Positions 1-64,000 of a DNA stretch of 64,000 nucleotides are shown one piece after another (position 1 is the stretch's first letter; the number at the start of each line of letters is the position of its first letter). The notes under the pieces are model-generated. The model was not told the DNA's origin and did not search any database. It was given only the letters and a program-made list of their open reading frames with translations. Both the position numbers and the translations under genes were made by a program. Origin of the DNA: Maribacter luteus (GTDB taxonomy: Bacteria; Bacteroidota; Bacteroidia; Flavobacteriales; Flavobacteriaceae); contig NZ_WKJH01000006.1 of assembly GCF_009674825.1 (NCBI RefSeq), positions 124,001 through 188,000 on the forward strand, read 5' to 3'.

Positions 1-8
1 AACCAACC

Positions 9-908
9 ATGAATACGTTCAGATTCCTATTGAACCTAAGGTTATTAGTGAAAATAACGCAATCAAAAATCGATAAATTGAAAAAGCCTTTATTAATTTT
101 TACTGCTATTCTTTTGTTGTTTTCCTGCAAGGAGCAAAACGGCACAGAACAGGAGATCGGGTTGGCAAGTAATAAGGATAAGTCCTTAATGGTCATATTT
201 GCCCATCCGGATGACGAGATCGTTATTTCTCCCATTCTGTCAAAATATGCCAACGAAGATGTAACTATCCACTCGGTCATTGTAACAGACGGTTCTAAGG
301 GAGCAACCCCACATGCCAATATCCCTGCGGGGGATGCACTGGCTAAGGTGCGATCAAAAGAGGCCTTGTGCGTTACAAAAAACTTGGGTATTGCTCCCCC
401 GATTTTTTTGAATTATATGGATGGCGATTTAGCACTAAAGGAAAACATCTATACGTTGGATGACAAAATCGATAGCTTGTTTACAAAATACCAGCCCGAT
501 GTTGTAATTACCTTTGGACCCGGAGGGCAATATGGACATCCGGACCATCGTATTGTCAGTAATATCGTTACCGAAGTTTTTCAGAGGAAAGCATCCGAGT
601 CCTTGCAACAACTCCTTTATTATGGCTTTCCCAATGAGGCTGTGGACAAGGGGCTGGATTTGAAAACGGATTTGGTCAAGTGGATGAATGATAATCTGAA
701 AACTACACAAAAGAGATTTCTTACTTATAGAATACCTTTTGATGCGCAAAATTTGAAATTGGGAAAGGAAGCATCAAGTTGTCATAAATCCCAATACACC
801 CCAGATGATATCGACGATCTATTCGCTATCATGGGGCAAACAGGCGGATTGATCTATTTTAGGCCTTGGAATGGATCCAGTGCTATCAAAGACAATATTT
901 TTGATTGA
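9..908 (+). CDS. PIG-L/LmbE family deacetylase lipoprotein
   Basis: This looks like a zinc-dependent N-acetylglucosaminyl deacetylase-fold protein (PIG-L/LmbE family), which removes acyl groups from amino sugars or similar amides. The AHPDDE motif at residues 65-70 and the GHPDHR motif near residues 176-181 are the metal-binding signatures of this family. A hydrophobic stretch followed by LFSC with Cys40 indicates a lipoprotein of the cell envelope. The signal only begins around residue 24, so the 23 residues before it are unusual. The TTG codon at position 78, just before the KK of the signal, is a plausible true start. Only eight bases precede the ATG in this window, so the upstream context is unknown. 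The substrate cannot be told from sequence. Confidence 0.85.
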   Translation: MNTFRFLLNLRLLVKITQSKIDKLKKPLLIFTAILLLFSCKEQNGTEQEIGLASNKDKSLMVIFAHPDDEIVISPILSKYANEDVTIHSVIVTDGSKGATPHANIPAGDALAKVRSKEALCVTKNLGIAPPIFLNYMDGDLALKENIYTLDDKIDSLFTKYQPDVVITFGPGGQYGHPDHRIVSNIVTEVFQRKASESLQQLLYYGFPNEAVDKGLDLKTDLVKWMNDNLKTTQKRFLTYRIPFDAQNLKLGKEASSCHKSQYTPDDIDDLFAIMGQTGGLIYFRPWNGSSAIKDNIFD

Positions 909-1114
909 TAAAAAGGGCATTTGGAGAATTGTTCTAAATGAGGTTTTGGTTGGTTATGTGCTAATTGTTTCATTGTTCGGTATATTGTATTTTCGGTGGA
1001 AGAAAATAGAGGTTATGTCCAAGTCCCATCTTTTTAAATTTCTATAATTTGTTAATTTAAATACCAAAAGGGGAGTCGTAACCTTATACCTTTGTGGGTG
1101 TTAATCGAACAAAA

Positions 1115-2305
1115 ATGAGAACCGACCCTATTAAGAACATTGCTGGCCTTATAATCTTGGCCTATACTTTAATGGCTTGTAATTCCCCATCGTATATATC
1201 AGGGAAATTGGAAGGCGTTCCAGAAGGGGACGCGAAGATTTATCTTATTCAACCCAATAACCTACGGGAGGTCGCTGCTTCCTATTTTGGTAAGGTCATA
1301 GATTCGGCAGTGGTAAATCCTGATGGTACATTTGAATTTGAGAACTTGCCAGAAGATGAAGAGCCCGTATTGTTGGAAATGGCCATACAACAACCCGGGA
1401 AGTTCCCTAATTATTTAAATACCGATGACCCTACCAGGTCAAACTTCATGCCTGTATTATGGCAATCGGGAGAACCTCTTAAAATCACGGCCAGCTTTGA
1501 TGAATTCCAGAAAAGCTTTGTAATTGAAAACCCTTCAGAAATCAATAGGGCTCTGATAAGACTTAGGGATGTAAACCTTAAGGCTTATAAGACCTATCTG
1601 GAAGGTAAACAATGGCATGTAGAGGATGGGAAACAATTGATGGATAAAGAACATGCTGTTTTACAATATAGGAAAGAACTGATGAAGTACGCCGATAGTG
1701 CAAGGGATCTTATTCCTGCATTGGTAGCGTTACGTTTGGTGAGCCCCGAAGATGATTATGAACGTGTACCTGAATTCTTGGTGGACCAATGCCGAACATG
1801 GAAAAAAGAACAACCCGGACACCCGTGGGTAGAACAACTTTGTAAACAAAGTGAACCCTCCAATTTACCCGTATTGGTTGGGGATGAATTTCCAGATTTA
1901 CAGTTACCCATGATAACAAAGGATACACTTTTACTCAAAGACCAATTGGGCCACAAACTTACGATTGTAGACTTATGGGCATCTTGGTGTGCTCCCTGTA
2001 GATTGGAAAATCGCGAGGTTTTGGTCCCTATTTGGAACCAATACCATGACAAGGGATTGCAGATTATCGCCTACGGATTGGAGAGCAACGAGTCAGGATG
2101 GAAACGTGCCGTAGAACGTGACGGTGCAGATCGTTGGTTACAGGCATCGGATTTAAAAGGTGACGAAACCCCTTTCTTAAAAAGAATACGTATTAATACC
2201 ATACCGGCCAATTTTATCCTGGATGAAAAAGGGGTTGTCCTTGCTAAGAACGTTCATGGAAAGGCTCTACAGGATTGGGTGAAAACTTATATGGCTAAAC
2301 CATAA
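1115..2305 (+). CDS. Thioredoxin-fold (TlpA-like) lipoprotein with DUF4369-type N-terminus
   Basis: A periplasm-facing thiol-disulfide oxidoreductase-type protein. From the ATG at 1115 it has a lipoprotein signal ending in LMAC (Cys22), a DUF4369-like beta-rich region (GKLEG...AKIYLI) and a C-terminal thioredoxin fold. The active site is WCAPC, with cysteines at 292 and 295, followed by the family's TIPANFILDEKG segment containing the cis-Pro. An in-frame GTG at 1094 would add seven residues before the signal, so I prefer the ATG. This architecture is common in Bacteroidota, where members probably keep envelope proteins or cytochromes reduced. The gene appears monocistronic and the partner is unknown. 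Confidence 0.88.
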   Translation: MRTDPIKNIAGLIILAYTLMACNSPSYISGKLEGVPEGDAKIYLIQPNNLREVAASYFGKVIDSAVVNPDGTFEFENLPEDEEPVLLEMAIQQPGKFPNYLNTDDPTRSNFMPVLWQSGEPLKITASFDEFQKSFVIENPSEINRALIRLRDVNLKAYKTYLEGKQWHVEDGKQLMDKEHAVLQYRKELMKYADSARDLIPALVALRLVSPEDDYERVPEFLVDQCRTWKKEQPGHPWVEQLCKQSEPSNLPVLVGDEFPDLQLPMITKDTLLLKDQLGHKLTIVDLWASWCAPCRLENREVLVPIWNQYHDKGLQIIAYGLESNESGWKRAVERDGADRWLQASDLKGDETPFLKRIRINTIPANFILDEKGVVLAKNVHGKALQDWVKTYMAKP

Positions 2306-2480
2306 TCCCCTTTATTCATATAAATCCTAAAATTTAACTTAGGGGTTTGGTCAAAATCCTCGAAAGTGCTGTTGGGTCAAATTTTTCGGTTTTTCGAATT
2401 TATTGCCCCCAAAATGAGACTTTTACGTTTATTTCGTGCAAAAGCACCTTTAGTACGATTTTTCTTGATTACTTTACAAA

Positions 2481-3839
2481 ATGGACAATTTCGAAGATTA
2501 TAAAATCAAAAAACAATTAAAAAAGGCCTTGGCCGGTTTAGGGTTTGAGGAGCCAACACCCATTCAGGAGGCGTCCTATAGCACTATTTTGGGTGGCTCC
2601 GATTTTGTGGGAATCGCACAGACCGGAACCGGGAAAACAATTGCCTACTTACTACCGATTTTACAGGATTTGAATTTTTCCGATCAAACTCACCCTAGGG
2701 TATTGATATTAGCGCCTACAAGGGAGCTGGTCATTCAAATAGTTGAACAAATAGAGGAATTGTCGGTTTACATGAGTGTTAGGGTAGTAGGGGTTTATGG
2801 TGGCAGTAATAATATTAACCGCCAAAAAAGGGCTGTTGCCGAAGGACAGGATATCGTTGTCGGTACTCCCAGAAGGTTGTACGACCTAGCCCTTTCCAAT
2901 GTCTTAAGATTAAAATCAATAAAAAAACTTGTTATTGATGAGGTCGATATTATGTTGGATTTTGGTTATAAAACCCAGTTAAAGAACATTTTTGAATACT
3001 TACCGAAAAAACGTCAGAACATATTATTCTCTGCTACGATGACGACCTATGTTGATGAATTGATGAACGATTTTTTGGTTAACCCAAATAAGAAAACCAT
3101 CGCTGTCAGTGGCACCCCTTTGAAGACTATTAGTCAGGAAGCCTATGCCGTACCTAATTTTTATACCAAGGCGAATTTACTAAACCATCTATTGCAAGAT
3201 AAAGATGAATACAGTAAAGTATTGATTTTCGTCGCGACCAAGATAATTGCCGATAGACTATTTGAAGTACTGGATTTTGAATCGGAAGTTTCGGTTATCC
3301 ATGCAAGCAAGGAACAAAACCATCGTACCAAATCAATAGAAAAATTCGAAAAAGGAACGAGCAGGATCCTGATAGCGACCGATGTAATCGCCCGTGGGAT
3401 CGATATAGAAAAGATAAGTACCGTAATCAGTTTTGATACGCCATTTTATCCTGAAAATTATATACATAGAATTGGAAGGACAGGAAGGGCCGGGGAACAA
3501 GGGAGGTCCATTCTTCTCTATAATGAAAAGGAAGAATCCCTAAAGGATGCGATTGAGAGTTTGATGAAATACAAAATACCGTTCATTGAATTACCAAAGG
3601 AAGTGGCGGTAAGTACCCAACTTACCCCTGAGGAAGAATTAAAACCGATAGGTCCAGAAGACGGAACCGATAAGGATCACGGTATTGAAAGTGGGGCTGC
3701 CTTTCATAGCAAATCGGCCAAGAACAGTAAAGAAAAAGGAGGGGTAAAAAGCTATGAACGAAAATTAAAAAAGAAGTACAAAAAACCACAAAAACGGGGT
3801 GATAAGATCCAAAATAAAAAAAGGAGGAATAAGCGGTAG
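2481..3839 (+). CDS. DEAD-box ATP-dependent RNA helicase
   Basis: A cytoplasmic ATP-dependent RNA helicase. All core motifs can be read in order: Q motif with PTPIQ (residues 26-30), Walker A AQTGTGKT (46-53), PTRELVIQ, GG, TPRRL, motif II as DEVD (153-156) instead of DEAD, SAT, then in domain 2 the ARGIDIEKI segment and HRIGRTGR (about 329-336). The last 70 residues are a Lys/Arg-rich, low-complexity tail, as in RhlE/CshA-type helicases that bind RNA through a basic extension. Such enzymes act in ribosome assembly, RNA decay and cold adaptation. A short GTGC-AAAA-GCAC hairpin lies in the leader, but I cannot assign it a role. It converges with the regulator gene downstream. Confidence 0.95.
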   Translation: MDNFEDYKIKKQLKKALAGLGFEEPTPIQEASYSTILGGSDFVGIAQTGTGKTIAYLLPILQDLNFSDQTHPRVLILAPTRELVIQIVEQIEELSVYMSVRVVGVYGGSNNINRQKRAVAEGQDIVVGTPRRLYDLALSNVLRLKSIKKLVIDEVDIMLDFGYKTQLKNIFEYLPKKRQNILFSATMTTYVDELMNDFLVNPNKKTIAVSGTPLKTISQEAYAVPNFYTKANLLNHLLQDKDEYSKVLIFVATKIIADRLFEVLDFESEVSVIHASKEQNHRTKSIEKFEKGTSRILIATDVIARGIDIEKISTVISFDTPFYPENYIHRIGRTGRAGEQGRSILLYNEKEESLKDAIESLMKYKIPFIELPKEVAVSTQLTPEEELKPIGPEDGTDKDHGIESGAAFHSKSAKNSKEKGGVKSYERKLKKKYKKPQKRGDKIQNKKRRNKR

Positions 3840-4028
3840 TTTTCTAAGTAGATGTTCATTTCTGTTTAAGTCAGGGGACATCACCTTAGGTTATAAATTG
3901 CTTGTACTGCTTTAGCCGATACCATTGAAAATCATTGGTATATGAAAAGTAATCTCGAATAGAGGATTTTTCATTGGAAACGGAATTCTATTCGGATCCC
4001 TAAATGTTGAGCCTATGGTTTACTCCCA

Positions 4029-4754
4029 TTAAATGCCCAAAATAGAAAAGAACTGCGCTTTATGGCTATCACCGATGGGTATGCGTATATCGTCGATTAC
4101 GATGCGGTTACGTTGAACAGTACGTATGAAATTCACATTGACCACAAATGATTTATGAACGCGGATAAATTGGTTCGGGGGCAGTTTATCCATCAGTTCT
4201 TTAAAACTTAACAGAGTCAAAATAGTCTTGTTGGAGTCTACGATATGTATTTTGAGATAATCCTTTAAACCTTGGATGTATTGAATGTCATCAAGGTTGA
4301 TCTTTACACTTTCATGTTCTGATTTTACGAAAATGAATTTTTGGTTTTCGGTAGTTTCCCCGTTAGAAGGAAAAACATTGGCCATGACCGGTTGTTCTTT
4401 TAGGGACATAAGCTCCTTTACCCTGGATACGGCTTTTATGAACCGGTGGTACGGAATGGGTTTTACCAGATAATCCGTGGCATTCAACTCAAAACCTTCA
4501 ACAGCATATTGTGAATAGGCTGTCGTAAAAATGAAATAAGGGCGATTTTCCAAAGCGCTAATGAATTCGAGTCCGCTTATCTGTGGCATTTCTATATCAC
4601 AGAAAATAAGATCCACCTGTTTTTCTTTAATAACCGAAATGGCATCCAAAGGATTGGTATAACTACCAACCTCCTCAAGGAAGCCTAATTTTTTGCAATA
4701 GCCGGACAATACTTCAATTGCCAAGGGCTCGTCATCGATAATTATACAGTTCAT
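4029..4754 (-). CDS. LytTR-family response regulator
   Basis: A two-component response regulator with an N-terminal receiver domain and a C-terminal LytTR DNA-binding domain. The acidic pair DDE is at residues 7-9 and the phospho-acceptor Asp is residue 53 (FCDIEMP). The LytTR domain covers roughly residues 130-240, with the typical FVKSEHESVKI, YIQGLKDY and FIRVHKSFVV segments. It lies four bases after its cognate sensor kinase gene, in the order DUF4907, kinase, regulator. LytTR proteins bind pairs of direct repeats about 21 bp apart. Such repeats occur in this window, including before the DUF4270 gene 2.7 kb away, which makes this regulator one of three candidates for controlling them. Confidence 0.95.
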   Translation of the reverse strand: MNCIIIDDEPLAIEVLSGYCKKLGFLEEVGSYTNPLDAISVIKEKQVDLIFCDIEMPQISGLEFISALENRPYFIFTTAYSQYAVEGFELNATDYLVKPIPYHRFIKAVSRVKELMSLKEQPVMANVFPSNGETTENQKFIFVKSEHESVKINLDDIQYIQGLKDYLKIHIVDSNKTILTLLSFKELMDKLPPNQFIRVHKSFVVNVNFIRTVQRNRIVIDDIRIPIGDSHKAQFFSILGI

Positions 4755-4758
4755 GGTT

Positions 4759-5793
4759 TCAGAGATTTATTATTAGATCAACTTCATAGATTTCCCCATC
4801 ATCGGCTATTCGTAATTCATGTGAATTGGGGTAGAGGTATTTAAGTCTGTTCTTTACATTTTCGAGACCCAGACCACTACTTTTAGTTTTTGGCTTTTGG
4901 TTGCCTATACTGTTCACAATATTAAAGTGTATAGACTTATCTTGAATCAAAAAGTTTATTTTGATCATTGTTTTTCCATTATAATCCGTGCCATATTTAA
5001 AGGCGTTTTCGATAAAGGAAATAAAGAGGAGGGGCGGTATTTTTATGTTGCTGTCGTCACCTGAAACTTTCAGGTGTACATTTTCATTATTGGCAAGTCG
5101 TAGGCGCTGTAAGGCTACATAGCTTCTAATGTATTCAATTTCCTTGCTGATCGGTACGTTGCCCTTATCGGCCTCATACAGCATATAACGCATTAATTCC
5201 GATAGGTTGATTATAGCCTCAGAAGTGTCGTTCGATTTTTTTACCGACAAGGAATAGATCGTATTGAGGGAATTGAACAGAAAATGCGGATTCAATTGCG
5301 CCTTGAAAAATTGCAGTTCTGACTCTACCTTTTCTTTTTCTATTGATTTTCTTAGGCTTTCATTTTTTTGCCAGCCAACATAAACCCTTAACATTGTTGA
5401 GAATAAAAAAGGAACACCGAAATTTACAACGGGTATCAAGGGAAAACGAAAAGCCAGAAGGTCATTTTGATGAGGTTCCATACGATGAAGGGGATTGGCG
5501 AATTGGTTCATTTCCGGAGGACGGAAGAACTTATGCATTACATAGGAAATTATGCCAATAAGCGCTATGGAAACTACAAGATATATTATTTTTCTTCCGT
5601 TTAACAGAAGTTGGGGCACTAGAATGAAATAATTTAAATAGAACAGTAATGTTGCTGTAATCATTTTTAACCACATACCTCCGGGTACGGGTTGTGAGAG
5701 TGAAAAGAAGGGATATAAAAGCAGACCATAAAGGGCGCACCATAAAAATAGGTGAACCAATATTTGTGGTATGTTCTTTTTATAAAGGATCAT
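4759..5793 (-). CDS. LytS-type sensor histidine kinase
   Basis: A membrane sensor kinase of the His_kinase (LytS/YehU-like) family. Three or four hydrophobic segments fill residues 10-135, with a short Pro/His-rich extracytoplasmic loop near residues 90-112. A coiled-coil-like linker follows. The phospho-acceptor His170 lies in LNPHFLFNSLNTIYSL, the N-box is FIENAFKYG (Asn263), and a GLGLENVKNR G-box lies near 308-316. There is no PAS or large periplasmic sensor domain, so the signal is probably sensed in the membrane. It overlaps the upstream DUF4907 gene by four bases and feeds the LytTR regulator encoded four bases downstream. Confidence 0.95.
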   Translation of the reverse strand: MILYKKNIPQILVHLFLWCALYGLLLYPFFSLSQPVPGGMWLKMITATLLFYLNYFILVPQLLLNGRKIIYLVVSIALIGIISYVMHKFFRPPEMNQFANPLHRMEPHQNDLLAFRFPLIPVVNFGVPFLFSTMLRVYVGWQKNESLRKSIEKEKVESELQFFKAQLNPHFLFNSLNTIYSLSVKKSNDTSEAIINLSELMRYMLYEADKGNVPISKEIEYIRSYVALQRLRLANNENVHLKVSGDDSNIKIPPLLFISFIENAFKYGTDYNGKTMIKINFLIQDKSIHFNIVNSIGNQKPKTKSSGLGLENVKNRLKYLYPNSHELRIADDGEIYEVDLIINL

Positions 5794-6140
5794 TCATTTT
5801 TTATTTTGTCAGAAGGGATATCAATATGTAATCCCTTAATATCTGAAACCGATAATCTAGGATCTTCGCCGTTCAATAATTTATCGATAACCAAATCGGC
5901 CGTTTTTTTGGCGTCTTCTGCCGAGGTGAAGACTTGACTTCCTTGTATTGCCGGAATACTTCCTTGTTGGATCAAGATCCTTTTGTGGTCTAATATACGA
6001 TAACCAAATCCGTTTCCAACTTTGAAAACCTCTGAATGCAAGGGTTTATTCTGGTTACCATTGTAGAAGTAGTAAAGGCCGCCTAGAATTAAGACACCAA
6101 GACCAACTAGAATCAATATTTTTTTCAGTGATATTTTCAT
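5790..6140 (-). CDS. DUF4907-like membrane-anchored protein
   Basis: A small protein with one N-terminal membrane anchor (residues 7-25) and an extracytoplasmic domain of about 85 residues. The pattern GFGYRIL...ILIQQGSIPAIQG...FTSAEDAKKTADLVIDKL matches what I recall of the DUF4907 family, which occurs in Bacteroidota next to Kelch and DUF4270 genes. Both neighbours are present here. The function is unknown. Its stop overlaps the start of the LytS kinase gene by four bases, so translation is coupled. An accessory or signal-presenting role for the kinase is plausible but is inference. Confidence 0.72.
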   Translation of the reverse strand: MKISLKKILILVGLGVLILGGLYYFYNGNQNKPLHSEVFKVGNGFGYRILDHKRILIQQGSIPAIQGSQVFTSAEDAKKTADLVIDKLLNGEDPRLSVSDIKGLHIDIPSDKIKNE

Positions 6141-6156
6141 CTATATACATTTATTA

Positions 6157-6191
6157 AATGGGGCGGTACTTATGAAAAATACCGCCCCATT
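6157..6191 (-). promoter_or_regulatory. Perfect 12-bp stem-loop between Kelch and DUF4907 genes
   Basis: The arms AATGGGGCGGTA (6157-6168) and TACCGCCCCATT (6180-6191) are perfectly complementary, with an 11-nt loop. The structure sits in the 81-bp gap between the Kelch stop and the DUF4907 start, both on the minus strand. No clear U-run follows on either strand. It could be a partial terminator, an attenuator or an mRNA-stabilising hairpin that sets different levels for the upstream surface protein and the downstream signalling genes. Confidence 0.75.
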
Positions 6192-6221
6192 ACTCAACTA
6201 ATTCAACAATCAATTATTAAC

Positions 6222-7217
6222 TTAATCTTCATCGTCATATTCATCAAACGGAAATAACTCATATATATCGTCTAAATAAAGGCTACTGGTACGACCAAGG
6301 CCTACAACTGCCCGTGATCCATTGGAAAAGGCTATTGGGTCTTGTCTAGAGGTGCCCTCCAAACTTGTCCTATCATCCCAAGTATCATCACTTGGGTCGT
6401 ATTGCCAAACAGAGGTCAAAGTACCTCCTGAAGTACCACAGGCGATATAACCATATCCATTGATCGTGAACCCTACGGCATTACTTCTTGCAATACTATA
6501 ATCATCTTCTTCATCCAATGGCAATTTCTCGGTCCATGTTTCAGTACTAGGGTCAAATACCCAAAAATCATCAGGGTATGAACCATTGGAAACCCCTGTT
6601 CCAAGATAAACAAGGTCATTTAAGATAAAAGTTGTGGCAGACCTTCTCTTGTCCCCGCCAAAACCTACCATTTCGGACCATGTGTCGGTGCTAGGGTCAT
6701 ATTTCCAAAAATCCTTACGGTCGTTGTCACCATCGTAACCGGTTCCGAAATATCCATAACCGTTAATTCCAAAGGCTATCGCACTTCGTCTTGGGCTTGC
6801 AGGGGTAGAGGCGATCTGTGTCCATGTGTTCGAACTTGGGTCGTAAGCATAAAAATCATCAAGTTCATCCAATCCGTCATAGCCCGAACCAATATATCCA
6901 GTTCCGTTTATTTGAAAACCTACACCGGCATTTCTGGCGCTTCCGGGGAAATCGGCTTTTTGAGACCAATAATCACCATCCATATCATAGGCCCAAAAAG
7001 AGGTAAGGTAATCATCACCGTCATATCCGGTTCCCATATAGCCTATATTACCGATAGTAAAACCGGATACACCACTTCGGGCGCTGCCATCAAAAACCGA
7101 TCTTTCTATCCAGTTACCTTCATATTCATCGTCATCACTAGAACAACTCGATAATGTAAAAAGTACAACGCCCATTATGGCTATATGTTTAAAGTGGTAT
7201 TGTAGTAATTCTTTCAT
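6222..7217 (-). CDS. Kelch-repeat lipoprotein
   Basis: A lipoprotein predicted to fold as a Kelch beta-propeller. From the start at 7217 the signal ends in LSSCSSDDDEY, a lipobox followed by acidic residues that in flavobacteria often marks surface export. About six repeats of roughly 50 residues follow, each of the form GFTINGYGYIGTGYDGD...FWAYDPSTDTWT. The longer frame starting at 7247 puts ten charged residues before the signal, so the internal Met is preferred. Propellers of this type usually bind proteins or glycans; no catalytic residues can be identified. It precedes the DUF4907-kinase-regulator genes on the same strand and is divergent from the DUF4270 gene, which fits a shared surface function. 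Confidence 0.85.
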   Translation of the reverse strand: MKELLQYHFKHIAIMGVVLFTLSSCSSDDDEYEGNWIERSVFDGSARSGVSGFTIGNIGYMGTGYDGDDYLTSFWAYDMDGDYWSQKADFPGSARNAGVGFQINGTGYIGSGYDGLDELDDFYAYDPSSNTWTQIASTPASPRRSAIAFGINGYGYFGTGYDGDNDRKDFWKYDPSTDTWSEMVGFGGDKRRSATTFILNDLVYLGTGVSNGSYPDDFWVFDPSTETWTEKLPLDEEDDYSIARSNAVGFTINGYGYIACGTSGGTLTSVWQYDPSDDTWDDRTSLEGTSRQDPIAFSNGSRAVVGLGRTSSLYLDDIYELFPFDEYDDED

Positions 7218-7381
7218 AATGTCTTTTTGTTTTGCCTTTGGCTTCATTTTAAATTTTATTCAAAACTAACCTACGACTGTTAGGCTTGAAACTGAAATAG
7301 ATGAAGTTGGCTATTTAACATATGAAACCTGTAATTTCATCTACCAATTTGGTCCCATGGTTAATAGGTAAAATCGCCTAG

Positions 7382-7447
7382 TTCGTCTTGTAACTATCGG
7401 GTTTCGTCTATTGTGGTTTCCGACTATATACATAGCATATACTTTTA
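7382..7447 (+). promoter_or_regulatory. LytTR-type direct repeats and -7 element before DUF4270 gene (site P1)
   Basis: TTCGTCTTG at 7382-7390 and TTCGTCTAT at 7403-7411 start 21 bp apart. A -7-like element, TACTTTTA, begins at 7440, 37 bp after the start of the second box. The same geometry recurs at six other places in the window. The first box contains GTTCGT, which fits the GTTN[AG][TG] core known for LytTR regulators. The ATG follows at 7466. Confidence 0.6.
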
Positions 7448-7465
7448 TGGTCAAATCAAATTTTT

Positions 7466-8761
7466 ATGAAGAATATACTTGGTATAGTTTGTTGTCTCGT
7501 GTTATGCGTTTCGTGTAGCGATGATATGTTGAACGATTCCGATTTTGTTGTAAGTGAAACCTTTACCGAAAGCAATATACGTGTACTACAAATAGATACC
7601 CTAACCACCAGATTGTCTACCATGAAGTTCGACAGTATAATTACCTCTCAAGGTTCTCGAATGTTGGTAGGTAAATACAATGACCCTATTTTCGGAAACA
7701 TGAAAAGTTCAAGTTTCATTGAAATGGTGCCGTCTTCCTATAGTATTGATGAGGATGCGGTATACGATAGTATCGTTTTTATACTTAGGTACGACAATTA
7801 CTATTACAACGATACCTTGGTACAGAATACCGTACATATAAAACCCTTGATCGAGGAACTTCAACCTGCTGACGATTCGGATTTCTATAATTCGAGCATC
7901 ATTGGTTTCGATGAGGAAGATCTTGGTTCATTGACCTTTGTTCCCAGGCCTTTGGAAAAAGATTCCTTAGCGGTAAGGTTAAGTGATGCTTTTGGTTCGG
8001 AATTATTCGATAAGCTCCAGGATCAAACCTTGACCGATTACGATGAGTTCGTTAACTATTTTCATGGGTTGACCATACGACCCGATGATAGTATTAACGG
8101 TACGATTCTCGGTTTTTCACTATCCTCCGATATGCGTCTTTACTACAGTATTTCGGGTGAAACCGATGTAGAAGAGTATTATACCGATTTTACGATTAAC
8201 ACCAGTAGTTCCCCCATTCCTTTTTTTAATCAGATATCTGCCGATGGACCCAATGAATATCTATCGGTATTAACAGATAATGAGGTGAATCTCTATAGTG
8301 AGGATTCGGAGGACCAAAGTTTTGTGCAGTCAGGTATGGGTGTTACCACACGTATAGAGTTTCCCTATTTAAAATCTGTAGGTGATATCGAGGGCCAGGG
8401 GACTTTACTTGGTGCTACTTTAAGAATAAAGCCTAAAGAAAGTTCTTATAATGATAATTTGATTTTGAGGGATACCCTTTCGGTTTACGTTGTTGACCAA
8501 AACAATGACCTGTTGGGAGACCTTGGGTTATATGCTATTTTAAACAAGAACAATGAAGAATTCAACGATATCTATTACGAAGTGTCATTAAGTAGTTATT
8601 TGGAAGATTTATTGGAAACCGATGAGGAATCGTCCGATGCTTTGATCTTACTGCCTTCGAATTACAATTCTACCTTAGACCGGTTTGTACTGGATGCGGA
8701 TTATGAGAATGAAGGTACACAACTAGAACTAATATATGCCATTTATGATGAAAATGAATAA
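7466..8761 (+). CDS. DUF4270-like lipoprotein
   Basis: A secreted lipoprotein of 431 residues with a signal ending in VSCSDD (Cys17). The body is beta-rich, with repeated DSIVFILRYDNYYY-like segments and a pattern (TTRLSTMKFDSI, GKYNDPIFGNMKSSSFIEM) that matches my memory of the DUF4270 family of Bacteroidota. The function is not known; members are usually found with outer-membrane proteins. Its last eight bases overlap the start of the barrel gene that follows, so the two are translationally coupled and may form a surface complex. It carries a strong candidate LytTR promoter immediately upstream. Confidence 0.75.
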   Translation: MKNILGIVCCLVLCVSCSDDMLNDSDFVVSETFTESNIRVLQIDTLTTRLSTMKFDSIITSQGSRMLVGKYNDPIFGNMKSSSFIEMVPSSYSIDEDAVYDSIVFILRYDNYYYNDTLVQNTVHIKPLIEELQPADDSDFYNSSIIGFDEEDLGSLTFVPRPLEKDSLAVRLSDAFGSELFDKLQDQTLTDYDEFVNYFHGLTIRPDDSINGTILGFSLSSDMRLYYSISGETDVEEYYTDFTINTSSSPIPFFNQISADGPNEYLSVLTDNEVNLYSEDSEDQSFVQSGMGVTTRIEFPYLKSVGDIEGQGTLLGATLRIKPKESSYNDNLILRDTLSVYVVDQNNDLLGDLGLYAILNKNNEEFNDIYYEVSLSSYLEDLLETDEESSDALILLPSNYNSTLDRFVLDADYENEGTQLELIYAIYDENE

Positions 8762-10001
8762 AACCAAACTTATTACAATCGTTGTCATCCTTTTGGCATT
8801 AAATTCCATCTCGGCCCAATCCGAAGGGTTAACCAGCTCTCCTTATTCTTTATATGGGTTAGGGGTCATTAATCAAACAAGTATTGGTTTTACCAATGGT
8901 TTAGGGTTTACCGGGATAGGTATAAAGACAGATTCACAGATCAATAACCTGAATGCCGCCAATTACGCATTGATACCACAAAACTCCTTTTACTATGATA
9001 TAGGTTTAAAAGGGGAGTATAATAGTTACAGTAATTCAACTGAAGACGAATCGAAAACCACCTTCAACTTTTCCAATTTGGCAGTTGCATTCCGTGTAGC
9101 CAAAGGATTGGGGGTAGGTATTTCCATGGTGCCCTATAGCGATGTTGGTTACTATTTGGTAGGGCTCGAAACGAACATCGAAGGTTCTAACGAAACTTTT
9201 GAAAGTAATGTTTCCGGAGTTGGTGGACTAAGTGACCTTAGGGTAAATATTGGTTACGCGGTATTGGATAACTTAAGGTTTGGATTAAGTACTTCCTTTT
9301 TATTCGGGAGTATAGAGGAAGAAGAATCATTTGTAATTAGTCAAAGTGCTTTAAGTACAGTAGAGGAAACAAATTATTCCGGTATTCGAATGGGATTAGG
9401 AATGCAGTTCGACATAACCGATAATATCACCATTGGTAGTACAATACAATTACCAACAAGCCTTGAAGGTAATGTTAAGCGTTCAGTGGTCAAGTATTTG
9501 GATGGTTCTGAAATTACCGTTGAGGATGACGATAGTAGTTCAACCGATGATTTTGATATGCCTTTGGAAGTCGGTATAGGTTTCAGTGCAAAATTCATGG
9601 AATCATTGACTGTAAGTGGGGATTACAAAAAGAACTATTGGAGTGAAACCGGACAAGAGGAAAACCTGGGCACCTATGAAGACCAGGATATCTATTCCAT
9701 TGGTCTAGAATATATTAAAGACCCTAAGAGTTATAAATATGGCCAACGAATTAGATATAGGGCCGGTTTTAATTATGATAATGGATACCTTGCAATTAAT
9801 GGAACGAAAGTGGACGGTTACAATATTACCGCAGGTATAGGATTGCCCATAGGTCAGGGGCTTAGGTCTATGTTGAACCTTTCGTACAGTTACGGCTCAA
9901 AAGGACAGATTCAAAATATACTCGTTAAGGAAAACTATCATATGCTTACCTTGAATTTAAGTTTGGCAGATCTATGGTTTCAAAAAAGAAAGATCAATTA
10001 G
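8754..10001 (+). CDS. Outer-membrane beta-barrel protein
   Basis: A predicted outer-membrane barrel of about 415 residues. From the ATG at 8754 it has a signal peptide ending ISAQ. Alternating-residue amphipathic strands rich in aromatic and Gly residues follow (YGLGVINQTS, GLGVGISMVPYSDVGYYLVG, RYRAGFNYDNGYLAI). The last residues, LNLSLADLWF, resemble a terminal beta-strand. Its overall pattern recalls FadL/OmpP1-like or PorV-like barrels, but I cannot place it in a family with certainty. In-frame Met codons at 8736, 8745 and 8748 are alternative starts. The overlap with the DUF4270 gene suggests the two products act together at the outer membrane. Confidence 0.75.
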   Translation: MNKTKLITIVVILLALNSISAQSEGLTSSPYSLYGLGVINQTSIGFTNGLGFTGIGIKTDSQINNLNAANYALIPQNSFYYDIGLKGEYNSYSNSTEDESKTTFNFSNLAVAFRVAKGLGVGISMVPYSDVGYYLVGLETNIEGSNETFESNVSGVGGLSDLRVNIGYAVLDNLRFGLSTSFLFGSIEEEESFVISQSALSTVEETNYSGIRMGLGMQFDITDNITIGSTIQLPTSLEGNVKRSVVKYLDGSEITVEDDDSSSTDDFDMPLEVGIGFSAKFMESLTVSGDYKKNYWSETGQEENLGTYEDQDIYSIGLEYIKDPKSYKYGQRIRYRAGFNYDNGYLAINGTKVDGYNITAGIGLPIGQGLRSMLNLSYSYGSKGQIQNILVKENYHMLTLNLSLADLWFQKRKIN

Positions 10002-10123
10002 TGCTGTTTCTTAGGTGATCCATGTCTTTTAAAATTGTGTTAATTCGGAGCAGGGTACTAAACCATTTGTTTTAAAAAACATCAAAAGACAAAATATAGA
10101 TAACAATTAAAAAATCCATTATT

Positions 10124-10687
10124 ATGAAAAAAGTAGTTATAATGATGTTAGGTTTGTTACTGACAATGACTTTTACGAATGAAGTGAATGCGCAGAAAAG
10201 AACCGCAACAAAAAGAACGACTACCACTAAAGTAGTAAGAGTACCAAGATCTAAGGTAATTTATAAGAAACCAAGGGCAAAAGTAGTCGCAACAAGGTCT
10301 ATTCCCAATAAGAGGGTGGTCGTTTCCCCAAGGGGCGTTAATTATTATTATGCCAACAACAGGTTTTATAGATCCTACAATGGGCGATATATAGCTGTTG
10401 CCCCCAAGGTAGGTCTACGAATAGGGTTTTTACCCAATGGTTATAGAACAATCGTGTTTGCGGGAAGAAACTATTTCTATTTCGACGGTATTTATTACGA
10501 CCAGATCGGTGATGAATATGAAGTGGTGTATCCTGAGTTAGGAACCATTATTTATGAGTTGCCCGATGAGTATGAGAAAGTTGAGTACGATGGGCAATTG
10601 CTATATGAAGCCAATGGCGTTTTGTACGAAAGGGTACAAGTAGATGGTACCAGGGCCTATGAGGTCGTGGGTATCGTTGAGGATTAA
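10124..10687 (+). CDS. DUF6515-like secreted protein
   Basis: A 187-residue secreted protein with a cleavable signal (ending EVNAQ). A strongly basic, Thr/Lys/Arg-rich linker (residues 24-75) leads to a Tyr-rich beta domain (GVNYYYANNRFYRSYNGRY, GRNYFYFDGIYYDQ). The repeated YYY/FYF strands match the DUF6515 family as I remember it. No enzymatic motif is visible. The basic linker could contact peptidoglycan, lipopolysaccharide or nucleic acid, but this is inference. It is monocistronic, with a strong terminator 31 bp downstream. Confidence 0.65.
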   Translation: MKKVVIMMLGLLLTMTFTNEVNAQKRTATKRTTTTKVVRVPRSKVIYKKPRAKVVATRSIPNKRVVVSPRGVNYYYANNRFYRSYNGRYIAVAPKVGLRIGFLPNGYRTIVFAGRNYFYFDGIYYDQIGDEYEVVYPELGTIIYELPDEYEKVEYDGQLLYEANGVLYERVQVDGTRAYEVVGIVED

Positions 10688-10717
10688 AAGTGTAAAAGAC
10701 TTTTTACCAGTAATATT

Positions 10718-10760
10718 AAAAAGTAGGGATAGGTGTAGAACGACCACATTCCTACTTTTT
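10718..10760 (+). terminator. Rho-independent-type terminator after DUF6515 gene
   Basis: AAAAAGTAGG at 10718-10727 pairs perfectly with CCTACTTTTT at 10751-10760, giving a 10-bp stem whose 3' arm ends in a T-run. The A-tract on the 5' side makes it potentially bidirectional. It separates the DUF6515 gene from the phosphatase gene. Confidence 0.8.
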
Positions 10761-10842
10761 GATTTTGTATTTTTAATCATTGGATGAATTTTTTCATCCG
10801 GTTGTCCGTAAATTATTTCGGGCTAATATAGCAGGACATTTT

Positions 10843-11412
10843 ATGTGGTACGGTGATTTTAAAAAGGTTGTGTGTAGGAGGTGGGTGGTCTATATATTTT
10901 TCTTTATAGGTTTAGCTTTATCTGCACAACAGGAAAAGTTTCAAAAGATCTCTTCCGGGAATTTTGAAAACCTTTATCGTTTGAACGATTCATTGTATAG
11001 ATCGGAACAGCCAAGTAAAAAGGGGTTTAAAGATCTTGAGGCCTTGGATGTTAAAACCGTAATTAATCTTAGAAGGTGGGATAAAAACAGGAGAAAGGCC
11101 GATGGCACCGAACTACAACTGGTGAATTTACCTTTGAAAGCGGGTAAACTTACCGAGGATCAAATTATCATGGCTTTAAAGGCCATTCAGGTAGCAGAAA
11201 GTCCCGTATTGATTCATTGTTGGCATGGTTCAGATAGAACAGGGGCGGTAATTGCCGCATATAGAATAATATTTGAAGATTGGACCAAGGAAAAGGCCAT
11301 TGAGGAACTTAGATATGGTTATTTCGGATATCATGAAAAAATGTACCCTAACATTGTAACATTACTGCAAAATCTTAATGTTGGGCATATTAAAGAAGAT
11401 TTGGGGTTATAG
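10843..11412 (+). CDS. Dual-specificity/tyrosine phosphatase-like protein
   Basis: A protein of the cysteine-phosphatase superfamily. The signature HCWHGSDRTG contains the HCx5R P-loop with nucleophile Cys and Arg. The upstream LEALDVKTVINLRR segment is typical of DSP-like and tyrosine phosphatases. From the ATG at 10843 the product is 189 residues, with a basic N-terminus and a hydrophobic segment ending LALSAQ, so it is probably exported or membrane-anchored. The frame could start at 10780, but the extra 21 residues look non-coding. Exported members in Bacteroidota may dephosphorylate inositol phosphates or phospholipid head groups rather than proteins; the substrate here is unknown. Confidence 0.82.
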   Translation: MWYGDFKKVVCRRWVVYIFFFIGLALSAQQEKFQKISSGNFENLYRLNDSLYRSEQPSKKGFKDLEALDVKTVINLRRWDKNRRKADGTELQLVNLPLKAGKLTEDQIIMALKAIQVAESPVLIHCWHGSDRTGAVIAAYRIIFEDWTKEKAIEELRYGYFGYHEKMYPNIVTLLQNLNVGHIKEDLGL

Positions 11413-11448
11413 AGGTCTATTCTATATAAAAGTCTTGAGGGTTGAAAA

Positions 11449-12180
11449 TTAATCCAAGCTGTTTTTAGAGATATAGGCCAAGAAATCCGGTTTGTAATTT
11501 TCCGAAACGGTTATTCGTTGTTCCCGGATAATAATCTGACTTCGTTCAATAACATCCACAGCTTCTAACGCAACGATAAATGAGCGGTGAATACGCATGA
11601 ATTTATCGGGCGGAAGTACTTCTTGTAGACTTTTTAGGCTCATTAAGGTCAATACGGGCCTAGGTTGGTTTTTAAGCCATATTTTAATATAGTCCTTAAG
11701 GCCCTCAAAATACAGGACATCATCTAGATTTATCTTCAATTGTTTATAATCGGACTTTACGAAAAGGAACTTTTTTTCGCTGATGGTGGGCATTTGCTTT
11801 TTTGCTTTTATCAAGGAAAACCATTCTTTGGCTTTTGTAGCTGCCGATAAAAATTCGGCATAATCAAAAGGTTTCAATAAATAATCCAAAGCTTCTACCT
11901 TATAACCTTCCAAGGCATATTCTGAAAAAGCGGTTGTGAAAATGACCCGGGTACTTTTAGGAATTAATTTAGAAAGTCCAATACCAGTAAGATCAGGCAT
12001 CTGTATGTCAAGAAAAACGAGGTCAACTGGTTCATTTTCCATAAAGCTTAAAGCTTCTATGGCACTGTCACATTTTTTTTTAAGAACCAAAAAGGGGGTT
12101 TTCAGAACATACCCTTCTATCAGTTGTAAAGCCATGGGTTCATCATCTACAACAATACAGCTAATTTGTATAGGTTTCAT
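11449..12180 (-). CDS. LytTR-family response regulator (efflux operon)
   Basis: A response regulator with a receiver domain (VDDE at 11-14, phospho-acceptor Asp58 in FLDIQMPDLTG) and a C-terminal LytTR DNA-binding domain (FVKSDYKQLKI, YFEGLKDYIKIW, FMRIHRSFIV). It is the last gene of a six-gene minus-strand operon. It lies five bases after its sensor kinase and downstream of the efflux pump genes, so the pump and its presumed regulator are made together. It is very similar in layout to the other two LytTR regulators in the window, and its binding sites cannot be told apart from theirs by eye. Confidence 0.95.
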   Translation of the reverse strand: MKPIQISCIVVDDEPMALQLIEGYVLKTPFLVLKKKCDSAIEALSFMENEPVDLVFLDIQMPDLTGIGLSKLIPKSTRVIFTTAFSEYALEGYKVEALDYLLKPFDYAEFLSAATKAKEWFSLIKAKKQMPTISEKKFLFVKSDYKQLKINLDDVLYFEGLKDYIKIWLKNQPRPVLTLMSLKSLQEVLPPDKFMRIHRSFIVALEAVDVIERSQIIIREQRITVSENYKPDFLAYISKNSLD

Positions 12181-12185
12181 CTATT

Positions 12186-13226
12186 TCAGATTTCTAAGGT
12201 TAGGATGGCCGTAAAGATACCATCTATAACCTTATAATCGAAATGATGTTTATTGGGATATAGTAGTTGTAATCGTTTTTCCAAATTTTCCAGACCAATT
12301 CCGGAACCACTTTTGTCACTTGTGCTCTTAGGGGTATTGGGATTCGATGCCGTAAAGGTCAATTTGGTTCCGTCAACTTTCAGCCCAAATGATAAATCTG
12401 ACGATTTGCTTGCGGATACGCCATGTTTAAATGCATTCTCTACCAAAGTGATGAAAAGCAATGGTACAACCTCAATATTTGGCAAATCATTCGGAAAGTC
12501 GTGCGATATTTTGATCTTATCACTATATCGGAGCTTCATGAGCTCAATGTATTGGGTCATGAAATCTATTTCTTTCCGTAGGGGGACCTTTTCGGTCTCG
12601 GTATCATACAAAAGGTAACGCATTAATTTACCCAAACTATGAATGGTCTTTTTTGCCGTTTCGGGCTGGTAATCTACCAACGAATAAATATTATTGAGAG
12701 CATTGAAAAAGAAATGCGGTTGTAATTGGTACTTTAAATGTTGGATCTCGGACTGTAGTTTAACATTCTTTGCTTCTTTTTGTTCAGCCTCGGTCTTCAA
12801 CCATCTTTCCGTTGTTTTTAAAGCGATTGAAAATGCCAAGGGTACAAGGGACGCGAAAAAATCAAGATACCAGAAAATCTTTCTTGGAGGTTTGTTTTCA
12901 GGATTGTCGGTTATTACGAATGATTGGGTAAGATATCCTTTGAGTTCATGGTTTGCCCAAACAAAAGTACCGATCAGGATCAAATTGATAAGAAAGAAAA
13001 GTATGGTCTTTTTCTCAAATAGGAACTTATTAATTAGAAGGAGGTAATTAACGTAGAAAATGAACGCATAGAAAAATAAAGGTACCCAAGTATGTATGAG
13101 TGTCCTGGTCACGACCTGTGAAATCTGATTTTGACCTTGGGACAGCAAGTAGGGCATGCTGAACAGAATCAACCATGCCAGAACATGAAGTACGGGGAAT
13201 AAGTATTTTTTACGGTTCAATTCCAT
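12186..13226 (-). CDS. LytS-type sensor histidine kinase (efflux operon)
   Basis: A membrane sensor kinase with four predicted transmembrane segments in residues 10-140, a short loop near 95-115, then a linker and the catalytic core. The phospho-acceptor is His171 in LQPHFFFNALNNIYSL. The N-box is LVENAFKHG (Asn264) and a GSGIGLENLEKR G-box follows. It lies 10 bases after the ABC permease gene and five before the LytTR regulator gene. The linkage suggests that it senses a compound or envelope state connected with the pump. Confidence 0.95.
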   Translation of the reverse strand: MELNRKKYLFPVLHVLAWLILFSMPYLLSQGQNQISQVVTRTLIHTWVPLFFYAFIFYVNYLLLINKFLFEKKTILFFLINLILIGTFVWANHELKGYLTQSFVITDNPENKPPRKIFWYLDFFASLVPLAFSIALKTTERWLKTEAEQKEAKNVKLQSEIQHLKYQLQPHFFFNALNNIYSLVDYQPETAKKTIHSLGKLMRYLLYDTETEKVPLRKEIDFMTQYIELMKLRYSDKIKISHDFPNDLPNIEVVPLLFITLVENAFKHGVSASKSSDLSFGLKVDGTKLTFTASNPNTPKSTSDKSGSGIGLENLEKRLQLLYPNKHHFDYKVIDGIFTAILTLEI

Positions 13227-13236
13227 CTTTTCTTAT

Positions 13237-14457
13237 TTACTCATATCGTAATGCCGTGATCGGATCCAAAGCAGCTGCTTTTCTTGCAGGGTACCAGCCA
13301 AAGAATATTCCTGTGATGGCACAAACTGCAAATGATATGATAATCGAGTACAAGGCAACACTTGTTGGCCAATGTAAGAATTTCTCAATAAATATTGTAG
13401 AACCAAGGCCTAAGGTTACACCGATAATTCCACCAGTGATACTAATTAATATTGCTTCTATCAAAAATTGCATCAATATATCGGAACCTTTGCCACCTAC
13501 AGCCATTCTTAAACCGATCTCCTTGGTACGTTCTTTTACCGAAACATACATGATATTCATGATGCCTATACCACCGATCAATAAAGAAATTCCTGCAACG
13601 GCAACCAAAAGTACGGTCAACATTTCACTGGTAGAACTGAATGTTGAAATCAATTCTTCCATAGAACGTACCGTAAAATCATCATCTTCGTTATCCAGAA
13701 GTTTGTGTTGCTCACGTAAAATTTCGGTAACTTGCGTCACGGCTTCAGGAGCGTCGTTTTCACTTGTTGCCGATGCCATGATCTGGTTTAAATAATCGAT
13801 GGCCAAAATACGTTTTTGGACCGTGGAAAAAGGTGCTATGACCACATCATCCTGGTCTTGGCCAAAGGTATTTTCCCCTTTTTCTTCCAACACCCCGATA
13901 ACTTTGAACGGTATACTATTGAAACGGACTAGTTTACCAATAGGGTCTTCACCATCAGGGAATATATTATCTACAACCGTCTGGCCTAATAAAACAACCT
14001 TCGAAGCTGATTGAACTTCGGCATCGGTAAACATGCTTCCACTTTGAAGGCCTACTACTTTAATGTCCAGGTATTCGGGATATACACCATAAATGGTAGA
14101 TGGCCAGTTGTTGGCCCCGTTGATTACTTGTCCGCCTCCATTTACAACAGGGGTAATGTAATTTAACAAAGTGGTTTTCTTTTTAATCACCTCATAGTCA
14201 TTAAGGGTCAGTGTCTGCACATCGCCACCACTTCCTCTTGCGGGCCCTCTGTCATCTTCCCCGGGTCTAACGGTAATCATATTCGATCCCATGCTCGAAA
14301 TGGTACTTCGAATACTTTCTTTTGAACCCTCACCAATGGCTAACATGGCAATTACGGCCGCTACCCCTATGATAATGCCCAACATGGTCAGTAGGGTCCT
14401 GATCTTGTTGAGAACAATGGCCTTAAAGGCGATTTTAAATAAATTCAATAGTCTCAT
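13237..14457 (-). CDS. MacB-like ABC transporter permease (FtsX/MacB_PCD)
   Basis: The membrane subunit of a type VII (MacB-like) ABC transporter. An N-terminal transmembrane segment (about 17-40, KIRTLLTMLGIIIGVAAVIAM) is followed by a large periplasmic MacB_PCD-type domain and a C-terminal FtsX domain with three helices (about 275-300, 325-355, 365-390). Between them are the coupling segments SVKERTKEIGLRMAVGG and GWYPARKAAALDPITALRYE. The ATPase is encoded separately one base upstream. Such complexes drive a periplasmic adaptor and TolC-like channel to export peptides, lipoproteins, siderophores or antibiotics; the substrate is unknown. Confidence 0.95.
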   Translation of the reverse strand: MRLLNLFKIAFKAIVLNKIRTLLTMLGIIIGVAAVIAMLAIGEGSKESIRSTISSMGSNMITVRPGEDDRGPARGSGGDVQTLTLNDYEVIKKKTTLLNYITPVVNGGGQVINGANNWPSTIYGVYPEYLDIKVVGLQSGSMFTDAEVQSASKVVLLGQTVVDNIFPDGEDPIGKLVRFNSIPFKVIGVLEEKGENTFGQDQDDVVIAPFSTVQKRILAIDYLNQIMASATSENDAPEAVTQVTEILREQHKLLDNEDDDFTVRSMEELISTFSSTSEMLTVLLVAVAGISLLIGGIGIMNIMYVSVKERTKEIGLRMAVGGKGSDILMQFLIEAILISITGGIIGVTLGLGSTIFIEKFLHWPTSVALYSIIISFAVCAITGIFFGWYPARKAAALDPITALRYE

Positions 14458-14458
14458 A

Positions 14459-15202
14459 TTAATGGGGTTCTAATGGTAATGAGGCTAATTCAGTAGCCGC
14501 TGATTGAATATCTTTATTGAGGTAATCCTTAATGATGTTGCCATCTTTCAGGACAATGGTTCTACTACTAAAAGTAGCTATGTCTGGCTCGTGGGTCACG
14601 AAGGTGATCGTGATGCCCTTTTCATTCAACTCTTGGAACAAGGACATTATTTCGTATGAGGTACGAGTGTCCAGGTTTCCCGTAGCTTCATCGGCCAAGA
14701 TCATTACAGGGTTGTTTACCAAAGATCGTGCAATGGCCACCCTTTGTTGTTGCCCACCTGAGAGCTGTGAAGGTGTATGGCCCATACGATCTCCCAAGCC
14801 TACCATCTCCAGCGCCTTAAAGGCCCTTTCTTTGCGTTCCTCTGTAGAGACCTTACTATTGTATAATAGGGGTAATTCTACATTTTCCAAGGCAGATGTC
14901 CGTGCTAAGAGATTATAGGATTGAAAAATGAACCCTATCTTTTCATTTCTAATTGTCGCTAATTGGTTTCTGTTCAAATCTTTTACGCTAACACCGTCTA
15001 TCTCGTATAATCCCGATGTTGGTTGATCTAAACATCCTAAGATATTTAGCATAGTACTTTTTCCAGACCCACTAGAACCCATAATGGTAACGAATTCACC
15101 TTCAGTTATGGAGAACGAAATACCTTTTAGGGCATGCACGATTTCATTGCCCATGGTAAACTCTCGTTTTAAATCCTTTATTTTAATGATTTCCTTGTTC
15201 AT
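14459..15202 (-). CDS. MacB/LolD-like ABC transporter ATP-binding protein
   Basis: The ATPase partner of the MacB-like permease. Walker A is GSSGSGKST (42-50), then the Q-loop FIFQSYNLLAR, the ABC signature LSGGQQQR, Walker B MILADEATGNLD and the H-loop FVTHE. The TS.L..VELPL region after the Q-loop is typical of the LolD/MacB subfamily. It sits six bases after the adaptor gene and one base before the permease gene. In Bacteroidota the ATPase and permease domains are often on separate chains, as here, whereas Escherichia coli MacB is a fusion. Confidence 0.96.
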   Translation of the reverse strand: MNKEIIKIKDLKREFTMGNEIVHALKGISFSITEGEFVTIMGSSGSGKSTMLNILGCLDQPTSGLYEIDGVSVKDLNRNQLATIRNEKIGFIFQSYNLLARTSALENVELPLLYNSKVSTEERKERAFKALEMVGLGDRMGHTPSQLSGGQQQRVAIARSLVNNPVMILADEATGNLDTRTSYEIMSLFQELNEKGITITFVTHEPDIATFSSRTIVLKDGNIIKDYLNKDIQSAATELASLPLEPH

Positions 15203-15208
15203 GGCTGT

Positions 15209-16435
15209 TTACTTTTTCTTGTTAGCTCCTGGTGGTTTGGGCATGAACGGACTTTCATCCGATCCTCCGGGACCAGATTGCTGTTCAAAGGGACTTTCGG
15301 ATTTTAAACTATATACCAGTTTGTCTCCCTCGTCAACACCACTTAAAATCTGTACGTTGACGCCATCACTCGCCCCTAGGGTTACTTCTTTCGGGGATAT
15401 AGCGCCATCGGATTCAAGGATCCAAACTTTGGTTGCGCCTTCTTCCATGGGTTCAGGGCCACCTTTTGGGGGGGCAACGGCTATATTGTGTTGCTCGTTG
15501 TAGGCCATTAATAAAGCTGGGGTAGGTTTAAAATTGATGGCTTTCGCTTCAGTACTCAGTACATCCTTTAACTCTAAAGTATATATAGATATGGTGGCAG
15601 TAAGACCTGGTTTAAGTTTTAGGTCGGGATTGTCTGCTTTTATAACTACTGTATAGGTAACAACATTGGATGTTTCCGTATAATCCAAACGAACTTGTGT
15701 TACGGTACCTTCAAAAGTTTCCCCGAGATAAGCATCAACGGTAAAGGTTACACGTTGTCCTTCCGTTACACCACCTATATCTGCTTCGTCCACATCGGCT
15801 TCAACTTGCATTTCCTTCAGATCTTGTGCAATGGTAAAGAGGGTAGGTGTGCTATAACTTGCGGCTACTGTTTGGCCTTCGTCTATGTCTCTTGAAAGTA
15901 CGACACCGTTTATGGGTGAATAAATATTTGCATAGCCCAAATTGGTCCTCGCCTGTTGTAAATCGGATAACCGTTGGGTCACCGTACCCTTTGCTGTTTC
16001 ATAATTATATAGGGCATCATCATAATCGGCTTTACTGATGACTTTGTTTTCAAATAAGGTTTTTTGTCGTTCGAAAATAGTTTGTGTGTAGTTCCTTTGG
16101 CTCAAGGCATTGTCATAGGAAGCTTGTGCTTGTGTAAGTGCGGCCCTTAGATTGGTTTTATCCAATTCCGCGATCAATTGTCCTTCTGTGACTATACTGT
16201 TGTAATCTACATATATTTTCTCGACCACACCGGACACCTGTGTACCTACATCTACTTGATTTATGGGCTCTATGGTTCCGGTAGCCGTTACCATAGTGGT
16301 AACGTCTCCTTTTTTGACGGTAAGGGTTTCTGCTTCGATAACCACATCATCATTATCCTTTAAAAAGCTATAAGCCGTGAAAGCAAGGATAAGGATAACA
16401 ATACTGCCTATTACTATGTTTCTTTTATTTTTCAT
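15209..16435 (-). CDS. MacA/HlyD-family periplasmic adaptor
   Basis: A membrane-fusion adaptor that joins the inner-membrane ABC pump to the TolC-like channel. It has an N-terminal membrane anchor (residues 6-24), a biotinyl-lipoyl half motif (VTATGTIEPINQVDVGTQVSG), a helical hairpin (about 100-170, rich in Ala/Gln/Leu) and the second half motif (IYSPINGVVLSRDIDEGQTV). Beta-barrel and membrane-proximal domains follow. The C-terminal 25 residues are Pro/Gly/Ser-rich and probably disordered. The order channel, adaptor, ATPase, permease with gaps of four, six and one bases marks one operon. Confidence 0.95.
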   Translation of the reverse strand: MKNKRNIVIGSIVILILAFTAYSFLKDNDDVVIEAETLTVKKGDVTTMVTATGTIEPINQVDVGTQVSGVVEKIYVDYNSIVTEGQLIAELDKTNLRAALTQAQASYDNALSQRNYTQTIFERQKTLFENKVISKADYDDALYNYETAKGTVTQRLSDLQQARTNLGYANIYSPINGVVLSRDIDEGQTVAASYSTPTLFTIAQDLKEMQVEADVDEADIGGVTEGQRVTFTVDAYLGETFEGTVTQVRLDYTETSNVVTYTVVIKADNPDLKLKPGLTATISIYTLELKDVLSTEAKAINFKPTPALLMAYNEQHNIAVAPPKGGPEPMEEGATKVWILESDGAISPKEVTLGASDGVNVQILSGVDEGDKLVYSLKSESPFEQQSGPGGSDESPFMPKPPGANKKK

Positions 16436-16439
16436 TTGA

Positions 16440-17762
16440 TTAAAGTTTAATGTCGTTTCCTTGATAAAATTGAAGTAATTGGGTATATAAAAGACTTAGA
16501 TATTTTGCCTGAATGTAGTTTTGCTGGGCATTGGTGTATGTGTTTTGGCTTACTACAAGATCGGTGGTACTCAAAGCACCCAGTTCATATTGTTTCTGAG
16601 CCAATCGGTACGACTCACTTGCGGCATTTTGTGCAACATCGGCAGCTACCATTTGGCTTTGTGCCGCAGTGGCATTATGCCAGGCGGTTTCAATTTTTTG
16701 ATATAGATCTTTTTCTTCTTGAGCCAATTGCAGTTGGGCTATGTCAATATTTATCTTGGCGTTTTCAACTTCGGTTTTCGTTTTGTTCCGGTTGAAAATA
16801 GGAACGTTCAAAGAGAGTCCGACCCTTTGGTTGAAGTTCAAATCAAGTTGGTCGGAAAAATTAAAGTCCTGGGTTGAGGTATAACCGGATCCAAGGCTTC
16901 CTGTTAATGAAAGTGTAGGTAGATACCCTCCTTTGGCAATATCCAATTCCTTTTCTGAGACGGATATATTTATTTTACTTGCATTTATTTCGGGAAGTTT
17001 TTCCAAAGCTTGGCTATAGACTTGGTTCAAATCAGGTATTAGATCCTCACCGGTACCGGCCGGATCGGCAATTTGAAACGAGGCGCCGTTAGGAAGTTCT
17101 AATAGTTGTTTTAGGGTCAATAACTGCTGGGCGTAATCATTTTTAGCGGTAATTAAGTTATAGGTGTTCGTGGCCGTATTTGATTGTGCATCTGAATAAT
17201 CCTTTAAGGCAATGGATCCCGCTTCAAAACGGGCCTTGGCCTGTTCTTCTTCTTTTTGTGATGCAACCAGGTTGTTTTCGGCTATCGCTATGTTTTCTTT
17301 GCTATAAAGCAGTTGAATATAGCTATCTGTTATACTCAGGACGATATTGTTTTTGGCCTGTTCCTCATAAAAGGAATACTGGTCAACCAGAAGTTTGTTT
17401 TGCTTTATTTCATTATTGATTTGATTCCCTTGGAAAAGGGTAACCTGGGTGTTCAGTCCTAAACTAGTGGCATTGATCTGCTGGGAAACAAAATCACTTG
17501 TTATAGGGTCAATCGAATTACCATTCGTAAAGTTCTGTGAGGCAGAACCGGTTAAATTGGGCAATCTTGACGATTTTGCTGCTTTATAGTCCTGAAGCGT
17601 GCTGTTTTTTTCCAAAACTGCCTGTTTTACGGTAATGTTGTGCTCCAAGGCATAGGAGATGCAATCCTCTAAGGACCAAATTTTTTTCGTATCGCTTGAG
17701 GTTTGTTGACTCTGCACAAACTGACCGAGTAATACCAGAAATATGATGATTGTTTTTTTCAT
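16440..17762 (-). CDS. TolC-family outer-membrane efflux protein
   Basis: The outer-membrane channel of the tripartite pump. From the ATG at 17762 it has a signal peptide ending FVQSQ and two OEP repeats. Each has long helices rich in Ala/Gln/Asn (ALEHNITVKQAVLEKNSTLQDYKAAKSSRLP; LEKLPEINASKINISVSEKELDIAKGGYLP) and barrel strands (GLNTQVTLFQG, RVGLSLNVPIFNR). The longer frame from 17825 adds 21 residues that do not fit a signal, so the internal ATG is preferred. It is the first gene of the six-gene operon. I could not find a clear promoter in the AT-rich gap upstream. Confidence 0.95.
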   Translation of the reverse strand: MKKTIIIFLVLLGQFVQSQQTSSDTKKIWSLEDCISYALEHNITVKQAVLEKNSTLQDYKAAKSSRLPNLTGSASQNFTNGNSIDPITSDFVSQQINATSLGLNTQVTLFQGNQINNEIKQNKLLVDQYSFYEEQAKNNIVLSITDSYIQLLYSKENIAIAENNLVASQKEEEQAKARFEAGSIALKDYSDAQSNTATNTYNLITAKNDYAQQLLTLKQLLELPNGASFQIADPAGTGEDLIPDLNQVYSQALEKLPEINASKINISVSEKELDIAKGGYLPTLSLTGSLGSGYTSTQDFNFSDQLDLNFNQRVGLSLNVPIFNRNKTKTEVENAKINIDIAQLQLAQEEKDLYQKIETAWHNATAAQSQMVAADVAQNAASESYRLAQKQYELGALSTTDLVVSQNTYTNAQQNYIQAKYLSLLYTQLLQFYQGNDIKL

Positions 17763-18360
17763 GTCGTTGTAAACAATTTTAGTTGAAATACGAATCAAAT
17801 ATCCAAAGGAACCCAAGAGATACATATTGAAATAGATGAAGAAGGGAATTGACTGGATTAAAGCCTTGATTTTATCGACGGTTTTTTTTTGGAAATATGG
17901 AAGGGGACCAGGATTATGGGATTTTTTAAAAAGGAAAGTCTGATCAGAAGGATGAAATTCTTAAGGTTATATCAACATTGAACAATAATTGATTGTTTGA
18001 TTATTGAATTGGGAGATTTGATGATTAAAATTAAATATTACTTAAAAAAATCTTAAAAAAATTAGCATTATATGATTTTTGTCATCTTTCCTGCCCATGT
18101 AGAAATGTATTTTTGACTTTGGAGCACGAGGGGGATGATTCTTTATTATAAACCATTTAGGGTTTGTAAAAAATTGATTGTCATAGCATTGTGTTTTTTT
18201 AAGTTAATGTATTTTGATTTTCTTTTTGATTCTAGATGAATCATACAAGATGTTCAGATTCAATCTTATAGCAAAAAGTAATATGATTGACCATCAAAAA
18301 CGATTTTTCCTTGGTTCTTTGAGTACGGCCAAATGGGGTAGCTTTGTCAATATAGCTGCG
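17763..18360. other. Divergent intergenic region between efflux operon and CRTAC1 operon
   Basis: About 600 bases without a convincing gene. The stretch is very AT-rich around 17980-18080. A TAnnTTTG element, TATTTTTG at 18108-18115, could be the -7 box of the long plus-strand operon and would leave a leader of about 240 nt. No -33 TTTG at the usual distance and no 21-bp LytTR repeat pair accompany it. I found no clear minus-strand promoter. The open frame from 18214 covers part of the region but has no coding character before 18361. Confidence 0.5.
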
Positions 18361-20022
18361 ATGAAGAAATGTTTTAAATCAACTATTGTATTGTTCTTGG
18401 TTTTTGGCTGCAATTCTGAGCCGAAATCATCTAAATCAAACCAAGATGCCATAAAAGAGCCTCCAGCAGCCAATACAGAGTTCTTTCAATCCATAGCTCA
18501 AGAAATCGGGCTGGATTTTAAACATTCCATCGGGGCCGATCATATGGAGAATATTATAGAATCCGTTGGTGGGGGTGCCGCTTTTTTGGATTATGACCAG
18601 GATGGGTATATGGATATCTATGTGTGCAGTGGAACGTGGGTCAAAGGATTCAGTAAAAGTGAGAAGCCGAAGGTAATGCCGACCAACCATCTATACAGGA
18701 ATAAACAGAACGGTACTTTTGAGGATGTTACCAAAAAAGCAAAGGTCGGTGGCCCTTGGTATAGTATGGGTGTTACCGTTGGGGATTATAATAATGACGG
18801 ATTTCCTGATATTTACTTAAGTAATAACGGGCCTAATACTTTATATAAGAATAATGGTGACGGAACATTCACCAATGTAACCGAAAAAGCCGCTATTGGT
18901 GGTGGCAAATATTGCAGTGTAGGTGCCGTTTGGATGGATTATGATAATGATAGCCATTTAGACCTTTATGTTGGTAATTATCTCAATTTTGATCCAGACT
19001 ATAAATATTATTATGCCCCGGATGGCTTTCCTGGTCCTTTGGCTTATGATAGTCAGCCTGATATTTTATACCATAACAACGGCGATGGTACTTTCGAGGA
19101 TGTAACCCAAAAAATGGGAATAGTCGATATTGATGGTAGGGCCATGGGAGTTGGTGCCGCTGACTATGATGATGATGGGTATGTTGATATTTATGTGGCC
19201 AACGATCACACCGTAAATTATCTTTGGCATAATGATCAAGGTAAGGGTTTTACCGACAAGGGAACCATGTCTGGCACAGGTTTTAGTCAGTCAGGTGAGG
19301 CTACGGTAAGTATGTCTGTAGATTTTGCCGATTTTAATGGGGATGAGTTATTGGACCTTTTCATTTCGGATGATAATTATTGCTCGCTATATGAAAATAT
19401 GGGGAATGGGGTCTTTAGTGATCAATCCTATGCCTCGGGTATATCGGTGGCCTCAGGACAATTCGTGGGTTGGTCATCGTCCTTTTTTGATTATGACAAT
19501 GACGGCGATGTAGACATTTTTAAATCCAATGGGGAGTTAAAACACCTATACGGGCAAGAGGATCAGTTGTTCGAAAATATTCAAGAGGGAAAATTCAAGG
19601 ATGTTTCCATAGACCTTAGTTCATATTTCAAGGAAGAGCATGTGGGAAGAGGCGCCTGTTTGGGCGACTACGATAATGATGGGGATACCGATATTTTTAT
19701 CGTTAACCTGGATAGTATAGGGGTTTTTCTAAGAAACAATAAAGGAAATAATAATAATTGGCTTTCCTTGAATTTGATCGGGGAATCCAGTAATCGCGAT
19801 GGTGTTGGGAGCAGGGTTAGGATCACGGCCGATGGTAAGGTTCAAACGGCCCAGAAAAAAAGTACGACAGGTTACCTTTCACAAAACGACCCCAGAATTT
19901 ACTTTGGTCTTGCCAAAAGTACTATAGTCGATAGTATAGAAATCAAATGGCCTTCGGGCAAACATCAGGTTTTGGAGAAAATCGATGCCAACCAAATTTT
20001 AACCGTACGTGAACCCCAATAA
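18361..20022 (+). CDS. CRTAC1-family FG-GAP/ASPIC lipoprotein 1
   Basis: A lipoprotein (signal ending VFGCNS from the ATG at 18361) made of FG-GAP/VCBS-type propeller repeats. Each has a Ca-binding-like Asp motif (DYDQDGYMDIYV, DYNNDGFPDIYL, DYDNDGDVDIF). It ends in a UnbV/ASPIC domain (GVGSRVRITADGK...QKKSTTGYLSQNDPRIYFGLAKS). The combination is that of CRTAC1-like proteins; the ASPIC domain also occurs in enediyne-cluster UnbV proteins. The biochemical role is unknown. It opens an eleven-gene run and lies seven bases before the haem protein gene, so an envelope function together with those redox proteins is likely. The frame can be extended to 18214, but the lipoprotein signal fixes the start at 18361. 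Confidence 0.88.
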   Translation: MKKCFKSTIVLFLVFGCNSEPKSSKSNQDAIKEPPAANTEFFQSIAQEIGLDFKHSIGADHMENIIESVGGGAAFLDYDQDGYMDIYVCSGTWVKGFSKSEKPKVMPTNHLYRNKQNGTFEDVTKKAKVGGPWYSMGVTVGDYNNDGFPDIYLSNNGPNTLYKNNGDGTFTNVTEKAAIGGGKYCSVGAVWMDYDNDSHLDLYVGNYLNFDPDYKYYYAPDGFPGPLAYDSQPDILYHNNGDGTFEDVTQKMGIVDIDGRAMGVGAADYDDDGYVDIYVANDHTVNYLWHNDQGKGFTDKGTMSGTGFSQSGEATVSMSVDFADFNGDELLDLFISDDNYCSLYENMGNGVFSDQSYASGISVASGQFVGWSSSFFDYDNDGDVDIFKSNGELKHLYGQEDQLFENIQEGKFKDVSIDLSSYFKEEHVGRGACLGDYDNDGDTDIFIVNLDSIGVFLRNNKGNNNNWLSLNLIGESSNRDGVGSRVRITADGKVQTAQKKSTTGYLSQNDPRIYFGLAKSTIVDSIEIKWPSGKHQVLEKIDANQILTVREPQ

Positions 20023-20029
20023 GTGAATT

Positions 20030-21466
20030 ATGTTCCCAAAAAACACTTTTAATTCATATCTGATCGTATTGGCCATGTGCTTTGGAGCCATAGGAATGCA
20101 TTCTTGCAAGCAAAAGCCTCTTACGCACATGATCGTAATGACCCAGAACAAGGGAGATGTAGAGTCAAGGGATTATTCAAAAGGTGATAAGTTGCAGTAT
20201 ATGTCCGGATCAAGGATAGTTGCAATGAATACAACAACTCCAAATGAACCCTTGGATGAATTGACCTCTGATTTTTATTCAGCCTGTTCCCCTAAGATAT
20301 CCTATGACGGTAATTTTATGCTGTTCGCTGCCCAAAAGAACCAAGATGATGTGTGGCAAATATGGGAAATGAATCTGCACAATAAGAAAAAGAAGCAAAT
20401 TACATCTTCCGATCATAATTGTATAGATCCGGACTACTTGCCTGGCGAAAGGTTGGTCTTTAGTAAGGAGGTAAAAAATAAAGACCCCAAAGTTGATACA
20501 GAATTCACCCTTTTTTCTTGCAATTTAGATGGTTCCAACCTAGCTCAGGTAACTTATGATCCCAGTACGTATTTCGCATCAACGGTTCTAAGTGAGGGGC
20601 GGGTAATTGCAATTGGTAAAGAACTATGGCCAGAAGAAAAGCCCGCTAATTTTATGATTATGCGACCAGATGGAACAAAAAAGGAATTGTTCTATCAAAT
20701 GGAACAGGACCATTATATAACCAGTGGTGCAACCGAAATGAATAATGGAAGAATTCTGTTTGTTGAAGCAAATTCGAACAACCAAAAAGACTTGATATCC
20801 TTATCCTATAATCGCCCTTTGCATTCCGAAGAAAACCTCACTTCGGAAATAAAAGGGGATTTCCACGCCATTAGCCCATATCACGATAACAAGGTGTTGT
20901 CCAGTTATCGTCCTGAAAATGCGTTGCACTTCGCTCTTTATGAATTTGATGTTGAAAGCCGTGAGTTGGGTCGGCCTATTTATGAAGATGGGGAGAATAA
21001 TATTTTAGAAGCGGTATTTGTCCAAAAAAAGCAACGCCCCCGTAAATTACCTAGCGAAGTTGATTTGAACGTAAAGACCGCATTATTGGTCTGTCAAGAT
21101 ATAAATTTCCAATATTCCCAACCAACGGATTCCACCATACCGGCATTTAAAGCGAGTAAAATGGAGGTCTTGGGAATAGACTCTACGATGGCCGTTTTCA
21201 AAACGGAAAAAGATGGTTCCTTTTATATAAAAATACAGGCCGATACACCGTTCAGGTTACAAACGCTAGATGACAATAATAATGTGGTGAAGGGACCCAG
21301 CAGTTGGATGTATTTACGTCCCAATGAAAGGCGTGGGTGTATTGGGTGTCATGAAAACAGGGAATTGGTACCAGGCAATGTTCAACCTTTGGCGGTTACA
21401 AAAGAACCCATTCCGGTACCAACGCCAAAGCAGATGGATGCTCCTAAACGAGAATTAAAAATGTAG
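20030..21466 (+). CDS. Hydrazine-synthase-alpha-like / TolB-like propeller protein with one CxxCH
   Basis: An exported protein of 478 residues, probably a lipoprotein (GMHSC near residue 26). The middle is a TolB/PD40-like propeller (SACSPKISYDGNFMLFAA, SSDHNCIDPDYLPGERLVFS). The end carries a single haem c motif CIGCH (437-441) in the setting LRPNERRGCIGCHENRE. This layout resembles the hydrazine synthase alpha subunit middle-domain family, many members of which are not in anammox organisms. Only one CxxCH is present, so it is not by itself a catalytic diheme hydrazine synthase. It lies between the CRTAC1 gene and the triheme propeller gene with gaps of seven and three bases, which suggests a shared periplasmic redox complex. 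Confidence 0.7.
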   Translation: MFPKNTFNSYLIVLAMCFGAIGMHSCKQKPLTHMIVMTQNKGDVESRDYSKGDKLQYMSGSRIVAMNTTTPNEPLDELTSDFYSACSPKISYDGNFMLFAAQKNQDDVWQIWEMNLHNKKKKQITSSDHNCIDPDYLPGERLVFSKEVKNKDPKVDTEFTLFSCNLDGSNLAQVTYDPSTYFASTVLSEGRVIAIGKELWPEEKPANFMIMRPDGTKKELFYQMEQDHYITSGATEMNNGRILFVEANSNNQKDLISLSYNRPLHSEENLTSEIKGDFHAISPYHDNKVLSSYRPENALHFALYEFDVESRELGRPIYEDGENNILEAVFVQKKQRPRKLPSEVDLNVKTALLVCQDINFQYSQPTDSTIPAFKASKMEVLGIDSTMAVFKTEKDGSFYIKIQADTPFRLQTLDDNNNVVKGPSSWMYLRPNERRGCIGCHENRELVPGNVQPLAVTKEPIPVPTPKQMDAPKRELKM

Positions 21467-21469
21467 GCC

Positions 21470-23497
21470 ATGAAGAGTAAAAAAGTCAAGATTTTTTTCT
21501 TTGTAATAGCATTTCTAGGACTGATTATCTTCATTCCTGGGCGCATGTTCGTAAGACATCATGTGAACCAAAAAACGGCGGTAACGGATCACCCGTTAAA
21601 ATGTACATCGTGCCACTTGTACACTTCCAAGAACAAGATTGTCTCGAATTTAATAAATGAGGATTATTATTCCCCTTTCAATATTGCGGTTAGCAATGAT
21701 GGCAAGCGTTTATTCGTGGTTGCCCAGGATACAGGTGAACTTCTTATTGTCGATGCAGAAAGTAAAACGGTCGTTCAAAAGGTAAAAGTAGGTGTTCATC
21801 CGCATAGTGTAATTTTGGATAAAACCAATGCATTTGCTTATGTAAGTAATCAATGGTCAGACAATATCTCTGTAGTAAATCTTGCCACCTCCAAAGTGCT
21901 GGATACACTGATAACGGGCAATGGACCTTCAGGTTTGGCCCTAAGTGCAGATGGGGCTAAATTACTGGTAGTGGATACATATGGTTCGGATCTTTCGGTA
22001 ATAGATTTGGATACCAAAGAAGAAATGAAAAGGTTGAGAACAGGCAGTGATCCAACCGGGACTGCATTGTCACCCGATGGTAAAAAACTTTACGTGACCA
22101 GCAGACGCTCTAAAATAGTTCCTTATGGAGAACCTCTGGTTAGTGACCTTACCCAAATAGATGCAACTACCTTACGGGTCGATGAGCATAAAGATGTTGA
22201 GGAAGCTTATATGATGGAGAATATAACCTTTACTCCCTCTGGAGATCTTGCATTAATGACATTGATAAGGCCTAAGAACCTGATACCTTCCATACAAGTT
22301 GAAGGAGGTTGGATGATGACCCATGGTATCGGGGTAATTGACCAGAATAACGAGGGGCGAATAATACAATTATTGACCGATCAACCCAATGCCTACTATT
22401 CCGATTCTTTCGATATCGTTGTTTCCCCCGATGGAAAAAGAGCGTACGTATCAAATGCGGGTGCAGATAAGATTACGGTTATGTCCGTCGATTCGATTAG
22501 GGCCATTATCAAAGAAACCCCAAAGGAACAACTTAAGAACATCGCGAACAACCTAGGTGTCAGTAGCAGGTTTGTTATCGACAGAATTAGTACGGGTGCC
22601 AACCCTAAAGGTTTGGCCCTTTCCCCTGATGGTAAAAAACTCTATATAGCGGAACAGCTCGAGGATAAAATCGGAGTACTTAACACCGAAACCCTAAAAA
22701 TGGAAACGGCCATTGACCTTGGTGGCCCAACTAGGATTACCGTAGCCAGGCAAGGGAGAAGGCTTTTCAACAATGCTGGGCATACCTTTCAAAACCAATA
22801 TGCATGTTATACTTGTCATCCTGATAACCATGAAGACGGCCTCGTTTACAATATGGCAGGGAAAGATATGGGCCGTAATGTAACCAATACACAATCTTTA
22901 AGGGAAATCGGTGATACCCCACCTTTCAAGTGGAACGGAAAGAACCAAACCATATATAAGCAAGATGGCATGCGGTTTTCAACCGTTCTTACCCGTACCG
23001 AACAATTCAGTTATGACGACTTGGATGCCATTACGGCTTACATAAAAAGGGGTATAAAATATCCTCCTAATTTAATGTACAATCCACATGGCAAATTAAC
23101 CGAATCACAATTACGGGGAAAAGAAATTTATAATAGGACAAAAGATAATTCGGGAAATGTGATTCCTGAGAATAATCGGTGCTATACATGTCACCCAGCA
23201 CCATTGTATTCGAATTTACAACCGGCCGATGTCAGTACCTTGGCCGTAAGTGATGACTCTATTTTGTTCGATACGCCACATTTGGGCAACATATATGCTT
23301 CTCCACCTTATTTACATGACGGTAGGGCTGCAACCTTGGAGGAGATATGGACGATTTATGGGGAAGATAATAAACACGGTTATGTTAATGACCTGACCAA
23401 AATGCAATTGAACGACCTTATTGATTACTTGAAATCGCTCGGAGGTCCGGAACAGGAAGATGAGGGTTATCAAGAACAACAAACCGCAAGTTTTTAA
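21470..23497 (+). CDS. YVTN beta-propeller fused to MauG/cytochrome c peroxidase-like domain, three CxxCH
   Basis: A membrane-anchored (residues 8-24) periplasmic haem protein of 675 residues. A first motif CTSCH lies at 45-49. A YVTN/YncE-type propeller follows (residues about 65-430, repeats such as ALSPDGKKLYVTSRRS and KGLALSPDGKKLYIAEQ). The C-terminal part has CYTCH at 446-450 and 571-575 and the LHDGRAATLEEIW segment typical of di-haem cytochrome c peroxidase/MauG proteins. It could oxidise a partner protein or substrate, or receive electrons from one. Its gene is packed between the hydrazine-synthase-like and the second propeller genes. The extra N-terminal haem is a likely electron entry or exit point. 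Confidence 0.85.
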   Translation: MKSKKVKIFFFVIAFLGLIIFIPGRMFVRHHVNQKTAVTDHPLKCTSCHLYTSKNKIVSNLINEDYYSPFNIAVSNDGKRLFVVAQDTGELLIVDAESKTVVQKVKVGVHPHSVILDKTNAFAYVSNQWSDNISVVNLATSKVLDTLITGNGPSGLALSADGAKLLVVDTYGSDLSVIDLDTKEEMKRLRTGSDPTGTALSPDGKKLYVTSRRSKIVPYGEPLVSDLTQIDATTLRVDEHKDVEEAYMMENITFTPSGDLALMTLIRPKNLIPSIQVEGGWMMTHGIGVIDQNNEGRIIQLLTDQPNAYYSDSFDIVVSPDGKRAYVSNAGADKITVMSVDSIRAIIKETPKEQLKNIANNLGVSSRFVIDRISTGANPKGLALSPDGKKLYIAEQLEDKIGVLNTETLKMETAIDLGGPTRITVARQGRRLFNNAGHTFQNQYACYTCHPDNHEDGLVYNMAGKDMGRNVTNTQSLREIGDTPPFKWNGKNQTIYKQDGMRFSTVLTRTEQFSYDDLDAITAYIKRGIKYPPNLMYNPHGKLTESQLRGKEIYNRTKDNSGNVIPENNRCYTCHPAPLYSNLQPADVSTLAVSDDSILFDTPHLGNIYASPPYLHDGRAATLEEIWTIYGEDNKHGYVNDLTKMQLNDLIDYLKSLGGPEQEDEGYQEQQTASF

Positions 23498-23518
23498 GTG
23501 TTTAAAAAACTAACAACG

Positions 23519-24664
23519 ATGAATATACAAACCAAACATTTCAAAATAATCGTCCCCATGGCGATTCTTGTGATAGCTTCTTTAGGTTTTGTTCGGCCCG
23601 AAGAACGCTCACCCGTGTTAAATGATAGTTCTGATATTAACACGACAAATAATAGTAAGGAAGCCGAAAAACCAATGCCTATTTATGGTAATTGGAAAAA
23701 TTACGACTCCAAGAACGGATTGCCCGGAGATAAGGCATATTGTGTAAAGATAGATGGTGAAAGGATATTAGTGGGTACACATGAAGGACTTGCTGTTTTG
23801 GAAAACGGGAAATGGAAGACCTATACTACGGATGACGGACTTGCACATAACGGGGTTTTGGCAATCGATGTTGATCAGGCGACTGGTGATGTTTGGTTGG
23901 GTACCATGGGCGGATTGTCAAGGTGGTCTACCGGTAAGTTCGAGAATTTCAATCAAATGAACAGCGGTATGCCCAATGATCTGATCTATGCGGTAACCTG
24001 TGACGAAAAATTTGTTTGGGTCGCCACTGGTGGTGGGGCCGGGAGCTATAATACGTATACCAGAAAATGGGAGATATTCACAGAAGAAAACGCACCAATG
24101 CACGAACCTTGGACCTATGGGGTATGTGCCAGTAAGGACAAGATTTTTATTGCCGCTTGGGGCGGTGGAGTCATTGAATATACCAAGAAGACAAAAAAAT
24201 TCAGGGATTATGTAGATCCAGATGGTAATATGGAGATTGACCTTTTTCCAGATGATGGTGTTGTTCATGATATTACGACAGGAACTTCCTGGGCCAACGA
24301 TATACTTTGGGTCGCCACCTATTTTGGTTTAAGCAGATATGACGGGGTGCATTGGAAAGGTTACTTTGATCACGACAGTGGTTTGGCGAGTAATTTCATC
24401 AATTTCATTAAGGCCAAGGATGATTATGCATTTATCTGTACAGACCAAGGATTAAGTTGTACAGATGGCAATAATTGGGTTACCTATACCACAAATGAAA
24501 AAACAAATAAGGGCAAGACCATCATATTGAACGGTACCAACAAAAAGGAATTGGGGGAATCCACATCACTGGCCCATAATTTTATTTTGGGGGTTGATAT
24601 TGTAGGAAATGATATCTGGGTAGCAACCGCAGAAGGCGTAAGTCATGGTCAGTTAAAGCATTGA
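23519..24664 (+). CDS. Exported regulator-type beta-propeller protein
   Basis: A secreted propeller protein of about 381 residues. From the ATG at 23519 it has a signal-like hydrophobic stretch (IIVPMAILVIASLGFV). Repeats of the two-component-regulator propeller type follow (GNWKNYDSKNGLPGDKAYCV, VLENGKWKTYTTDDGLAHNG, DVWLGTMGGLSRWSTGKFENF, NDIWVATAEGVSH). In hybrid sensors such repeats face the periplasm and sense ligands; here no kinase is attached, so it may be a free binding or scaffold protein. It follows the triheme gene by about 20 bases. A GTG at 23498 is a less likely start. Confidence 0.75.
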   Translation: MNIQTKHFKIIVPMAILVIASLGFVRPEERSPVLNDSSDINTTNNSKEAEKPMPIYGNWKNYDSKNGLPGDKAYCVKIDGERILVGTHEGLAVLENGKWKTYTTDDGLAHNGVLAIDVDQATGDVWLGTMGGLSRWSTGKFENFNQMNSGMPNDLIYAVTCDEKFVWVATGGGAGSYNTYTRKWEIFTEENAPMHEPWTYGVCASKDKIFIAAWGGGVIEYTKKTKKFRDYVDPDGNMEIDLFPDDGVVHDITTGTSWANDILWVATYFGLSRYDGVHWKGYFDHDSGLASNFINFIKAKDDYAFICTDQGLSCTDGNNWVTYTTNEKTNKGKTIILNGTNKKELGESTSLAHNFILGVDIVGNDIWVATAEGVSHGQLKH

Positions 24665-24713
24665 AAATTTAAAACTAGAATACTTATTACTAACAACTTT
24701 AATAATACATAAA

Positions 24714-25298
24714 ATGGAAATAAAAGAAAGGGAAAGGATTTTGATAGATTTATCAAAACTTACAGAAGGAGAGATTATAGAAATGAAGAAATTGGGAATC
24801 TTAACAGATGATCATAAAATAAGTGATACCGTATTTCCTCCAATTCATGTAGAAAGACCTCCAATAGAAAAGCATGTGGTTCATGCTCCGCATACCATTA
24901 ATGAAGCTTATGATTATCAAAAACCTTCCTCTTTTTCCCGGGCTTTGCGATTGGATTTAGGGGATTATAAAGTCTTGGTCATTTCGGGTACAGCAAGTGT
25001 TAACGAAGAAGGAAATCCAGAACACATTGGGGATTTTAAGGCCCAATTGTGGAGAACCTATTATAACATTACCAATTTGCTTGAAGCAGAGGGAATGACC
25101 TGGCACGATGTGGTTCGTACAACCAATTATCTTAGGGATATAGAACGTGATTATGGCGAATTCAATAAGATCAGAACTTCTTTTTACAACTGGTTGGGGC
25201 TAGACCCATTACCAGCGGCTACAGGTATTCAGGCTAGATTGTGCTGGGAAACCTTACTCGTAGAGATCGAGGCATATGCAGTATGTAAAGTACGTTAA
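24714..25298 (+). CDS. RidA/YjgF-family protein with N-terminal extension
   Basis: A RidA (YjgF/YER057c/UK114) superfamily protein. The core from about residue 65 shows the family pattern: VLVISGTASVNEEGNPEHIGDFKAQ, EAEGMTWHDVVRTTNYLRD and PAATGIQARLCWETLLVEIEAYA. At 194 residues it is about 60 longer than typical RidA; the extra N-terminus has a helical start (RERILIDLSKLTEGEIIEMKK). The catalytic Arg of enamine deaminases aligns near ATGIQARL, but I cannot confirm activity. No signal peptide is seen, so it would be cytoplasmic. It suggests that the pathway makes an imine or enamine intermediate, or uses RidA as a ligand-binding fold. Confidence 0.85.
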   Translation: MEIKERERILIDLSKLTEGEIIEMKKLGILTDDHKISDTVFPPIHVERPPIEKHVVHAPHTINEAYDYQKPSSFSRALRLDLGDYKVLVISGTASVNEEGNPEHIGDFKAQLWRTYYNITNLLEAEGMTWHDVVRTTNYLRDIERDYGEFNKIRTSFYNWLGLDPLPAATGIQARLCWETLLVEIEAYAVCKVR

Positions 25299-25308
25299 AA
25301 AGTAGGTT

Positions 25309-26616
25309 ATGATAAAACGTAGTGATTGCGTCATTAAAACTATTTGTCTTGCTTTGTTCTTAGTGTGCAATTTCATGAACGGGCAAGAAGACAAGACCAT
25401 GTATGGTAATACAACCGAGGAGTTGTTCCCGTATCATAAATTCCAAAAGGCCTATAAGTATCATTTTATAGAACCTGTTCAGTTTTATGGCGCAGGTCGT
25501 GATAAACAAGCCCCGAAAGACCTGACCGAAGTTCGTATCGGGTTTTTGGGTCCACTTGAAGGCTCGCCGATTGTTTCATTAGGAAAACAAATGTTGAATG
25601 GCTCCATATTGGCCATAGAACAGGCCAATGAAAATGGTGGTTATAACAACCTCCCTTTTAAATTAATGGTTCATAATGACGTTGGACTATGGGGTGCGGC
25701 AGCCAACGAAGTGGTTGAAATGGATGAGGAGAAGGTTTGGGCCTGGCTCGGTTCAATAGATGATATTGTTTCCCATGTTGCTTTAAGGGCGACCTTGAAA
25801 ATGGAAATAATGATGGTCAATACAGGAGATCCAGATCCTACTTTTACAGAAACCAATATACCATGGGTGATCAGGGTTATCGGTGATGACAGACAAAGTG
25901 GTTATGCACTCGCCTCGTACATTTTTGACGTAATGAATCACGAGCGGGTTGCGGTAATAAGGTCAAATGAGAGATATGGACGAGTTGGGATTATGGAATA
26001 TTCAGGGTTTGCCGTACGTAAAGGGCATCCGATGATGATCGAAGAACGGTTCAATTTGGATGAAACCGATTTCACCATGCAATTGGAGAATATAAAAAGG
26101 GTCTCTCCCGATGCCATACTTATTTGGGGTAACGCTAAGGAATCCGCATTGATATTAAAACAGATTCGTTCTATGGGTATGACACAGCCCGTCTATGCTT
26201 CCGATAGGTCGGTTTCAGAAGAATTCCTTGAAATCGCGGGTGATGCCGCTGAAGGATTGGTGAGTACTTGCCCCTATAACCCTGAAGCGGACAATCCTAA
26301 ATTGAAAAAGTTTCAAAAAGCGTATGCCGATCGATTCGGGATAAAACCTGATGTTTTCGCGGCGCATGCTTTTGACGGAATGAACTTGATTATCGAAGCG
26401 ATTAAAAAAGAAGGACTAAATAGAGTGCTTATCCGGGATGTATTATCCGATCTGGAAACCTTTCAAGGTTATGAGGGTGTTACCGGAAAAATTATCTTTG
26501 ATGGTAGTTGGAATGATATCGGGAAAATTTGGATGGCTAAAGTCAAACAAGGAAAATTCGAATATTCACCAGTTCCCGTCTTGAAGGCTACCAGTGATGG
26601 TAAAGCGATGGAATAA
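25309..26616 (+). CDS. ABC transporter solute-binding protein (LivJ-like) 1
   Basis: A periplasmic type I binding-fold protein (Peripla_BP_6/LivJ family, 435 residues) with a signal ending NFMNGQ. Typical segments are VRIGFLGPLEGSPIVSLGKQMLNGSILAIEQAN, WAWLGSIDDIVSHVA, RVAVIRSNERYGRVGIMEY and FAAHAFDGMNLIIEAI. Members bind branched-chain amino acids, amides, urea or aromatic compounds. No permease or ATPase gene lies in the window, so it may serve as a stand-alone receptor or carry substrate to the haem proteins. A related gene follows 19 bases downstream. Confidence 0.88.
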   Translation: MIKRSDCVIKTICLALFLVCNFMNGQEDKTMYGNTTEELFPYHKFQKAYKYHFIEPVQFYGAGRDKQAPKDLTEVRIGFLGPLEGSPIVSLGKQMLNGSILAIEQANENGGYNNLPFKLMVHNDVGLWGAAANEVVEMDEEKVWAWLGSIDDIVSHVALRATLKMEIMMVNTGDPDPTFTETNIPWVIRVIGDDRQSGYALASYIFDVMNHERVAVIRSNERYGRVGIMEYSGFAVRKGHPMMIEERFNLDETDFTMQLENIKRVSPDAILIWGNAKESALILKQIRSMGMTQPVYASDRSVSEEFLEIAGDAAEGLVSTCPYNPEADNPKLKKFQKAYADRFGIKPDVFAAHAFDGMNLIIEAIKKEGLNRVLIRDVLSDLETFQGYEGVTGKIIFDGSWNDIGKIWMAKVKQGKFEYSPVPVLKATSDGKAME

Positions 26617-26635
26617 TTGGGTAATTTAAAAGCGT

Positions 26636-27715
26636 ATGAATAAAACCGTTCTGATTGTTCTTTGTGTTAATGTCTTGCTATTCCAATTCAGTATCGCCCA
26701 ACAAGGGGAGAAAGACGAGAACATTATCACAATTGGTTTATTGGTAAATGATCAAACGGCTGTATCCGCTACAAGAGCCGCCGAAAGGGCCATAGCTTCT
26801 GCCAATAAGAACAAAAAACTGAACGGCAGACAGTTCAAATTGGTAACACGTTCCATGGAAGGGCCATGGGGAACCGGGTCTAAAGAAGCTGTTAATCTGG
26901 TTTTTAAAGAACGGGTTTGGGCGCTATTGGGTTCGCACGATGGCAGAAATGCGCATTTGGCCGAACAGGTAATTGCCAAGACACAAGTGGTTTTTTTATC
27001 TGCATGGGCAACCGACCCGACGCTTTCACAAGCATATATTCCTTGGTTTTATAACTGTGTCCCAAATGACATACAGCAGGCCGAAATGCTCGTTTCTGAA
27101 ATAAAGAAAAATCATAAGCTGAATAACCTAGCTGTACTTGTACAGGGAAATTACGATGCCGAAAATGCTTTGAAATATTTAAATGACCGGATAATGGCAG
27201 AAGGCGGTCAAAAACCTTTGGTTTTTAAATTTGACCAGAACGTAAATGATCGAGCTAATTTGATTGTACGATTAAAAGAGCAGGGTACTAAAGCGATCAT
27301 GGTCATTGCAAGTGGGAAACAAGCTTGGGAAATTGTAGGTGTGTTACGAAAGAATGGTGTTGAGACTCCGGTATATGGTACTTTGGCTATGCTTGGTACG
27401 TTCGGTTCATCTTTTTCAAATGTGGAAAATCTATCAAATTTAACAGTTTTGGATTCGGGAAACTGGATGAAATCAAATACCTTACATTCCGAAAATGGAA
27501 AAGACGTTGACAGGTCTTTTTCAAATGCTATCGAGGCTTACGCTTTTGACGGGGTCAACATACTTTTGAACGCTATAGAAGCTTCAGGATTCGATAGGGG
27601 AAAATTAAATGAAACCATATCTAAAACTAACTATAATGGCACTACGGGAAAAATTCAATTTGATGAAAACGGTAATCGTGTCAGTGATATGAAATTAGTG
27701 AAAATTGCCTATTAA
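26636..27715 (+). CDS. ABC transporter solute-binding protein (LivJ-like) 2
   Basis: A second Peripla_BP_6-type protein, 359 residues, with a signal ending QFSIAQ. Segments matching the neighbour's fold include TIGLLVNDQTAVSATRAAERAIASAN, WALLGSHDGRNAHLAEQVI, NLAVLVQGNYDAENALKYL and EAYAFDGVNILLNAIEASG. It is clearly diverged from the first copy, so the two probably bind different ligands or form a heteromer. As with its neighbour, no transporter subunits are encoded nearby. It sits 60 bases before the TPR-FG-GAP gene. Confidence 0.86.
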   Translation: MNKTVLIVLCVNVLLFQFSIAQQGEKDENIITIGLLVNDQTAVSATRAAERAIASANKNKKLNGRQFKLVTRSMEGPWGTGSKEAVNLVFKERVWALLGSHDGRNAHLAEQVIAKTQVVFLSAWATDPTLSQAYIPWFYNCVPNDIQQAEMLVSEIKKNHKLNNLAVLVQGNYDAENALKYLNDRIMAEGGQKPLVFKFDQNVNDRANLIVRLKEQGTKAIMVIASGKQAWEIVGVLRKNGVETPVYGTLAMLGTFGSSFSNVENLSNLTVLDSGNWMKSNTLHSENGKDVDRSFSNAIEAYAFDGVNILLNAIEASGFDRGKLNETISKTNYNGTTGKIQFDENGNRVSDMKLVKIAY

Positions 27716-27775
27716 GGCCCAACTTTCCGTAAAGGATAAATTCCCGTGTATTCAAATTTACAAAACCCTAGTTCG

Positions 27776-30700
27776 ATGAAAAGTACTCTTCCTTTCCTCT
27801 TGCTATCCTTTCTTCTGGTTTCCACCTTTTATGGGTGTAAGGAGACTGCAGAGGAAAAAAAGCAAAAAACCGTAGAATTGATTTCGACCCAAACCATGGG
27901 TCTCGCCTTTTTGGAAGCATTTAAGTTAGAAGAAGCAGAGGAAACCTTTAAAAAGTACATAGAACTGGCCCCGGATAAAAAAATGGGATATGCCAATTTA
28001 GGTTTGGTGTATTTGCGTATGGGCAAGTATGAAGAAGCTAAAAAGCAACTATCAAAAGCCATTGATATAGATGGGAAAGATGCTGATATCAATTTGATAT
28101 TGGCTACGGTGTATCAAATGAACGATGAGAAGGACAAGGCCGTTGAGGTATTGCTGAATTCACTGCAATTTGCCCCTGACCATGAGAAGACCTTATATAT
28201 GTTGGCCGAATTATATGCGCCACAGACTGATAGTGGGGCCCAAAACAATAGAAAAAAACATCTCATCCAATTAGTTAAAAAGGCTCCTGATAATATTGTC
28301 CCTGCTTTGGAATTGACCGGACTCTATATCAAAGAAGGTGAAGTGGATAAAGCTATAGAGCAGTTAGAGGTCATTCAAAAACAGTATCCTGAATTTCCCA
28401 AGGAAGCTATAGAATATTATAACAATACCCTTGATTTTCTTCAGTTGCCCGATGCTGATAAAGCATTTACTTCCTTCAGTATCTTCCACAATTACTTAAA
28501 AGTGACTTTTCCCTATCAGGCAGGTATCAAAGAATTGAAAGGTACACGGGGTTCCGTAATAGGGTTTCCCTTGGTAACCTATGATCTTAAACATTCTGCG
28601 TTGACAGATGAAAACGAATCTACCTTAGACCTTGTTAAATTTACCGATGTTACCAATAGCGTAGGTCTTGATGCTGTTCCTGTTTTTGAAGATTTGGATC
28701 TGGAGGAAGATATGTCCACACATCTTACCATGGCCGATTATGATTCGGATGGGGATGTAGATATGTATGTTGGCTCTTATGACCCATCAAGTTCAACTTA
28801 TAAACATTACCTATTTAATAATGATTCCAATTGGTTTTGGGATATATCCAAAGATGCCGGTATAAAGCATTCTGGAAAGGAATCGGATGCACTTTTTGCC
28901 GATTATGATAACGATGGTTTCCTTGATCTATATGTGGTTAGGCCAGAAGGGGATGTTTTATACAGGAATGCGGGGAACGGCATTTACGAAAATGTTACCA
29001 CTGAGGCAGGTATAGGGGCTAAAAATGAAAGCTCAAAGGTGTTGTTTTTGGATTTGGACCATGATGGCGATCTGGATATTTTCGAGATAGGCTCAACCAC
29101 TAATTTGGTGTACAGGAACAATGGGGACCTAACCTTTCCCGAACAAGCCGAAAAAATGGGGCTTTTGGATAATGAAGTAAAAAGTAATGATGCGGCCTTC
29201 GGGGATTTTGATGATGATGGCGATATTGATCTTTTCGTTACCAACCAAAACGCTGGCAATAAATTGTATAGTAATCAAAGACAGGGTGTTTACAAGGATG
29301 TTCTGAAAAACAATGAATTGAAAAACCAAAGTGGTAGTAATACCGTCGCCGTCGCCGATTGGAACAATGATGGCTTTTTGGATCTATTCACTACAGGGGA
29401 AAACTTTGAAAGTAATGGTCTTTTCAGTAATGAGGGGGACGGTACTTTTACAAAGGTTTCGGCCAATGATAAAATGAACTCTGCCATACGGGGTATGTCT
29501 GTTTTGGATACTGAATTCTTTGATTTTGATAATGATGGATTTTTAGATTTGGTAATTGTAGGTAAACCCAAAAATGACAATAACAGGGGTGTTTTACTAT
29601 TTCATAATGAAGGGGACGGTAAATTCACCGATGTTAGTCATATGTTCCCGGAAAGAACCAAATCGGGCAGTGAAATAGAACTTTTTGATTTTGAAGGCGA
29701 TGGAGACCTTGATTTGGTCATTGCCGGTTTAAAAGGGGGTGTGGTTCTTTTACGTAATGACGGTGGTAACCTGAACCATTATGTAAACGTGAAATTGGTA
29801 GGTTTAAGAACGGGAAGTGCAAAGAACAATTATTTCGGAATCGGGGCAAAAGTGGAAATGCGCTCCGGTGACCTCTATCAGACCAAAGTGGTGACCGATC
29901 CGAGTATTTATTTTGGATTAGGTAATAGAACCAAAGCGGATATTATTCGTATTACATGGACCAATGGTGTTCCCCAGAATATTTTACTGCCAGAAAGTGA
30001 TCAATCCCTAATTGAGACCCAAACCTTGAAAGGTTCATGTCCGTTTATATATACATGGAATGGTGAGGAATTTACCTTTGTCAAGGATATTACATGGCGG
30101 AGCGCATTAGGTATGCCATTGGGTATTATGGGGGGTACCGCCAAATATTCTTTTGCGGATGCCTCTGATGATTATATAAAGATCCCGGGTGAAATGCTGC
30201 TGGAAAAAGAAGGTGAATATATAATGCAAATGACCTCTGAATTATGGGAGACCATCTATATGGATCAAATGCAATTGGTGGCCATAGATCATCCCATTTC
30301 TACCGATGTTTTTGTTCCTGAACAGTTTTCGCCCCCACCGTTCCCCGGTTTAAAGGTTATTCAGGTAGAAGGGAAATATTTCCCCACTTCCGCAAAGGAT
30401 CAGGATGGGAATGATTTATTGTCATTGATTACAGAAAAGGATGATCGTTATATATCCAACTTTATGCCCGATAAATTCCAAGGGGTAACGGAAATGCATG
30501 ATTTGATTTTGGGGTTTGATGAGGAAATCCCTACCGAGAACTTGATCATGGTACTTAATGGATGGATTTTCCCCACCGATGCCAGTATTAATGTGGCATT
30601 GTCCCAGTCAGAAGCCTTGTTGGTAAAATCCCCGGTGGTTCAGGTAAAGGATAAAAAAGGCCATTGGCAAACGGTTGTCCCCAATGTAGGATTTCCCATG

Positions 30701-31339
30701 GGGAAAGATAAAAACGTCATTGTAGACCTCTCAGGTAAATTCTTGAGTGAGGATCATAGCATCAGGATACGCACGAATATGGAGATTTATTGGGATCAAA
30801 TATTTTTGGCCCAAGACAGTGCCAAAAAAGATTTTTCGACCAATGTATTAGATCCGATTGCCGCCGATCTGCATTATCGTGGTTTTTCGGAAACTTATAA
30901 AAAAGGGGGTAGGTACGGTCCACATTGGTTCGATTACGATTCTGTGGATACAACGACAAAATGGAGGGATCTTACAGGTAATTATACGCGATATGGCGAT
31001 GTTTTGCCATTACTTACGGCATCGGATAATGCTTATATAATTTCCAATGCTGGTGATGAAACGACCATAAAGTTCAATGCAGCGAAATTACCGAAATTGA
31101 AGGAAGGATATAAGAGGGACTTCCTGATTCACAGTGTAGGCTGGGTAAAGGATGGTGATTTGAACACTGCCCATGGCAACACGGTTCTTCCTTTGCCATT
31201 TCATGGGATGAGCAGTTATCCACCTTCAGAAAATGACGTATACCCGAATACTCCGGAATTACAAATATACCATGCTGAGTATAACACCAGAAAGGTAACC
31301 AATGATGGTTATCGCAATCAAATAAAAACAGATAAGTAA
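27776..31339 (+). CDS. TPR, FG-GAP/ASPIC giant lipoprotein with unknown C-terminal domain
   Basis: A lipoprotein of about 1187 residues (signal ending FYGCKET from the ATG at 27776). It begins with three or four TPR units (AFKLEEAEETFKKYIELAP, GKYEEAKKQLSKAIDID, DEKDKAVEVLLNSLQFAP). A large FG-GAP/VCBS propeller (about 280-680) follows, with many DxDxDGxxD motifs, and then an ASPIC-like segment (GIGAKVEMRSGD...IYFGLGNRTKADIIRITW). The last 430 residues, from SCPFIYTWNGEEFTFVKD, form a domain I do not recognise, rich in aromatic and acidic residues. It is a likely scaffold of the system. It lies four bases before the next CRTAC1 gene. A GTG at 27746 is a less likely start. Confidence 0.82.
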   Translation: MKSTLPFLLLSFLLVSTFYGCKETAEEKKQKTVELISTQTMGLAFLEAFKLEEAEETFKKYIELAPDKKMGYANLGLVYLRMGKYEEAKKQLSKAIDIDGKDADINLILATVYQMNDEKDKAVEVLLNSLQFAPDHEKTLYMLAELYAPQTDSGAQNNRKKHLIQLVKKAPDNIVPALELTGLYIKEGEVDKAIEQLEVIQKQYPEFPKEAIEYYNNTLDFLQLPDADKAFTSFSIFHNYLKVTFPYQAGIKELKGTRGSVIGFPLVTYDLKHSALTDENESTLDLVKFTDVTNSVGLDAVPVFEDLDLEEDMSTHLTMADYDSDGDVDMYVGSYDPSSSTYKHYLFNNDSNWFWDISKDAGIKHSGKESDALFADYDNDGFLDLYVVRPEGDVLYRNAGNGIYENVTTEAGIGAKNESSKVLFLDLDHDGDLDIFEIGSTTNLVYRNNGDLTFPEQAEKMGLLDNEVKSNDAAFGDFDDDGDIDLFVTNQNAGNKLYSNQRQGVYKDVLKNNELKNQSGSNTVAVADWNNDGFLDLFTTGENFESNGLFSNEGDGTFTKVSANDKMNSAIRGMSVLDTEFFDFDNDGFLDLVIVGKPKNDNNRGVLLFHNEGDGKFTDVSHMFPERTKSGSEIELFDFEGDGDLDLVIAGLKGGVVLLRNDGGNLNHYVNVKLVGLRTGSAKNNYFGIGAKVEMRSGDLYQTKVVTDPSIYFGLGNRTKADIIRITWTNGVPQNILLPESDQSLIETQTLKGSCPFIYTWNGEEFTFVKDITWRSALGMPLGIMGGTAKYSFADASDDYIKIPGEMLLEKEGEYIMQMTSELWETIYMDQMQLVAIDHPISTDVFVPEQFSPPPFPGLKVIQVEGKYFPTSAKDQDGNDLLSLITEKDDRYISNFMPDKFQGVTEMHDLILGFDEEIPTENLIMVLNGWIFPTDASINVALSQSEALLVKSPVVQVKDKKGHWQTVVPNVGFPMGKDKNVIVDLSGKFLSEDHSIRIRTNMEIYWDQIFLAQDSAKKDFSTNVLDPIAADLHYRGFSETYKKGGRYGPHWFDYDSVDTTTKWRDLTGNYTRYGDVLPLLTASDNAYIISNAGDETTIKFNAAKLPKLKEGYKRDFLIHSVGWVKDGDLNTAHGNTVLPLPFHGMSSYPPSENDVYPNTPELQIYHAEYNTRKVTNDGYRNQIKTDK

Positions 31340-31342
31340 AGA

Positions 31343-33004
31343 ATGAAGAAAGGTTCAAGGAGAGTTTTTTATATCCTTTTATGTAGTTGTTTCCCAATAC
31401 TTTTAGGGGCTCAAAACCAAAATGTAAAGTTTAAGGACGTAACCAAAAAAGTAGGGATAGATTTTAAGTATACCTTTGGTGACAGGCATTACGAGAACAT
31501 TCTGGAAAGCAGTGGTTCCGGTATTACCGTTTTTGATTATAATAACGATGGTCTCATGGACCTATATATGATGAACGGTACGTACCTCGAAGGTATATCT
31601 CAGAAAGATGGTGCTGAAAATAAGGGTACGGCCAATGAATTATATAAGAACAATGGCGACGGTTCTTTTACCGAAGTTGCCGAATTGGCCGGGGTAGATG
31701 ATAAAAATTGGAGTATGGCTGCCGGTGCAATAGACCTTGATAATGACGGTTTCCAAGACCTTTACCTATTGAATTATGGCCCGAATGTATTTTATCACAA
31801 TAATGGGGACGGTACCTTTACTGAACAGACCCGGAAATTAGGTCTTGTAGGGCCCGAAAAGTTGAACGGTTTTACAAAATGGAGTATTGGGGTTTCTTTT
31901 TGGGACTATAATGAGGATGGAAGGTTAGATGCCATGGTGGGTAACTTTCTGGCATTCGATCCTGAATATATATCAACCCAGACACCTGGAATGATGCCTC
32001 ACCCTTCGGAATATAAGGGGCAAGCTTCAATGCTCTACCAACAACAGCCGAACGGTACGTTTAAAGATGTCACTGAGGAGGAAAACTTGTTTTACCCGGA
32101 CTCAAAATGTATGGGATTAACCGTGTATGATTATGATGGGGATGGGGATATGGATATTATTCAAGCGAATGATCATCAGGCGAATTTCCTGTTCAAAAAT
32201 GAAAATGGTAGTTTTAAGGAAGTTGGTGTTCCTAGTGGTATTGCCGTTAACAGTCATGGGCAGGTAACAGGGTCTATGCATGCGACTATTGGGGATATTG
32301 ATGGGGACGGATTGGTAGATATGCTCGTTGCCGACCTAAAATACGGGGCGGTATACCGTAATATGGGTAATGGCTTGTTCCAAGATGTTACCGAATCTAG
32401 TGGAGTGGCCAAGTCGTTCTTGGGAAAAGGGAGTTGGGGTACCGCTTTGTTCGATTATGATAATGACGGTGATCTTGATATTATTTCCGCCAATGGTAAC
32501 GCTGAGGAACTGATTTTACAATATCCGGTCTTGTTAGAGAACGATGGGAAAGGAAATTTCAAGGATGTTGGTAAAAGCGTTAGTCCTTATTTTGCTACCA
32601 AACGCTCAGGAAGGGGATTAGTAATTTGGGATTATGATAATGATGGGCATTTAGATGTTATGATTTCCCATGTTGATCTAATGGCTACTTCGACTTTGTT
32701 ACATAACGAAGGGGGTAATGGTAACAACTGGTTGGGAGTTACCCTTAAGGGAAAAAATGGCTTGGCATCCGGTATAGGGGCAAAGATTACCGTTAAAACT
32801 GCAGGAAAGGAGTTGGTTCGTATAAACCAATGGACTACAGGGTATTTGTCTAATAATGAGCCAAGAACACATTTTGGATTAGGTAAGGCTGGTATGGTAA
32901 ACCAGCTGGAAGTTAAATGGCCCAATGGGGAATTGGAAATTTACAAGAATATTAAACCAAATCAATATCTTATCTTAGAGCAAGGAAAAGGTATTTTAAA
33001 ATAA
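31343..33004 (+). CDS. CRTAC1-family FG-GAP/ASPIC protein 2
   Basis: A secreted CRTAC1-like protein of 553 residues. It has a signal peptide (ending LLGAQ, no lipobox), FG-GAP repeats with Asp motifs (DYNNDGLMDLYM, DLDNDGFQDLYL, DYDGDGDMDII, DYDNDGDLDII) and a C-terminal ASPIC domain (GIGAKITVKTAGKEL...TTGYLSNNEPRTHFGLGKAG). It is the close counterpart of the first protein of the run, both opening with FKDVTKKVGIDFKY/ EIGLDFKHSIG-like segments. It may be soluble where the other is lipid-anchored. It starts four bases after the TPR giant. Confidence 0.88.
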   Translation: MKKGSRRVFYILLCSCFPILLGAQNQNVKFKDVTKKVGIDFKYTFGDRHYENILESSGSGITVFDYNNDGLMDLYMMNGTYLEGISQKDGAENKGTANELYKNNGDGSFTEVAELAGVDDKNWSMAAGAIDLDNDGFQDLYLLNYGPNVFYHNNGDGTFTEQTRKLGLVGPEKLNGFTKWSIGVSFWDYNEDGRLDAMVGNFLAFDPEYISTQTPGMMPHPSEYKGQASMLYQQQPNGTFKDVTEEENLFYPDSKCMGLTVYDYDGDGDMDIIQANDHQANFLFKNENGSFKEVGVPSGIAVNSHGQVTGSMHATIGDIDGDGLVDMLVADLKYGAVYRNMGNGLFQDVTESSGVAKSFLGKGSWGTALFDYDNDGDLDIISANGNAEELILQYPVLLENDGKGNFKDVGKSVSPYFATKRSGRGLVIWDYDNDGHLDVMISHVDLMATSTLLHNEGGNGNNWLGVTLKGKNGLASGIGAKITVKTAGKELVRINQWTTGYLSNNEPRTHFGLGKAGMVNQLEVKWPNGELEIYKNIKPNQYLILEQGKGILK

Positions 33005-33039
33005 AATAGGGTAAAAGTAAATACATAAAAATCTAGAAT

Positions 33040-34368
33040 ATGAACAGTATGTATGTAAGTAAGGTGATCGATCTCACCGATCATGATAAGAACATAATTT
33101 ATAACATGTCCCATGAAGAAGCTGTTGAAGTTGTAAAATCTGGCGATGTTGAAGCGGTTCGCCAAATTGATGGGCAGTTTGCCTTGGTTTCAGTAGAAGG
33201 GAAAACGATTCAAATGGCAAGGTCCATAGGGCGACCATTACGTTATTTTATTGCGAAACGGGCCGTTGGGCCACAATTGGTCATTGCCGAACGAATAGAT
33301 ACCATTTTTGATTATCTGAAGGAAGAAGGCATGGACGATCAATTTCACCCTTCATACACTCGAATGGTTCCTGCACACTATATAACCAGAATAGAGCTTT
33401 TGGGATGTCCGGATCCGAATCCGATCTATACTCGATTCTTTACTCCGGAACGCAATAAATTTAAATCCGGAAGTTTGGAACAGATCGGTGCGGATTATAT
33501 CACTGCCGTTTACAATGAGATAAAAAAGTGGTTGCAATATAGGGCGAAATCGGGTCCGATCGGGGTTACTTTTTCTGCGGGAATTGACAGTGGTTCGGTA
33601 TTCGTACTTATTTATCATGCCTTGAAAGAACTTGGTGAGAGTCCGTCAAGATTAAAGGCCTTTACCTTATCGGTTGATGGTGATGGGGCAGATTTGGTTC
33701 AAGCCCGGCAGTTTTTGAAAACCCTTGATCTGGAGCTTTTCTTGGAACCGATAGAGTTGGATTATAATGCATTGGATTGGAAAGAGGCGATTAAGGTCGT
33801 TGAGGATTACAAACCCCTGGATATTCAATCGGCAACAATGAACTTGGCTCTTTTGAAAGGGATAAGGAACCGTTACCCTGATTGGAAATATATTATTGAT
33901 GGTGACGGAGGGGACGAGAACCTAAAGGATTATCCGATTGAGGAAAATCCGGAATTGACCATCCGTAGTGTATTGAATAATTTAATGTTGTATCATGAAG
34001 GTTGGGGAGTAGAATCGATTAAACATTCACTAACCTATTCTGGTGGTCTTAGTAGAGGGTATATGAGGACCAGCTCTCCTGCAGATCAGTTGAATTTTGA
34101 AGGCTTTAGTCCGTATACTTTACCGAATGTCATTGAGATTTCGGAAGGAATCCCATATATAGATATGACCGATTGGGACCATAAAAAGCTATATGACCTA
34201 AAAGGTCAGATCGTATTTGAAGGTGTGAAGGCCGTAACCGGAATTGAAATGCCGATCTTTGAGAAGCGAAGGTTTCAACATGGTGCCGCATCGAAAAGTG
34301 ATTTTGACAAACATTTTCCAGAAAAGGAAATAACCTATAGAAGACAGTTTTTATCTAAATATGAATAA
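33040..34368 (+). CDS. Asparagine-synthase-like ATP-dependent ligase without a catalytic glutaminase Cys
   Basis: A cytoplasmic protein of the asparagine synthase family (442 residues). The PP-loop reads FSAGIDSGS (about 177-185), matching the SGGxDS nucleotide-binding motif of AsnB with Ala in place of the second Gly. A second ATP-site segment is IIDGDGGDEN (about 286-295). The N-terminal 130 residues look like a degenerate Ntn-amidotransferase domain: the catalytic N-terminal Cys of AsnB is missing. It could therefore use ammonia or another amine, or activate a carboxylate as beta-lactam synthetases or lasso-peptide cyclases do. Its last eight bases overlap the radical SAM gene, indicating a linked step. 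Confidence 0.8.
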   Translation: MNSMYVSKVIDLTDHDKNIIYNMSHEEAVEVVKSGDVEAVRQIDGQFALVSVEGKTIQMARSIGRPLRYFIAKRAVGPQLVIAERIDTIFDYLKEEGMDDQFHPSYTRMVPAHYITRIELLGCPDPNPIYTRFFTPERNKFKSGSLEQIGADYITAVYNEIKKWLQYRAKSGPIGVTFSAGIDSGSVFVLIYHALKELGESPSRLKAFTLSVDGDGADLVQARQFLKTLDLELFLEPIELDYNALDWKEAIKVVEDYKPLDIQSATMNLALLKGIRNRYPDWKYIIDGDGGDENLKDYPIEENPELTIRSVLNNLMLYHEGWGVESIKHSLTYSGGLSRGYMRTSSPADQLNFEGFSPYTLPNVIEISEGIPYIDMTDWDHKKLYDLKGQIVFEGVKAVTGIEMPIFEKRRFQHGAASKSDFDKHFPEKEITYRRQFLSKYE

Positions 34369-35305
34369 GGACACCGGGACTATTTCATCCAATAAATGGA
34401 TAGTTTCCGAACGGGGCAAAAAAAATACGGTCGATTTTAATCGGCCGTATGCTTGGTTGGTGGAAAAAGAACGTAGTAGATCGGGTAAAGTTGAGGATAC
34501 CGCGATTATTTTCCTGACCAATAAAGAATGTCCTTTTAAATGCCTAATGTGCGATCTTTGGAAAAACACCACGGATCAACCCGTGCCAACAGGTGCTATT
34601 CCTGAACAAATTAAATGGGCGCTGAACCAAATGCCCAGTGCGAAGCATATCAAACTATATAATAGTGGGAGTTTTTTCGATGAAAAGGCGATACCTGTAG
34701 GGGATTATGAGGAAATAGCGGTACTGCTCCAAGGTTTTGAAACGGTAATCGTTGAAGCTCACCCGAAGTTGATTTCTGAAAAGTGCTTAAGTTTTAGGGA
34801 TATGCTTAAGCCAAGATTGGAGGTGGCTTTAGGTCTGGAGACCATACACCCAGAGGTGTTGCCTAAACTTAATAAAGGCATGACGTTGGAAGATTTTGAA
34901 AAGGCAGTTGGTTTTTTGTCACAAAACAATATATCGTCAAGGGCGTTCATTCTTTTAAGACCTCCATTTTTATCCGAGGAAGAAGGAATCCTTTGGGCAG
35001 AAAAATCGATTGATTTCGCTTTCGAAACGGGAATAGAATGTTGTACGGTAATACCGGTCAGGGTAGGTAATGGGGCTATGGAACGCCTAGAGGAAATGGG
35101 ACATTTTCAGATTCCGAAAATCACATCTTTGGAAAAAGTTTTGGAATATGGTATTCAACTTCAAAAAGGGCGGGTTTTTGCCGATTTATGGGATGTTTCC
35201 CTTTTTTCTAACTGTGAACGTTGCTTGGAGGCCAGGACAAATAGGATGAATATGATGAATTTAAACCAGACCATAGGTGAAATGATTTCTTGTGATTGCG
35301 AATGA
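34361..35305 (+). CDS. Radical SAM enzyme (RaSEA/TIGR01210-like)
   Basis: A radical S-adenosylmethionine enzyme of 314 residues with the cluster motif CPFKCLMC (Cys57, 61, 64) preceded by AIIFLTNKE. The pattern RRCxxxCxMCDLW, the LYNSGSFFD and VEAHPKLI segments and the overall size resemble the archaeosine-synthase RaSEA / TIGR01210 group, which acts with a partner on lysine-modified preQ0. The C-terminus has extra cysteines (CERC and CDC) that could hold a zinc ion or second cluster. It overlaps the asparagine-synthase-like gene by eight bases. The pair probably makes or tailors a small molecule or modified base, but the product is unknown. Confidence 0.82.
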   Translation: MNKDTGTISSNKWIVSERGKKNTVDFNRPYAWLVEKERSRSGKVEDTAIIFLTNKECPFKCLMCDLWKNTTDQPVPTGAIPEQIKWALNQMPSAKHIKLYNSGSFFDEKAIPVGDYEEIAVLLQGFETVIVEAHPKLISEKCLSFRDMLKPRLEVALGLETIHPEVLPKLNKGMTLEDFEKAVGFLSQNNISSRAFILLRPPFLSEEEGILWAEKSIDFAFETGIECCTVIPVRVGNGAMERLEEMGHFQIPKITSLEKVLEYGIQLQKGRVFADLWDVSLFSNCERCLEARTNRMNMMNLNQTIGEMISCDCE

Positions 35306-35687
35306 TCGAGTAATGTCATTTTTAAGGAAAACCGAATTTTGCGTACATTGTTGTCAGGTTAATACTATATCGGTCAAAATACCCCTTTTTATAAGTGATA
35401 TAAGTGTTTCTCCAAAGCAGGGCTTACCATTTGAATCTTACGGCGAGTGTTGCTTTGCTGTAAATGCAATAGGGAATCGTTCTCTAGGGAATTAATTATC
35501 GACAGGCTATCATCAATTCTTTTGTCTATTTTCTTGCAGCCAAGGGATTTTACGTCTTTTTCTGGACAACAAGGATTAACGCATTCTTCATGTGAAAGGT
35601 TCTATAACGCTTTCGTACTATCCGAAGAAAATTTGAAGGAATAAATCATTAAATCGTAAATTTAAAATCTTAAAAGAGACTTTGGCA
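35306..35687. other. Gap between radical SAM gene and large CRTAC1 gene
   Basis: A stretch of 382 bases with two overlapping open frames of about 65 codons (35292-35495 and 35447-35644) in different frames. Both are rich in Cys and Ser, lack a start signal and show no domain pattern, so I do not call genes. They could be remnants of a decayed cysteine-rich small protein. No terminator hairpin or LytTR-type repeat pair was found. Confidence 0.4.
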
Positions 35688-38600
35688 ATGAAGGAAAACC
35701 GTATACTTCTAATATTAATCAGTTTACTTGTTTTTAATTATTCCTGCACTGGGGAAAGGGATGATAATAAGATTTTTAAGAATTTAAAGCCTTCAACCAC
35801 GGGTGTTGAATTCAATAATACGCTTATCGAGAACGATTCATTGAACTATTTTACTTTTCCCTATATGTATGAAGGTGGTGGTGTGGCCGCTGGGGATATA
35901 AATAATGATGGTCTTATAGATCTATATTTTACGGGAAATCAAGTTTCCAATAAGTTATATCTGAATAAAGGAAACCTCAAGTTTGAGGATATTACTGAAA
36001 AAGCGGGTGTATCCGGTGATGATAGATGGTATACGGGCGTAACCATGGCAGATGTTAATAGCGATGGTTTTTTGGATATTTATTGTTCTGTTGGTGGTAA
36101 GTTCGAGCCTAGGATCAACCAATTATTCATTAACAACGGAGATGGTACTTTTGTAGAGAAGGGAGCTGAATTAGGCCTGAATGATGGAGGTGATACGGTT
36201 CAAGGAACATTCTTCGATTATGATAAAGATGGGGATTTGGATTTATATGTAGCCAATTATCCGCCCACACCGTTTACAACCCCTCCTTTTATTTATGTTC
36301 ATTTAATGAAAAACTTAGAACACATTCAAAGTGATCACCTGTATCGAAACGATGGTGAAACCTTTACCGATGTCACCAATGAATCTAAATTGAGAAGTTA
36401 CGGATTGTCCCTTAGTGCAACGGTGGGTGACCTTAACAATGATTCCTGGCCGGATATTTACGTTTCCAATGATTTCAACTCACCTGATTTTATGTATCTG
36501 AACAACCAAGATGGCACATTTAGGGAAGTTGTTAAAAATGCCGTTGGCCAAACGGCTTACTACGGGATGGGTGCCGATATTTCGGATATAAACAACGATG
36601 GTTTTCTCGATATTTCCCAAGCGGACATGGATGGGGAATCGAACCAACGTAGAAAAGCGAATATGGGGAATACCATGCGTAACCTCTTTCAGGAGAATGT
36701 TGAAGCCGGTTTTCATTACCAGTATGTACAAAACGCATTGCAGTTAAATTCAGGGGCAATGCACGATGGCATTCCATATTTTTCAAATGTTTCAAGGTTT
36801 ACGGGAACTTCATCGACCGATTGGAGTTGGGGTCCCTTGGTTGCCGATTTTGACAATGATGGGAACAAAGACCTTTATATTGCCAATGGTACAAGAAGGG
36901 AAGTAAACAATAACGATTATTTCGATAACCTCAGGACAGCTAAATTTACACAAGCCGATTTGCTCGGAGGTAGTTTAAAGATACCATCGGTGAGGTTAGA
37001 CAATTATATGTTCAAGAATAACGGAAATCTTGATTTTGAACATGTTACCAAAGAATGGGGTCTAAGTTTCGCCGGGTTTACCAATGGTGCCACCTTTGCG
37101 GACTTGGACAATGACGGAGATTTGGAAGTCATTACCAATAATATTGATGATCCAGCCTCGATTTTTGAGAATAAAAGTGCTGATTTGAACAATTATATCA
37201 CCATAAGGTTCAAGGGTACATCTAAAAATAAGTTCGGCTTGGGAAACCGGGTTTATATAAAAATAGGGGAACAAACGCAAATGCAAGAATTGACCTTGAC
37301 ACGGGGTTTTCAATCCGCTGTGGCCCCAGAGGTACATTTTGGGTTGGGTAAAGCCCAAAAAATTGATGAATTGAAAGTGGTATGGACCAATGATACACAA
37401 CAAGTCTTAAAAGATGTAGTGGTCAACCAAACCTTGGTTCTGGATTTTGAAAATGCTTTGCCTCTTGAAGAAGAAGCGCCTCTGGAGTCCATCACTTTGT
37501 TCACAGATGCTACAGCCGATTTTCCAGAGTTTAAGCATGAAGAAAATTATTATGATGATTATGTAAGACAGGTTTTACTACCCCATAATATGTCAGCCTA
37601 TGGGCCTGCACTTGCTGTTGGGGATTTAAATAATGATGGATTGGATGATTATTTTGTCGGCGGTGCCAAAACTTTCCCTAGCGCAATTTTTATACAAACC
37701 AAGGATGGTTTTATAAAACAAGATCAGGAAGTATTCGTCGAAGATCAGGAAGGGGAAGATCTAGGTGCGGTCATTTTTGATGTTGATCAGGACGGGGACA
37801 ATGACCTCTATGTTGTAAAAGGAGGTTATGAGTTTGAGTTTAAGCCCGAAATGCTTCAAGATAAATTGTATCTGAACAATGGTGAAGGTGTTTTTTCAAA
37901 AGCGGATGGCAATGCCTTGCCCAAAATGTTGGTGAGTGGTTCCAGGGCCTATAATGCTGATTTCGATAAAGATGGAAAAGAAGATCTTTTGGTCTTGGGT
38001 CGGCAGGTTCCAGGAAAATACCCCTTGCCGGCAAAAAGCTTTATCCTTAAGAATTCGAGTAAGGATGGCAAGGTGAAGTTTGAAGAGTACCCAACATCCT
38101 TAGAAAATCAATTGGATTCTTTGGGTATGGCCACAAGCGCGGTTATTACCGATTTCAATAATGATGATCGGTTAGATATCATGATCGTTGGGGAATGGAT
38201 GCCCATTAAGGTCTTTGAAAATACCAAGACGGGTTTTAAGGATGTTTCGGCAAAAATGGGATTGGCAGATACCGAAGGATGGTGGTGGAGTATAAATGAA
38301 GGGGATTTCGATGGTGATGGTGATATGGACTATCTCGTTGGGAACAACGGATTGAATTATGAGCACAAAGCAACGAAAAAGGAAACTTTTGATGTTTATA
38401 CTTTGGATTTTGATGAAAATGGTAAAATGGATATTGTTTTGGGTTATTATGAAGATGGGGTACAGTATCCTGTTCGAGGAAGAATGCCATCGTCCCAACA
38501 AATTCCGGCCATAAAATTCAAATTCGAAACCTCGGAAGCTTTTTCACATGCCACTTTAGCCGATGTATATACCAAAAAGAGTTTGGACGAAGCCTTACAT

Positions 38601-38996
38601 TATCAGGTAAAAACCTTTGCCAGTATTTATTTGGAAAATAAAGGGGGAACTTTTGAGATTCACGAATTGCCTTATCAGGCTCAACTTTCGAACATCAACC
38701 AAATTTTGATTGATGATTATGATCAAGATGGTAATTTAGATGCATTGATTGCAGGAAACCTTTATGGTTCAGAGATAGAGACCGCTAGGATAGATTCTGG
38801 TTATGGTTTATTCCTGAAAGGAAATGGTAAAGGTGGCTTTATCCCGGTTCCGGTATACGAAAGTGGTTTCTTTACCCCAGGAGATGTTAAGGACATGCGG
38901 TCTATCGAATTTAAAAATGACACCTATGTCATTTCGGCTAAGAACAACGATTACTTACAGTTTACAAAACTTAACAAGAATTTGAAGACTGAATAG
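35688..38996 (+). CDS. Large CRTAC1-family FG-GAP/ASPIC lipoprotein 3
   Basis: A lipoprotein of about 1102 residues (signal ending NYSCTG from the ATG at 35688; a TTG at 35682 is also in frame). It contains a first FG-GAP block (DINNDGLIDLYF, DVNSDGFLDIYC, DYDKDGDLDLYV), an ASPIC-like segment near residues 505-570 (GLGNRVYIKIGEQ...GFQSAVAPEVHFGLGKA) and a second FG-GAP block (DLNNDGLDDYFV, DVDQDGDNDLYV, DFDGDGDMDYLV). Such long double-propeller CRTAC1 proteins are common in Bacteroidota, often near SusC/SusD genes, which are absent here. The 380-base gap upstream suggests its own promoter, but functional kinship with the preceding run is likely. Confidence 0.88.
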   Translation: MKENRILLILISLLVFNYSCTGERDDNKIFKNLKPSTTGVEFNNTLIENDSLNYFTFPYMYEGGGVAAGDINNDGLIDLYFTGNQVSNKLYLNKGNLKFEDITEKAGVSGDDRWYTGVTMADVNSDGFLDIYCSVGGKFEPRINQLFINNGDGTFVEKGAELGLNDGGDTVQGTFFDYDKDGDLDLYVANYPPTPFTTPPFIYVHLMKNLEHIQSDHLYRNDGETFTDVTNESKLRSYGLSLSATVGDLNNDSWPDIYVSNDFNSPDFMYLNNQDGTFREVVKNAVGQTAYYGMGADISDINNDGFLDISQADMDGESNQRRKANMGNTMRNLFQENVEAGFHYQYVQNALQLNSGAMHDGIPYFSNVSRFTGTSSTDWSWGPLVADFDNDGNKDLYIANGTRREVNNNDYFDNLRTAKFTQADLLGGSLKIPSVRLDNYMFKNNGNLDFEHVTKEWGLSFAGFTNGATFADLDNDGDLEVITNNIDDPASIFENKSADLNNYITIRFKGTSKNKFGLGNRVYIKIGEQTQMQELTLTRGFQSAVAPEVHFGLGKAQKIDELKVVWTNDTQQVLKDVVVNQTLVLDFENALPLEEEAPLESITLFTDATADFPEFKHEENYYDDYVRQVLLPHNMSAYGPALAVGDLNNDGLDDYFVGGAKTFPSAIFIQTKDGFIKQDQEVFVEDQEGEDLGAVIFDVDQDGDNDLYVVKGGYEFEFKPEMLQDKLYLNNGEGVFSKADGNALPKMLVSGSRAYNADFDKDGKEDLLVLGRQVPGKYPLPAKSFILKNSSKDGKVKFEEYPTSLENQLDSLGMATSAVITDFNNDDRLDIMIVGEWMPIKVFENTKTGFKDVSAKMGLADTEGWWWSINEGDFDGDGDMDYLVGNNGLNYEHKATKKETFDVYTLDFDENGKMDIVLGYYEDGVQYPVRGRMPSSQQIPAIKFKFETSEAFSHATLADVYTKKSLDEALHYQVKTFASIYLENKGGTFEIHELPYQAQLSNINQILIDDYDQDGNLDALIAGNLYGSEIETARIDSGYGLFLKGNGKGGFIPVPVYESGFFTPGDVKDMRSIEFKNDTYVISAKNNDYLQFTKLNKNLKTE

Positions 38997-39136
38997 CTTG
39001 GGGTTGTAACTCAATATCAGCACAGTGTAGCTGTTTTGTTTTTTAATGCTTCATTATCCTGTTGTAAGGTTTTGTCTATGGCCATATTCTCTATGGTGTT
39101 AACTTAAAGAAGCGCTACATAGGGTAAATCTCCTAA

Positions 39137-39202
39137 TCCGTAGATAAGAATTTCCTCTTTGTTGAATTGATTTTCGTTTGTATGTTTTATTAAGGTTCTT
39201 TG
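39137..39202 (+). promoter_or_regulatory. LytTR-type direct repeats before repeat copy C1 (site P2)
   Basis: TCCGTAGAT at 39137-39145 and TTTGTTGAA at 39158-39166 start 21 bp apart, and the -7-like GTTCTTTG starts at 39195, 37 bp after the second box. No open frame follows; the next element is repeat copy C1 with a terminator. The site therefore seems to drive a short untranslated RNA. Confidence 0.5.
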
Positions 39203-39205
39203 AAT

Positions 39206-39314
39206 AAGTTTTAAAGAAAAAAATTAAATGCCTATGGTTTCATTATAATTGTTTGGTTGAGTTAGTTTAGTTGAAAAAGCACTTTGGTTCGAATAAAACC
39301 GGCGTGCTTTTTTT
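39206..39314 (+). ncRNA. Predicted LytTR-driven small RNA ending in repeat C1
   Basis: Inferred transcript of about 110 nt, from just after the -7 element of site P2 to the T-run of repeat C1. It has no open frame beyond a few codons. The 3' half is the conserved repeat, and the end is an A/T-flanked hairpin followed by seven T. The start is estimated from promoter geometry only, so it may be off by several bases. Confidence 0.42.
39231..39314 (+). repeat. Three-copy terminator repeat, copy C1
   Basis: The copy starts with CCTATGGTT and contains TTGTTTGGTTGAGTTAGTTT, followed by a hairpin whose arms AAAAAGCAC and GTGCTTTTT end in a T-run. The other copies are at 45506-45584 and 46661-46740. 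The unstructured 5' part is nearly identical between copies, while the hairpin arms and loop differ in bases but keep pairing. Confidence 0.8.
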
Positions 39315-39332
39315 GTGAGCTTAAATGAGCGA

Positions 39333-39398
39333 TTCGTTATGATGATCAATGTGTTCGTAGATTTTGATTCTTAATGATGGCCTAACGTTGTTCCTTTG
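39333..39398 (+). promoter_or_regulatory. LytTR-type direct repeats and -7 element before lectin gene (site P3)
   Basis: TTCGTTATG at 39333-39341 and TTCGTAGAT at 39354-39362 start 21 bp apart; the -7-like TTCCTTTG starts at 39391. The second box extends into GTTCGTAGATTTTGATTC, almost the same 18 bases as at sites P4 and P6. The lectin ATG follows 22 bases after the -7 element. Confidence 0.65.
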
Positions 39399-39420
39399 AA
39401 AATAATCAAAGATTAATATC

Positions 39421-40146
39421 ATGAAAACAATAATGTACGGCGTAAGGGGAGTTTTATTATTAACTTTTTTAGTATTAAATACATCCTGCAAGCTTCAAAC
39501 AAAACAAGATGATGGTCCACAAAAAACGCCTCCATCCCTTAATTCAAAGGGCGAATCCAAGGGAGAGGCTATTTACACATTTAAAGACGCCCCGGTTCCT
39601 ATAGAAAGAGGTGAATCCATAGCATTCAAATTGCCAAATGGGGAAACGCATTGGTATGAAGTGGTGTACCTGCCAGAAATGGGAATCAATTGGGTACAGG
39701 CAAAATCCCTAGCGGAGTTGGCAGGTGGTTACCTTGTTACGATTCATTCCGATTTGGAAAACGAATTTGTGTTCAATCTTATAAAGGACAAAAAATATTG
39801 GTACCAATGGGACGATTCCCATAATGGTGTTATGAGTGGTCCCTTTATTGGGGCTTTTCAGCCCTTGGGGGCCAAAGAGCCAGATGGAGGTTGGCAATGG
39901 GTCAGCGGTGAAGAATGGACCTATACCAATTGGTGTAAGGACGGGGTTAAAGAAGATCATGACCCTAGACCAAACGATCAGCCGAATGATGCTACAGGAA
40001 ATCAAAACGTGGGGGCATTTGGTGAGGTAAACGAACCAGTTGGTTATTGGGGGGATTTTCCTCAAAGATTTGGGTCGTTCAATGATTCGCACCCTGGTGG
40101 TGTATATGCATTCATTATTGAATATAACACCAAGAAAACCCAATAG
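39421..40146 (+). CDS. C-type-lectin-like domain lipoprotein
   Basis: A lipoprotein (signal ending NTSCKL) with a C-type-lectin-like domain in residues 75-235. The hallmarks are WVQAKSLAELAGGYLVTIHSDLENEFV (helices alpha-1 and alpha-2), GPFIGAFQP...EPDGGWQWVSGEEWTYTNW (WIGL-like region) and a final IIEY strand with PND and WGD segments that could bind Ca and sugar. The paired cysteines of animal C-type lectins are absent, as is usual in bacteria. It is probably a surface glycan-binding protein. It is the first gene after LytTR site P3 and starts the surface module. Confidence 0.82.
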   Translation: MKTIMYGVRGVLLLTFLVLNTSCKLQTKQDDGPQKTPPSLNSKGESKGEAIYTFKDAPVPIERGESIAFKLPNGETHWYEVVYLPEMGINWVQAKSLAELAGGYLVTIHSDLENEFVFNLIKDKKYWYQWDDSHNGVMSGPFIGAFQPLGAKEPDGGWQWVSGEEWTYTNWCKDGVKEDHDPRPNDQPNDATGNQNVGAFGEVNEPVGYWGDFPQRFGSFNDSHPGGVYAFIIEYNTKKTQ

Positions 40147-40250
40147 ATAAGAGTAATCCTGCTCATAAAAAATACAAACCTTTAAAGAAGTTTAAAACAA
40201 GGTTCACCCAATGATTGGAAATAAAGAAATGAGTTTAAAATGCTATAAAA

Positions 40251-40595
40251 ATGGTACATATAAAAAGTAGTTTCACTCCAACTAACATAGGAAACAAAAT
40301 ATCGGTAACCTATTTAGAACGAAATTTAAAAGATGTACAACAGTTGGGTTGTAAACTGAATTCATACCTATGTGAGCCCCAAACCTATGGTATGTTCGAG
40401 CGAATAGAATCTTTGAAAAATGATCTAGAGACTCTAAAAAGGTCTGAGCAAGAAATCATTTCCGAGCTTAAGGGTCTAAAAAAGCCGACTAAGGCTTATG
40501 ATGAAATCATAAAACAGCAATACTCTGAATTCCATACACTACAACATGGTATAAGCGAGTATATCTTCTATTGCGAAGAACATAGCCATAAATGA
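40251..40595 (+). CDS. Small cytoplasmic hypothetical protein with coiled coil
   Basis: A 114-residue protein with no signal peptide or membrane segment and no domain that I recognise. Residues 48-80 form a likely coiled coil (ERIESLKNDLETLKRSEQEIISELKGL). Two cysteines lie near the N-terminus and one near the C-terminus. It is 104 bases after the lectin gene and could be transcribed with it from site P3. Coding potential is supported by normal amino-acid composition, but homologues would be needed to confirm it. Confidence 0.6.
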   Translation: MVHIKSSFTPTNIGNKISVTYLERNLKDVQQLGCKLNSYLCEPQTYGMFERIESLKNDLETLKRSEQEIISELKGLKKPTKAYDEIIKQQYSEFHTLQHGISEYIFYCEEHSHK

Positions 40596-40710
40596 ATTTT
40601 GGCATAAGGTTATAATTTCAGGAAAGTGAATGGGGTAGGTTGATTATCGGTATTCTGGACTAAATGTTTACCTAACCTGCCATTTGGTTTAAAATATTGA
40701 TTTTGTATTG

Positions 40711-40748
40711 AAAGCTGGGCAATTTCTAATGAATTGCCCAGCTTTTTT
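40711..40748 (+). terminator. Strong hairpin terminator after coiled-coil gene
   Basis: AAAGCTGGGCAATT and AATTGCCCAGCTTT pair perfectly over 14 bp around a short loop, and the T-run extends the 3' arm. The A-run on the 5' side makes it potentially bidirectional. It isolates the lectin unit from site P4 just downstream. Confidence 0.9.
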
Positions 40749-40772
40749 CATCCACCTATGTAATAACCTGTA

Positions 40773-40838
40773 TTGGTAGATAAAAAAGCCCGGTTTGTTG
40801 ATTTTGATTTCTAATGGGGTAGAACAACTGTTTCTTTG
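40773..40838 (+). promoter_or_regulatory. LytTR-type direct repeats and -7 element before Spy-like gene (site P4)
   Basis: TTGGTAGAT at 40773-40781 and TTTGTTGAT at 40794-40802 start 21 bp apart; TTTCTTTG starts at 40831, 37 bp after the second box. The second box continues as GATTTTGATTT as at P3 and P6. The ATG follows 33 bases after the -7 element. Confidence 0.65.
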
Positions 40839-40871
40839 GATAAATATTTAAAAATAAAAAAACTGAATATC

Positions 40872-41264
40872 ATGAAAACAACGATTAAAAAAATTTTGAA
40901 TGCAGCACTTCTGTTAGGTGCGATAATGATTACAGGAACAACCCTAGCTCAAAGAGGAGGACAAGGCGGAGGACAACAAGGCCCACCACCTTTACCAACA
41001 TCCGATGAAATAGAGGAAATGGTGAGTGATATGGCCAAAGAGGTTTCCCTTGATGAAACCCAGGAAGCGGAAATTTTGGTGCTTTATAAAGCCCATTTTG
41101 AAGAAGTTGAGGATTTGACATCTTCAGGTAGGCCTGATAGGGATAAAATGGAGGCACTAAAAAGTGACTTTGAAGATGAGGTTAACGCCGTGTTGACCGA
41201 AGAGCAACAGAAATTGTTCAAGGCTTATCAAAAGAAGAATAGCCGACAAAAGGGCAAAAGGTAG
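40872..41264 (+). CDS. Spy/CpxP-like secreted protein
   Basis: A small periplasmic protein (130 residues from the ATG at 40872; the frame is open from 40836). A signal peptide ending TTLAQ is followed by a Gly/Gln/Pro-rich linker (RGGQGGGQQGPPP) and a helical domain of about 85 residues ending in LTEEQQKLFKAYQKK, an LTxxQ motif as in Spy/CpxP. Spy-type proteins are ATP-independent chaperones or sensors of envelope stress. It is the first gene of the unit with the DUF1566 and DUF4353 genes, so it may keep these exported proteins soluble. Confidence 0.75.
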   Translation: MKTTIKKILNAALLLGAIMITGTTLAQRGGQGGGQQGPPPLPTSDEIEEMVSDMAKEVSLDETQEAEILVLYKAHFEEVEDLTSSGRPDRDKMEALKSDFEDEVNAVLTEEQQKLFKAYQKKNSRQKGKR

Positions 41265-41301
41265 TACACGGGTAATTCTAATTAATAATACCTAAATAAC
41301 G

Positions 41302-42549
41302 ATGATTATGGACCATAGTGCGTTTTATAAGATAACTAGACTTTCAGGGATTTACGTAATTCTCTTGGCTTTTTTAACTGTTCCGATAGCATGTAGTGAT
41401 GATGACGATACAACGGATTCAACGGATTCAACGGAAACTGAAACTTCAGAAACACCGACCGTAACTTTTGTTTTAACGGATACAGGACAAGATGTGTTTT
41501 ATGATGCCGATGGAAACGAAATTTCGGAACCAAGTGAGGAGGATGACTATTACGGTCAAGATGCACAGTATACTGGTAGGCAATCTTCGTTTCAAGATAA
41601 CGGGGACGGTACGGTAACCGATTTAAATACGGGATTGGTTTGGCAACAAACTCCGGATTATAGTAGATACAATTATTACGATGCTTTTGATTATGTAGAT
41701 CAATTGGAAGTAGGAGGATATGATGATTGGAGATTGCCCACGATTAAAGAATTGTATTCACTTTTGTATTCTAATGGAGAATTGGATGCAACGAGTACAT
41801 CAAACTCCCAGCCCTATCTCTATGATGAGTATTTTGATTTTGAATATGATTCCGGGGCATCTTATGCCGGGCAATATTGGTCGAGTACAAAGTATGTAAA
41901 AGGAGGATTGCAGACAGATAACATCGAAGGTGCGTTTGGATTTAATTTTGCTGACGGACATATAAAATCGTATGAAACAGGTTTGTATTTTGATGGTACA
42001 TCAGGTGTATTCGATCCAGGTTGTTTTGTTAGGGCCGTTCGCGGGGAAGAGGGTGTATATGGTGTAAATGACTTTATCGATAATGGAGATGGTACCGTTA
42101 CGGACAATGCTACAGGGTTGATGTGGCAACAAGTTGATGATGGTAATACTTATGATTGGGCAAATGCCTTAGCATATGCGAAAAACAGTGAGTTGGCCGG
42201 GTACACAGATTGGCGCTTACCCAATACCAAAGAATTACAGAGTATTGTCGACTACGAAAAAACCACGATTCCGGCTATTGATGAAACCTATTTTACCTGC
42301 ACCGATAGCGATAGTTGGTTTTGGACGAGTACAACACAAGGTGATTTTAAATACACAGCTTGTTATATAGCTTTTGGGTATGCATATAGTAGGGAAAATA
42401 GTTCTGCAACCGAATATTACGATTGGCATGGTTCAGGGGCGCAACGTTCCGATCCTAAAGCCGGTGACCCCGAAGATTACCTTCTTGAATCTGAAAATGC
42501 CGACGATTTATTACGGATAGAAAACTATGTACGCTTAGTGCGAAATTAA
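41302..42549 (+). CDS. DUF1566-like lipoprotein 1
   Basis: A lipoprotein of 415 residues: the signal ends VPIACSDDDD and is followed by an Asp/Thr/Ser-rich linker. Two DUF1566 (Lcl C-terminal-like) modules follow, each with the pattern DNGDGTVTDxxTGLxWQQ, then YDDWRLPTIKELYSLL or YTDWRLPNTKELQSIVDY, then a W(S/T)ST strand and a final VRAVRG or VRLVRN. This C-type-lectin-related fold is found in surface adhesins. Its neighbours are a Spy-like protein, a DUF4353 protein and a second DUF1566 protein. An ATG at 41308 is an equally possible start. Confidence 0.85.
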   Translation: MIMDHSAFYKITRLSGIYVILLAFLTVPIACSDDDDTTDSTDSTETETSETPTVTFVLTDTGQDVFYDADGNEISEPSEEDDYYGQDAQYTGRQSSFQDNGDGTVTDLNTGLVWQQTPDYSRYNYYDAFDYVDQLEVGGYDDWRLPTIKELYSLLYSNGELDATSTSNSQPYLYDEYFDFEYDSGASYAGQYWSSTKYVKGGLQTDNIEGAFGFNFADGHIKSYETGLYFDGTSGVFDPGCFVRAVRGEEGVYGVNDFIDNGDGTVTDNATGLMWQQVDDGNTYDWANALAYAKNSELAGYTDWRLPNTKELQSIVDYEKTTIPAIDETYFTCTDSDSWFWTSTTQGDFKYTACYIAFGYAYSRENSSATEYYDWHGSGAQRSDPKAGDPEDYLLESENADDLLRIENYVRLVRN

Positions 42550-42566
42550 GTAACTCTAAGTAACTC
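42547..42566 (+). repeat. Short tandem repeat in intergenic gap
   Basis: Two adjacent copies of the decamer AAGTAACTCT (with one base of ambiguity at the edges) follow the DUF1566 stop and precede CTTTGAG. It may be a slippage-prone spacer or part of a weak hairpin. I assign no function. Confidence 0.4.
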
Positions 42567-42595
42567 TTTGAGAAATTCATTTTAAGATTAAATCT

Positions 42596-44227
42596 ATGAG
42601 AAATTTAGCAATAAAAAAGTCAATCAGCCTTTACGGTATGTTCATTTTGCTTTCTTCATTAATGATATTGGCCGTTGGTTGTAGCAATGACGATGATGAT
42701 GTCGTGATTGATGATGACTCATCAGTTGTCGATGATGATACCACAGCATCAGGGGAAATCGTAATAACGGATACGAACACATCAGGAACGGCCGAAGGGG
42801 ATACTGATAACACTGGTGCCGATGAAGACGATCTTGTAGAAAACGCAACTTTTGAAAATACAGTGCAAATTGTATTTTCCGATGCCTCGGCTACCATTAC
42901 CAACCCTGTTCCTGATGATGTGGTAATTACACAAGACGGGGCCGATGTTACCATTAGTTCCTCTATTTCAGAAGTGGCTTACGAGGTGTCGGGTACAACG
43001 ACAGACGGGATGTTAAAAATTTATAGCGATAAAAAATTCAAATTATCGTTAAGTGATTTAAGTATTACGAATACCGAAGGTCCTGCGATTAACATCCAAT
43101 CATCGAAAACCATTTTTGTGATATTGGAAGGTACCAATAGCCTTACCGATGCATCAAGTTATAGCGATATCCCTGATGACGAAGACGCAAAAGCCGCATT
43201 TTTTAGTGAAGGGCAATTGGTTTTTAGCGGTTCGGGAGAACTTAATGTTGCAGGAAACTATAAGCATGGTATCGCAAGTGATGACTATGTTAGGGTAATT
43301 AGTGGTACGATAACAGTTACCGAAGCTTCATCCGATGCCATACACACCAATGATTACATAATTGTGGATGGGGGAACGCTCAATTTAACGGCAGATAGCG
43401 ATGGAATGGATTGTGAAGAAGGCTATATTATTATCAACGACGGAACCTTTACTATAAATGCCGTTGATGATGGAATCGTGGCTTCCTATGACATTGACGA
43501 AGAGGAAGAACCTGATGATTCCATTACGCCATATGTGACTATAAACGGTGGCGATTTTGTGATAAACAATTCCGAAGGGGAAGGGTTGGAATCTAAAGGG
43601 GCCATGACCATTAATGACGGTACCATAAATTTAAATTCCTATGATGATTGTATCAATGCCAATGGAATTTTATACATCAATGGAGGAAACATTTATGCGT
43701 ATAGTACACGTAATGATGCTATCGATAGTAATGCAGGGATCACCGTTACAGGAGGTACTACCATTGCCATAGCTACAAGGGTTGATGAACCGGACGGTAG
43801 TTTTGACTGCGATGATGATTCATTCAAAATAACTGGTGGGACAATTTTAGGATTGGGATTGAATACCTCATTTCCGACAGAAAGCCAAAGCACCCAAAAT
43901 TCTGTGATTTTTGATGGGGTGAGTGCAAACCAGCTATTGAATATTCAATCAGAAGATGGTACCGAAGCCCTTACTTATGAAGTTCCGAATAGCGTAATTA
44001 CGATAATTTATTCCAATGCGAAATTGGAAACAGGTGAAACGTATAATATCTATACGGGAGGAAGTGTAAGCAATGGTACTGAAATTAACGGATTATACAC
44101 CTCTGGTACTTACAGTGGTGGAACGGATTCAGGTGATTCGTTTACTGTCAACAGTATAGTTACACAAATTGGTGGAGAAATGGGCCCTACAGGTGAGGGT
44201 GGTGCTGGTGCTGGTGGCCGACCTTAA
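42596..44227 (+). CDS. DUF4353 (Cthe_2159-like) carbohydrate-binding lipoprotein 1
   Basis: A lipoprotein of 543 residues (signal ending AVGCSNDDDD, then a long Asp/Thr/Ser-rich linker). The body is a right-handed beta-helix-like repeat protein with short rungs such as GIASDDYVRVISGTITVTEAS, DAIHTNDYIIVDGGTLNLTADSDGMDCEEGYIIINDGTF and NGILYINGGNIYAYS. This matches the carbohydrate-binding Cthe_2159/DUF4353 family, reported to bind cellulose and polygalacturonate. The C-terminal 20 residues are Gly-rich. It lies between the two DUF1566 genes. A related protein is encoded at 48948-50687, next to VTC and CotH genes, an association known from other bacteria. Confidence 0.85.
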   Translation: MRNLAIKKSISLYGMFILLSSLMILAVGCSNDDDDVVIDDDSSVVDDDTTASGEIVITDTNTSGTAEGDTDNTGADEDDLVENATFENTVQIVFSDASATITNPVPDDVVITQDGADVTISSSISEVAYEVSGTTTDGMLKIYSDKKFKLSLSDLSITNTEGPAINIQSSKTIFVILEGTNSLTDASSYSDIPDDEDAKAAFFSEGQLVFSGSGELNVAGNYKHGIASDDYVRVISGTITVTEASSDAIHTNDYIIVDGGTLNLTADSDGMDCEEGYIIINDGTFTINAVDDGIVASYDIDEEEEPDDSITPYVTINGGDFVINNSEGEGLESKGAMTINDGTINLNSYDDCINANGILYINGGNIYAYSTRNDAIDSNAGITVTGGTTIAIATRVDEPDGSFDCDDDSFKITGGTILGLGLNTSFPTESQSTQNSVIFDGVSANQLLNIQSEDGTEALTYEVPNSVITIIYSNAKLETGETYNIYTGGSVSNGTEINGLYTSGTYSGGTDSGDSFTVNSIVTQIGGEMGPTGEGGAGAGGRP

Positions 44228-44263
44228 CGTAGAATAGTTTTAAAAAATGATAAAACAAGAAAG

Positions 44264-45502
44264 ATGAAAAAATCAGTTACAAAGAATACAATTGATTTAC
44301 TGAGCATGTTCATACTACTGTTTTCATTAATGACATTTGTTGTTGGATGCAGTGACGAAGATGATGTCGTAGATGATACCGATGAGGTTACAGATGATGA
44401 TAGTACTTCAAATGAAAATGAATTGGAAATCAATGATTTTCTACAAATAGCAACTGGGCAAATTACACTGTATGATGATGATGGAGAAGTCTTGGCGAGT
44501 GTGATTGAAGGTGAAGATTTCTATGGTCAAGATGCGACTTATTTAAAAGGGTCCGCCATGTCTTATACGGATAACGGAGATGGCACGGTTACGGATAATA
44601 ATACCGGGTTAATGTGGCAACAAGTACCTTCCTCTGATGATTATTCCTGGGCCGATGCTGTAACCTATTGCGATAATTTGGAGCTTTCCGGTTATGATGA
44701 TTGGCGTATGCCCACTTTAAAAGAGCTTTTTTCAATTAGTGAATTTAGTTCGGGATGGCCATATTTAGATACCGGGTATTTTAATTTGGCAAGTGGTGAG
44801 GTAACCAAAGATGAACAGTTTTGGGCCAATAACTATTATGTGGGTACAACTGTGGAAGGCGGTAGTAATGCTGCTTTTGGTGTAAACCATGTCACTGGGC
44901 ACATTAAGGCATATTCTGCGACGGCCAGTGGTCCCGTTGGTGGTAAATATGTAAGGGCCGTTCGAGGTGGGGATTACGGTACCAATGCCTATACCGATAA
45001 TGGGGATGGTACTATTAGTGATGCTAATACCGGTTTAATGTGGGCACAAGATGATGATGGGGTTATCATGGACTGGAAAGATGCTTTGGCCTATGCCGAA
45101 AGTTCAGAATTGGCAGGATATTCCGATTGGCGACTACCAAATGTGAAAGAACTTCAAGGTATTGTGGATTATTCATATTCCCCTACAGCCACTGATAGTG
45201 AGAATGTTGGTCCGGCCATTGACCCATTATTTACTTGTTCACAATTACCGAGTGATGTTCAAGAAGCGGGTTATGATGATGATTATGGATATTACTGGAC
45301 AGGTACCTCGGCCCCGTTTACAAGTGGTGAACCTTATTACTATGCTTGGTATGTGGCCTTTGGTAGGGCGGTAAATGGCGAAGGAGAGGATTTTCATGGT
45401 GCAGGGGCCGTTCGGTTCGATACCAAGGATGAAGATGGGCCTGCAGGTGAAGATGCCGAGCGTTATTATAATTATGTAAGATTGGTAAGAAATATAAATT
45501 GA
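44264..45502 (+). CDS. DUF1566-like lipoprotein 2
   Basis: A lipoprotein of 412 residues with two DUF1566 modules (DNGDGTVTDNNTGLMWQQVPSSDDYSWADAV, YDDWRMPTLKELFSI; DNGDGTISDANTGLMWAQDDDG, YSDWRLPNVKELQGIVDYS) and an end VRLVRNIN. It is a clear paralogue of the protein encoded at 41302-42549. Its signal (MFILLFSLMTFVVGCS) resembles that of the DUF4353 protein upstream more than that of its own paralogue, which suggests exchange of N-terminal parts. It is the last gene of the unit started at P4; repeat copy C2, with a terminator, follows after four bases. Confidence 0.85.
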   Translation: MKKSVTKNTIDLLSMFILLFSLMTFVVGCSDEDDVVDDTDEVTDDDSTSNENELEINDFLQIATGQITLYDDDGEVLASVIEGEDFYGQDATYLKGSAMSYTDNGDGTVTDNNTGLMWQQVPSSDDYSWADAVTYCDNLELSGYDDWRMPTLKELFSISEFSSGWPYLDTGYFNLASGEVTKDEQFWANNYYVGTTVEGGSNAAFGVNHVTGHIKAYSATASGPVGGKYVRAVRGGDYGTNAYTDNGDGTISDANTGLMWAQDDDGVIMDWKDALAYAESSELAGYSDWRLPNVKELQGIVDYSYSPTATDSENVGPAIDPLFTCSQLPSDVQEAGYDDDYGYYWTGTSAPFTSGEPYYYAWYVAFGRAVNGEGEDFHGAGAVRFDTKDEDGPAGEDAERYYNYVRLVRNIN

Positions 45503-45505
45503 TCA

Positions 45506-45584
45506 CCTATGGTTGAATGATTGTTTGGTTGGGTTAGTTTAGTAAAAGGCACGTTAGTTTGGTTAGGACTGGCGTGCCTTTTTT
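45506..45584 (+). repeat. Three-copy terminator repeat, copy C2
   Basis: It begins CCTATGGTT four bases after the DUF1566 stop, contains TGTTTGGTTGGGTTAGTTTA and ends with arms AAAAGGCACG and CGTGCCTTTT plus a T-run. It therefore acts as the terminator of the unit. Unlike C1 and C3 it has no LytTR-type promoter of its own; a short RNA would have to come from mRNA processing. Confidence 0.8.
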
Positions 45585-45648
45585 AGCCAAAGCAAAAAGT
45601 TTAAACCACCTTATTATTCAGGTTATTTAAAGACAACGAAAACGAGCT

Positions 45649-46359
45649 ATGTTAAAATTTTTTCGAAAACAGTTCAGAATCAATTCTTTGGGTGAAGGGA
45701 ATCTAAAAAAGTATTTTTTATACGCCTTTGGTGAAATAGTACTTATAGTCATCAGTATTTTGTTGGCATGGAAAATCAATGACCTAAACGAGATTCGAAA
45801 AAACAAGATTATCGAGCTTAAAATTTATGATAGCCTTTACGAAGAGCTGGAGTTAAATATGAAATCCCTTAATGGTGCTATTGAACAATATGCCAGTGAT
45901 ATCGTGAGATTGGAAGCTATCCTTAATTATGTAGGGCAATCTCCGGAACAAATTACACAGGGGGCCAAAGATACGATCGTCCATATTACGTATAGTGAAT
46001 TGAACATACTGGATGGGGCTTTGAATTCCGTAATCAATACTACAAAATTTGAAATGATCGAAAGCACTTCGTTAAAAAGGTTGATTACGAATTACCCTAC
46101 AGAAATTGGGGTTTTGGATACCGAGGATGCAAAAGTGAAAAAGATCGTTGTCGATGATGTGCAAACGGTTATTGAAAAATACCTGTCCTTGGCCGATATG
46201 CTTCCCAAAGGAAAAACCGAATACAGCGCTATTAAAAAGTTTGGGGCAAAGCCTGATTATCATCAATTACTTCAAGATAAAAAATACCAGAACAGTATCG
46301 TGGCTTGGTTGCTGCATACAGAAAACCTTTTGTCACTGACAAAAAAAATTAAGAAGTAG
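45649..46359 (+). CDS. DUF6090-family membrane protein
   Basis: A 236-residue protein with an N-terminal FFRKQFRINSLGEG...KYFLYAFGEIVLIVISILLAWKIND segment. This motif (YAxGEIxLVVIGILIAxxIN) is typical of the DUF6090 family, common in flavobacteria and of unknown function. One transmembrane helix (about 24-43) is followed by a long, probably coiled-coil, periplasmic domain. It is enclosed by repeat copies C2 and C3 and does not have a LytTR site upstream, so it looks like a cassette inserted between the two surface units. Confidence 0.75.
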   Translation: MLKFFRKQFRINSLGEGNLKKYFLYAFGEIVLIVISILLAWKINDLNEIRKNKIIELKIYDSLYEELELNMKSLNGAIEQYASDIVRLEAILNYVGQSPEQITQGAKDTIVHITYSELNILDGALNSVINTTKFEMIESTSLKRLITNYPTEIGVLDTEDAKVKKIVVDDVQTVIEKYLSLADMLPKGKTEYSAIKKFGAKPDYHQLLQDKKYQNSIVAWLLHTENLLSLTKKIKK

Positions 46360-46510
46360 AACCAACGACATTTCCGTAAAATTAAGTCGGGAACTGGGTT
46401 ATGACTTAGATGGTTAATACAAACCTTATAGAACTGAAATCCATTGCTACATCTTTTATGAAGGTAATACATAGGCGTATACGGTTTCTTTCATCGATAA
46501 AATCATGTAA

Positions 46511-46576
46511 TTGATTGATAAGCTGGTTGAGTTGGTCGATTCCTTTTCTGGGTTGAAGGGTGTATCCTTAAATTTA
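46511..46576 (+). promoter_or_regulatory. LytTR-type direct repeats before repeat copy C3 (site P5)
   Basis: TTGATTGAT at 46511-46519 and TTGGTCGAT at 46532-46540 start 21 bp apart; the -7-like TAAATTTA begins at 46569, 37 bp after the second box. No open frame follows before the C3 terminator. Confidence 0.5.
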
Positions 46577-46579
46577 TAC

Positions 46580-46740
46580 TGTATTAGTTTAGGAAGCTGG
46601 GAGAAACTGATAATCGATTCTACGAGCTCCGTATCTTAAATTGAAAATATAAATAGAGCGCCTATGGTTGAATAAATGTTTGGTTGAGTTAGTTTAGTAA
46701 AAGGCATGCTGTTTTCGAAAGAAATACAGCGTGCCTTTAT
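46580..46740 (+). ncRNA. Predicted LytTR-driven small RNA ending in repeat C3
   Basis: Inferred transcript of about 160 nt from just after site P5 to the T-rich end of repeat C3. Its 3' half matches the predicted C1 RNA, whereas the 5' part is unrelated. No coding frame of useful length is present. The start is inferred from promoter geometry only. Confidence 0.42.
46661..46740 (+). repeat. Three-copy terminator repeat, copy C3
   Basis: It begins CCTATGGTTGAAT, contains TGTTTGGTTGAGTTAGTTTA and ends with a hairpin of arms AAAGGCATGCTG and CAGCGTGCCTTT (one T-G wobble). The arms differ from C1 and C2 but pair fully, so the structure is conserved over sequence. Confidence 0.8.
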
Positions 46741-46777
46741 TATTCTCATTAAAATCCTCTTTTGAAGACGATTCAAT

Positions 46778-46843
46778 TTCGTTGATGAAATCTGCCAGTT
46801 CGTTGATTTTGATTTAACCTTAGCTTAACCTTGACTTAATTTG
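46778..46843 (+). promoter_or_regulatory. LytTR-type direct repeats and -7 element before VTC gene (site P6)
   Basis: Two identical boxes TTCGTTGAT at 46778-46786 and 46799-46807 start 21 bp apart, the best pair in the window. TTAATTTG starts at 46836. The second box extends to GTTCGTTGATTTTGATTT as at P3 and P4. The VTC ATG lies 19 bases after the -7 element. Confidence 0.68.
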
Positions 46844-46862
46844 GACAATAATAAATCTACTT

Positions 46863-47600
46863 ATGAGACATATTATTAGTGCCTTTGAGAGTATTACACT
46901 AGAAGAGATGAATAACGTTTCCTTAATGAAAAGGACCGATACGAAATTCATTATCCATGAAAAGGATTTGAAAGAGGTTTTAAAAAAAATCAGGGACGAT
47001 TACAGGGTCCTTGAGATAGATGGCCACAGAATCATGACCTACTCTTCGCTTTATTTTGATACACCTACCAAGAAGTTCTATTATGACCATCACAATGGTA
47101 AGGTAAATAGGACCAAGGTAAGGATGCGGAAATATGTTGAATCCGATATCTGTTTTCTCGAAGTAAAACAAAAAGATGGCAAAGGCAAGACAAACAAGAC
47201 CAGGACATCGATTAATGATTTTGAAACGGAATTATCCAAAGAATCTGTTGGTTTTATCCAAGACGTTACCAGTAAATCTTATGATCTGGAACCTATTATC
47301 TGGAATAAGTTCAACCGTATTACACTGGTGAACAAAACCGCTATGGAACGTTTGACCATAGATTTGAACCTTTCCTTTAAAATCAACAACTCTTTTAAGA
47401 CCTACAATAACCTCGTAATTATCGAGGTGAAACAAGAAAGGTTCAATAGAACATCACCCGTTGTTCGGCAATTGAAAGAGAAACAGACAAATCCTTACGG
47501 ACTTAGTAAATATTGTATCGGTATGATCAGTGTTTATGATGATATAAAATACAACCGCTTTAAAAAGAAACTATTGAAAATCAATAAAATAACTGCCTAA
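46863..47600 (+). CDS. VTC-domain polyphosphate polymerase-like protein
   Basis: A cytoplasmic protein of 245 residues with a VTC domain, a tunnel-shaped fold that in yeast Vtc4 makes polyphosphate from ATP. Basic and acidic residues of the tunnel fit the family: MKRTDTKFI (near 22-30), YSSLYFDTP, RTKVRMRKY (about 83-91), CFLEVKQKDGKGK and VIIEVKQERF. Bacterial members are widely encoded next to DUF4956, CotH and DUF4353 genes, as here. Polymerase activity is likely but not proven for this branch. It opens the unit behind LytTR site P6 and precedes the DUF4956 gene by six bases. Confidence 0.88.
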   Translation: MRHIISAFESITLEEMNNVSLMKRTDTKFIIHEKDLKEVLKKIRDDYRVLEIDGHRIMTYSSLYFDTPTKKFYYDHHNGKVNRTKVRMRKYVESDICFLEVKQKDGKGKTNKTRTSINDFETELSKESVGFIQDVTSKSYDLEPIIWNKFNRITLVNKTAMERLTIDLNLSFKINNSFKTYNNLVIIEVKQERFNRTSPVVRQLKEKQTNPYGLSKYCIGMISVYDDIKYNRFKKKLLKINKITA

Positions 47601-47606
47601 TTACTT

Positions 47607-48209
47607 ATGGAATTTTTAGACATCCCCCTTTTCGACGACGATTTTTTTAAAATGATGTTCAGGTTCATCCTGAACTTCACTTTCTTGACCGTAATCATAC
47701 GTTTTGTTTATTACCCCTCTTCAAAGCGTAAAGATTATGTCTTTACTTACTATCTCATTAGTCTTATTGTCTTTTTTCTCTGCTTCACATTAAAGAAATA
47801 TAATCTGGATATAGGTATGGCCCTTGGGTTGTTCGCTATTTTCGGAATTATACGTTATAGGACCGATCCCATCGATATTAAGGAAATGACCTATCTGTTC
47901 GTGGTCATAGGCGTTTCTGTAATCAATTCATTGGCGAACAAGAAAATGAGCTATGCCGAGATTTTAGCCGCAAATGCACTGATTATTTTCATTTTGATCA
48001 TTATCGAGAGGTATTGGGCCTTGAAACAAGAAGAATCAAAATTCATTGTGTACGAGAATATCGAGAACATAAAACCTGAAAATTATGAAATACTTAAGAG
48101 TGATCTTGAGCATAGGACAGGTTTGACCATAAACAAGGTCAATATCGGTAAGGTTGATTTCTTAAAGGATACCGCTGAAGTGACCATATTCTATTTCAAA
48201 AACAACTAA
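47607..48209 (+). CDS. DUF4956 membrane protein
   Basis: A 200-residue integral membrane protein with four hydrophobic helices (about 18-36, 45-62, 68-82, 94-112 and 118-132 partly merged) and a small cytoplasmic C-terminal alpha/beta domain. The LGLFAIFGIIRYRTDPIDIKEMTYLFVVIGVSVINSL block is characteristic of DUF4956. It regularly accompanies VTC polymerases and may pass polyphosphate or another polymer across the membrane or anchor the polymerase. The exact role is unknown. The gene lies between VTC and DUF2490 with gaps of six and 19 bases. Confidence 0.87.
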   Translation: MEFLDIPLFDDDFFKMMFRFILNFTFLTVIIRFVYYPSSKRKDYVFTYYLISLIVFFLCFTLKKYNLDIGMALGLFAIFGIIRYRTDPIDIKEMTYLFVVIGVSVINSLANKKMSYAEILAANALIIFILIIIERYWALKQEESKFIVYENIENIKPENYEILKSDLEHRTGLTINKVNIGKVDFLKDTAEVTIFYFKNN

Positions 48210-48228
48210 TAACCCAATATAGATCAAT

Positions 48229-48951
48229 ATGAAATCAATCAACAAGTTGCAATCGGGTTATATGGTATTGATAGCCACGCTAATGATGGGAACTTCGGGA
48301 ATTTCCCAAAGCGTGGATACCGATGACCTTGAAAGCTGGACATCCATTGGCCTTAAATACAAATTGAACAAAAAATGGTCGTTCACTTTAGAGGAACAAC
48401 TGAGATTGGATGAGAACATTTCGGAAATAAGCAAGTATTTCACTGAACTTGATGCCGAATATTCCATTTCAAAAAGTTTCGATATCGGGGGTGGTCTCAG
48501 ATATATCAGGAATAATGATAATGAAGGTAATATACAAGGGTATGAAAACCACCTGCGATTTCATGTTGATGCAACTTACAAGCACAAAATAAATGCCTTT
48601 TCACTTAAATATAGGCTGCGTTATCAAAATAAGAATGAATTGGGTGTAGACAATTCCGAAGGTGATTATGCGAATCAGAATATTCGATTCAAAACTTCGG
48701 TGGAATATGATTTTAAGAATTGGAAGTTAGATCCGGAGTTTTCCGCGGAAATATTCAATCACTTTGAAGAAGGCGACGACAATGGTTTCAGCAAATATAG
48801 ATTCACCTTAGGAACCGATTATAAAATAAAAGATTATGGAAAAATCGGCTTGTTCTATAGAATGGAGAAAGAATTGAATGTCGATTTGCCCGAAACGACG
48901 CATATAATCGGATTTAAGTACACATATACCATTAAAAACAATCAAAAATGA
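48229..48951 (+). CDS. DUF2490-family outer-membrane barrel
   Basis: A predicted outer-membrane beta-barrel of 240 residues with a signal (TSGISQ) and amphipathic strands (ESWTSIGLKYKLNKKWSFTLEEQLRLDE, FDIGGGLRYIRN, FSLKYRLRYQNKNELG). It ends in a short strand with aromatic residues (IIGFKYTYTIKNN). The pattern fits DUF2490. It could form the exit pore for material handled by the VTC-DUF4956 pair, but that is inference. Its stop overlaps the start of the next gene by four bases. Confidence 0.8.
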   Translation: MKSINKLQSGYMVLIATLMMGTSGISQSVDTDDLESWTSIGLKYKLNKKWSFTLEEQLRLDENISEISKYFTELDAEYSISKSFDIGGGLRYIRNNDNEGNIQGYENHLRFHVDATYKHKINAFSLKYRLRYQNKNELGVDNSEGDYANQNIRFKTSVEYDFKNWKLDPEFSAEIFNHFEEGDDNGFSKYRFTLGTDYKIKDYGKIGLFYRMEKELNVDLPETTHIIGFKYTYTIKNNQK

Positions 48952-50687
48952 AAACAAGAAACCTATCGGTCCTATCCTACATAGGAATGTTATTGTTCGC
49001 AATATTTACTTTCATGGGTTGCTCTGATGATCAAGACACAATATACGACTCCGATTCATCGGATTTGGAAACAACCGATGAAACTATTTCTAACGGTGAT
49101 GATGAAATAACGATTGCTGAAGTAGGGGATACCCATGAAGAGGACAGTGATTATATTTGGGACGCATCAAGTGTGGTTTACATTACCTTAAGCGGTTCAT
49201 CAATTACAGTTGATGGGGAAGGTGCCACGGTGGATGGTACCGAGGTAACCATAGCCTCGGCTGGCAATTATGAGATAACGGGAAGTCTGTCAGACGGTCA
49301 GGTAATCGTAGATACAGACGACGACGAAACCGTTCGGCTAATTTTAAATGAAGTTGATATAACCAACACTTCCGGTGCGCCTTTGAATATTGCCAGTGCC
49401 GAAAAAACCATTGTTATACTCAAAGAGAATACCATTAATTATTTAACCGATACCAACAACTATGTTTTCGATGACGAGGAGGATGAGCCCAATGCAGCTC
49501 TTTTCAGTGATGATGACCTTACCATATATGGGGAGGGTGCACTTGTTGTAGATGCCAATTACAATGATGGTATTACAAGTAAGGACGGTTTGGTGATCGC
49601 CAGTGGTAATATTACCGTTAATGCAGTGGATGACGGTATTCGTGGTAAGGATTATCTGAACATTAAAGGCGGTTATATCGTGGTAAACGCGGAAGGCGAT
49701 GGTTTAACCTCGGACAATGATGAAGACACAAATACAGGATGGATATTAATCGATGACGGTACTTTTGTAGTCACCGCAGATGAAGATGGTATTGTGGCGG
49801 CATCCGTAGTTGATGTGGAGTATGGTGACTTTACTATCGTAACCGGTGGGGGACATACAAGTTCGTTAGGGGCAGATGATACGGCCAAAGGCATAAAGTC
49901 TGGTGGTAACATTACGATAGAAAATGGTATTTTCAATATCGATTCCGCAGATGACAATATACATGCGAATTATGATGTTACCATTACTACGGGGACATTT
50001 ACATTAGCAACAGGGGATGATTCCATCCATGCCGACGATGCGGTCGAAATCAATGGAGGTACAATTAACATTACGGAAGGTGTTGAGGGTATTGAGGCTC
50101 CCGATATTATAATCAGTGATGGGGAAATAAATATCAATACAAGTGATGATGCTATAAACGCAGCCGGCAACACCAATAATTTCATGTATATAAATGGGGG
50201 GTACATCGTTATTACAAGTGGTGGTGATGGACTCGATTCCAATGGCGATATTGAAATGACAGGTGGTACGGTAATCATCAATGGCCCAACATCCCAAAGT
50301 AATAGTCCCATAGATTATGACGGTACGTTCGGTTTGGACGGTGGGTTCCTTGTTGCCTCGGGTTATGGGTCTAACATGGATGAAGCAGGAAGCAGCTCAT
50401 CCGATCAGTATTCCGTATTGGTTAAATTGTCAACTACCCAATCTTCAGGAAGCCTATTTCATATCCAAAACAGTTCACAGGAAACTATTTTGACTTTTGC
50501 CCCGGGAAAAAATTATAAATCGATCGTATTCTCATCTCCTGGCCTGAAAACGGGAACCTACGATATTTATATAGGTGGCAGTTCAACGGGTACTGTATCC
50601 GATGGGGTTTATGAAAATGGCACTTATACACCAGGAACATTATATGAAAGCTTTACGGTTTCCGATAAAGTAACGACCGTAAACTGA
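48948..50687 (+). CDS. DUF4353 (Cthe_2159-like) carbohydrate-binding lipoprotein 2
   Basis: A lipoprotein of 579 residues (signal ending FMGCSDD). Beta-helix rungs with NGG/DDG turns (GIRGKDYLNIKGGYIVVNAEG, GIFNIDSADDNIHANYDVTITTGTF, DDAINAAGNTNNFMYINGGYIVI) place it with the DUF4353/Cthe_2159 carbohydrate-binding proteins. It is a paralogue of the product of 42596-44227, without the Gly-rich tail. Its start overlaps the DUF2490 stop by four bases, so the two are probably co-translated, as if barrel and surface protein were made in fixed ratio. Confidence 0.86.
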   Translation: MKTRNLSVLSYIGMLLFAIFTFMGCSDDQDTIYDSDSSDLETTDETISNGDDEITIAEVGDTHEEDSDYIWDASSVVYITLSGSSITVDGEGATVDGTEVTIASAGNYEITGSLSDGQVIVDTDDDETVRLILNEVDITNTSGAPLNIASAEKTIVILKENTINYLTDTNNYVFDDEEDEPNAALFSDDDLTIYGEGALVVDANYNDGITSKDGLVIASGNITVNAVDDGIRGKDYLNIKGGYIVVNAEGDGLTSDNDEDTNTGWILIDDGTFVVTADEDGIVAASVVDVEYGDFTIVTGGGHTSSLGADDTAKGIKSGGNITIENGIFNIDSADDNIHANYDVTITTGTFTLATGDDSIHADDAVEINGGTINITEGVEGIEAPDIIISDGEININTSDDAINAAGNTNNFMYINGGYIVITSGGDGLDSNGDIEMTGGTVIINGPTSQSNSPIDYDGTFGLDGGFLVASGYGSNMDEAGSSSSDQYSVLVKLSTTQSSGSLFHIQNSSQETILTFAPGKNYKSIVFSSPGLKTGTYDIYIGGSSTGTVSDGVYENGTYTPGTLYESFTVSDKVTTVN

Positions 50688-50820
50688 AAAAAATGAAAGA
50701 ATGTTCTCGTTGATAGGGTAGAAAAAAATGGTTGGGACTACTAGACCATTGAGCCCTATGAATGGGAAATACGTTCTTTTCCAACTATTTAAAAATACTA
50801 ACTAAATCAGTAAATATATC

Positions 50821-52266
50821 ATGACGACAATTTTTAAAAAAACATCAACTTTTTGGGGTTTGGTGCTAATGGTATCCCTTTTATTTGTAAGATGCTCAAG
50901 TGACAACAATGATTCTTATGATTCTACAGATGGTACGGATTCATCAGATTCGGATACGACCGTGGTTATCGATGACACGGATTTTGATCCTGTGGATTGG
51001 ACGACCGAGACGCATAGTAACGATGTGGATCCAGACTTTGATGAGGTTTTTGATGATACTGAAGTAAAGCGATTCGATTTTGTTATTTCAGAGGAGAATT
51101 GGGAGGCCATGATGGCGGATATGACGGATCTATATGGAACCTTTGGGCGTAATGGTGGGGGAGGTAGCTCAAGTTTTTCCGATGACGACCCTATTTTCGT
51201 ACCGGGATCGGTTTTTTACAATGGTAAAGAATGGTACAAGGTGGGACTTCGTTTTAAAGGGAATTCAAGTTTGCAAAGCGCTTGGCAGGCAGGTATTCTG
51301 AAACTGGCATTTAAAATGGATTTTGACGAGTTTGAGGATGATTATCCGCAAATCAAGAACCAACGTTTTTATGGGTTTAAAAAACTCAGCTTAAAGAACA
51401 ATTATAATGATAGCTCTTTTTTAAGGGAGAAAGTCGCGGCCGAGGTGTTCAAGAATTCTGGTTTGGCCGTTTCGAACACTGGTTTTTACACCCTATATGT
51501 AGATCATGGTGATGGCCCCGAGTATTTTGGGTTGTACACCTTGGTCGAGGAAGTTGATAATACGGTAATCGATACCCAATTCACTAGTGATGATGGTAAT
51601 CTTTATAAACCGGAAGATTATGGGGCGAGTTTTGCTTATGGTACCTTTAATGAGGAAGGTTTTGAGAAAAAGACCAATGAGGATGAGGCCGATTGGAGTG
51701 ATATTGAAAGTCTTTTTTCGGCACTGCATGCAACCAATAGAACAAGTGAGCCGGAAACCTGGAGGTCTAATTTGGAGGCTGTATTTGATGTGGACACTTT
51801 TTTGAATTACCTCGCTGTAAATACGGTTATCCAAAATTGGGATACCTACGGTAGAATGGAACATAATTATTATCTATACAATAACCCGGACAATAATTTA
51901 CTGACCTGGATACCTTGGGATAATAACGAAGCTTTACAAGATGGGAAACAAGGAGGTTCATTGAACCTTGATTTTTCAGATGTTTCCAGTTCCACATGGC
52001 CGTTGATAGGGTACTTATATCAAGATGAGGTTTATAAGGCGAAGTACGATGCTTATGTTCAGGCTGTAATAGATGGCCCTTTTGAAACTAATTATATACA
52101 AGGCGTTTATGATACGTATTCCAGCTTAGTGGAACCCTATGCGACCACTGAGGTAAGCGGTTACTCATTTTTATACAATAGCAGTTCATTTTATTCGGCT
52201 ATTTCCACACTTAAATCACATGCTTCGAGCCGGGCATCGGCAGCAAATAGTTATTTGTCCAATTAA
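50821..52266 (+). CDS. CotH-kinase-family lipoprotein
   Basis: A lipoprotein of 481 residues (signal ending FVRCSSDNND, then an Asp/Ser/Thr-rich linker). The body matches the CotH family, atypical protein kinases known from spore coats: VGLRFKGNSSLQSAW, GFKKLSLKNNYNDSSFLREKVAAEVFKNSG, YFGLYTLVEEVDN, NLYKPEDYG and YNNPDNNLLTWIPWDNNEAL. The last contains the conserved Asp/Asn residues of the active site. It is exported, so it would act at the cell surface. It lies 133 bases after the DUF4353 gene; a degenerate TTNGTWGAT-like box (50706) is not properly spaced. The hairpin at 52315 may end the unit. Confidence 0.88.
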   Translation: MTTIFKKTSTFWGLVLMVSLLFVRCSSDNNDSYDSTDGTDSSDSDTTVVIDDTDFDPVDWTTETHSNDVDPDFDEVFDDTEVKRFDFVISEENWEAMMADMTDLYGTFGRNGGGGSSSFSDDDPIFVPGSVFYNGKEWYKVGLRFKGNSSLQSAWQAGILKLAFKMDFDEFEDDYPQIKNQRFYGFKKLSLKNNYNDSSFLREKVAAEVFKNSGLAVSNTGFYTLYVDHGDGPEYFGLYTLVEEVDNTVIDTQFTSDDGNLYKPEDYGASFAYGTFNEEGFEKKTNEDEADWSDIESLFSALHATNRTSEPETWRSNLEAVFDVDTFLNYLAVNTVIQNWDTYGRMEHNYYLYNNPDNNLLTWIPWDNNEALQDGKQGGSLNLDFSDVSSSTWPLIGYLYQDEVYKAKYDAYVQAVIDGPFETNYIQGVYDTYSSLVEPYATTEVSGYSFLYNSSSFYSAISTLKSHASSRASAANSYLSN

Positions 52267-52314
52267 TAGCTTGGTCAAAATATAAGAATTGGAAAAAAAA
52301 CGTAAAATTCCAAC

Positions 52315-52349
52315 AGACTGCTTTAAACTATTCGGGTTTAAGGCAGTCT
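52315..52349 (+). terminator. Hairpin after CotH gene
   Basis: AGACTGCTTTAAAC at 52315-52328 pairs with GTTTAAGGCAGTCT at 52336-52349 through 14 pairs (one T-G wobble) around a 7-nt loop. No T-run follows, so it may be a factor-dependent terminator, an mRNA-stabilising 3' end or an attenuator for the PepSY gene. Confidence 0.6.
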
Positions 52350-52372
52350 AAATAAGTAGTTTTAAACAAAAC

Positions 52373-52894
52373 ATGATGAAAGGTAAAAAATCAATGAATT
52401 TTTATATGCGTATTGTTCATCGCTATTTAGGTTTTTTCTTAGCAGGTATTATGGCAGTTTACGCCTTTAGTGGAATTATTCTCATATTTCGGGATACCGA
52501 TTTTTTGAAAAGTGAACAAACGGTCGAGAAAAAATTAGGGCCAGAACTATCTTCCGAACAATTGGGCAAGGCGTTGCACATGAGAAACTTAAAAATTTCC
52601 AAGAAAGAAGGTGATATACAATATTTCAATAATGGAACCTATAACAATGTAACGGGTGATGTAAAATATACATCGAATGAATTGCCTACGGTTATCAGGA
52701 AACTGATTCAATTGCATAAGGCAAGTACCAATCAACCCTTATTTTGGCTGAATATTTTCTTCGGGGTGTCATTATTTTTCTTTGTAGTGTCTTCGTTTTT
52801 CATGTTCAAACCTAAAACCAAAACATTGAAAGAAGGAGTTTATGTTTCTATTGCAGGGTTGGTACTAACGGTTTTGTTGGTTCTTTTGTCTTAA
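52373..52894 (+). CDS. PepSY-type membrane protein
   Basis: A 173-residue membrane protein with an N-terminal helix (MNFYMRIVHRYLGFFLAGIMAVYAFSGIILIF), a small periplasmic domain and two C-terminal helices (125-145, 150-172). The HRYLGFxxAxxxxxYAxSG pattern is that of PepSY-associated TM proteins, some of which reduce ferric siderophores or modulate peptidases. The His residues in the first helix could bind haem. It precedes the electron-transfer genes and may deliver electrons for metal reduction, but its role is inferred from context. Confidence 0.7.
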   Translation: MMKGKKSMNFYMRIVHRYLGFFLAGIMAVYAFSGIILIFRDTDFLKSEQTVEKKLGPELSSEQLGKALHMRNLKISKKEGDIQYFNNGTYNNVTGDVKYTSNELPTVIRKLIQLHKASTNQPLFWLNIFFGVSLFFFVVSSFFMFKPKTKTLKEGVYVSIAGLVLTVLLVLLS

Positions 52895-52980
52895 ATGACA
52901 CCTCAATAGGGAAAAATAATGAAATGGTTTGCCCCATATGTCGGCAACCAAAAATAGATGGAACAGCGTAGGAAAATGAT

Positions 52981-53643
52981 ATGGGAAATGCATCTAAATT
53001 AATTTTGGCAATGGTCTTGGCCTTTGGTTTTTCCAGTGCCAAAGCCTTTAATCCGTATACTTCATCGGTAATTTTGGAGAATATGGATAATGAATGGTTC
53101 TTGCAGATATCCACTTCACAGGTCAGTGCCTATGAGGTGTTGGAGGATTATTACGACACTGAGGATATTTCCGTACTTTCCATAGAGGCTTATAACAAAA
53201 AATACATAGAGTATTTGAAGGCCCATATGTACATAGTAGCAGATGATAAGGCGGTAGAACTTTTGCCTGTAGGGGTTCATTTGGGAAGTCAACAAGCCGA
53301 AGTACGCTTTGTTTTAAAGGGTATGTCAGGGAATTTCAACCAGTTGTTTTTGAAACTAGACGTTTTTGAAGAAAACGGTTCACAACAAAATGTAACCGGG
53401 TTTTTCAGCAAAAATGGAAATGTTAGTAGCATATTGAATGCTGATAATGAGTTTTCCATGAACATTATCTATAAGGATGGAAAGTATATACTTTCCGAAG
53501 GTTTCTCCTGGACTATTTTCCATATCCTATATTTAAGTATTTTATTGATGTTTACACTGGTGATGTTTTTTGTTCTTCGTTATCACACCAATAAGAGATC
53601 AATAACTTATAAAGGACCTGTGCTGGTTTATAATCGTCAATAA
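52981..53643 (+). CDS. Exported membrane-anchored protein of unknown function
   Basis: A 220-residue protein with a signal-like N-terminus (FGFSSAKAFNPY), a beta-rich extracytoplasmic domain (residues 25-165, including YFDVxxNEWFLQIS-like strands) and one C-terminal transmembrane helix (about 178-198) ending in a short basic tail. It somewhat resembles DUF6702-like proteins, but I do not recognise it firmly. It follows the PepSY gene and precedes the ferredoxin operon, so a link with envelope redox or metal handling is possible. The ATG at 52981 is preceded by an AT-rich gap of 86 bases. Confidence 0.62.
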   Translation: MGNASKLILAMVLAFGFSSAKAFNPYTSSVILENMDNEWFLQISTSQVSAYEVLEDYYDTEDISVLSIEAYNKKYIEYLKAHMYIVADDKAVELLPVGVHLGSQQAEVRFVLKGMSGNFNQLFLKLDVFEENGSQQNVTGFFSKNGNVSSILNADNEFSMNIIYKDGKYILSEGFSWTIFHILYLSILLMFTLVMFFVLRYHTNKRSITYKGPVLVYNRQ

Positions 53644-53668
53644 AAGTGGTTTGTCAATTTTTAATTTG

Positions 53669-53687
53669 CTACTTAACCCTTAAGTAG
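53669..53687 (+). promoter_or_regulatory. Short inverted repeat upstream of ferredoxin operon
   Basis: CTACTTAA and TTAAGTAG form a perfect 8-bp inverted repeat around CCC, 28 bases before the first box of site P7. It could be the end of the previous transcript or an operator for another regulator. Confidence 0.4.
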
Positions 53688-53714
53688 TGTTCTAATACCT
53701 TGTTCAAGATTGTT

Positions 53715-53801
53715 TTGTTGTCGTGATTTCATATTTGGTTGATAAAGTTCTATAGTCCGTCGATTACAATTTTACTACGCACCAATCTCCCGTATCTTCG
53801 A
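53715..53801 (+). promoter_or_regulatory. Triple LytTR-type repeats and TATCTTCG -7 element before ferredoxin operon (site P7)
   Basis: Three boxes, TTTGTTGTC (53715), TTGGTTGAT (53736) and TCCGTCGAT (53757), follow each other at exactly 21-bp intervals. A good -7 element, TATCTTCG, starts at 53794, again 37 bp after the start of the last box. The ferredoxin ATG follows 25 bases downstream. The same TATCTTCGATAA string occurs shortly before the third sensor kinase gene. Confidence 0.65.
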
Positions 53802-53826
53802 TAAGTAATTGTAATAGACTTTTATT

Positions 53827-54042
53827 ATGGCTATTGAAAGTATAAACGGGTGTATAGGGTGTGAAGAGTGTATAAAAAGCTGCCCTACCGATGTGATTCG
53901 GTTAGATCCCAAAACGAAAAAGGCAGTGATCACCTTTCCTGAGGATTGTCAAATTTGTCATTTATGTCGGTTGTATTGTCCGGTAGACGCCATTACGCTC
54001 ACTCCGGAAAAAACCATTCCTGTAATCGTATCATGGGGTTAG
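53827..54042 (+). CDS. 2[4Fe-4S] ferredoxin
   Basis: A 71-residue ferredoxin with two complete binding motifs: CIGCEECIKSCP (residues 9-20) and CQICHLCRLYCP (41-52), each CxxCxxCxxxCP. No signal peptide is visible, so it should work in the cytoplasm or be carried out with a folded Tat partner. The layout resembles the ferredoxins encoded beside AprA-like or fumarate-reductase-like flavoproteins. It is three bases before the haem membrane gene and heads the operon, so it is probably the electron donor. Confidence 0.93.
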   Translation: MAIESINGCIGCEECIKSCPTDVIRLDPKTKKAVITFPEDCQICHLCRLYCPVDAITLTPEKTIPVIVSWG

Positions 54043-54044
54043 TT

Positions 54045-54689
54045 ATGAAAAAAGATAGAAGAATATATAAGATGTTGCCACTTTTTTTAGTGTTTATCGG
54101 CATACCCTTGGCATTGTGGTTTTTAAGTGATTTTCCCGAAAGATCATTGCTTATGGATTCCCTCTCACTTTTGACCATTTTAGCGTTTAGTTTACTACTT
54201 GCACAATTCTTTTTGGCAAGGACCAATAGGGAACTGGTGAAGAAAGTGAAAATGTCCAACGTACTTAGAATACATAAGTTCATTGGTTACATATTCATCA
54301 GTGTGATTATGCTACATCCTTTTTTTATCATAGTTCCTAAATTCTTGGACAATGCGGTTTCTCCTAAAGATGCGTTAATTCGTTTGATAACCACTTTCGA
54401 TAATATTGGCCTTGTTCTTGGCTTAGTGGCTTATACGGCTATGTTGGTTATCATGATTACCTCCTTTTTCAGGTTTAAGCTTCATTTGAAATATAGGACA
54501 TGGAGAACCTTTCATGCTTATTTGACATCCATTTTCATTGTTGCCGCCGTTTGGCATGTGATTTCATTGGGAAGACATAGTAATACGGCCTTCATTATGT
54601 TCTATGTTATTGCATTGGCAAGTGGTATCTATTATTTATTGCGAACATATTTATTTAAACCTACCTCAAAATCAATAAAAAATGTCTAA
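54045..54689 (+). CDS. Ferric-reductase-like haem membrane protein
   Basis: A 214-residue integral membrane protein with about six helices from the ATG at 54045. Two pairs of His in helices can hold two haems b: HKFIGYIFISVIMLHPF (two His 15 residues apart) and FHAYLTSIFIVAAVWH (two His 15 residues apart). The layout is that of the ferric reductase-like / cytochrome b superfamily without the C-terminal FAD/NAD domain. It likely moves electrons from the ferredoxin across the membrane to the Tat-exported flavoprotein, whose gene overlaps its end by eight bases. A longer open frame from 53946 overlaps the ferredoxin gene and is rejected. Confidence 0.83.
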   Translation: MKKDRRIYKMLPLFLVFIGIPLALWFLSDFPERSLLMDSLSLLTILAFSLLLAQFFLARTNRELVKKVKMSNVLRIHKFIGYIFISVIMLHPFFIIVPKFLDNAVSPKDALIRLITTFDNIGLVLGLVAYTAMLVIMITSFFRFKLHLKYRTWRTFHAYLTSIFIVAAVWHVISLGRHSNTAFIMFYVIALASGIYYLLRTYLFKPTSKSIKNV

Positions 54690-56478
54690 AACAAAAGAAA
54701 ACAAGGGCATATCCCGACGTAATTTCATAGCCTTGGCAGGTGGTGCGGCAGGAGCTGTTGCATTGGCTTCTATGGGACTCCCTTTAGGCTGGGCCGAAAA
54801 TAGCCCGGAGATAGATGTTGAAGCTTTGGACCTAGAAAAGATCAGTACTGAAGTTCTCGTAATAGGGAGCGGAATGGCAGGTTTGTTCGCGGCCGTAAAG
54901 GCACATGATGCTGGTGCAAAGGTGATGATGGTCTCCAAAGGACGACTTGGTTCTTCAGGGCAAACACCTTTTGCAAAGGGTATATTCGCATATGATCCCG
55001 ATACCGAGAAATTGAGCATTGATGAGTTCGTTGCCCAAGTTTCCCGTTCGGCCTTGGGCAGTAATAATGTGGCCTATACGAAACAGATGGCAGAGCATTC
55101 TTTGGACAGGGTAAAAGAACTGGAATCTTGGGGTTTCTTTGATTCGGCCATCTATAATAAAAGCTTCAGGAAACCTATTGAGGAGCGAAATATACCCGTT
55201 CAGGAACGAATTGTGGTAACCCATCTTATCAAAGAGGATGAAAAGATTGTCGGAGCGGCCGGTTTTAGCATCGATAAGCAAAAAGTGATTATCTATGAGG
55301 CAAAGAGTGTTATACTATGTACAGGGGCTGGCGGATTTAAACCTAATGGTTTCCCTATAGGGGACCTTACCCACGATGGTACGATAATGGCCTATAATAT
55401 CGGGGCAAAGGTAACCGGTAAGGAATGGAACGATGGCCACCCAGGCAGAGCCGAAAATGCCGCTGCATGTTATGATGGTTGGGGCAATATGTTTGAACAG
55501 AAACCAGGTACGGTCAGTATCGAGGTACATCATGATTTAGGTGTGGACATGAATTATAAGGCCTATGTAAGTGGAAATTCGGTAAAAATGGGGCACCCTG
55601 GAGAGGCAAATGATAATGCCATTACCGGTGGCCCTTACACTCCTGCTGAATTTAAGAGGGAAAATGTGGAGCGAAAACCTGGACCCGATTCGGAAGGTGG
55701 TAGGCCCCCTAGAGGGGAAGGTAAACCGCCAGGAGGGGGTAAACCTCCAAAAGAAGGTGGTGGCCCTCCAGGAATGGGAGGAAATGTAGTAGGGGGTTCA
55801 TCTGCAGGAATGGCCATTCATAAATCTGAGGGATTGGTGCCGATCAACGATCAATGTGAATCCAATATCCCAGGGTTGTTTGCGGCCGGGGATGCTTTAG
55901 GTTCCTATATGTCAGGAGCAATTTATACCCAAATCGGTTCGTCCTTGGCCGGTTCTGCGGTTCAAGGTGGTGTCGCAGGTGAAGCTGCAGCAAGGTACAG
56001 TAAGGGTGTTAAAAATGTTGAAATATCCGATTCTAAAATTGAAGCGATACAGGAAGAAATTCTGGCGCCTTTAAAAAGGGAAGCAGGGTATAGCCCAGCA
56101 TGGGTAACACAGACCTTACAGGGTATCATGATTCCCAACTTTGTCCTTTACATCAAAAAAGAAAGTTTAATGAAGGGGGCATTGGCATATATTGAGGAGT
56201 TGAGGGATCATCATATGGGTAAAATGTGCGCTTCCAATTTACATGAATTGCGGTTGGTACATGAAACTGCCAATATGATCATAAGCGCCGAGATGAAACT
56301 GAAGGCATCATTGATGCGTAAAGAAAGTAGGTGCAGCCATTACCGATTGGATTATCCGGAAATGGATGATGAAAATTGGCAAGCTTGGATCAATATCTTT
56401 AAAGGGGAAGATGGTACCATGCAATTTGAAAAACAACCATTTGGACAATGGCCTAATCAAGACATCGTCAATGTTTGA
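54682..56478 (+). CDS. Tat-exported FAD-dependent fumarate-reductase-like flavoprotein
   Basis: A 598-residue flavoprotein of the FrdA/SdhA/AprA superfamily. A Tat signal (SRRNFIALAGG, residues 11-21) shows export in folded form. FAD-binding segments are VIGSGMAGLFAA (GxGxxG near 62-67) and a C-terminal GLFAAGDALGSYMSGAIYTQIGSSLAGS. A Pro/Gly-rich insert of about 35 residues (332-367, repeated PPRG/KPPGG/GPPG) interrupts the FAD domain. With the ferredoxin and haem membrane protein it forms a three-gene unit that would deliver electrons to an extracytoplasmic acceptor such as fumarate, urocanate or another enoate. The active-site residues were not assigned, so the substrate is open. Confidence 0.87.
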   Translation: MSKTKENKGISRRNFIALAGGAAGAVALASMGLPLGWAENSPEIDVEALDLEKISTEVLVIGSGMAGLFAAVKAHDAGAKVMMVSKGRLGSSGQTPFAKGIFAYDPDTEKLSIDEFVAQVSRSALGSNNVAYTKQMAEHSLDRVKELESWGFFDSAIYNKSFRKPIEERNIPVQERIVVTHLIKEDEKIVGAAGFSIDKQKVIIYEAKSVILCTGAGGFKPNGFPIGDLTHDGTIMAYNIGAKVTGKEWNDGHPGRAENAAACYDGWGNMFEQKPGTVSIEVHHDLGVDMNYKAYVSGNSVKMGHPGEANDNAITGGPYTPAEFKRENVERKPGPDSEGGRPPRGEGKPPGGGKPPKEGGGPPGMGGNVVGGSSAGMAIHKSEGLVPINDQCESNIPGLFAAGDALGSYMSGAIYTQIGSSLAGSAVQGGVAGEAAARYSKGVKNVEISDSKIEAIQEEILAPLKREAGYSPAWVTQTLQGIMIPNFVLYIKKESLMKGALAYIEELRDHHMGKMCASNLHELRLVHETANMIISAEMKLKASLMRKESRCSHYRLDYPEMDDENWQAWINIFKGEDGTMQFEKQPFGQWPNQDIVNV

Positions 56479-56540
56479 GAAAAATGGTAAAACATCATTT
56501 GAATACATGTGACCTTTAAGTTAATAAAGGGTAATAGATC

Positions 56541-56599
56541 TAACTTTGAAAGAATTTGTGATTTCAATATGCAGGGACATTTATTAATCAGTATCTTCG
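56541..56599 (+). promoter_or_regulatory. Candidate -7 elements before third sensor kinase
   Basis: TAACTTTG at 56541-56548 fits the TAnnTTTG consensus, and TATCTTCG at 56592-56599 matches the -7 element of site P7. A half box TTTGTGATT lies at 56555, 37 bp before the latter, but no partner 21 bp upstream is found. Either could start the kinase-regulator transcript. Confidence 0.35.
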
Positions 56600-56617
56600 A
56601 TAAACAGTGCAGAATAC

Positions 56618-57745
56618 ATGAGTAAAAACTACAAGGATAAGGCGTTCGCAAAAAGAATAGGCCTTTTTGAACCTTTCATTATTATTACCTTTTGGGTCGT
56701 ATTGTTCGTCTCCCCCTTATTGTTCGGTCAGTTTGAGGAAGAAATCGATTGGGTTCATGTTTTAGATATCTGGAAAAACCATTTAGTATTACTGTTGCTT
56801 TTTTTGGCACATCGTTTCGTGTTAATGCCTTTGTTGTTTTTCAAAGGAAAAAAAATCATGTATTTCAGTGTTGTTTTTCTATTGATACTGGCAGGTACAA
56901 CGATGATGTATTTAATAAATGACAAACAAGATGCACCGCGATTGCCACCACCGCCAGATCGAATTGAAAGGCAAGCAGGGGATTTGCGGGAACCGGGTTT
57001 TAAAAGGGAACTGCCTCCTCCTTTAGAGCGCCGTGGAAGAAATAACCAAGGGCCCATACCTGCCTATGCCAATTTTCTCATGTTATCGATTCTTTTATTG
57101 GGTTTTGATGCAGGATTGCAGTTATCTATGCGTTGGGCGAATTTGGAACAGGAGAAATTTAGATTGCAAAAAGAGAATGTAGAAAACCAATTGGCCTTTT
57201 TAAGGAATCAGATCAGTCCACATTTTTTCATGAATACCCTTAATAATATTCATGCTTTGGTAGATATAGATTCGGAAGAAGCGAAAGAGTCCATCATTAA
57301 ACTTTCCAACTTAATGCGGCATTTATTGTACGATTCCGAAGAAAAGAAGACAGCCATTAGCAAGGAGGTAGGTTTTATACAGAGTTATATTGAATTAATG
57401 CGGTTAAGATTTACGGATAAGGTAGTGATCAATGTTGATATCCCTACCGTAATCCCTGACAAATCAATACCACCGTTATTGTTCACCTCATTGTTAGAGA
57501 ACGCTTTTAAGCATGGTATAAGTTATGATAAGGAATCGTTTGTCCATATCGCGATGTCCTTTACCGACAGTCGATTGAATTTCACGATCGAGAACAGCGA
57601 TCATTCCAAAAATGTGGAAGAACCCTCGGGTATTGGGATAGAAAATATTAAAAAACGATTGGAATTGCTTTACGATAAAGCATATGATCTAGATATTTCC
57701 AATATCGATGGTAAACATATGGTAACCCTAAATATTCCTTTATGA
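56618..57745 (+). CDS. LytS-type sensor histidine kinase with Pro-rich loop
   Basis: A membrane sensor kinase of 375 residues. Four hydrophobic segments (about 20-38, 54-75, 80-100, 150-170) precede the catalytic core. The phospho-acceptor is His202 in ISPHFFMNTLNNIHAL, and the N-box is LLENAFKHG (Asn295). An extracytoplasmic loop (101-148) is rich in Pro and Arg (RLPPPPDR, ELPPPLERRGR), a feature shared in kind with the insert of the flavoprotein encoded just upstream. The other two LytS kinases have shorter loops. It overlaps its LytTR regulator by four bases and lies 139 bases after the flavoprotein gene, so it may sense a product of that operon. Confidence 0.94.
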   Translation: MSKNYKDKAFAKRIGLFEPFIIITFWVVLFVSPLLFGQFEEEIDWVHVLDIWKNHLVLLLLFLAHRFVLMPLLFFKGKKIMYFSVVFLLILAGTTMMYLINDKQDAPRLPPPPDRIERQAGDLREPGFKRELPPPLERRGRNNQGPIPAYANFLMLSILLLGFDAGLQLSMRWANLEQEKFRLQKENVENQLAFLRNQISPHFFMNTLNNIHALVDIDSEEAKESIIKLSNLMRHLLYDSEEKKTAISKEVGFIQSYIELMRLRFTDKVVINVDIPTVIPDKSIPPLLFTSLLENAFKHGISYDKESFVHIAMSFTDSRLNFTIENSDHSKNVEEPSGIGIENIKKRLELLYDKAYDLDISNIDGKHMVTLNIPL

Positions 57746-58458
57746 TTCGTTGTATCGCTATAGATGATGAGCCCTTGGCATTAAGACAAATAGTAAGTTA
57801 TATAGAAAAGACCCCTTTTCTTGTTTTGGAGAATCAGTTTGAAAGTGCCTTGCAAGCAATTTCATACCTCGAGGAAAATGAGGTTGATTTAATGTTCGTT
57901 GATATTAATATGCCCGATTTGAGTGGAATGGATTTTGTAAAATCATTGAACAATCCGCCTAAGGTAATTTTTACAACTGCCTATAGCGAATATGCCATTG
58001 AAGGTTTTAAAGTAGATGCGATAGACTATTTATTGAAACCTATAGGTTATAGTGACTTTTTAAAGGCAGCGGTCAAGGCCAAGGACAGGATCGATCCCAA
58101 GGTAGAAGTGAATACCGAGATTCAAAGCAATGACAAGTTCCTGTTCATTAAATCGGAGTATAAAATATTACGGATCAACCTTTCAGATATAAAATATATA
58201 GAAGGTATGCGCGAATACCTCCGTATACACCTTCAATCCGAAAAACCCATAATGACCCTAATGAGTATGAAGAAGATGGAGGAATTTCTTTCTTCGGATC
58301 ATTTTATGAGGGTGCATAGATCTTATATCGTTAATCTCGATAAGATTTCCACAGTGGAGCGTAATCGTATTGTTTTTGACAAGAACGTTTATATCCCGAT
58401 CAGTGAACAATATAAATCAAAGTTCCAAAAATTCCTCGACGACAATTTCTTGGTCTAG
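57742..58458 (+). CDS. LytTR-family response regulator
   Basis: A response regulator with a receiver domain (IDDE at 7-10, phospho-acceptor Asp54 in FVDINMPDLSG) and a LytTR DNA-binding domain (FIKSEYKILRI, YIEGMREYLRIHL, FMRVHRSYIVN). It overlaps the kinase gene by four bases. Its closeness to site P7 (4 kb upstream) and to the surface module makes it the best candidate regulator of the 21-bp repeat sites, although the other two LytTR proteins cannot be excluded. Confidence 0.95.
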   Translation: MIRCIAIDDEPLALRQIVSYIEKTPFLVLENQFESALQAISYLEENEVDLMFVDINMPDLSGMDFVKSLNNPPKVIFTTAYSEYAIEGFKVDAIDYLLKPIGYSDFLKAAVKAKDRIDPKVEVNTEIQSNDKFLFIKSEYKILRINLSDIKYIEGMREYLRIHLQSEKPIMTLMSMKKMEEFLSSDHFMRVHRSYIVNLDKISTVERNRIVFDKNVYIPISEQYKSKFQKFLDDNFLV

Positions 58459-58513
58459 TTGTTCATTGTCCTTTTAAACGACAAGTATAAAATTGAGCCC
58501 ATTGTACCATGTG

Positions 58514-58538
58514 CAAAGTGGTTTTTTTGAGCACTTTG
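58514..58538 (+). terminator. Weak hairpin after LytTR regulator gene
   Basis: CAAAGTG (58514-58520) pairs with CACTTTG (58532-58538) around a T-rich loop. It is the only hairpin between the regulator stop and the TetR gene. There is no T-run after it, so termination is uncertain. Confidence 0.35.
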
Positions 58539-58616
58539 TTTATCCCCATCTCATTATTTTCATAGTCTAATCACTATGGCATTCACGGGAAAATCATAAT
58601 CCTTTCTTAAAAAAAC

Positions 58617-58646
58617 ATACTACATAGTATTTAATTTTTACTTTTG
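58617..58646 (+). promoter_or_regulatory. TetR operator palindrome and -7 element
   Basis: ATACTACATAGTAT at 58617-58630 is a palindrome with a central CA, a typical TetR-family operator shape. A perfect TAnnTTTG element, TACTTTTG, lies at 58639-58646, only three bases before the ATG at 58650. The operator would block this promoter, which suggests autoregulation. With the -7 element so close, the mRNA may be leaderless. Confidence 0.7.
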
Positions 58647-58649
58647 GGC

Positions 58650-59252
58650 ATGGATCAAAGGCAAAAGTCAGAACTTACCAAGCAATCGATCATCAACGAA
58701 TCGTTCAAGCTATTTTATGAAAATGGCTTTAAGACCACGAGCGTGGATACGATAATGAAAGCGACCAACCTCACCAAAGGGGCTTTTTACCATCATTTTA
58801 AGAATAAGAAAGAATTAGGGCTTGCTGTCATCGGCTTAAAGCTTCAAAAGCGGGTTTATGAAAGCATGGTAGCACCTTTATATGGCCCTGAACCCCCTAT
58901 AGAGATATTAAGTAGCATATTTTATAAGCGCTTAAAGGCATTTAACCTTTATGAAAAACAACACGGTTGTCCTGCCAATAACTTCATAAATGAAATCGGA
59001 GATTATGAAACGGTGTATCAAACGGCCTTGAAAAGGATTGTGGAAGAATGGAAATCCGCTTTGGTGTATGTGTTGGATAGGGGGAAAACCGAGGGACAGA
59101 TCAAGCAGGATATTTGTAGTAAATCTGTTGCCGTATATCTTATCAGTTCATTCGAAGGTGTTCGTGGGCTTCGTAAATTATATGACAATGATCTGATTTT
59201 GGATGAATATATTTCGGGTTTGTCCTTGTATATAGAAAATTTGAAAGTATAG
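58650..59252 (+). CDS. TetR/AcrR-family transcriptional repressor
   Basis: A 200-residue TetR-type regulator with an N-terminal helix-turn-helix (IINESFKLFYENGFKTTSVDTIMKATNLTKGAFYHHFKNKKELG). The C-terminal all-helical ligand domain holds a Cys in HGCPANNF, which recurs in AcuR/NemR-like regulators that sense electrophiles. The ATG at 58650 is used; a TTG at 58644 overlaps the -7 element. It is followed by the SDR-hydrolase-peroxiredoxin-DoxX genes in the same direction and probably represses them as well as itself. The palindrome ATACTACATAGTAT is in front of it. Confidence 0.92.
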   Translation: MDQRQKSELTKQSIINESFKLFYENGFKTTSVDTIMKATNLTKGAFYHHFKNKKELGLAVIGLKLQKRVYESMVAPLYGPEPPIEILSSIFYKRLKAFNLYEKQHGCPANNFINEIGDYETVYQTALKRIVEEWKSALVYVLDRGKTEGQIKQDICSKSVAVYLISSFEGVRGLRKLYDNDLILDEYISGLSLYIENLKV

Positions 59253-59386
59253 GATATCGAATTAAACATACCAATACGAATGTTTTTAAATGTGTATAGG
59301 GATTATCCGGAAAAGTAATCGTGCTTTTAGTAGGGCAAGAAAATCATAAAGGGGTTAGTTAGTGTATCAATCAAAAAGTCAAAGGA

Positions 59387-60121
59387 ATGGAACTCAAGAA
59401 TAAAGTGGTCATAGTAACAGGTTCCTCAAAGGGTATTGGAAAGCAGATAGCAATATTATTGGCGCAAAACGGGGCCAAAGTCGTCGTGAACCACTCCAAT
59501 AGTGAAGAACAGGCCAATAATACAGTAGCTGCTATTTTAAAGAGCGGAGGAACGGCATTCAGTGTAAAAGCGGATGTCAGTAATAAGGAAGAGGTGACCC
59601 GTATGTTCGATGTTGCTATTGCACGCTATGGAAAGGTAGATGTGTTGATCAATAATGCCGGAACAATGATTTCCAAAGAACTAAAGGATATTACCGAAGA
59701 GGATTTCAACAAACAGTTCAATGTAAACGTAAAAGGTGTATTCAATACGCTGCAAGAAGCCTCTGGTAAATTGGCGGATAACGGAATTATCATAAACGTA
59801 TCATCAAGCACGGTAAAGTTGATGTTTCCTGGTTATGCGATTTATTCGGCATCAAAAGCGGCAGTTGAACAGATGACCCGCATTTTTTCCAAGGAAATAG
59901 GAAGGGGTATTTCTGTAAATGCCATCGCTCCCGGACCAACTGAAACCGAACTTTTCTTAAATGGCAAATCGCCGGAGTTCATTGAGCGGTTAGGTGCTAT
60001 GAACGCTTATAACCGATTGGCAAAACCTATGGATATTGCTAAGATCGTGATGTTCTTGGCCAGTGATGATTCAAAATGGATTTCCGGTCAGGTTATCGGT
60101 GCCAATGGGGCAATGGTTTAA
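59387..60121 (+). CDS. SDR-family NAD(P)-dependent oxidoreductase
   Basis: A classical short-chain dehydrogenase/reductase of 244 residues, FabG-like. TGSSKGIG (11-18) is the cofactor-binding motif, NNAG lies near residue 90, Ser in NVSSST and YSASK (Tyr near 153, Lys four later) complete the catalytic set, and the C-terminus SGQVIGANGAMV is typical. It would reduce a carbonyl with NADPH. It heads a gene row with a hydrolase, a DUF6503 protein, a peroxiredoxin-like protein and DoxX, 134 bases after the TetR gene, and is probably controlled by it in response to a toxic carbonyl or quinone. Confidence 0.93.
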   Translation: MELKNKVVIVTGSSKGIGKQIAILLAQNGAKVVVNHSNSEEQANNTVAAILKSGGTAFSVKADVSNKEEVTRMFDVAIARYGKVDVLINNAGTMISKELKDITEEDFNKQFNVNVKGVFNTLQEASGKLADNGIIINVSSSTVKLMFPGYAIYSASKAAVEQMTRIFSKEIGRGISVNAIAPGPTETELFLNGKSPEFIERLGAMNAYNRLAKPMDIAKIVMFLASDDSKWISGQVIGANGAMV

Positions 60122-60145
60122 TATATACTTTAAGATAAAATTGCA

Positions 60146-61141
60146 ATGAGATTTAAATTAACATTTTTGTTTCTATTGATTAATGGAGTCGGTTTCTCCC
60201 AGGTCAATAATGAACAGTGGTTAGATATAATGTTGACGAACTATGAATATCCATTTGAGGTAGAATATATAGAAATTGATGCCCAAAAGCAAAAATTGAA
60301 AATGGCCTATATGGATATTAATAAAGCTAGGAATAATGGTAAGACAATTATGCTCTTACATGGTAAAAATTTTAATGGAGCCTATTGGGAAACAACTATA
60401 AATGCCCTTACGACAGTAGGCTATCGGATTATTGTCCCTGACCAAATCGGGTTTGGAAAATCTTCCAAACCAGATAGTTACCAGTATTCCTTTCAGGCAT
60501 TGGCCAAGAACACAAAAGCTATACTCGACTCTTTGGGGATTTCTAAAACTGCCGTTTTAGGGCACTCAATGGGAGGAATGCTCGCCACTAGGTTTGCGCT
60601 GATGTATCCTGAGGTCACTGAAAAACTTATTTTGGAAAATCCGATCGGACTTGAAGATTGGAAATTGGTAGTTCCTTATCAGACAATTGATCAGTGGTAT
60701 GCGGCCGAGTTGAAAAAGACGGCCGAAAGTATTAAGGCCTATCAACTTAAGTACTATTATGATGGGAAATGGAAAAGCGAATACGATCAATGGGTACAAT
60801 TACTGTCCGGTTGGACCCTCAACTCCGATTATCCCTTAATTGCATGGAATGCCGCATTAACCTATGATATGATATTCAATCAACCTGTACTGTATGAGTT
60901 CAAGAATATAAAATGCCCAACACTTTTGATTATAGGTACAAGGGATAGAACGGCGCTAGGAAAGGCCTTGGTGCCCGAGAAAGTTCGGCCGACAATGGGC
61001 CTTTACAGTGAATTGGGGAAAAAAACACACCAAAAAATCCCAAACAGTGAATTGGTTGAAATAGAAAATGTTGGGCATCTTCCGCATATAGAAAGTTTTG
61101 AAGAATTTATTGATCCACTTAAAACATTTTTGAGAAAGTAA
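60146..61141 (+). CDS. Exported alpha/beta hydrolase
   Basis: An alpha/beta-fold hydrolase of 331 residues with a signal peptide (FLLINGVGFSQ). The nucleophile elbow is GHSMGG (139-144, Ser141). The oxyanion region is MLLHGKNFNGAYWE, a probable acid lies in LLIIGTRDRTALGK and the catalytic His in NVGHLPHIE. It resembles haloalkane-dehalogenase/epoxide-hydrolase-like or esterase members; the substrate is unknown. It follows the SDR gene by 24 bases. Export fits a role in the periplasm, whereas its operon partners are mainly cytoplasmic. Confidence 0.9.
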   Translation: MRFKLTFLFLLINGVGFSQVNNEQWLDIMLTNYEYPFEVEYIEIDAQKQKLKMAYMDINKARNNGKTIMLLHGKNFNGAYWETTINALTTVGYRIIVPDQIGFGKSSKPDSYQYSFQALAKNTKAILDSLGISKTAVLGHSMGGMLATRFALMYPEVTEKLILENPIGLEDWKLVVPYQTIDQWYAAELKKTAESIKAYQLKYYYDGKWKSEYDQWVQLLSGWTLNSDYPLIAWNAALTYDMIFNQPVLYEFKNIKCPTLLIIGTRDRTALGKALVPEKVRPTMGLYSELGKKTHQKIPNSELVEIENVGHLPHIESFEEFIDPLKTFLRK

Positions 61142-61168
61142 ATCAACAAACAAATAAAAAAAAAGTCT

Positions 61169-62002
61169 ATGAAAATTAAATTCTTTACGGCAATTATTCT
61201 CGGATGTATTATCGTATCCTGTAATGATGGCAAGAAAACAAAGGCCGTTACCTCGGTAGAAGTGAAAGAAAAAGCTAAAGCTCCCGTATACGATAATAAG
61301 GGTCAACAACTCGTTTACGATATGGTGCAAAAAGTGGGGAATTACAAAAGTCTTCGTGCTAAAAAGGATGTGGTTTATACCTATACCTACCAAACACCCG
61401 ATGGTAAAACCGATGTTTCCACCGAAAAATATCTTTTCACTGGTGAATTGTCCTACGGGGCGTATAAACGACATGAAAGAACACTTCCCAATCTTGAAGG
61501 ATTGATTGAGCAAGGTTTTGATGGGAGTACGTATTGGTTAAAACACAATGGTGTTGTTTTACATGATGAAAAATATTTAAAAAGGGTCGCTTTCAACAGA
61601 CCTACCAATTTTTATTGGTTCACCATGATGCAAAAATTATTGGATCCTGGGGTCAACTACGAATACTTAAAGGAAGAAACCATTGATAGCACAGGGTATG
61701 ATGTCGTAAAGATTTCCTTTACTTCAGATGATGATAAGCCCTCGGACATTTATCAACTTTATATAAATAAAAAAACAGGGTTGGTAGATCAATTTCTTTT
61801 TACAGTTGCCGATTTCGGGGTTATGGACATCCCCAATTTAATGAAGCTGCAATATGAAAAAGTGGATGGCATGGTATTGCCTACAAAGCGTTTGTATAAA
61901 AAATCCACTTGGGATGCCGATGTAAGCGATGCTCCATGGATAAAAGTCACATGGTCGGATATTAAGTTCAACAACGGATTAACCCAAGAGGATTTTGAAT
62001 AA
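61169..62002 (+). CDS. DUF6503-like lipoprotein
   Basis: A lipoprotein of 277 residues (signal ending IVSCND). The body resembles LolA-like or outer-membrane lipoprotein-sorting folds of the DUF6503 type: YDMVQKVGNYKSLRAKKDVVYTYTYQTPDG, GFDGSTYWLKHNG and PTKRLYKKSTW. It may carry or bind a hydrophobic ligand. It lies 27 bases after the hydrolase gene and about 22 bases before the peroxiredoxin-like ATG. The function is unknown. Confidence 0.72.
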   Translation: MKIKFFTAIILGCIIVSCNDGKKTKAVTSVEVKEKAKAPVYDNKGQQLVYDMVQKVGNYKSLRAKKDVVYTYTYQTPDGKTDVSTEKYLFTGELSYGAYKRHERTLPNLEGLIEQGFDGSTYWLKHNGVVLHDEKYLKRVAFNRPTNFYWFTMMQKLLDPGVNYEYLKEETIDSTGYDVVKISFTSDDDKPSDIYQLYINKKTGLVDQFLFTVADFGVMDIPNLMKLQYEKVDGMVLPTKRLYKKSTWDADVSDAPWIKVTWSDIKFNNGLTQEDFE

Positions 62003-62024
62003 TAAAACGGAAAATAGGAAGCAT

Positions 62025-62672
62025 ATGGAAAGTCTAAAATCGAAATTGGAAGAAAAAAAGGCAGATTTTGAATTGAATGCCAACAATCATATAAAAACGG
62101 TTTTCAAAGCAGGTATAGCTTCTGTAAGGGAAAGTGGAGTGCTCGATAAAGCCAAAAAAGTGGGGGAAATCGCTCCCGATTTTGAATTGAACAATGCCTT
62201 GGGAAAACCGGTGGCATTAAGTGATTACCTGAAAAAGGGGAAAGTGGTTCTAACTTGGTATCGTGGAGGTTGGTGCCCCTATTGCAATATGACCTTGCAG
62301 CAATTGCAACGTGAAGTGCCCGGTTTTAACGCTAACGGTGCAAGTTTAATCGCACTTACGCCCGAGTTGCCAGACAAGTCGATGAGTACCGTTGAAAAAC
62401 AGAACCTTCAATTTGAGGTTTTAAGCGATGTGGGGAATGAAATTGCCAGAGCCTACGGAATCGTTTTTAAACTCGCTGATGATGTAGCGGAAATTTATGA
62501 TGCATCATTTGGAATGCGTACCTATAATGGCGATGATTCGTACGAATTACCACTAGCGGCCACCTATATCATCAATGAAGACGGAAAAATTATGTATGCG
62601 TTTTTGGATGCCGATCATAGAAAAAGGGCGGAACCTTCCGAATTGACCGCATTTTTAAAGGAGAACCAATAA
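62025..62672 (+). CDS. Peroxiredoxin-like (AhpC/TSA-fold) protein
   Basis: A thioredoxin-fold protein of 215 residues (ATG at 62025, preceded by AGGAAG-like bases; a TTG at 61995 overlaps the previous gene). It has an N-terminal helical region, then APDFELNNALGKPVALSDYLKKGKVVLTWYRGGWCPYC with the CPYC motif at 84-87, and LPLAATYIINEDGKIMYAFLDADHRKRAEPSE. It belongs to the peroxiredoxin-like family with a CxxC in place of the usual TxxC. It probably reduces peroxides or electrophile adducts in the cytoplasm. Confidence 0.9.
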   Translation: MESLKSKLEEKKADFELNANNHIKTVFKAGIASVRESGVLDKAKKVGEIAPDFELNNALGKPVALSDYLKKGKVVLTWYRGGWCPYCNMTLQQLQREVPGFNANGASLIALTPELPDKSMSTVEKQNLQFEVLSDVGNEIARAYGIVFKLADDVAEIYDASFGMRTYNGDDSYELPLAATYIINEDGKIMYAFLDADHRKRAEPSELTAFLKENQ

Positions 62673-62714
62673 GTATATATGCTTTTTTAGGTCTATTATC
62701 TTAATATTTAATTT

Positions 62715-63110
62715 ATGAATACACAAGTAGCATATCTGATTGTAAGAGTGGCCGTAGGGGTTAGTATGTTGGGGCACGGACTGGTGCGTCTTCCCAAATT
62801 GCAGGGATTCTCTGCCTGGATGCTCAAAGCATTTGAAAATTCCATACTTCCTGATATCCTGGTGTTGCCCTTCAGTTATGCTTTGCCTATAGCGGAGTTT
62901 GTCTTGGGAATACTTCTTGTTTTGGGGTTGTTTACGCGTATTTCCTCCATAGTGGCATCCATAGTTATGATTTTGCTCATATTCGGCTCCACGCTGATCG
63001 AGAATTGGGGGGCATTGGTGCCTCAATTCATCCATGTGGCTTTCTTTGCGTATCTCATACAACATATAGACAGGAATAGCTTTGCCTTGGATACGAAGTT
63101 GAGGGGCTAA
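62715..63110 (+). CDS. DoxX-family membrane protein
   Basis: A 131-residue membrane protein with four helices. AYLIVRVAVGVSMLGHGLVRLPKL (1-26) and the PDILVLPFSYALPIAEFVLGILLVLGLFTRISS block are characteristic of DoxX. DoxX proteins pass electrons or thiol-redox equivalents to the membrane and often accompany oxidative-stress genes. It is the last gene of the TetR-linked row, ending 80 bases before a strong terminator. Confidence 0.9.
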   Translation: MNTQVAYLIVRVAVGVSMLGHGLVRLPKLQGFSAWMLKAFENSILPDILVLPFSYALPIAEFVLGILLVLGLFTRISSIVASIVMILLIFGSTLIENWGALVPQFIHVAFFAYLIQHIDRNSFALDTKLRG

Positions 63111-63190
63111 GTGTTTTTTTTATTGGGGGAGCCGTTCTTTACCCTCATTTTATTGCATATAAACATTGCATTCAACGCTTAAAAAGAACA

Positions 63191-63219
63191 AACCCTGACG
63201 GGAAACGTCGGGGTTTTTT
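63191..63219 (+). terminator. Strong terminator after DoxX gene
   Basis: AACCCTGACG at 63191-63200 pairs with CGTCGGGGTT at 63206-63215 (one T-G wobble) around a GGAAA loop, followed by a T-run to 63219. It closes the TetR-linked row. Confidence 0.92.
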
Positions 63220-63706
63220 CGTTCTGGTGATTTGTACGAAATAGGAATCGTTCCTTTTTGATAATTAAATAAGGAACGAGCATTCGCTTATTTCATATGT
63301 ACAGGATTCCGGCAGTCTACGCTATATCAGTATCCCCATACACGGGCACAGGCCCTGTACGGAAGATGCGGTAGTGTTTTGGGATAAACAACATAAGAAG
63401 AGGATAGTGCTTTAGTAAAAAGCAGTACAAAGACTATCATTTATATACGCCATTACGCTTTTCTGTAAGGGCATTTAATTAAATTTAATTAATTTGAGGG
63501 TGTGAAAAGGGGTCCTAAAAAATGGGCCAACCATTTTCCTGACCGTACGGTTACCGGCACCCAGGAGCGTCTAAAAGTATGTGGGGGAAGCTGTAGATAA
63601 ACAATGATCCGTTACAGTTGATGCCCATAGGGGCGTATACAGCGGTGTTTTACGTGTATATAAACTAGTAGGCTGCATTAAGACCAGAACTTAATAAACA
63701 TATAAA
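63220..63706. other. Gene-free stretch before the final partial gene
   Basis: I see no gene here. The stretch is less AT-rich than the genes and differs in texture. It holds an 18-bp perfect palindrome (next entry), a 7-bp inverted repeat (GTACAGG at 63299, CCTGTAC at 63354), and short open frames broken by stops, for instance 63493-63600 with a Lys/Arg-rich 30-codon frame. It may be a decayed mobile or accessory segment. Confidence 0.4.
63475..63492. repeat. 18-bp perfect AT palindrome
   Basis: TTAATTAAATTTAATTAA equals its own reverse complement. It lies in the middle of the gene-free stretch. Such a sequence can be an operator or a melting site, or arise by chance in AT-rich DNA. Confidence 0.5.
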
Positions 63707-64000
63707 ATGTCGAACTTCAAACTTCTTTTCTCTGAATACTTTGATATTGAAGAAGATGTAATGAATGAATATGGGGCTCTGAATATCTGTTTGAGCTCAG
63801 ACCTTCCTTTATTTATTGACCCTTTTTTATTATTTGCATCAGAGAAAGTCGAATACAAAGAATTGCATGATAATGTAGTAAACCATCTTTTACACTTGAA
63901 AGAGTACGCTACAGAAAATGGAGGAAAAAATGTTAATGTAGATTTGTTCAGATTCCCTGAGATAAAGCAAAATTGGTTAGGTTTAGCAAAATATGGAAAT
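63707..64000 (+). CDS. Start of an unknown gene, truncated by the window end
   Basis: An open frame from the ATG at 63707 runs for 98 codons to the last base without a stop, so only the N-terminus is seen. It begins with LLFSEYFDIEEDVMNEYGALNI and contains LSSDLPLFIDPFLLF and FRFPEIKQNWLGLAKYGN. No signal peptide or membrane helix is visible. I have an uncertain memory of similar N-termini in proteins of variable genomic islands, but cannot assign a function. Its AT-rich composition differs from the stretch just upstream. Confidence 0.6.
   Translation, partial: MSNFKLLFSEYFDIEEDVMNEYGALNICLSSDLPLFIDPFLLFASEKVEYKELHDNVVNHLLHLKEYATENGGKNVNVDLFRFPEIKQNWLGLAKYGN

Follow-up and report, generated by a model that had tools for sequence, protein, structure and literature searches.

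We examined if the short direct repeats that precede envelope-protein and electron-transfer genes in Maribacter luteus mark promoters read by one regulator, and if so, by which one. The window, i.e., the whole 64,000-nucleotide stretch of DNA analysed, encodes three LytTR regulators (4029, 11449 and 57742), as stated in the sequence-only reading made before this work; such genes are numerous in the genome (18 in total). That reading had also described seven promoters sharing 9-bp boxes and a fixed phase, and had ascribed them to a probable LytTR regulon. The motif was taken as a TTNGTWGAT pair with starts 21 bp apart, followed by a -7-like TTTG at fixed phase, and was scored over 16 fixed positions for the box pair and 20 for the full geometry (pair plus TTTG). 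The predicted sites and genes of the main cluster are:

39137..39202, plus strand: predicted LytTR box pair (39137, 39158) and -7-like GTTCTTTG (39195); 2 pair mismatches, exact TTTG; promoter-like site, followed by a short unit lacking a long ORF.
39230..39314, plus strand: short RNA-like element, CCTATGG...GTTTGGTTGAGTTAGTTTAGT, then a terminator hairpin (copy w39 of alignment A1).
39333..39398, plus strand: predicted LytTR box pair (39333, 39354) and -7-like TTCCTTTG (39391); 3 pair mismatches, exact TTTG; precedes the lectin-like lipoprotein gene 39421.
39421..40146, plus strand: lipoprotein with a weak C-type-lectin match (Pfam Lectin_C, E 0.00047, below cut-off).
40773..40838, plus strand: predicted LytTR box pair (40773, 40794) and -7-like TTTCTTTG (40831); perfect, 0 mismatches.
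40872..41264, plus strand: LTXXQ-like small protein (Pfam LTXXQ, E 0.00053, below cut-off).
41302..45502, plus strand: Lcl_C lipoprotein, Cthe_2159-type protein and Lcl_C lipoprotein (41302, 42596, 44264; Pfam).
45503..45584, plus strand: RNA-like element and terminator in the 3'UTR of Lcl_C gene 44264 (copy w45, A1).
46490..46576, plus strand: predicted LytTR boxes 46490 (weak), 46511 and 46532 and -7-like TAAATTTA (46569); main pair with 2 mismatches; the short unit downstream has no long ORF.
46660..46744, plus strand: stand-alone RNA-like element and terminator (copy w46, A1).
46778..46843, plus strand: predicted LytTR box pair (46778, 46799) and -7-like TTAATTTG (46836); perfect, 0 mismatches.
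46863..52266, plus strand: VTC, DUF4956, DUF2490, Cthe_2159 and CotH genes (Pfam).
53714..53800, plus strand: three predicted LytTR boxes (53714, 53735, 53756) and -7-like TATCTTCG (53793).
53827..56478, plus strand: 4Fe-4S ferredoxin, ferric-reductase-like membrane protein and FAD flavoprotein with a Tat-like N-terminus (Pfam).
56618..57745, plus strand: LytS-type histidine kinase, proposed sensor (Pfam His_kinase, E 3.4e-23).
57742..58458, plus strand: LytTR response regulator RR57742, proposed activator (Pfam LytTR, E 6.9e-22; Response_reg, E 1.7e-20).

The -7-like octamer begins 37 bp past the start of the last box at all seven promoters first described, its opening bases being mostly TT, not TA. 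Six of the seven share one motif; the seventh, at 7382, has other letters and, with 6 mismatches, does not fit the consensus. One start needed correction: the site placed at 53715 begins at 53714 and is a triple, in which each of the two overlapping pairs has 2 mismatches to the consensus. Directly before 56618 on the same strand no site at ≤4 mismatches was found, so autoregulation of the kinase and regulator would need read-through from the ferredoxin genes.

As the first reading had predicted, the geometry exceeded its frequency in shuffled DNA: the full pattern at ≤3/20 mismatches occurred 7 times in the window (the six sites on the plus strand, and one minus-strand match), against a mean of 0.06 and a maximum of 1 in 300 dinucleotide shuffles scored on both strands. 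Box pairs at ≤2 mismatches numbered 6 on the plus strand and 0 on the minus strand at 21 bp (two of the six being the overlapping pairs of the triple, and 39333 being excluded), and at other spacings from 10 to 60 bp the window gave a mean of 0.5 and a maximum of 2. The pair alone was weak at ≤3 mismatches, with 12 at 21 bp versus a mean of 4.96 and a maximum of 10 elsewhere. A whole-genome scan for the full geometry at ≤3 mismatches gave 19 matches versus 4 for the pattern read backwards; seven of the 19 lay in the window, and six of these were sites already named. Around the 15 LytTR genes that lie elsewhere in the genome, 258,712 bases held 2 matches at ≤3/20.

When window and relatives were pooled, one phase to the -7 element was strongly preferred. 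Counted from the last-box start, offset 41 carried an exact TTTG in 20/34 pairs, and no other offset between 25 and 59 did so in more than 1/34; with one mismatch allowed, offset 41 accounted for 27/34 pairs versus ≤10 at other offsets. The -7 profile used 33 of 34 full-pattern matches, one being dropped with TTTG matches below 3/4. The repeats thus placed, at constant distance directly upstream of the promoter, are 9-bp direct boxes with a 12-bp spacer, within the LytTR-promoter definition excerpted from PMC4847170 (two direct or inverse repeats of 9–11 nt, separated by 11–13 nt).

The sites followed the orthologue of RR57742. In 11 stretches from 10 genomes, each with the orthologue (RR+), there were 20 pairs at ≤1 mismatch at 21 bp and at most 1 at any other spacing; this set was hand-trimmed to regulon stretches, two of its members belong to a single genome (G299), and the window that supplied the consensus is one of the 11. 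VTC loci without the orthologue in the stretch read (RR-, n=11; for L075 and L078 the scope is that stretch alone) held no pairs at ≤1 mismatch at 21 bp, and at ≤2 mismatches 2 plus-strand and 3 minus-strand pairs in 215,076 bases, the level of other spacings. Orthology was scored on ≤7 candidates per genome, and some RR57742 orthologues may have been missed. Sites of the same kind occurred in M. polysiphoniae (L073), M. polysaccharolyticus (L074), Lutibacter citreus (L077), G299 and G258, each with the orthologue nearby at 73–90% identity. The 46778-type site precedes VTC in L073 (9916), L074 (9917) and L077 (9916), and the 53714-type triple recurs in L073 (15409), L074 (16192) and L101 (14387); in G299 and G258, which have the regulator and lack VTC, sites are still present. 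In a genus scan for the full pattern at ≤2 mismatches, 5/7 RR+ genomes together gave 20 matches, of which 17 lay within the regulon cluster, and the RR- genomes (n=5) gave 1 match; the reversed control gave 2 in 12 genomes. The RR+ genomes G303 (68% complete) and G306, both fragmented, had 0 full-pattern matches genome-wide, and the RR+ loci of other genera, L135 and L136, had only degraded sites (3 and 4 mismatches/20). Because most RR+ stretches come from a single genus, common descent plays a part. The arrangement of predicted operators recurs in other Maribacter genomes and in Lutibacter carrying the orthologous regulator.

This tracking makes the local LytS/LytTR pair (56618–58458) most likely the cognate system. 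RR57742 has a receiver domain at its N-terminus, with D8, D9, D54 and K99 invariant in 9 aligned sequences, and a C-terminal LytTR DNA-binding domain (residues 141–232, PF04397, over cut-off); the kinase gene (PF06580) adjoins it with a 4 bp overlap at the regulator start. We consider it very probable that the six consensus sites are operators of this two-component system encoded at the cluster end. The sites, their geometry, conservation and co-occurrence with RR57742 are read from the DNA; binding, phosphorylation, activation as the direction of control, operon extents and the signal are what we infer, as follows. The membrane kinase would sense an envelope signal and phosphorylate the regulator. 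The regulator would then bind two 9-bp boxes (three at some promoters), spaced by two helical turns and lying directly before a degenerate -33 region, and would recruit sigma-A RNA polymerase to the -7 element at fixed phase. With the flavobacterial sigma-A consensus TAnnTTTG at -12 to -5 (as given in the excerpt of PMC9723704), the boxes would sit at about -70 and -49. Proposed targets are the lipoproteins (lectin-like, LTXXQ-like, Lcl_C, Cthe_2159), the VTC-DUF4956-DUF2490-Cthe_2159-CotH genes, the ferredoxin/ferric-reductase/flavoprotein set and two short RNA units.

Of the three LytTR regulators mentioned in the first reading, the six sites go with 57742; 7382 goes with the second LytTR region, which contains:

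4029..7247, minus strand: gene set for a kelch-like lipoprotein, a small protein, a histidine kinase and a LytTR regulator (4029).
7261..7347, minus strand: three boxes (7347, 7326, 7305) and TAGTTTTG (7268).
7382..7447, plus strand: divergent repeat, TTNGTCTNN/TTNGTCTAT-like at 21 bp, and TACTTTTA (7440), before 7466.

The minus-strand triple precedes the kelch-like gene and the kinase-regulator pair ending at 4029, and was present in 6 of the 8 sequences examined (own, G299, G301, G300, G258 and L076), not in L075 or L077. The repeat at 7382, divergent to it with the same 21/37 geometry and different box letters, belongs to this region; its pitch and 37-bp offset are kept in our genome and four same-genus relatives (G299, G301, G300, G258), and it was not found in the other 3 of the 8 sequences.

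It is unlikely that the six sites are read by regulator 4029 or 11449 instead, or by several LytTR proteins in common. All three window regulators carry a LytTR domain and align throughout, and the promoter facing the 4029 set opens with TTGGTAGAT at the same pitch and offset as the main sites, so cross-recognition is possible; yet L076, with the same triple-box promoter and a 45%-identical regulator, has no regulon-type site before its VTC operon, and the sites track the 57742 orthologue. Slightly less likely still, the regulator could bind and repress, or the boxes could serve a different DNA-binding protein, direct repeats alone naming neither the protein nor the sign of control. Repressor sites more commonly overlap the core promoter. 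Boxes at fixed phase just upstream of the core promoter, however, occupy the position of a LytTR-type activator in the excerpted accounts (PMC6193735, PMC2838878).

Paralogues abound in the cluster (two Lcl_C and two Cthe_2159 genes, and four LTXXQ-like matches in L074), and between the L077 promoters there is an apparent Lcl gene remnant. Very improbably, the sites are alike because promoter-gene cassettes were recently duplicated and no factor reads the boxes, as these paralogues, the remnant and a longer 38-nt stretch common to three promoters might suggest; but at most sites the sequence between boxes and -7 differs widely although the two elements themselves are kept, and more than one genus shows the pattern. 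A LytTR regulon is still the best reading, as first proposed, the sites tracking the RR57742 orthologue and resembling published LytTR promoters in box size, spacer and position.

Two of the seven promoters were said to stand before short repeated elements with terminator hairpins, and this held for 39137 and 46511, whose hairpins end near 39314 and 46744. These are candidate sRNA units, with a predicted promoter of their own, an intrinsic terminator and no long ORF (no plus-strand ORF of at least 80 aa was listed in either). A 21-nt element before a terminator is common to these two promoter-driven, apparently non-coding units; its close copies were found only in this cluster, here and in relatives, with weaker copies elsewhere. 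Units matching w46 lie at L073 9818 and L101 17510, and promoters matching 46511 at L073 9658 and L101 17670. In the alignment 98.1% of terminator-helix cells were paired, and 5/16 pairs were changed on both sides. Rfam gave 0 matches in the window at gathering score. Pairing of the 23-nt core with 272 translation starts (window plus 13 stretches of genome) showed no excess over 40 shuffled cores: the best duplex was -20.3 kcal/mol, and the best per shuffled core was -18.9 on average and -23.0 at most. VTC had the best duplex among the window cluster genes (-14.5 kcal/mol), which was not notable.

Three further ideas about the core were rejected. Antitermination by pairing of an upstream GTGCCT with a terminator arm, judged by eye on the alignment, could not form in copies including w45 and L074a; LytTR binding inside the core, likewise considered by eye, was dropped for want of a good 21-bp pair (best 4 mismatches). 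GAGTTAGTTTAG is not a general feature of terminators, as 2 of 105 predicted in 322,712 bases (window plus 13 stretches) carry it at ≤2 mismatches, both in the cluster (the finder missed the third cluster copy, at 46678), and 4 of 15 occurrences of the 12-mer were judged by eye to precede a hairpin, the fourth of them lying near window 6200 on the minus strand. Six off-cluster near-matches also precede hairpin-like sequences by eye, one of them in G304, a genome without the regulator.

VirR is a LytTR-type regulator. The Agr system likewise joins a LytTR regulator, AgrA, to a regulatory RNA target, RNAIII; it differs in being a peptide quorum-sensing system, with an RNAIII that is long and structured. 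YpdB and BtsR of E. coli differ in their targets, which are single transport genes and not an envelope-protein cluster. They are alike in being LytS/LytTR-type kinase-regulator pairs, and YpdB binds tandem repeats in the yhjX promoter (PMC4847170, in excerpt). Clostridium perfringens VirR/VirS resembles the present case in two direct repeats at a fixed position upstream of the promoter, with helical phase important and a regulatory RNA (VR-RNA) among its targets, and differs in a spacer, as defined there, of 7–8 nt, a -35 promoter element, and unrelated target genes and RNA (PMC2838878, in excerpt). The HdrRM and BrsRM systems of Streptococcus mutans also have direct repeats mostly 12 bp apart just upstream of the promoter, with repeat length, spacing and location conserved and letters not; there the regulator is paired with a membrane inhibitor, not a histidine kinase, the box letters are other, and the targets are bacteriocin genes. 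Bacteroides LRS-like operons, in the same phylum, have direct repeats before a TATCTTTG -7 element, but these are 11-bp repeats 11 bp apart with other letters, and the LytTR regulators have transmembrane segments. The LytTR promoters described in this source agree with our sites in the size of the boxes, the 12-bp spacer and the placement immediately before the promoter (for these three comparisons, PMC6193735, in excerpt). Geometry of this kind is already published for LytTR promoters, and the proposed Maribacter regulon is a well-supported further case; among the literature matches listed, no title or abstract opening described a mapped LytTR regulon in Flavobacteriaceae.

The (21,37) geometry as a family-wide LytTR rule was not supported, because an unbiased repeat scan showed no clear excess: with the main cluster left out and the 7261–7447 region still in, (21,37) had 23 versus a mean of 12.65 (sd 5.1) per cell, and the neighbour (21,38) had 32. 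Three stricter settings gave 3, 3 and 10 versus means of 1.26, 0.8 and 4.75, other cells being higher. Three box patterns at (21,37) had 0 matches, both across the 13 stretches that surround the remaining 15 LytTR genes and across the part of the window beyond the two LytTR regions. We hold only tentatively, as rather doubtful, a joint reading in which a regulator-driven, clade-specific sRNA family derived from the Lcl_C 3'UTR is combined with a 21/37 grammar across paralogous LytTR systems. In its first part, a G/U-rich 21-nt core with a terminator would exist both as 3'UTR copies and as stand-alone LytTR-driven genes; in its second, LytTR specificity would be carried by box letters alone. 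If true, the sRNA family would have evolved independently in Bacteroidota as a counterpart of the AgrA-RNAIII and VirR-VR-RNA circuits. The cluster allows a clean test of whether Bacteroidota have LytTR-driven small RNAs.

The outcome is one concrete candidate regulator with an explicit predicted operator, fixed geometry at the promoters and a list of targets, by which the CotH/VTC/DUF4956 surface module, the Lcl_C lipoproteins and the electron-transfer set are tied to one proposed signal. Going by the genome sequence, a single sensor system of this marine bacterium appears to turn on the clustered surface and electron-transfer genes.

The sequence-only reading had proposed seven promoters carrying TTNGTWGAT boxes with starts 21 bp apart and a -7-like octamer whose start lies 37 bp beyond that of the last box. 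All seven sites exist, and the octamer was found at 37 bp in 7/7; the consensus fitted only six of them (0–3 mismatches over the 16 fixed positions of the pair), the site at 7382 showing 6. Plus-strand pairs with ≤2 mismatches numbered 6 at 21 bp and ≤2 at each other spacing between 10 and 60 bp. The full geometry (box pair plus the TTTG of the octamer, 20 scored positions), which had been expected to exceed its frequency in shuffled DNA, did so: with ≤3/20 mismatches the window gave 6 plus-strand matches (the six sites) and 1 on the minus strand, compared to a mean of 0.06 for 300 dinucleotide shuffles. Across the 4.65-Mb genome, which encodes 18 LytTR genes (3 within the window), 19 matches were obtained versus 4 for the reversed pattern, and 7 of the 19 lay within the window.

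We examined the phase between boxes and -7 element using 34 pairs with ≤2 mismatches from stretches bearing an orthologue of RR57742, the LytTR response regulator gene at 57742-58458 beside a LytS-type kinase gene. Measured from the start of the last box, offset 41 had exact TTTG in 20 of the 34 pairs, and each other offset between 25 and 59 in no more than one; when one mismatch was tolerated, the counts were 27/34 pairs at offset 41 versus ≤10 at other offsets. The available text of PMC9723704 places the TAnnTTTG -7 element at -12 to -5, which would place the boxes near -70 and -49. The place expected for the -33 element is probably occupied by a T-rich patch (offsets 14–16), and several promoters carry a third box, 21 bp farther upstream. 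An 11-bp repeat (TTAACCTTAGC TTAACCTTGAC TTAA) lies in the VTC promoter spacer and is alike in three Maribacter genomes (window 46814-46839; M. polysiphoniae locus L073, 9952-9977; M. polysaccharolyticus locus L074, 9953-9978). The repeat resembles an OmpR/PhoB-type site, as would be fitting for a gene encoding a polyphosphate polymerase.

Relatives possess the VTC-DUF4956-DUF2490 genes both with and without the kinase-regulator pair. The RR57742 orthologue was found in 3/6 VTC loci (L073, 89%; L074, 87%; Lutibacter citreus locus L077, 74% identity), where many sites are present; M. polysiphoniae was the closest named relative found, its VTC protein being 95% identical to that of the window. 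The orthologue was absent from the stretches read at L075, L076 (an Allomuricauda locus with a 45% relative) and L078, and these gave 0 pairs at 21 bp with ≤1 mismatch (L076 being assessed via L106 from the same genome). Eleven hand-trimmed stretches with the orthologue (10 genomes, 125,251 bases) yielded 20 such pairs on the regulon strand, with 0–1 for each other spacing from 12 to 33, and 11 VTC loci lacking it (215,076 bases) yielded 0 at 21 bp. Full-geometry matches with ≤3/20 mismatches numbered 4, 2, 0, 0 and 4 in orthologue-bearing stretches L101 to L105, respectively, 2 in ten stretches without it (L106–L115) taken together, and 1 in L116, downstream of the regulator in genome G300.

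Among 12 same-genus genomes the orthologue was present in 7 and VTC in 4. The full pattern with ≤2 mismatches matched 20 times in 5 of the 7 genomes with the orthologue (17 in the regulon cluster, 3 elsewhere), 0 times in the other two (G303 and G306), and once across the 5 genomes without it; the reversed-pattern control gave 2 matches in the 12 genomes. Genomes G299 and G258, with the regulator and CotH and without VTC, still have the sites. In the wider family at least 4 of 397 genomes carry the orthologue. The only site detected in genome G386 (L136, 15167; 2 mismatches in the pair) is immediately in front of the kinase-regulator genes, a position that would fit their autoregulation. At 12104-12352 of L073 the second Cthe_2159 gene is matched by its C-terminal part only, the remainder being absent, with a LytTR promoter right behind.

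The 7382 repeat recurs in four same-genus relatives with similar, not identical, letters and with the same pitch and 37-bp offset. Close to it lies a second arrangement:

7347, 7326 and 7305, strand opposite to the 7382 repeat: triple boxes, with TAGTTTTG at exactly 37 bp

Of the 8 sequences searched, 6 contain the triple with its octamer (L076 and five Maribacter genomes); L075 and L077, neither of which need hold the operon, gave no match. Since the triple faces the gene set ending with LytTR regulator 4029, a pair of paralogous LytTR systems seems to use the 21/37 geometry, with box letters that differ in part; no clear excess of it was seen near the other 15 LytTR genes. Gene 7466-8761, behind the 7382 repeat, has a weak NCBIfam BamH match (34.5 bits, cut-off 420), by which the second system may touch outer-membrane assembly.

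Almost all LytTR regulators are described, in the text available from PMC4847170, as using two direct or inverse repeats of 9–11 nt with 11–13 nt between, and in that from PMC6193735 the repeats of LytTR regulatory systems are mostly 12 bp apart and just upstream of the promoter; given this repeat size, spacing and placement, the regulon adds to a known type of LytTR promoter. The portion of PMC2838878 consulted includes a regulatory RNA among the VirR targets and shows that helical phase matters. A mapped Flavobacteriaceae LytTR regulon was not found among the titles and abstract openings of the matches listed, a scope mostly outside subscription journals.

A candidate RNA element accompanies the promoters. 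Its 21-nt core has three copies in the cluster (one with 1 mismatch), with a hairpin and T-run after every copy; the 3'UTR of Lcl_C gene 44264 contains one of them, and LytTR promoters 39137 and 46511 each precede a stand-alone one. Copies in relatives number 2 in L073, 2 in L074, 2 in G299 and 1, diverged, in G258. The 20-nt core with ≤1 mismatch occurred in 1/397 family genomes, the window's own (the sample being without G299, G300 and G301), and weaker matches (2–3 mismatches) occurred elsewhere in that genome and in G299, G301 and G304. The stand-alone unit common to the window (46511), L073 and G299 agrees across all three at 20/21 core positions; conservation also extends to promoter parts and a few upstream blocks, and the remainder drifts. 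The hairpin shows covariation, with changes on both sides in 5/16 pairs and 98.1% of cells paired versus 94.5% in shuffles. Rfam gave 0 family matches for the element, and the search for targets of the core found no pairing excess. Overall, a functional small RNA is possible. By eye, the off-cluster near-matches (L071, L072, L164, L165, L166 and L160 at ~1501; 2–3 mismatches) have hairpin-like sequence directly after them, and L071, L164 and L166 look like a single conserved unit in three genomes. Also by eye, the alignment of ten element copies (A1) reads, from column 69, ATG, 2–4 codons and a stop in 10/10, the frame being kept across length changes. At ~8110-8300 of L077, what looks like the remains of an Lcl_C gene (both gene ends, an early stop, the middle missing) lies between LytTR promoters, which suggests that the stand-alone units may be what is left of lipoprotein genes that were lost.

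Regulon products matched, above Pfam cut-offs, Lcl_C, Cthe_2159, VTC, DUF4956, DUF2490 and CotH, and further PepSY_TM, 4Fe-4S ferredoxin, Ferric_reduct and FAD-binding. In streptococci and clostridia, genes for CotH, polyphosphate polymerase and DUF4956 are grouped beside pel polysaccharide operons, according to the accessible part of PMC7112168. We infer for this regulon a role in the envelope or matrix.
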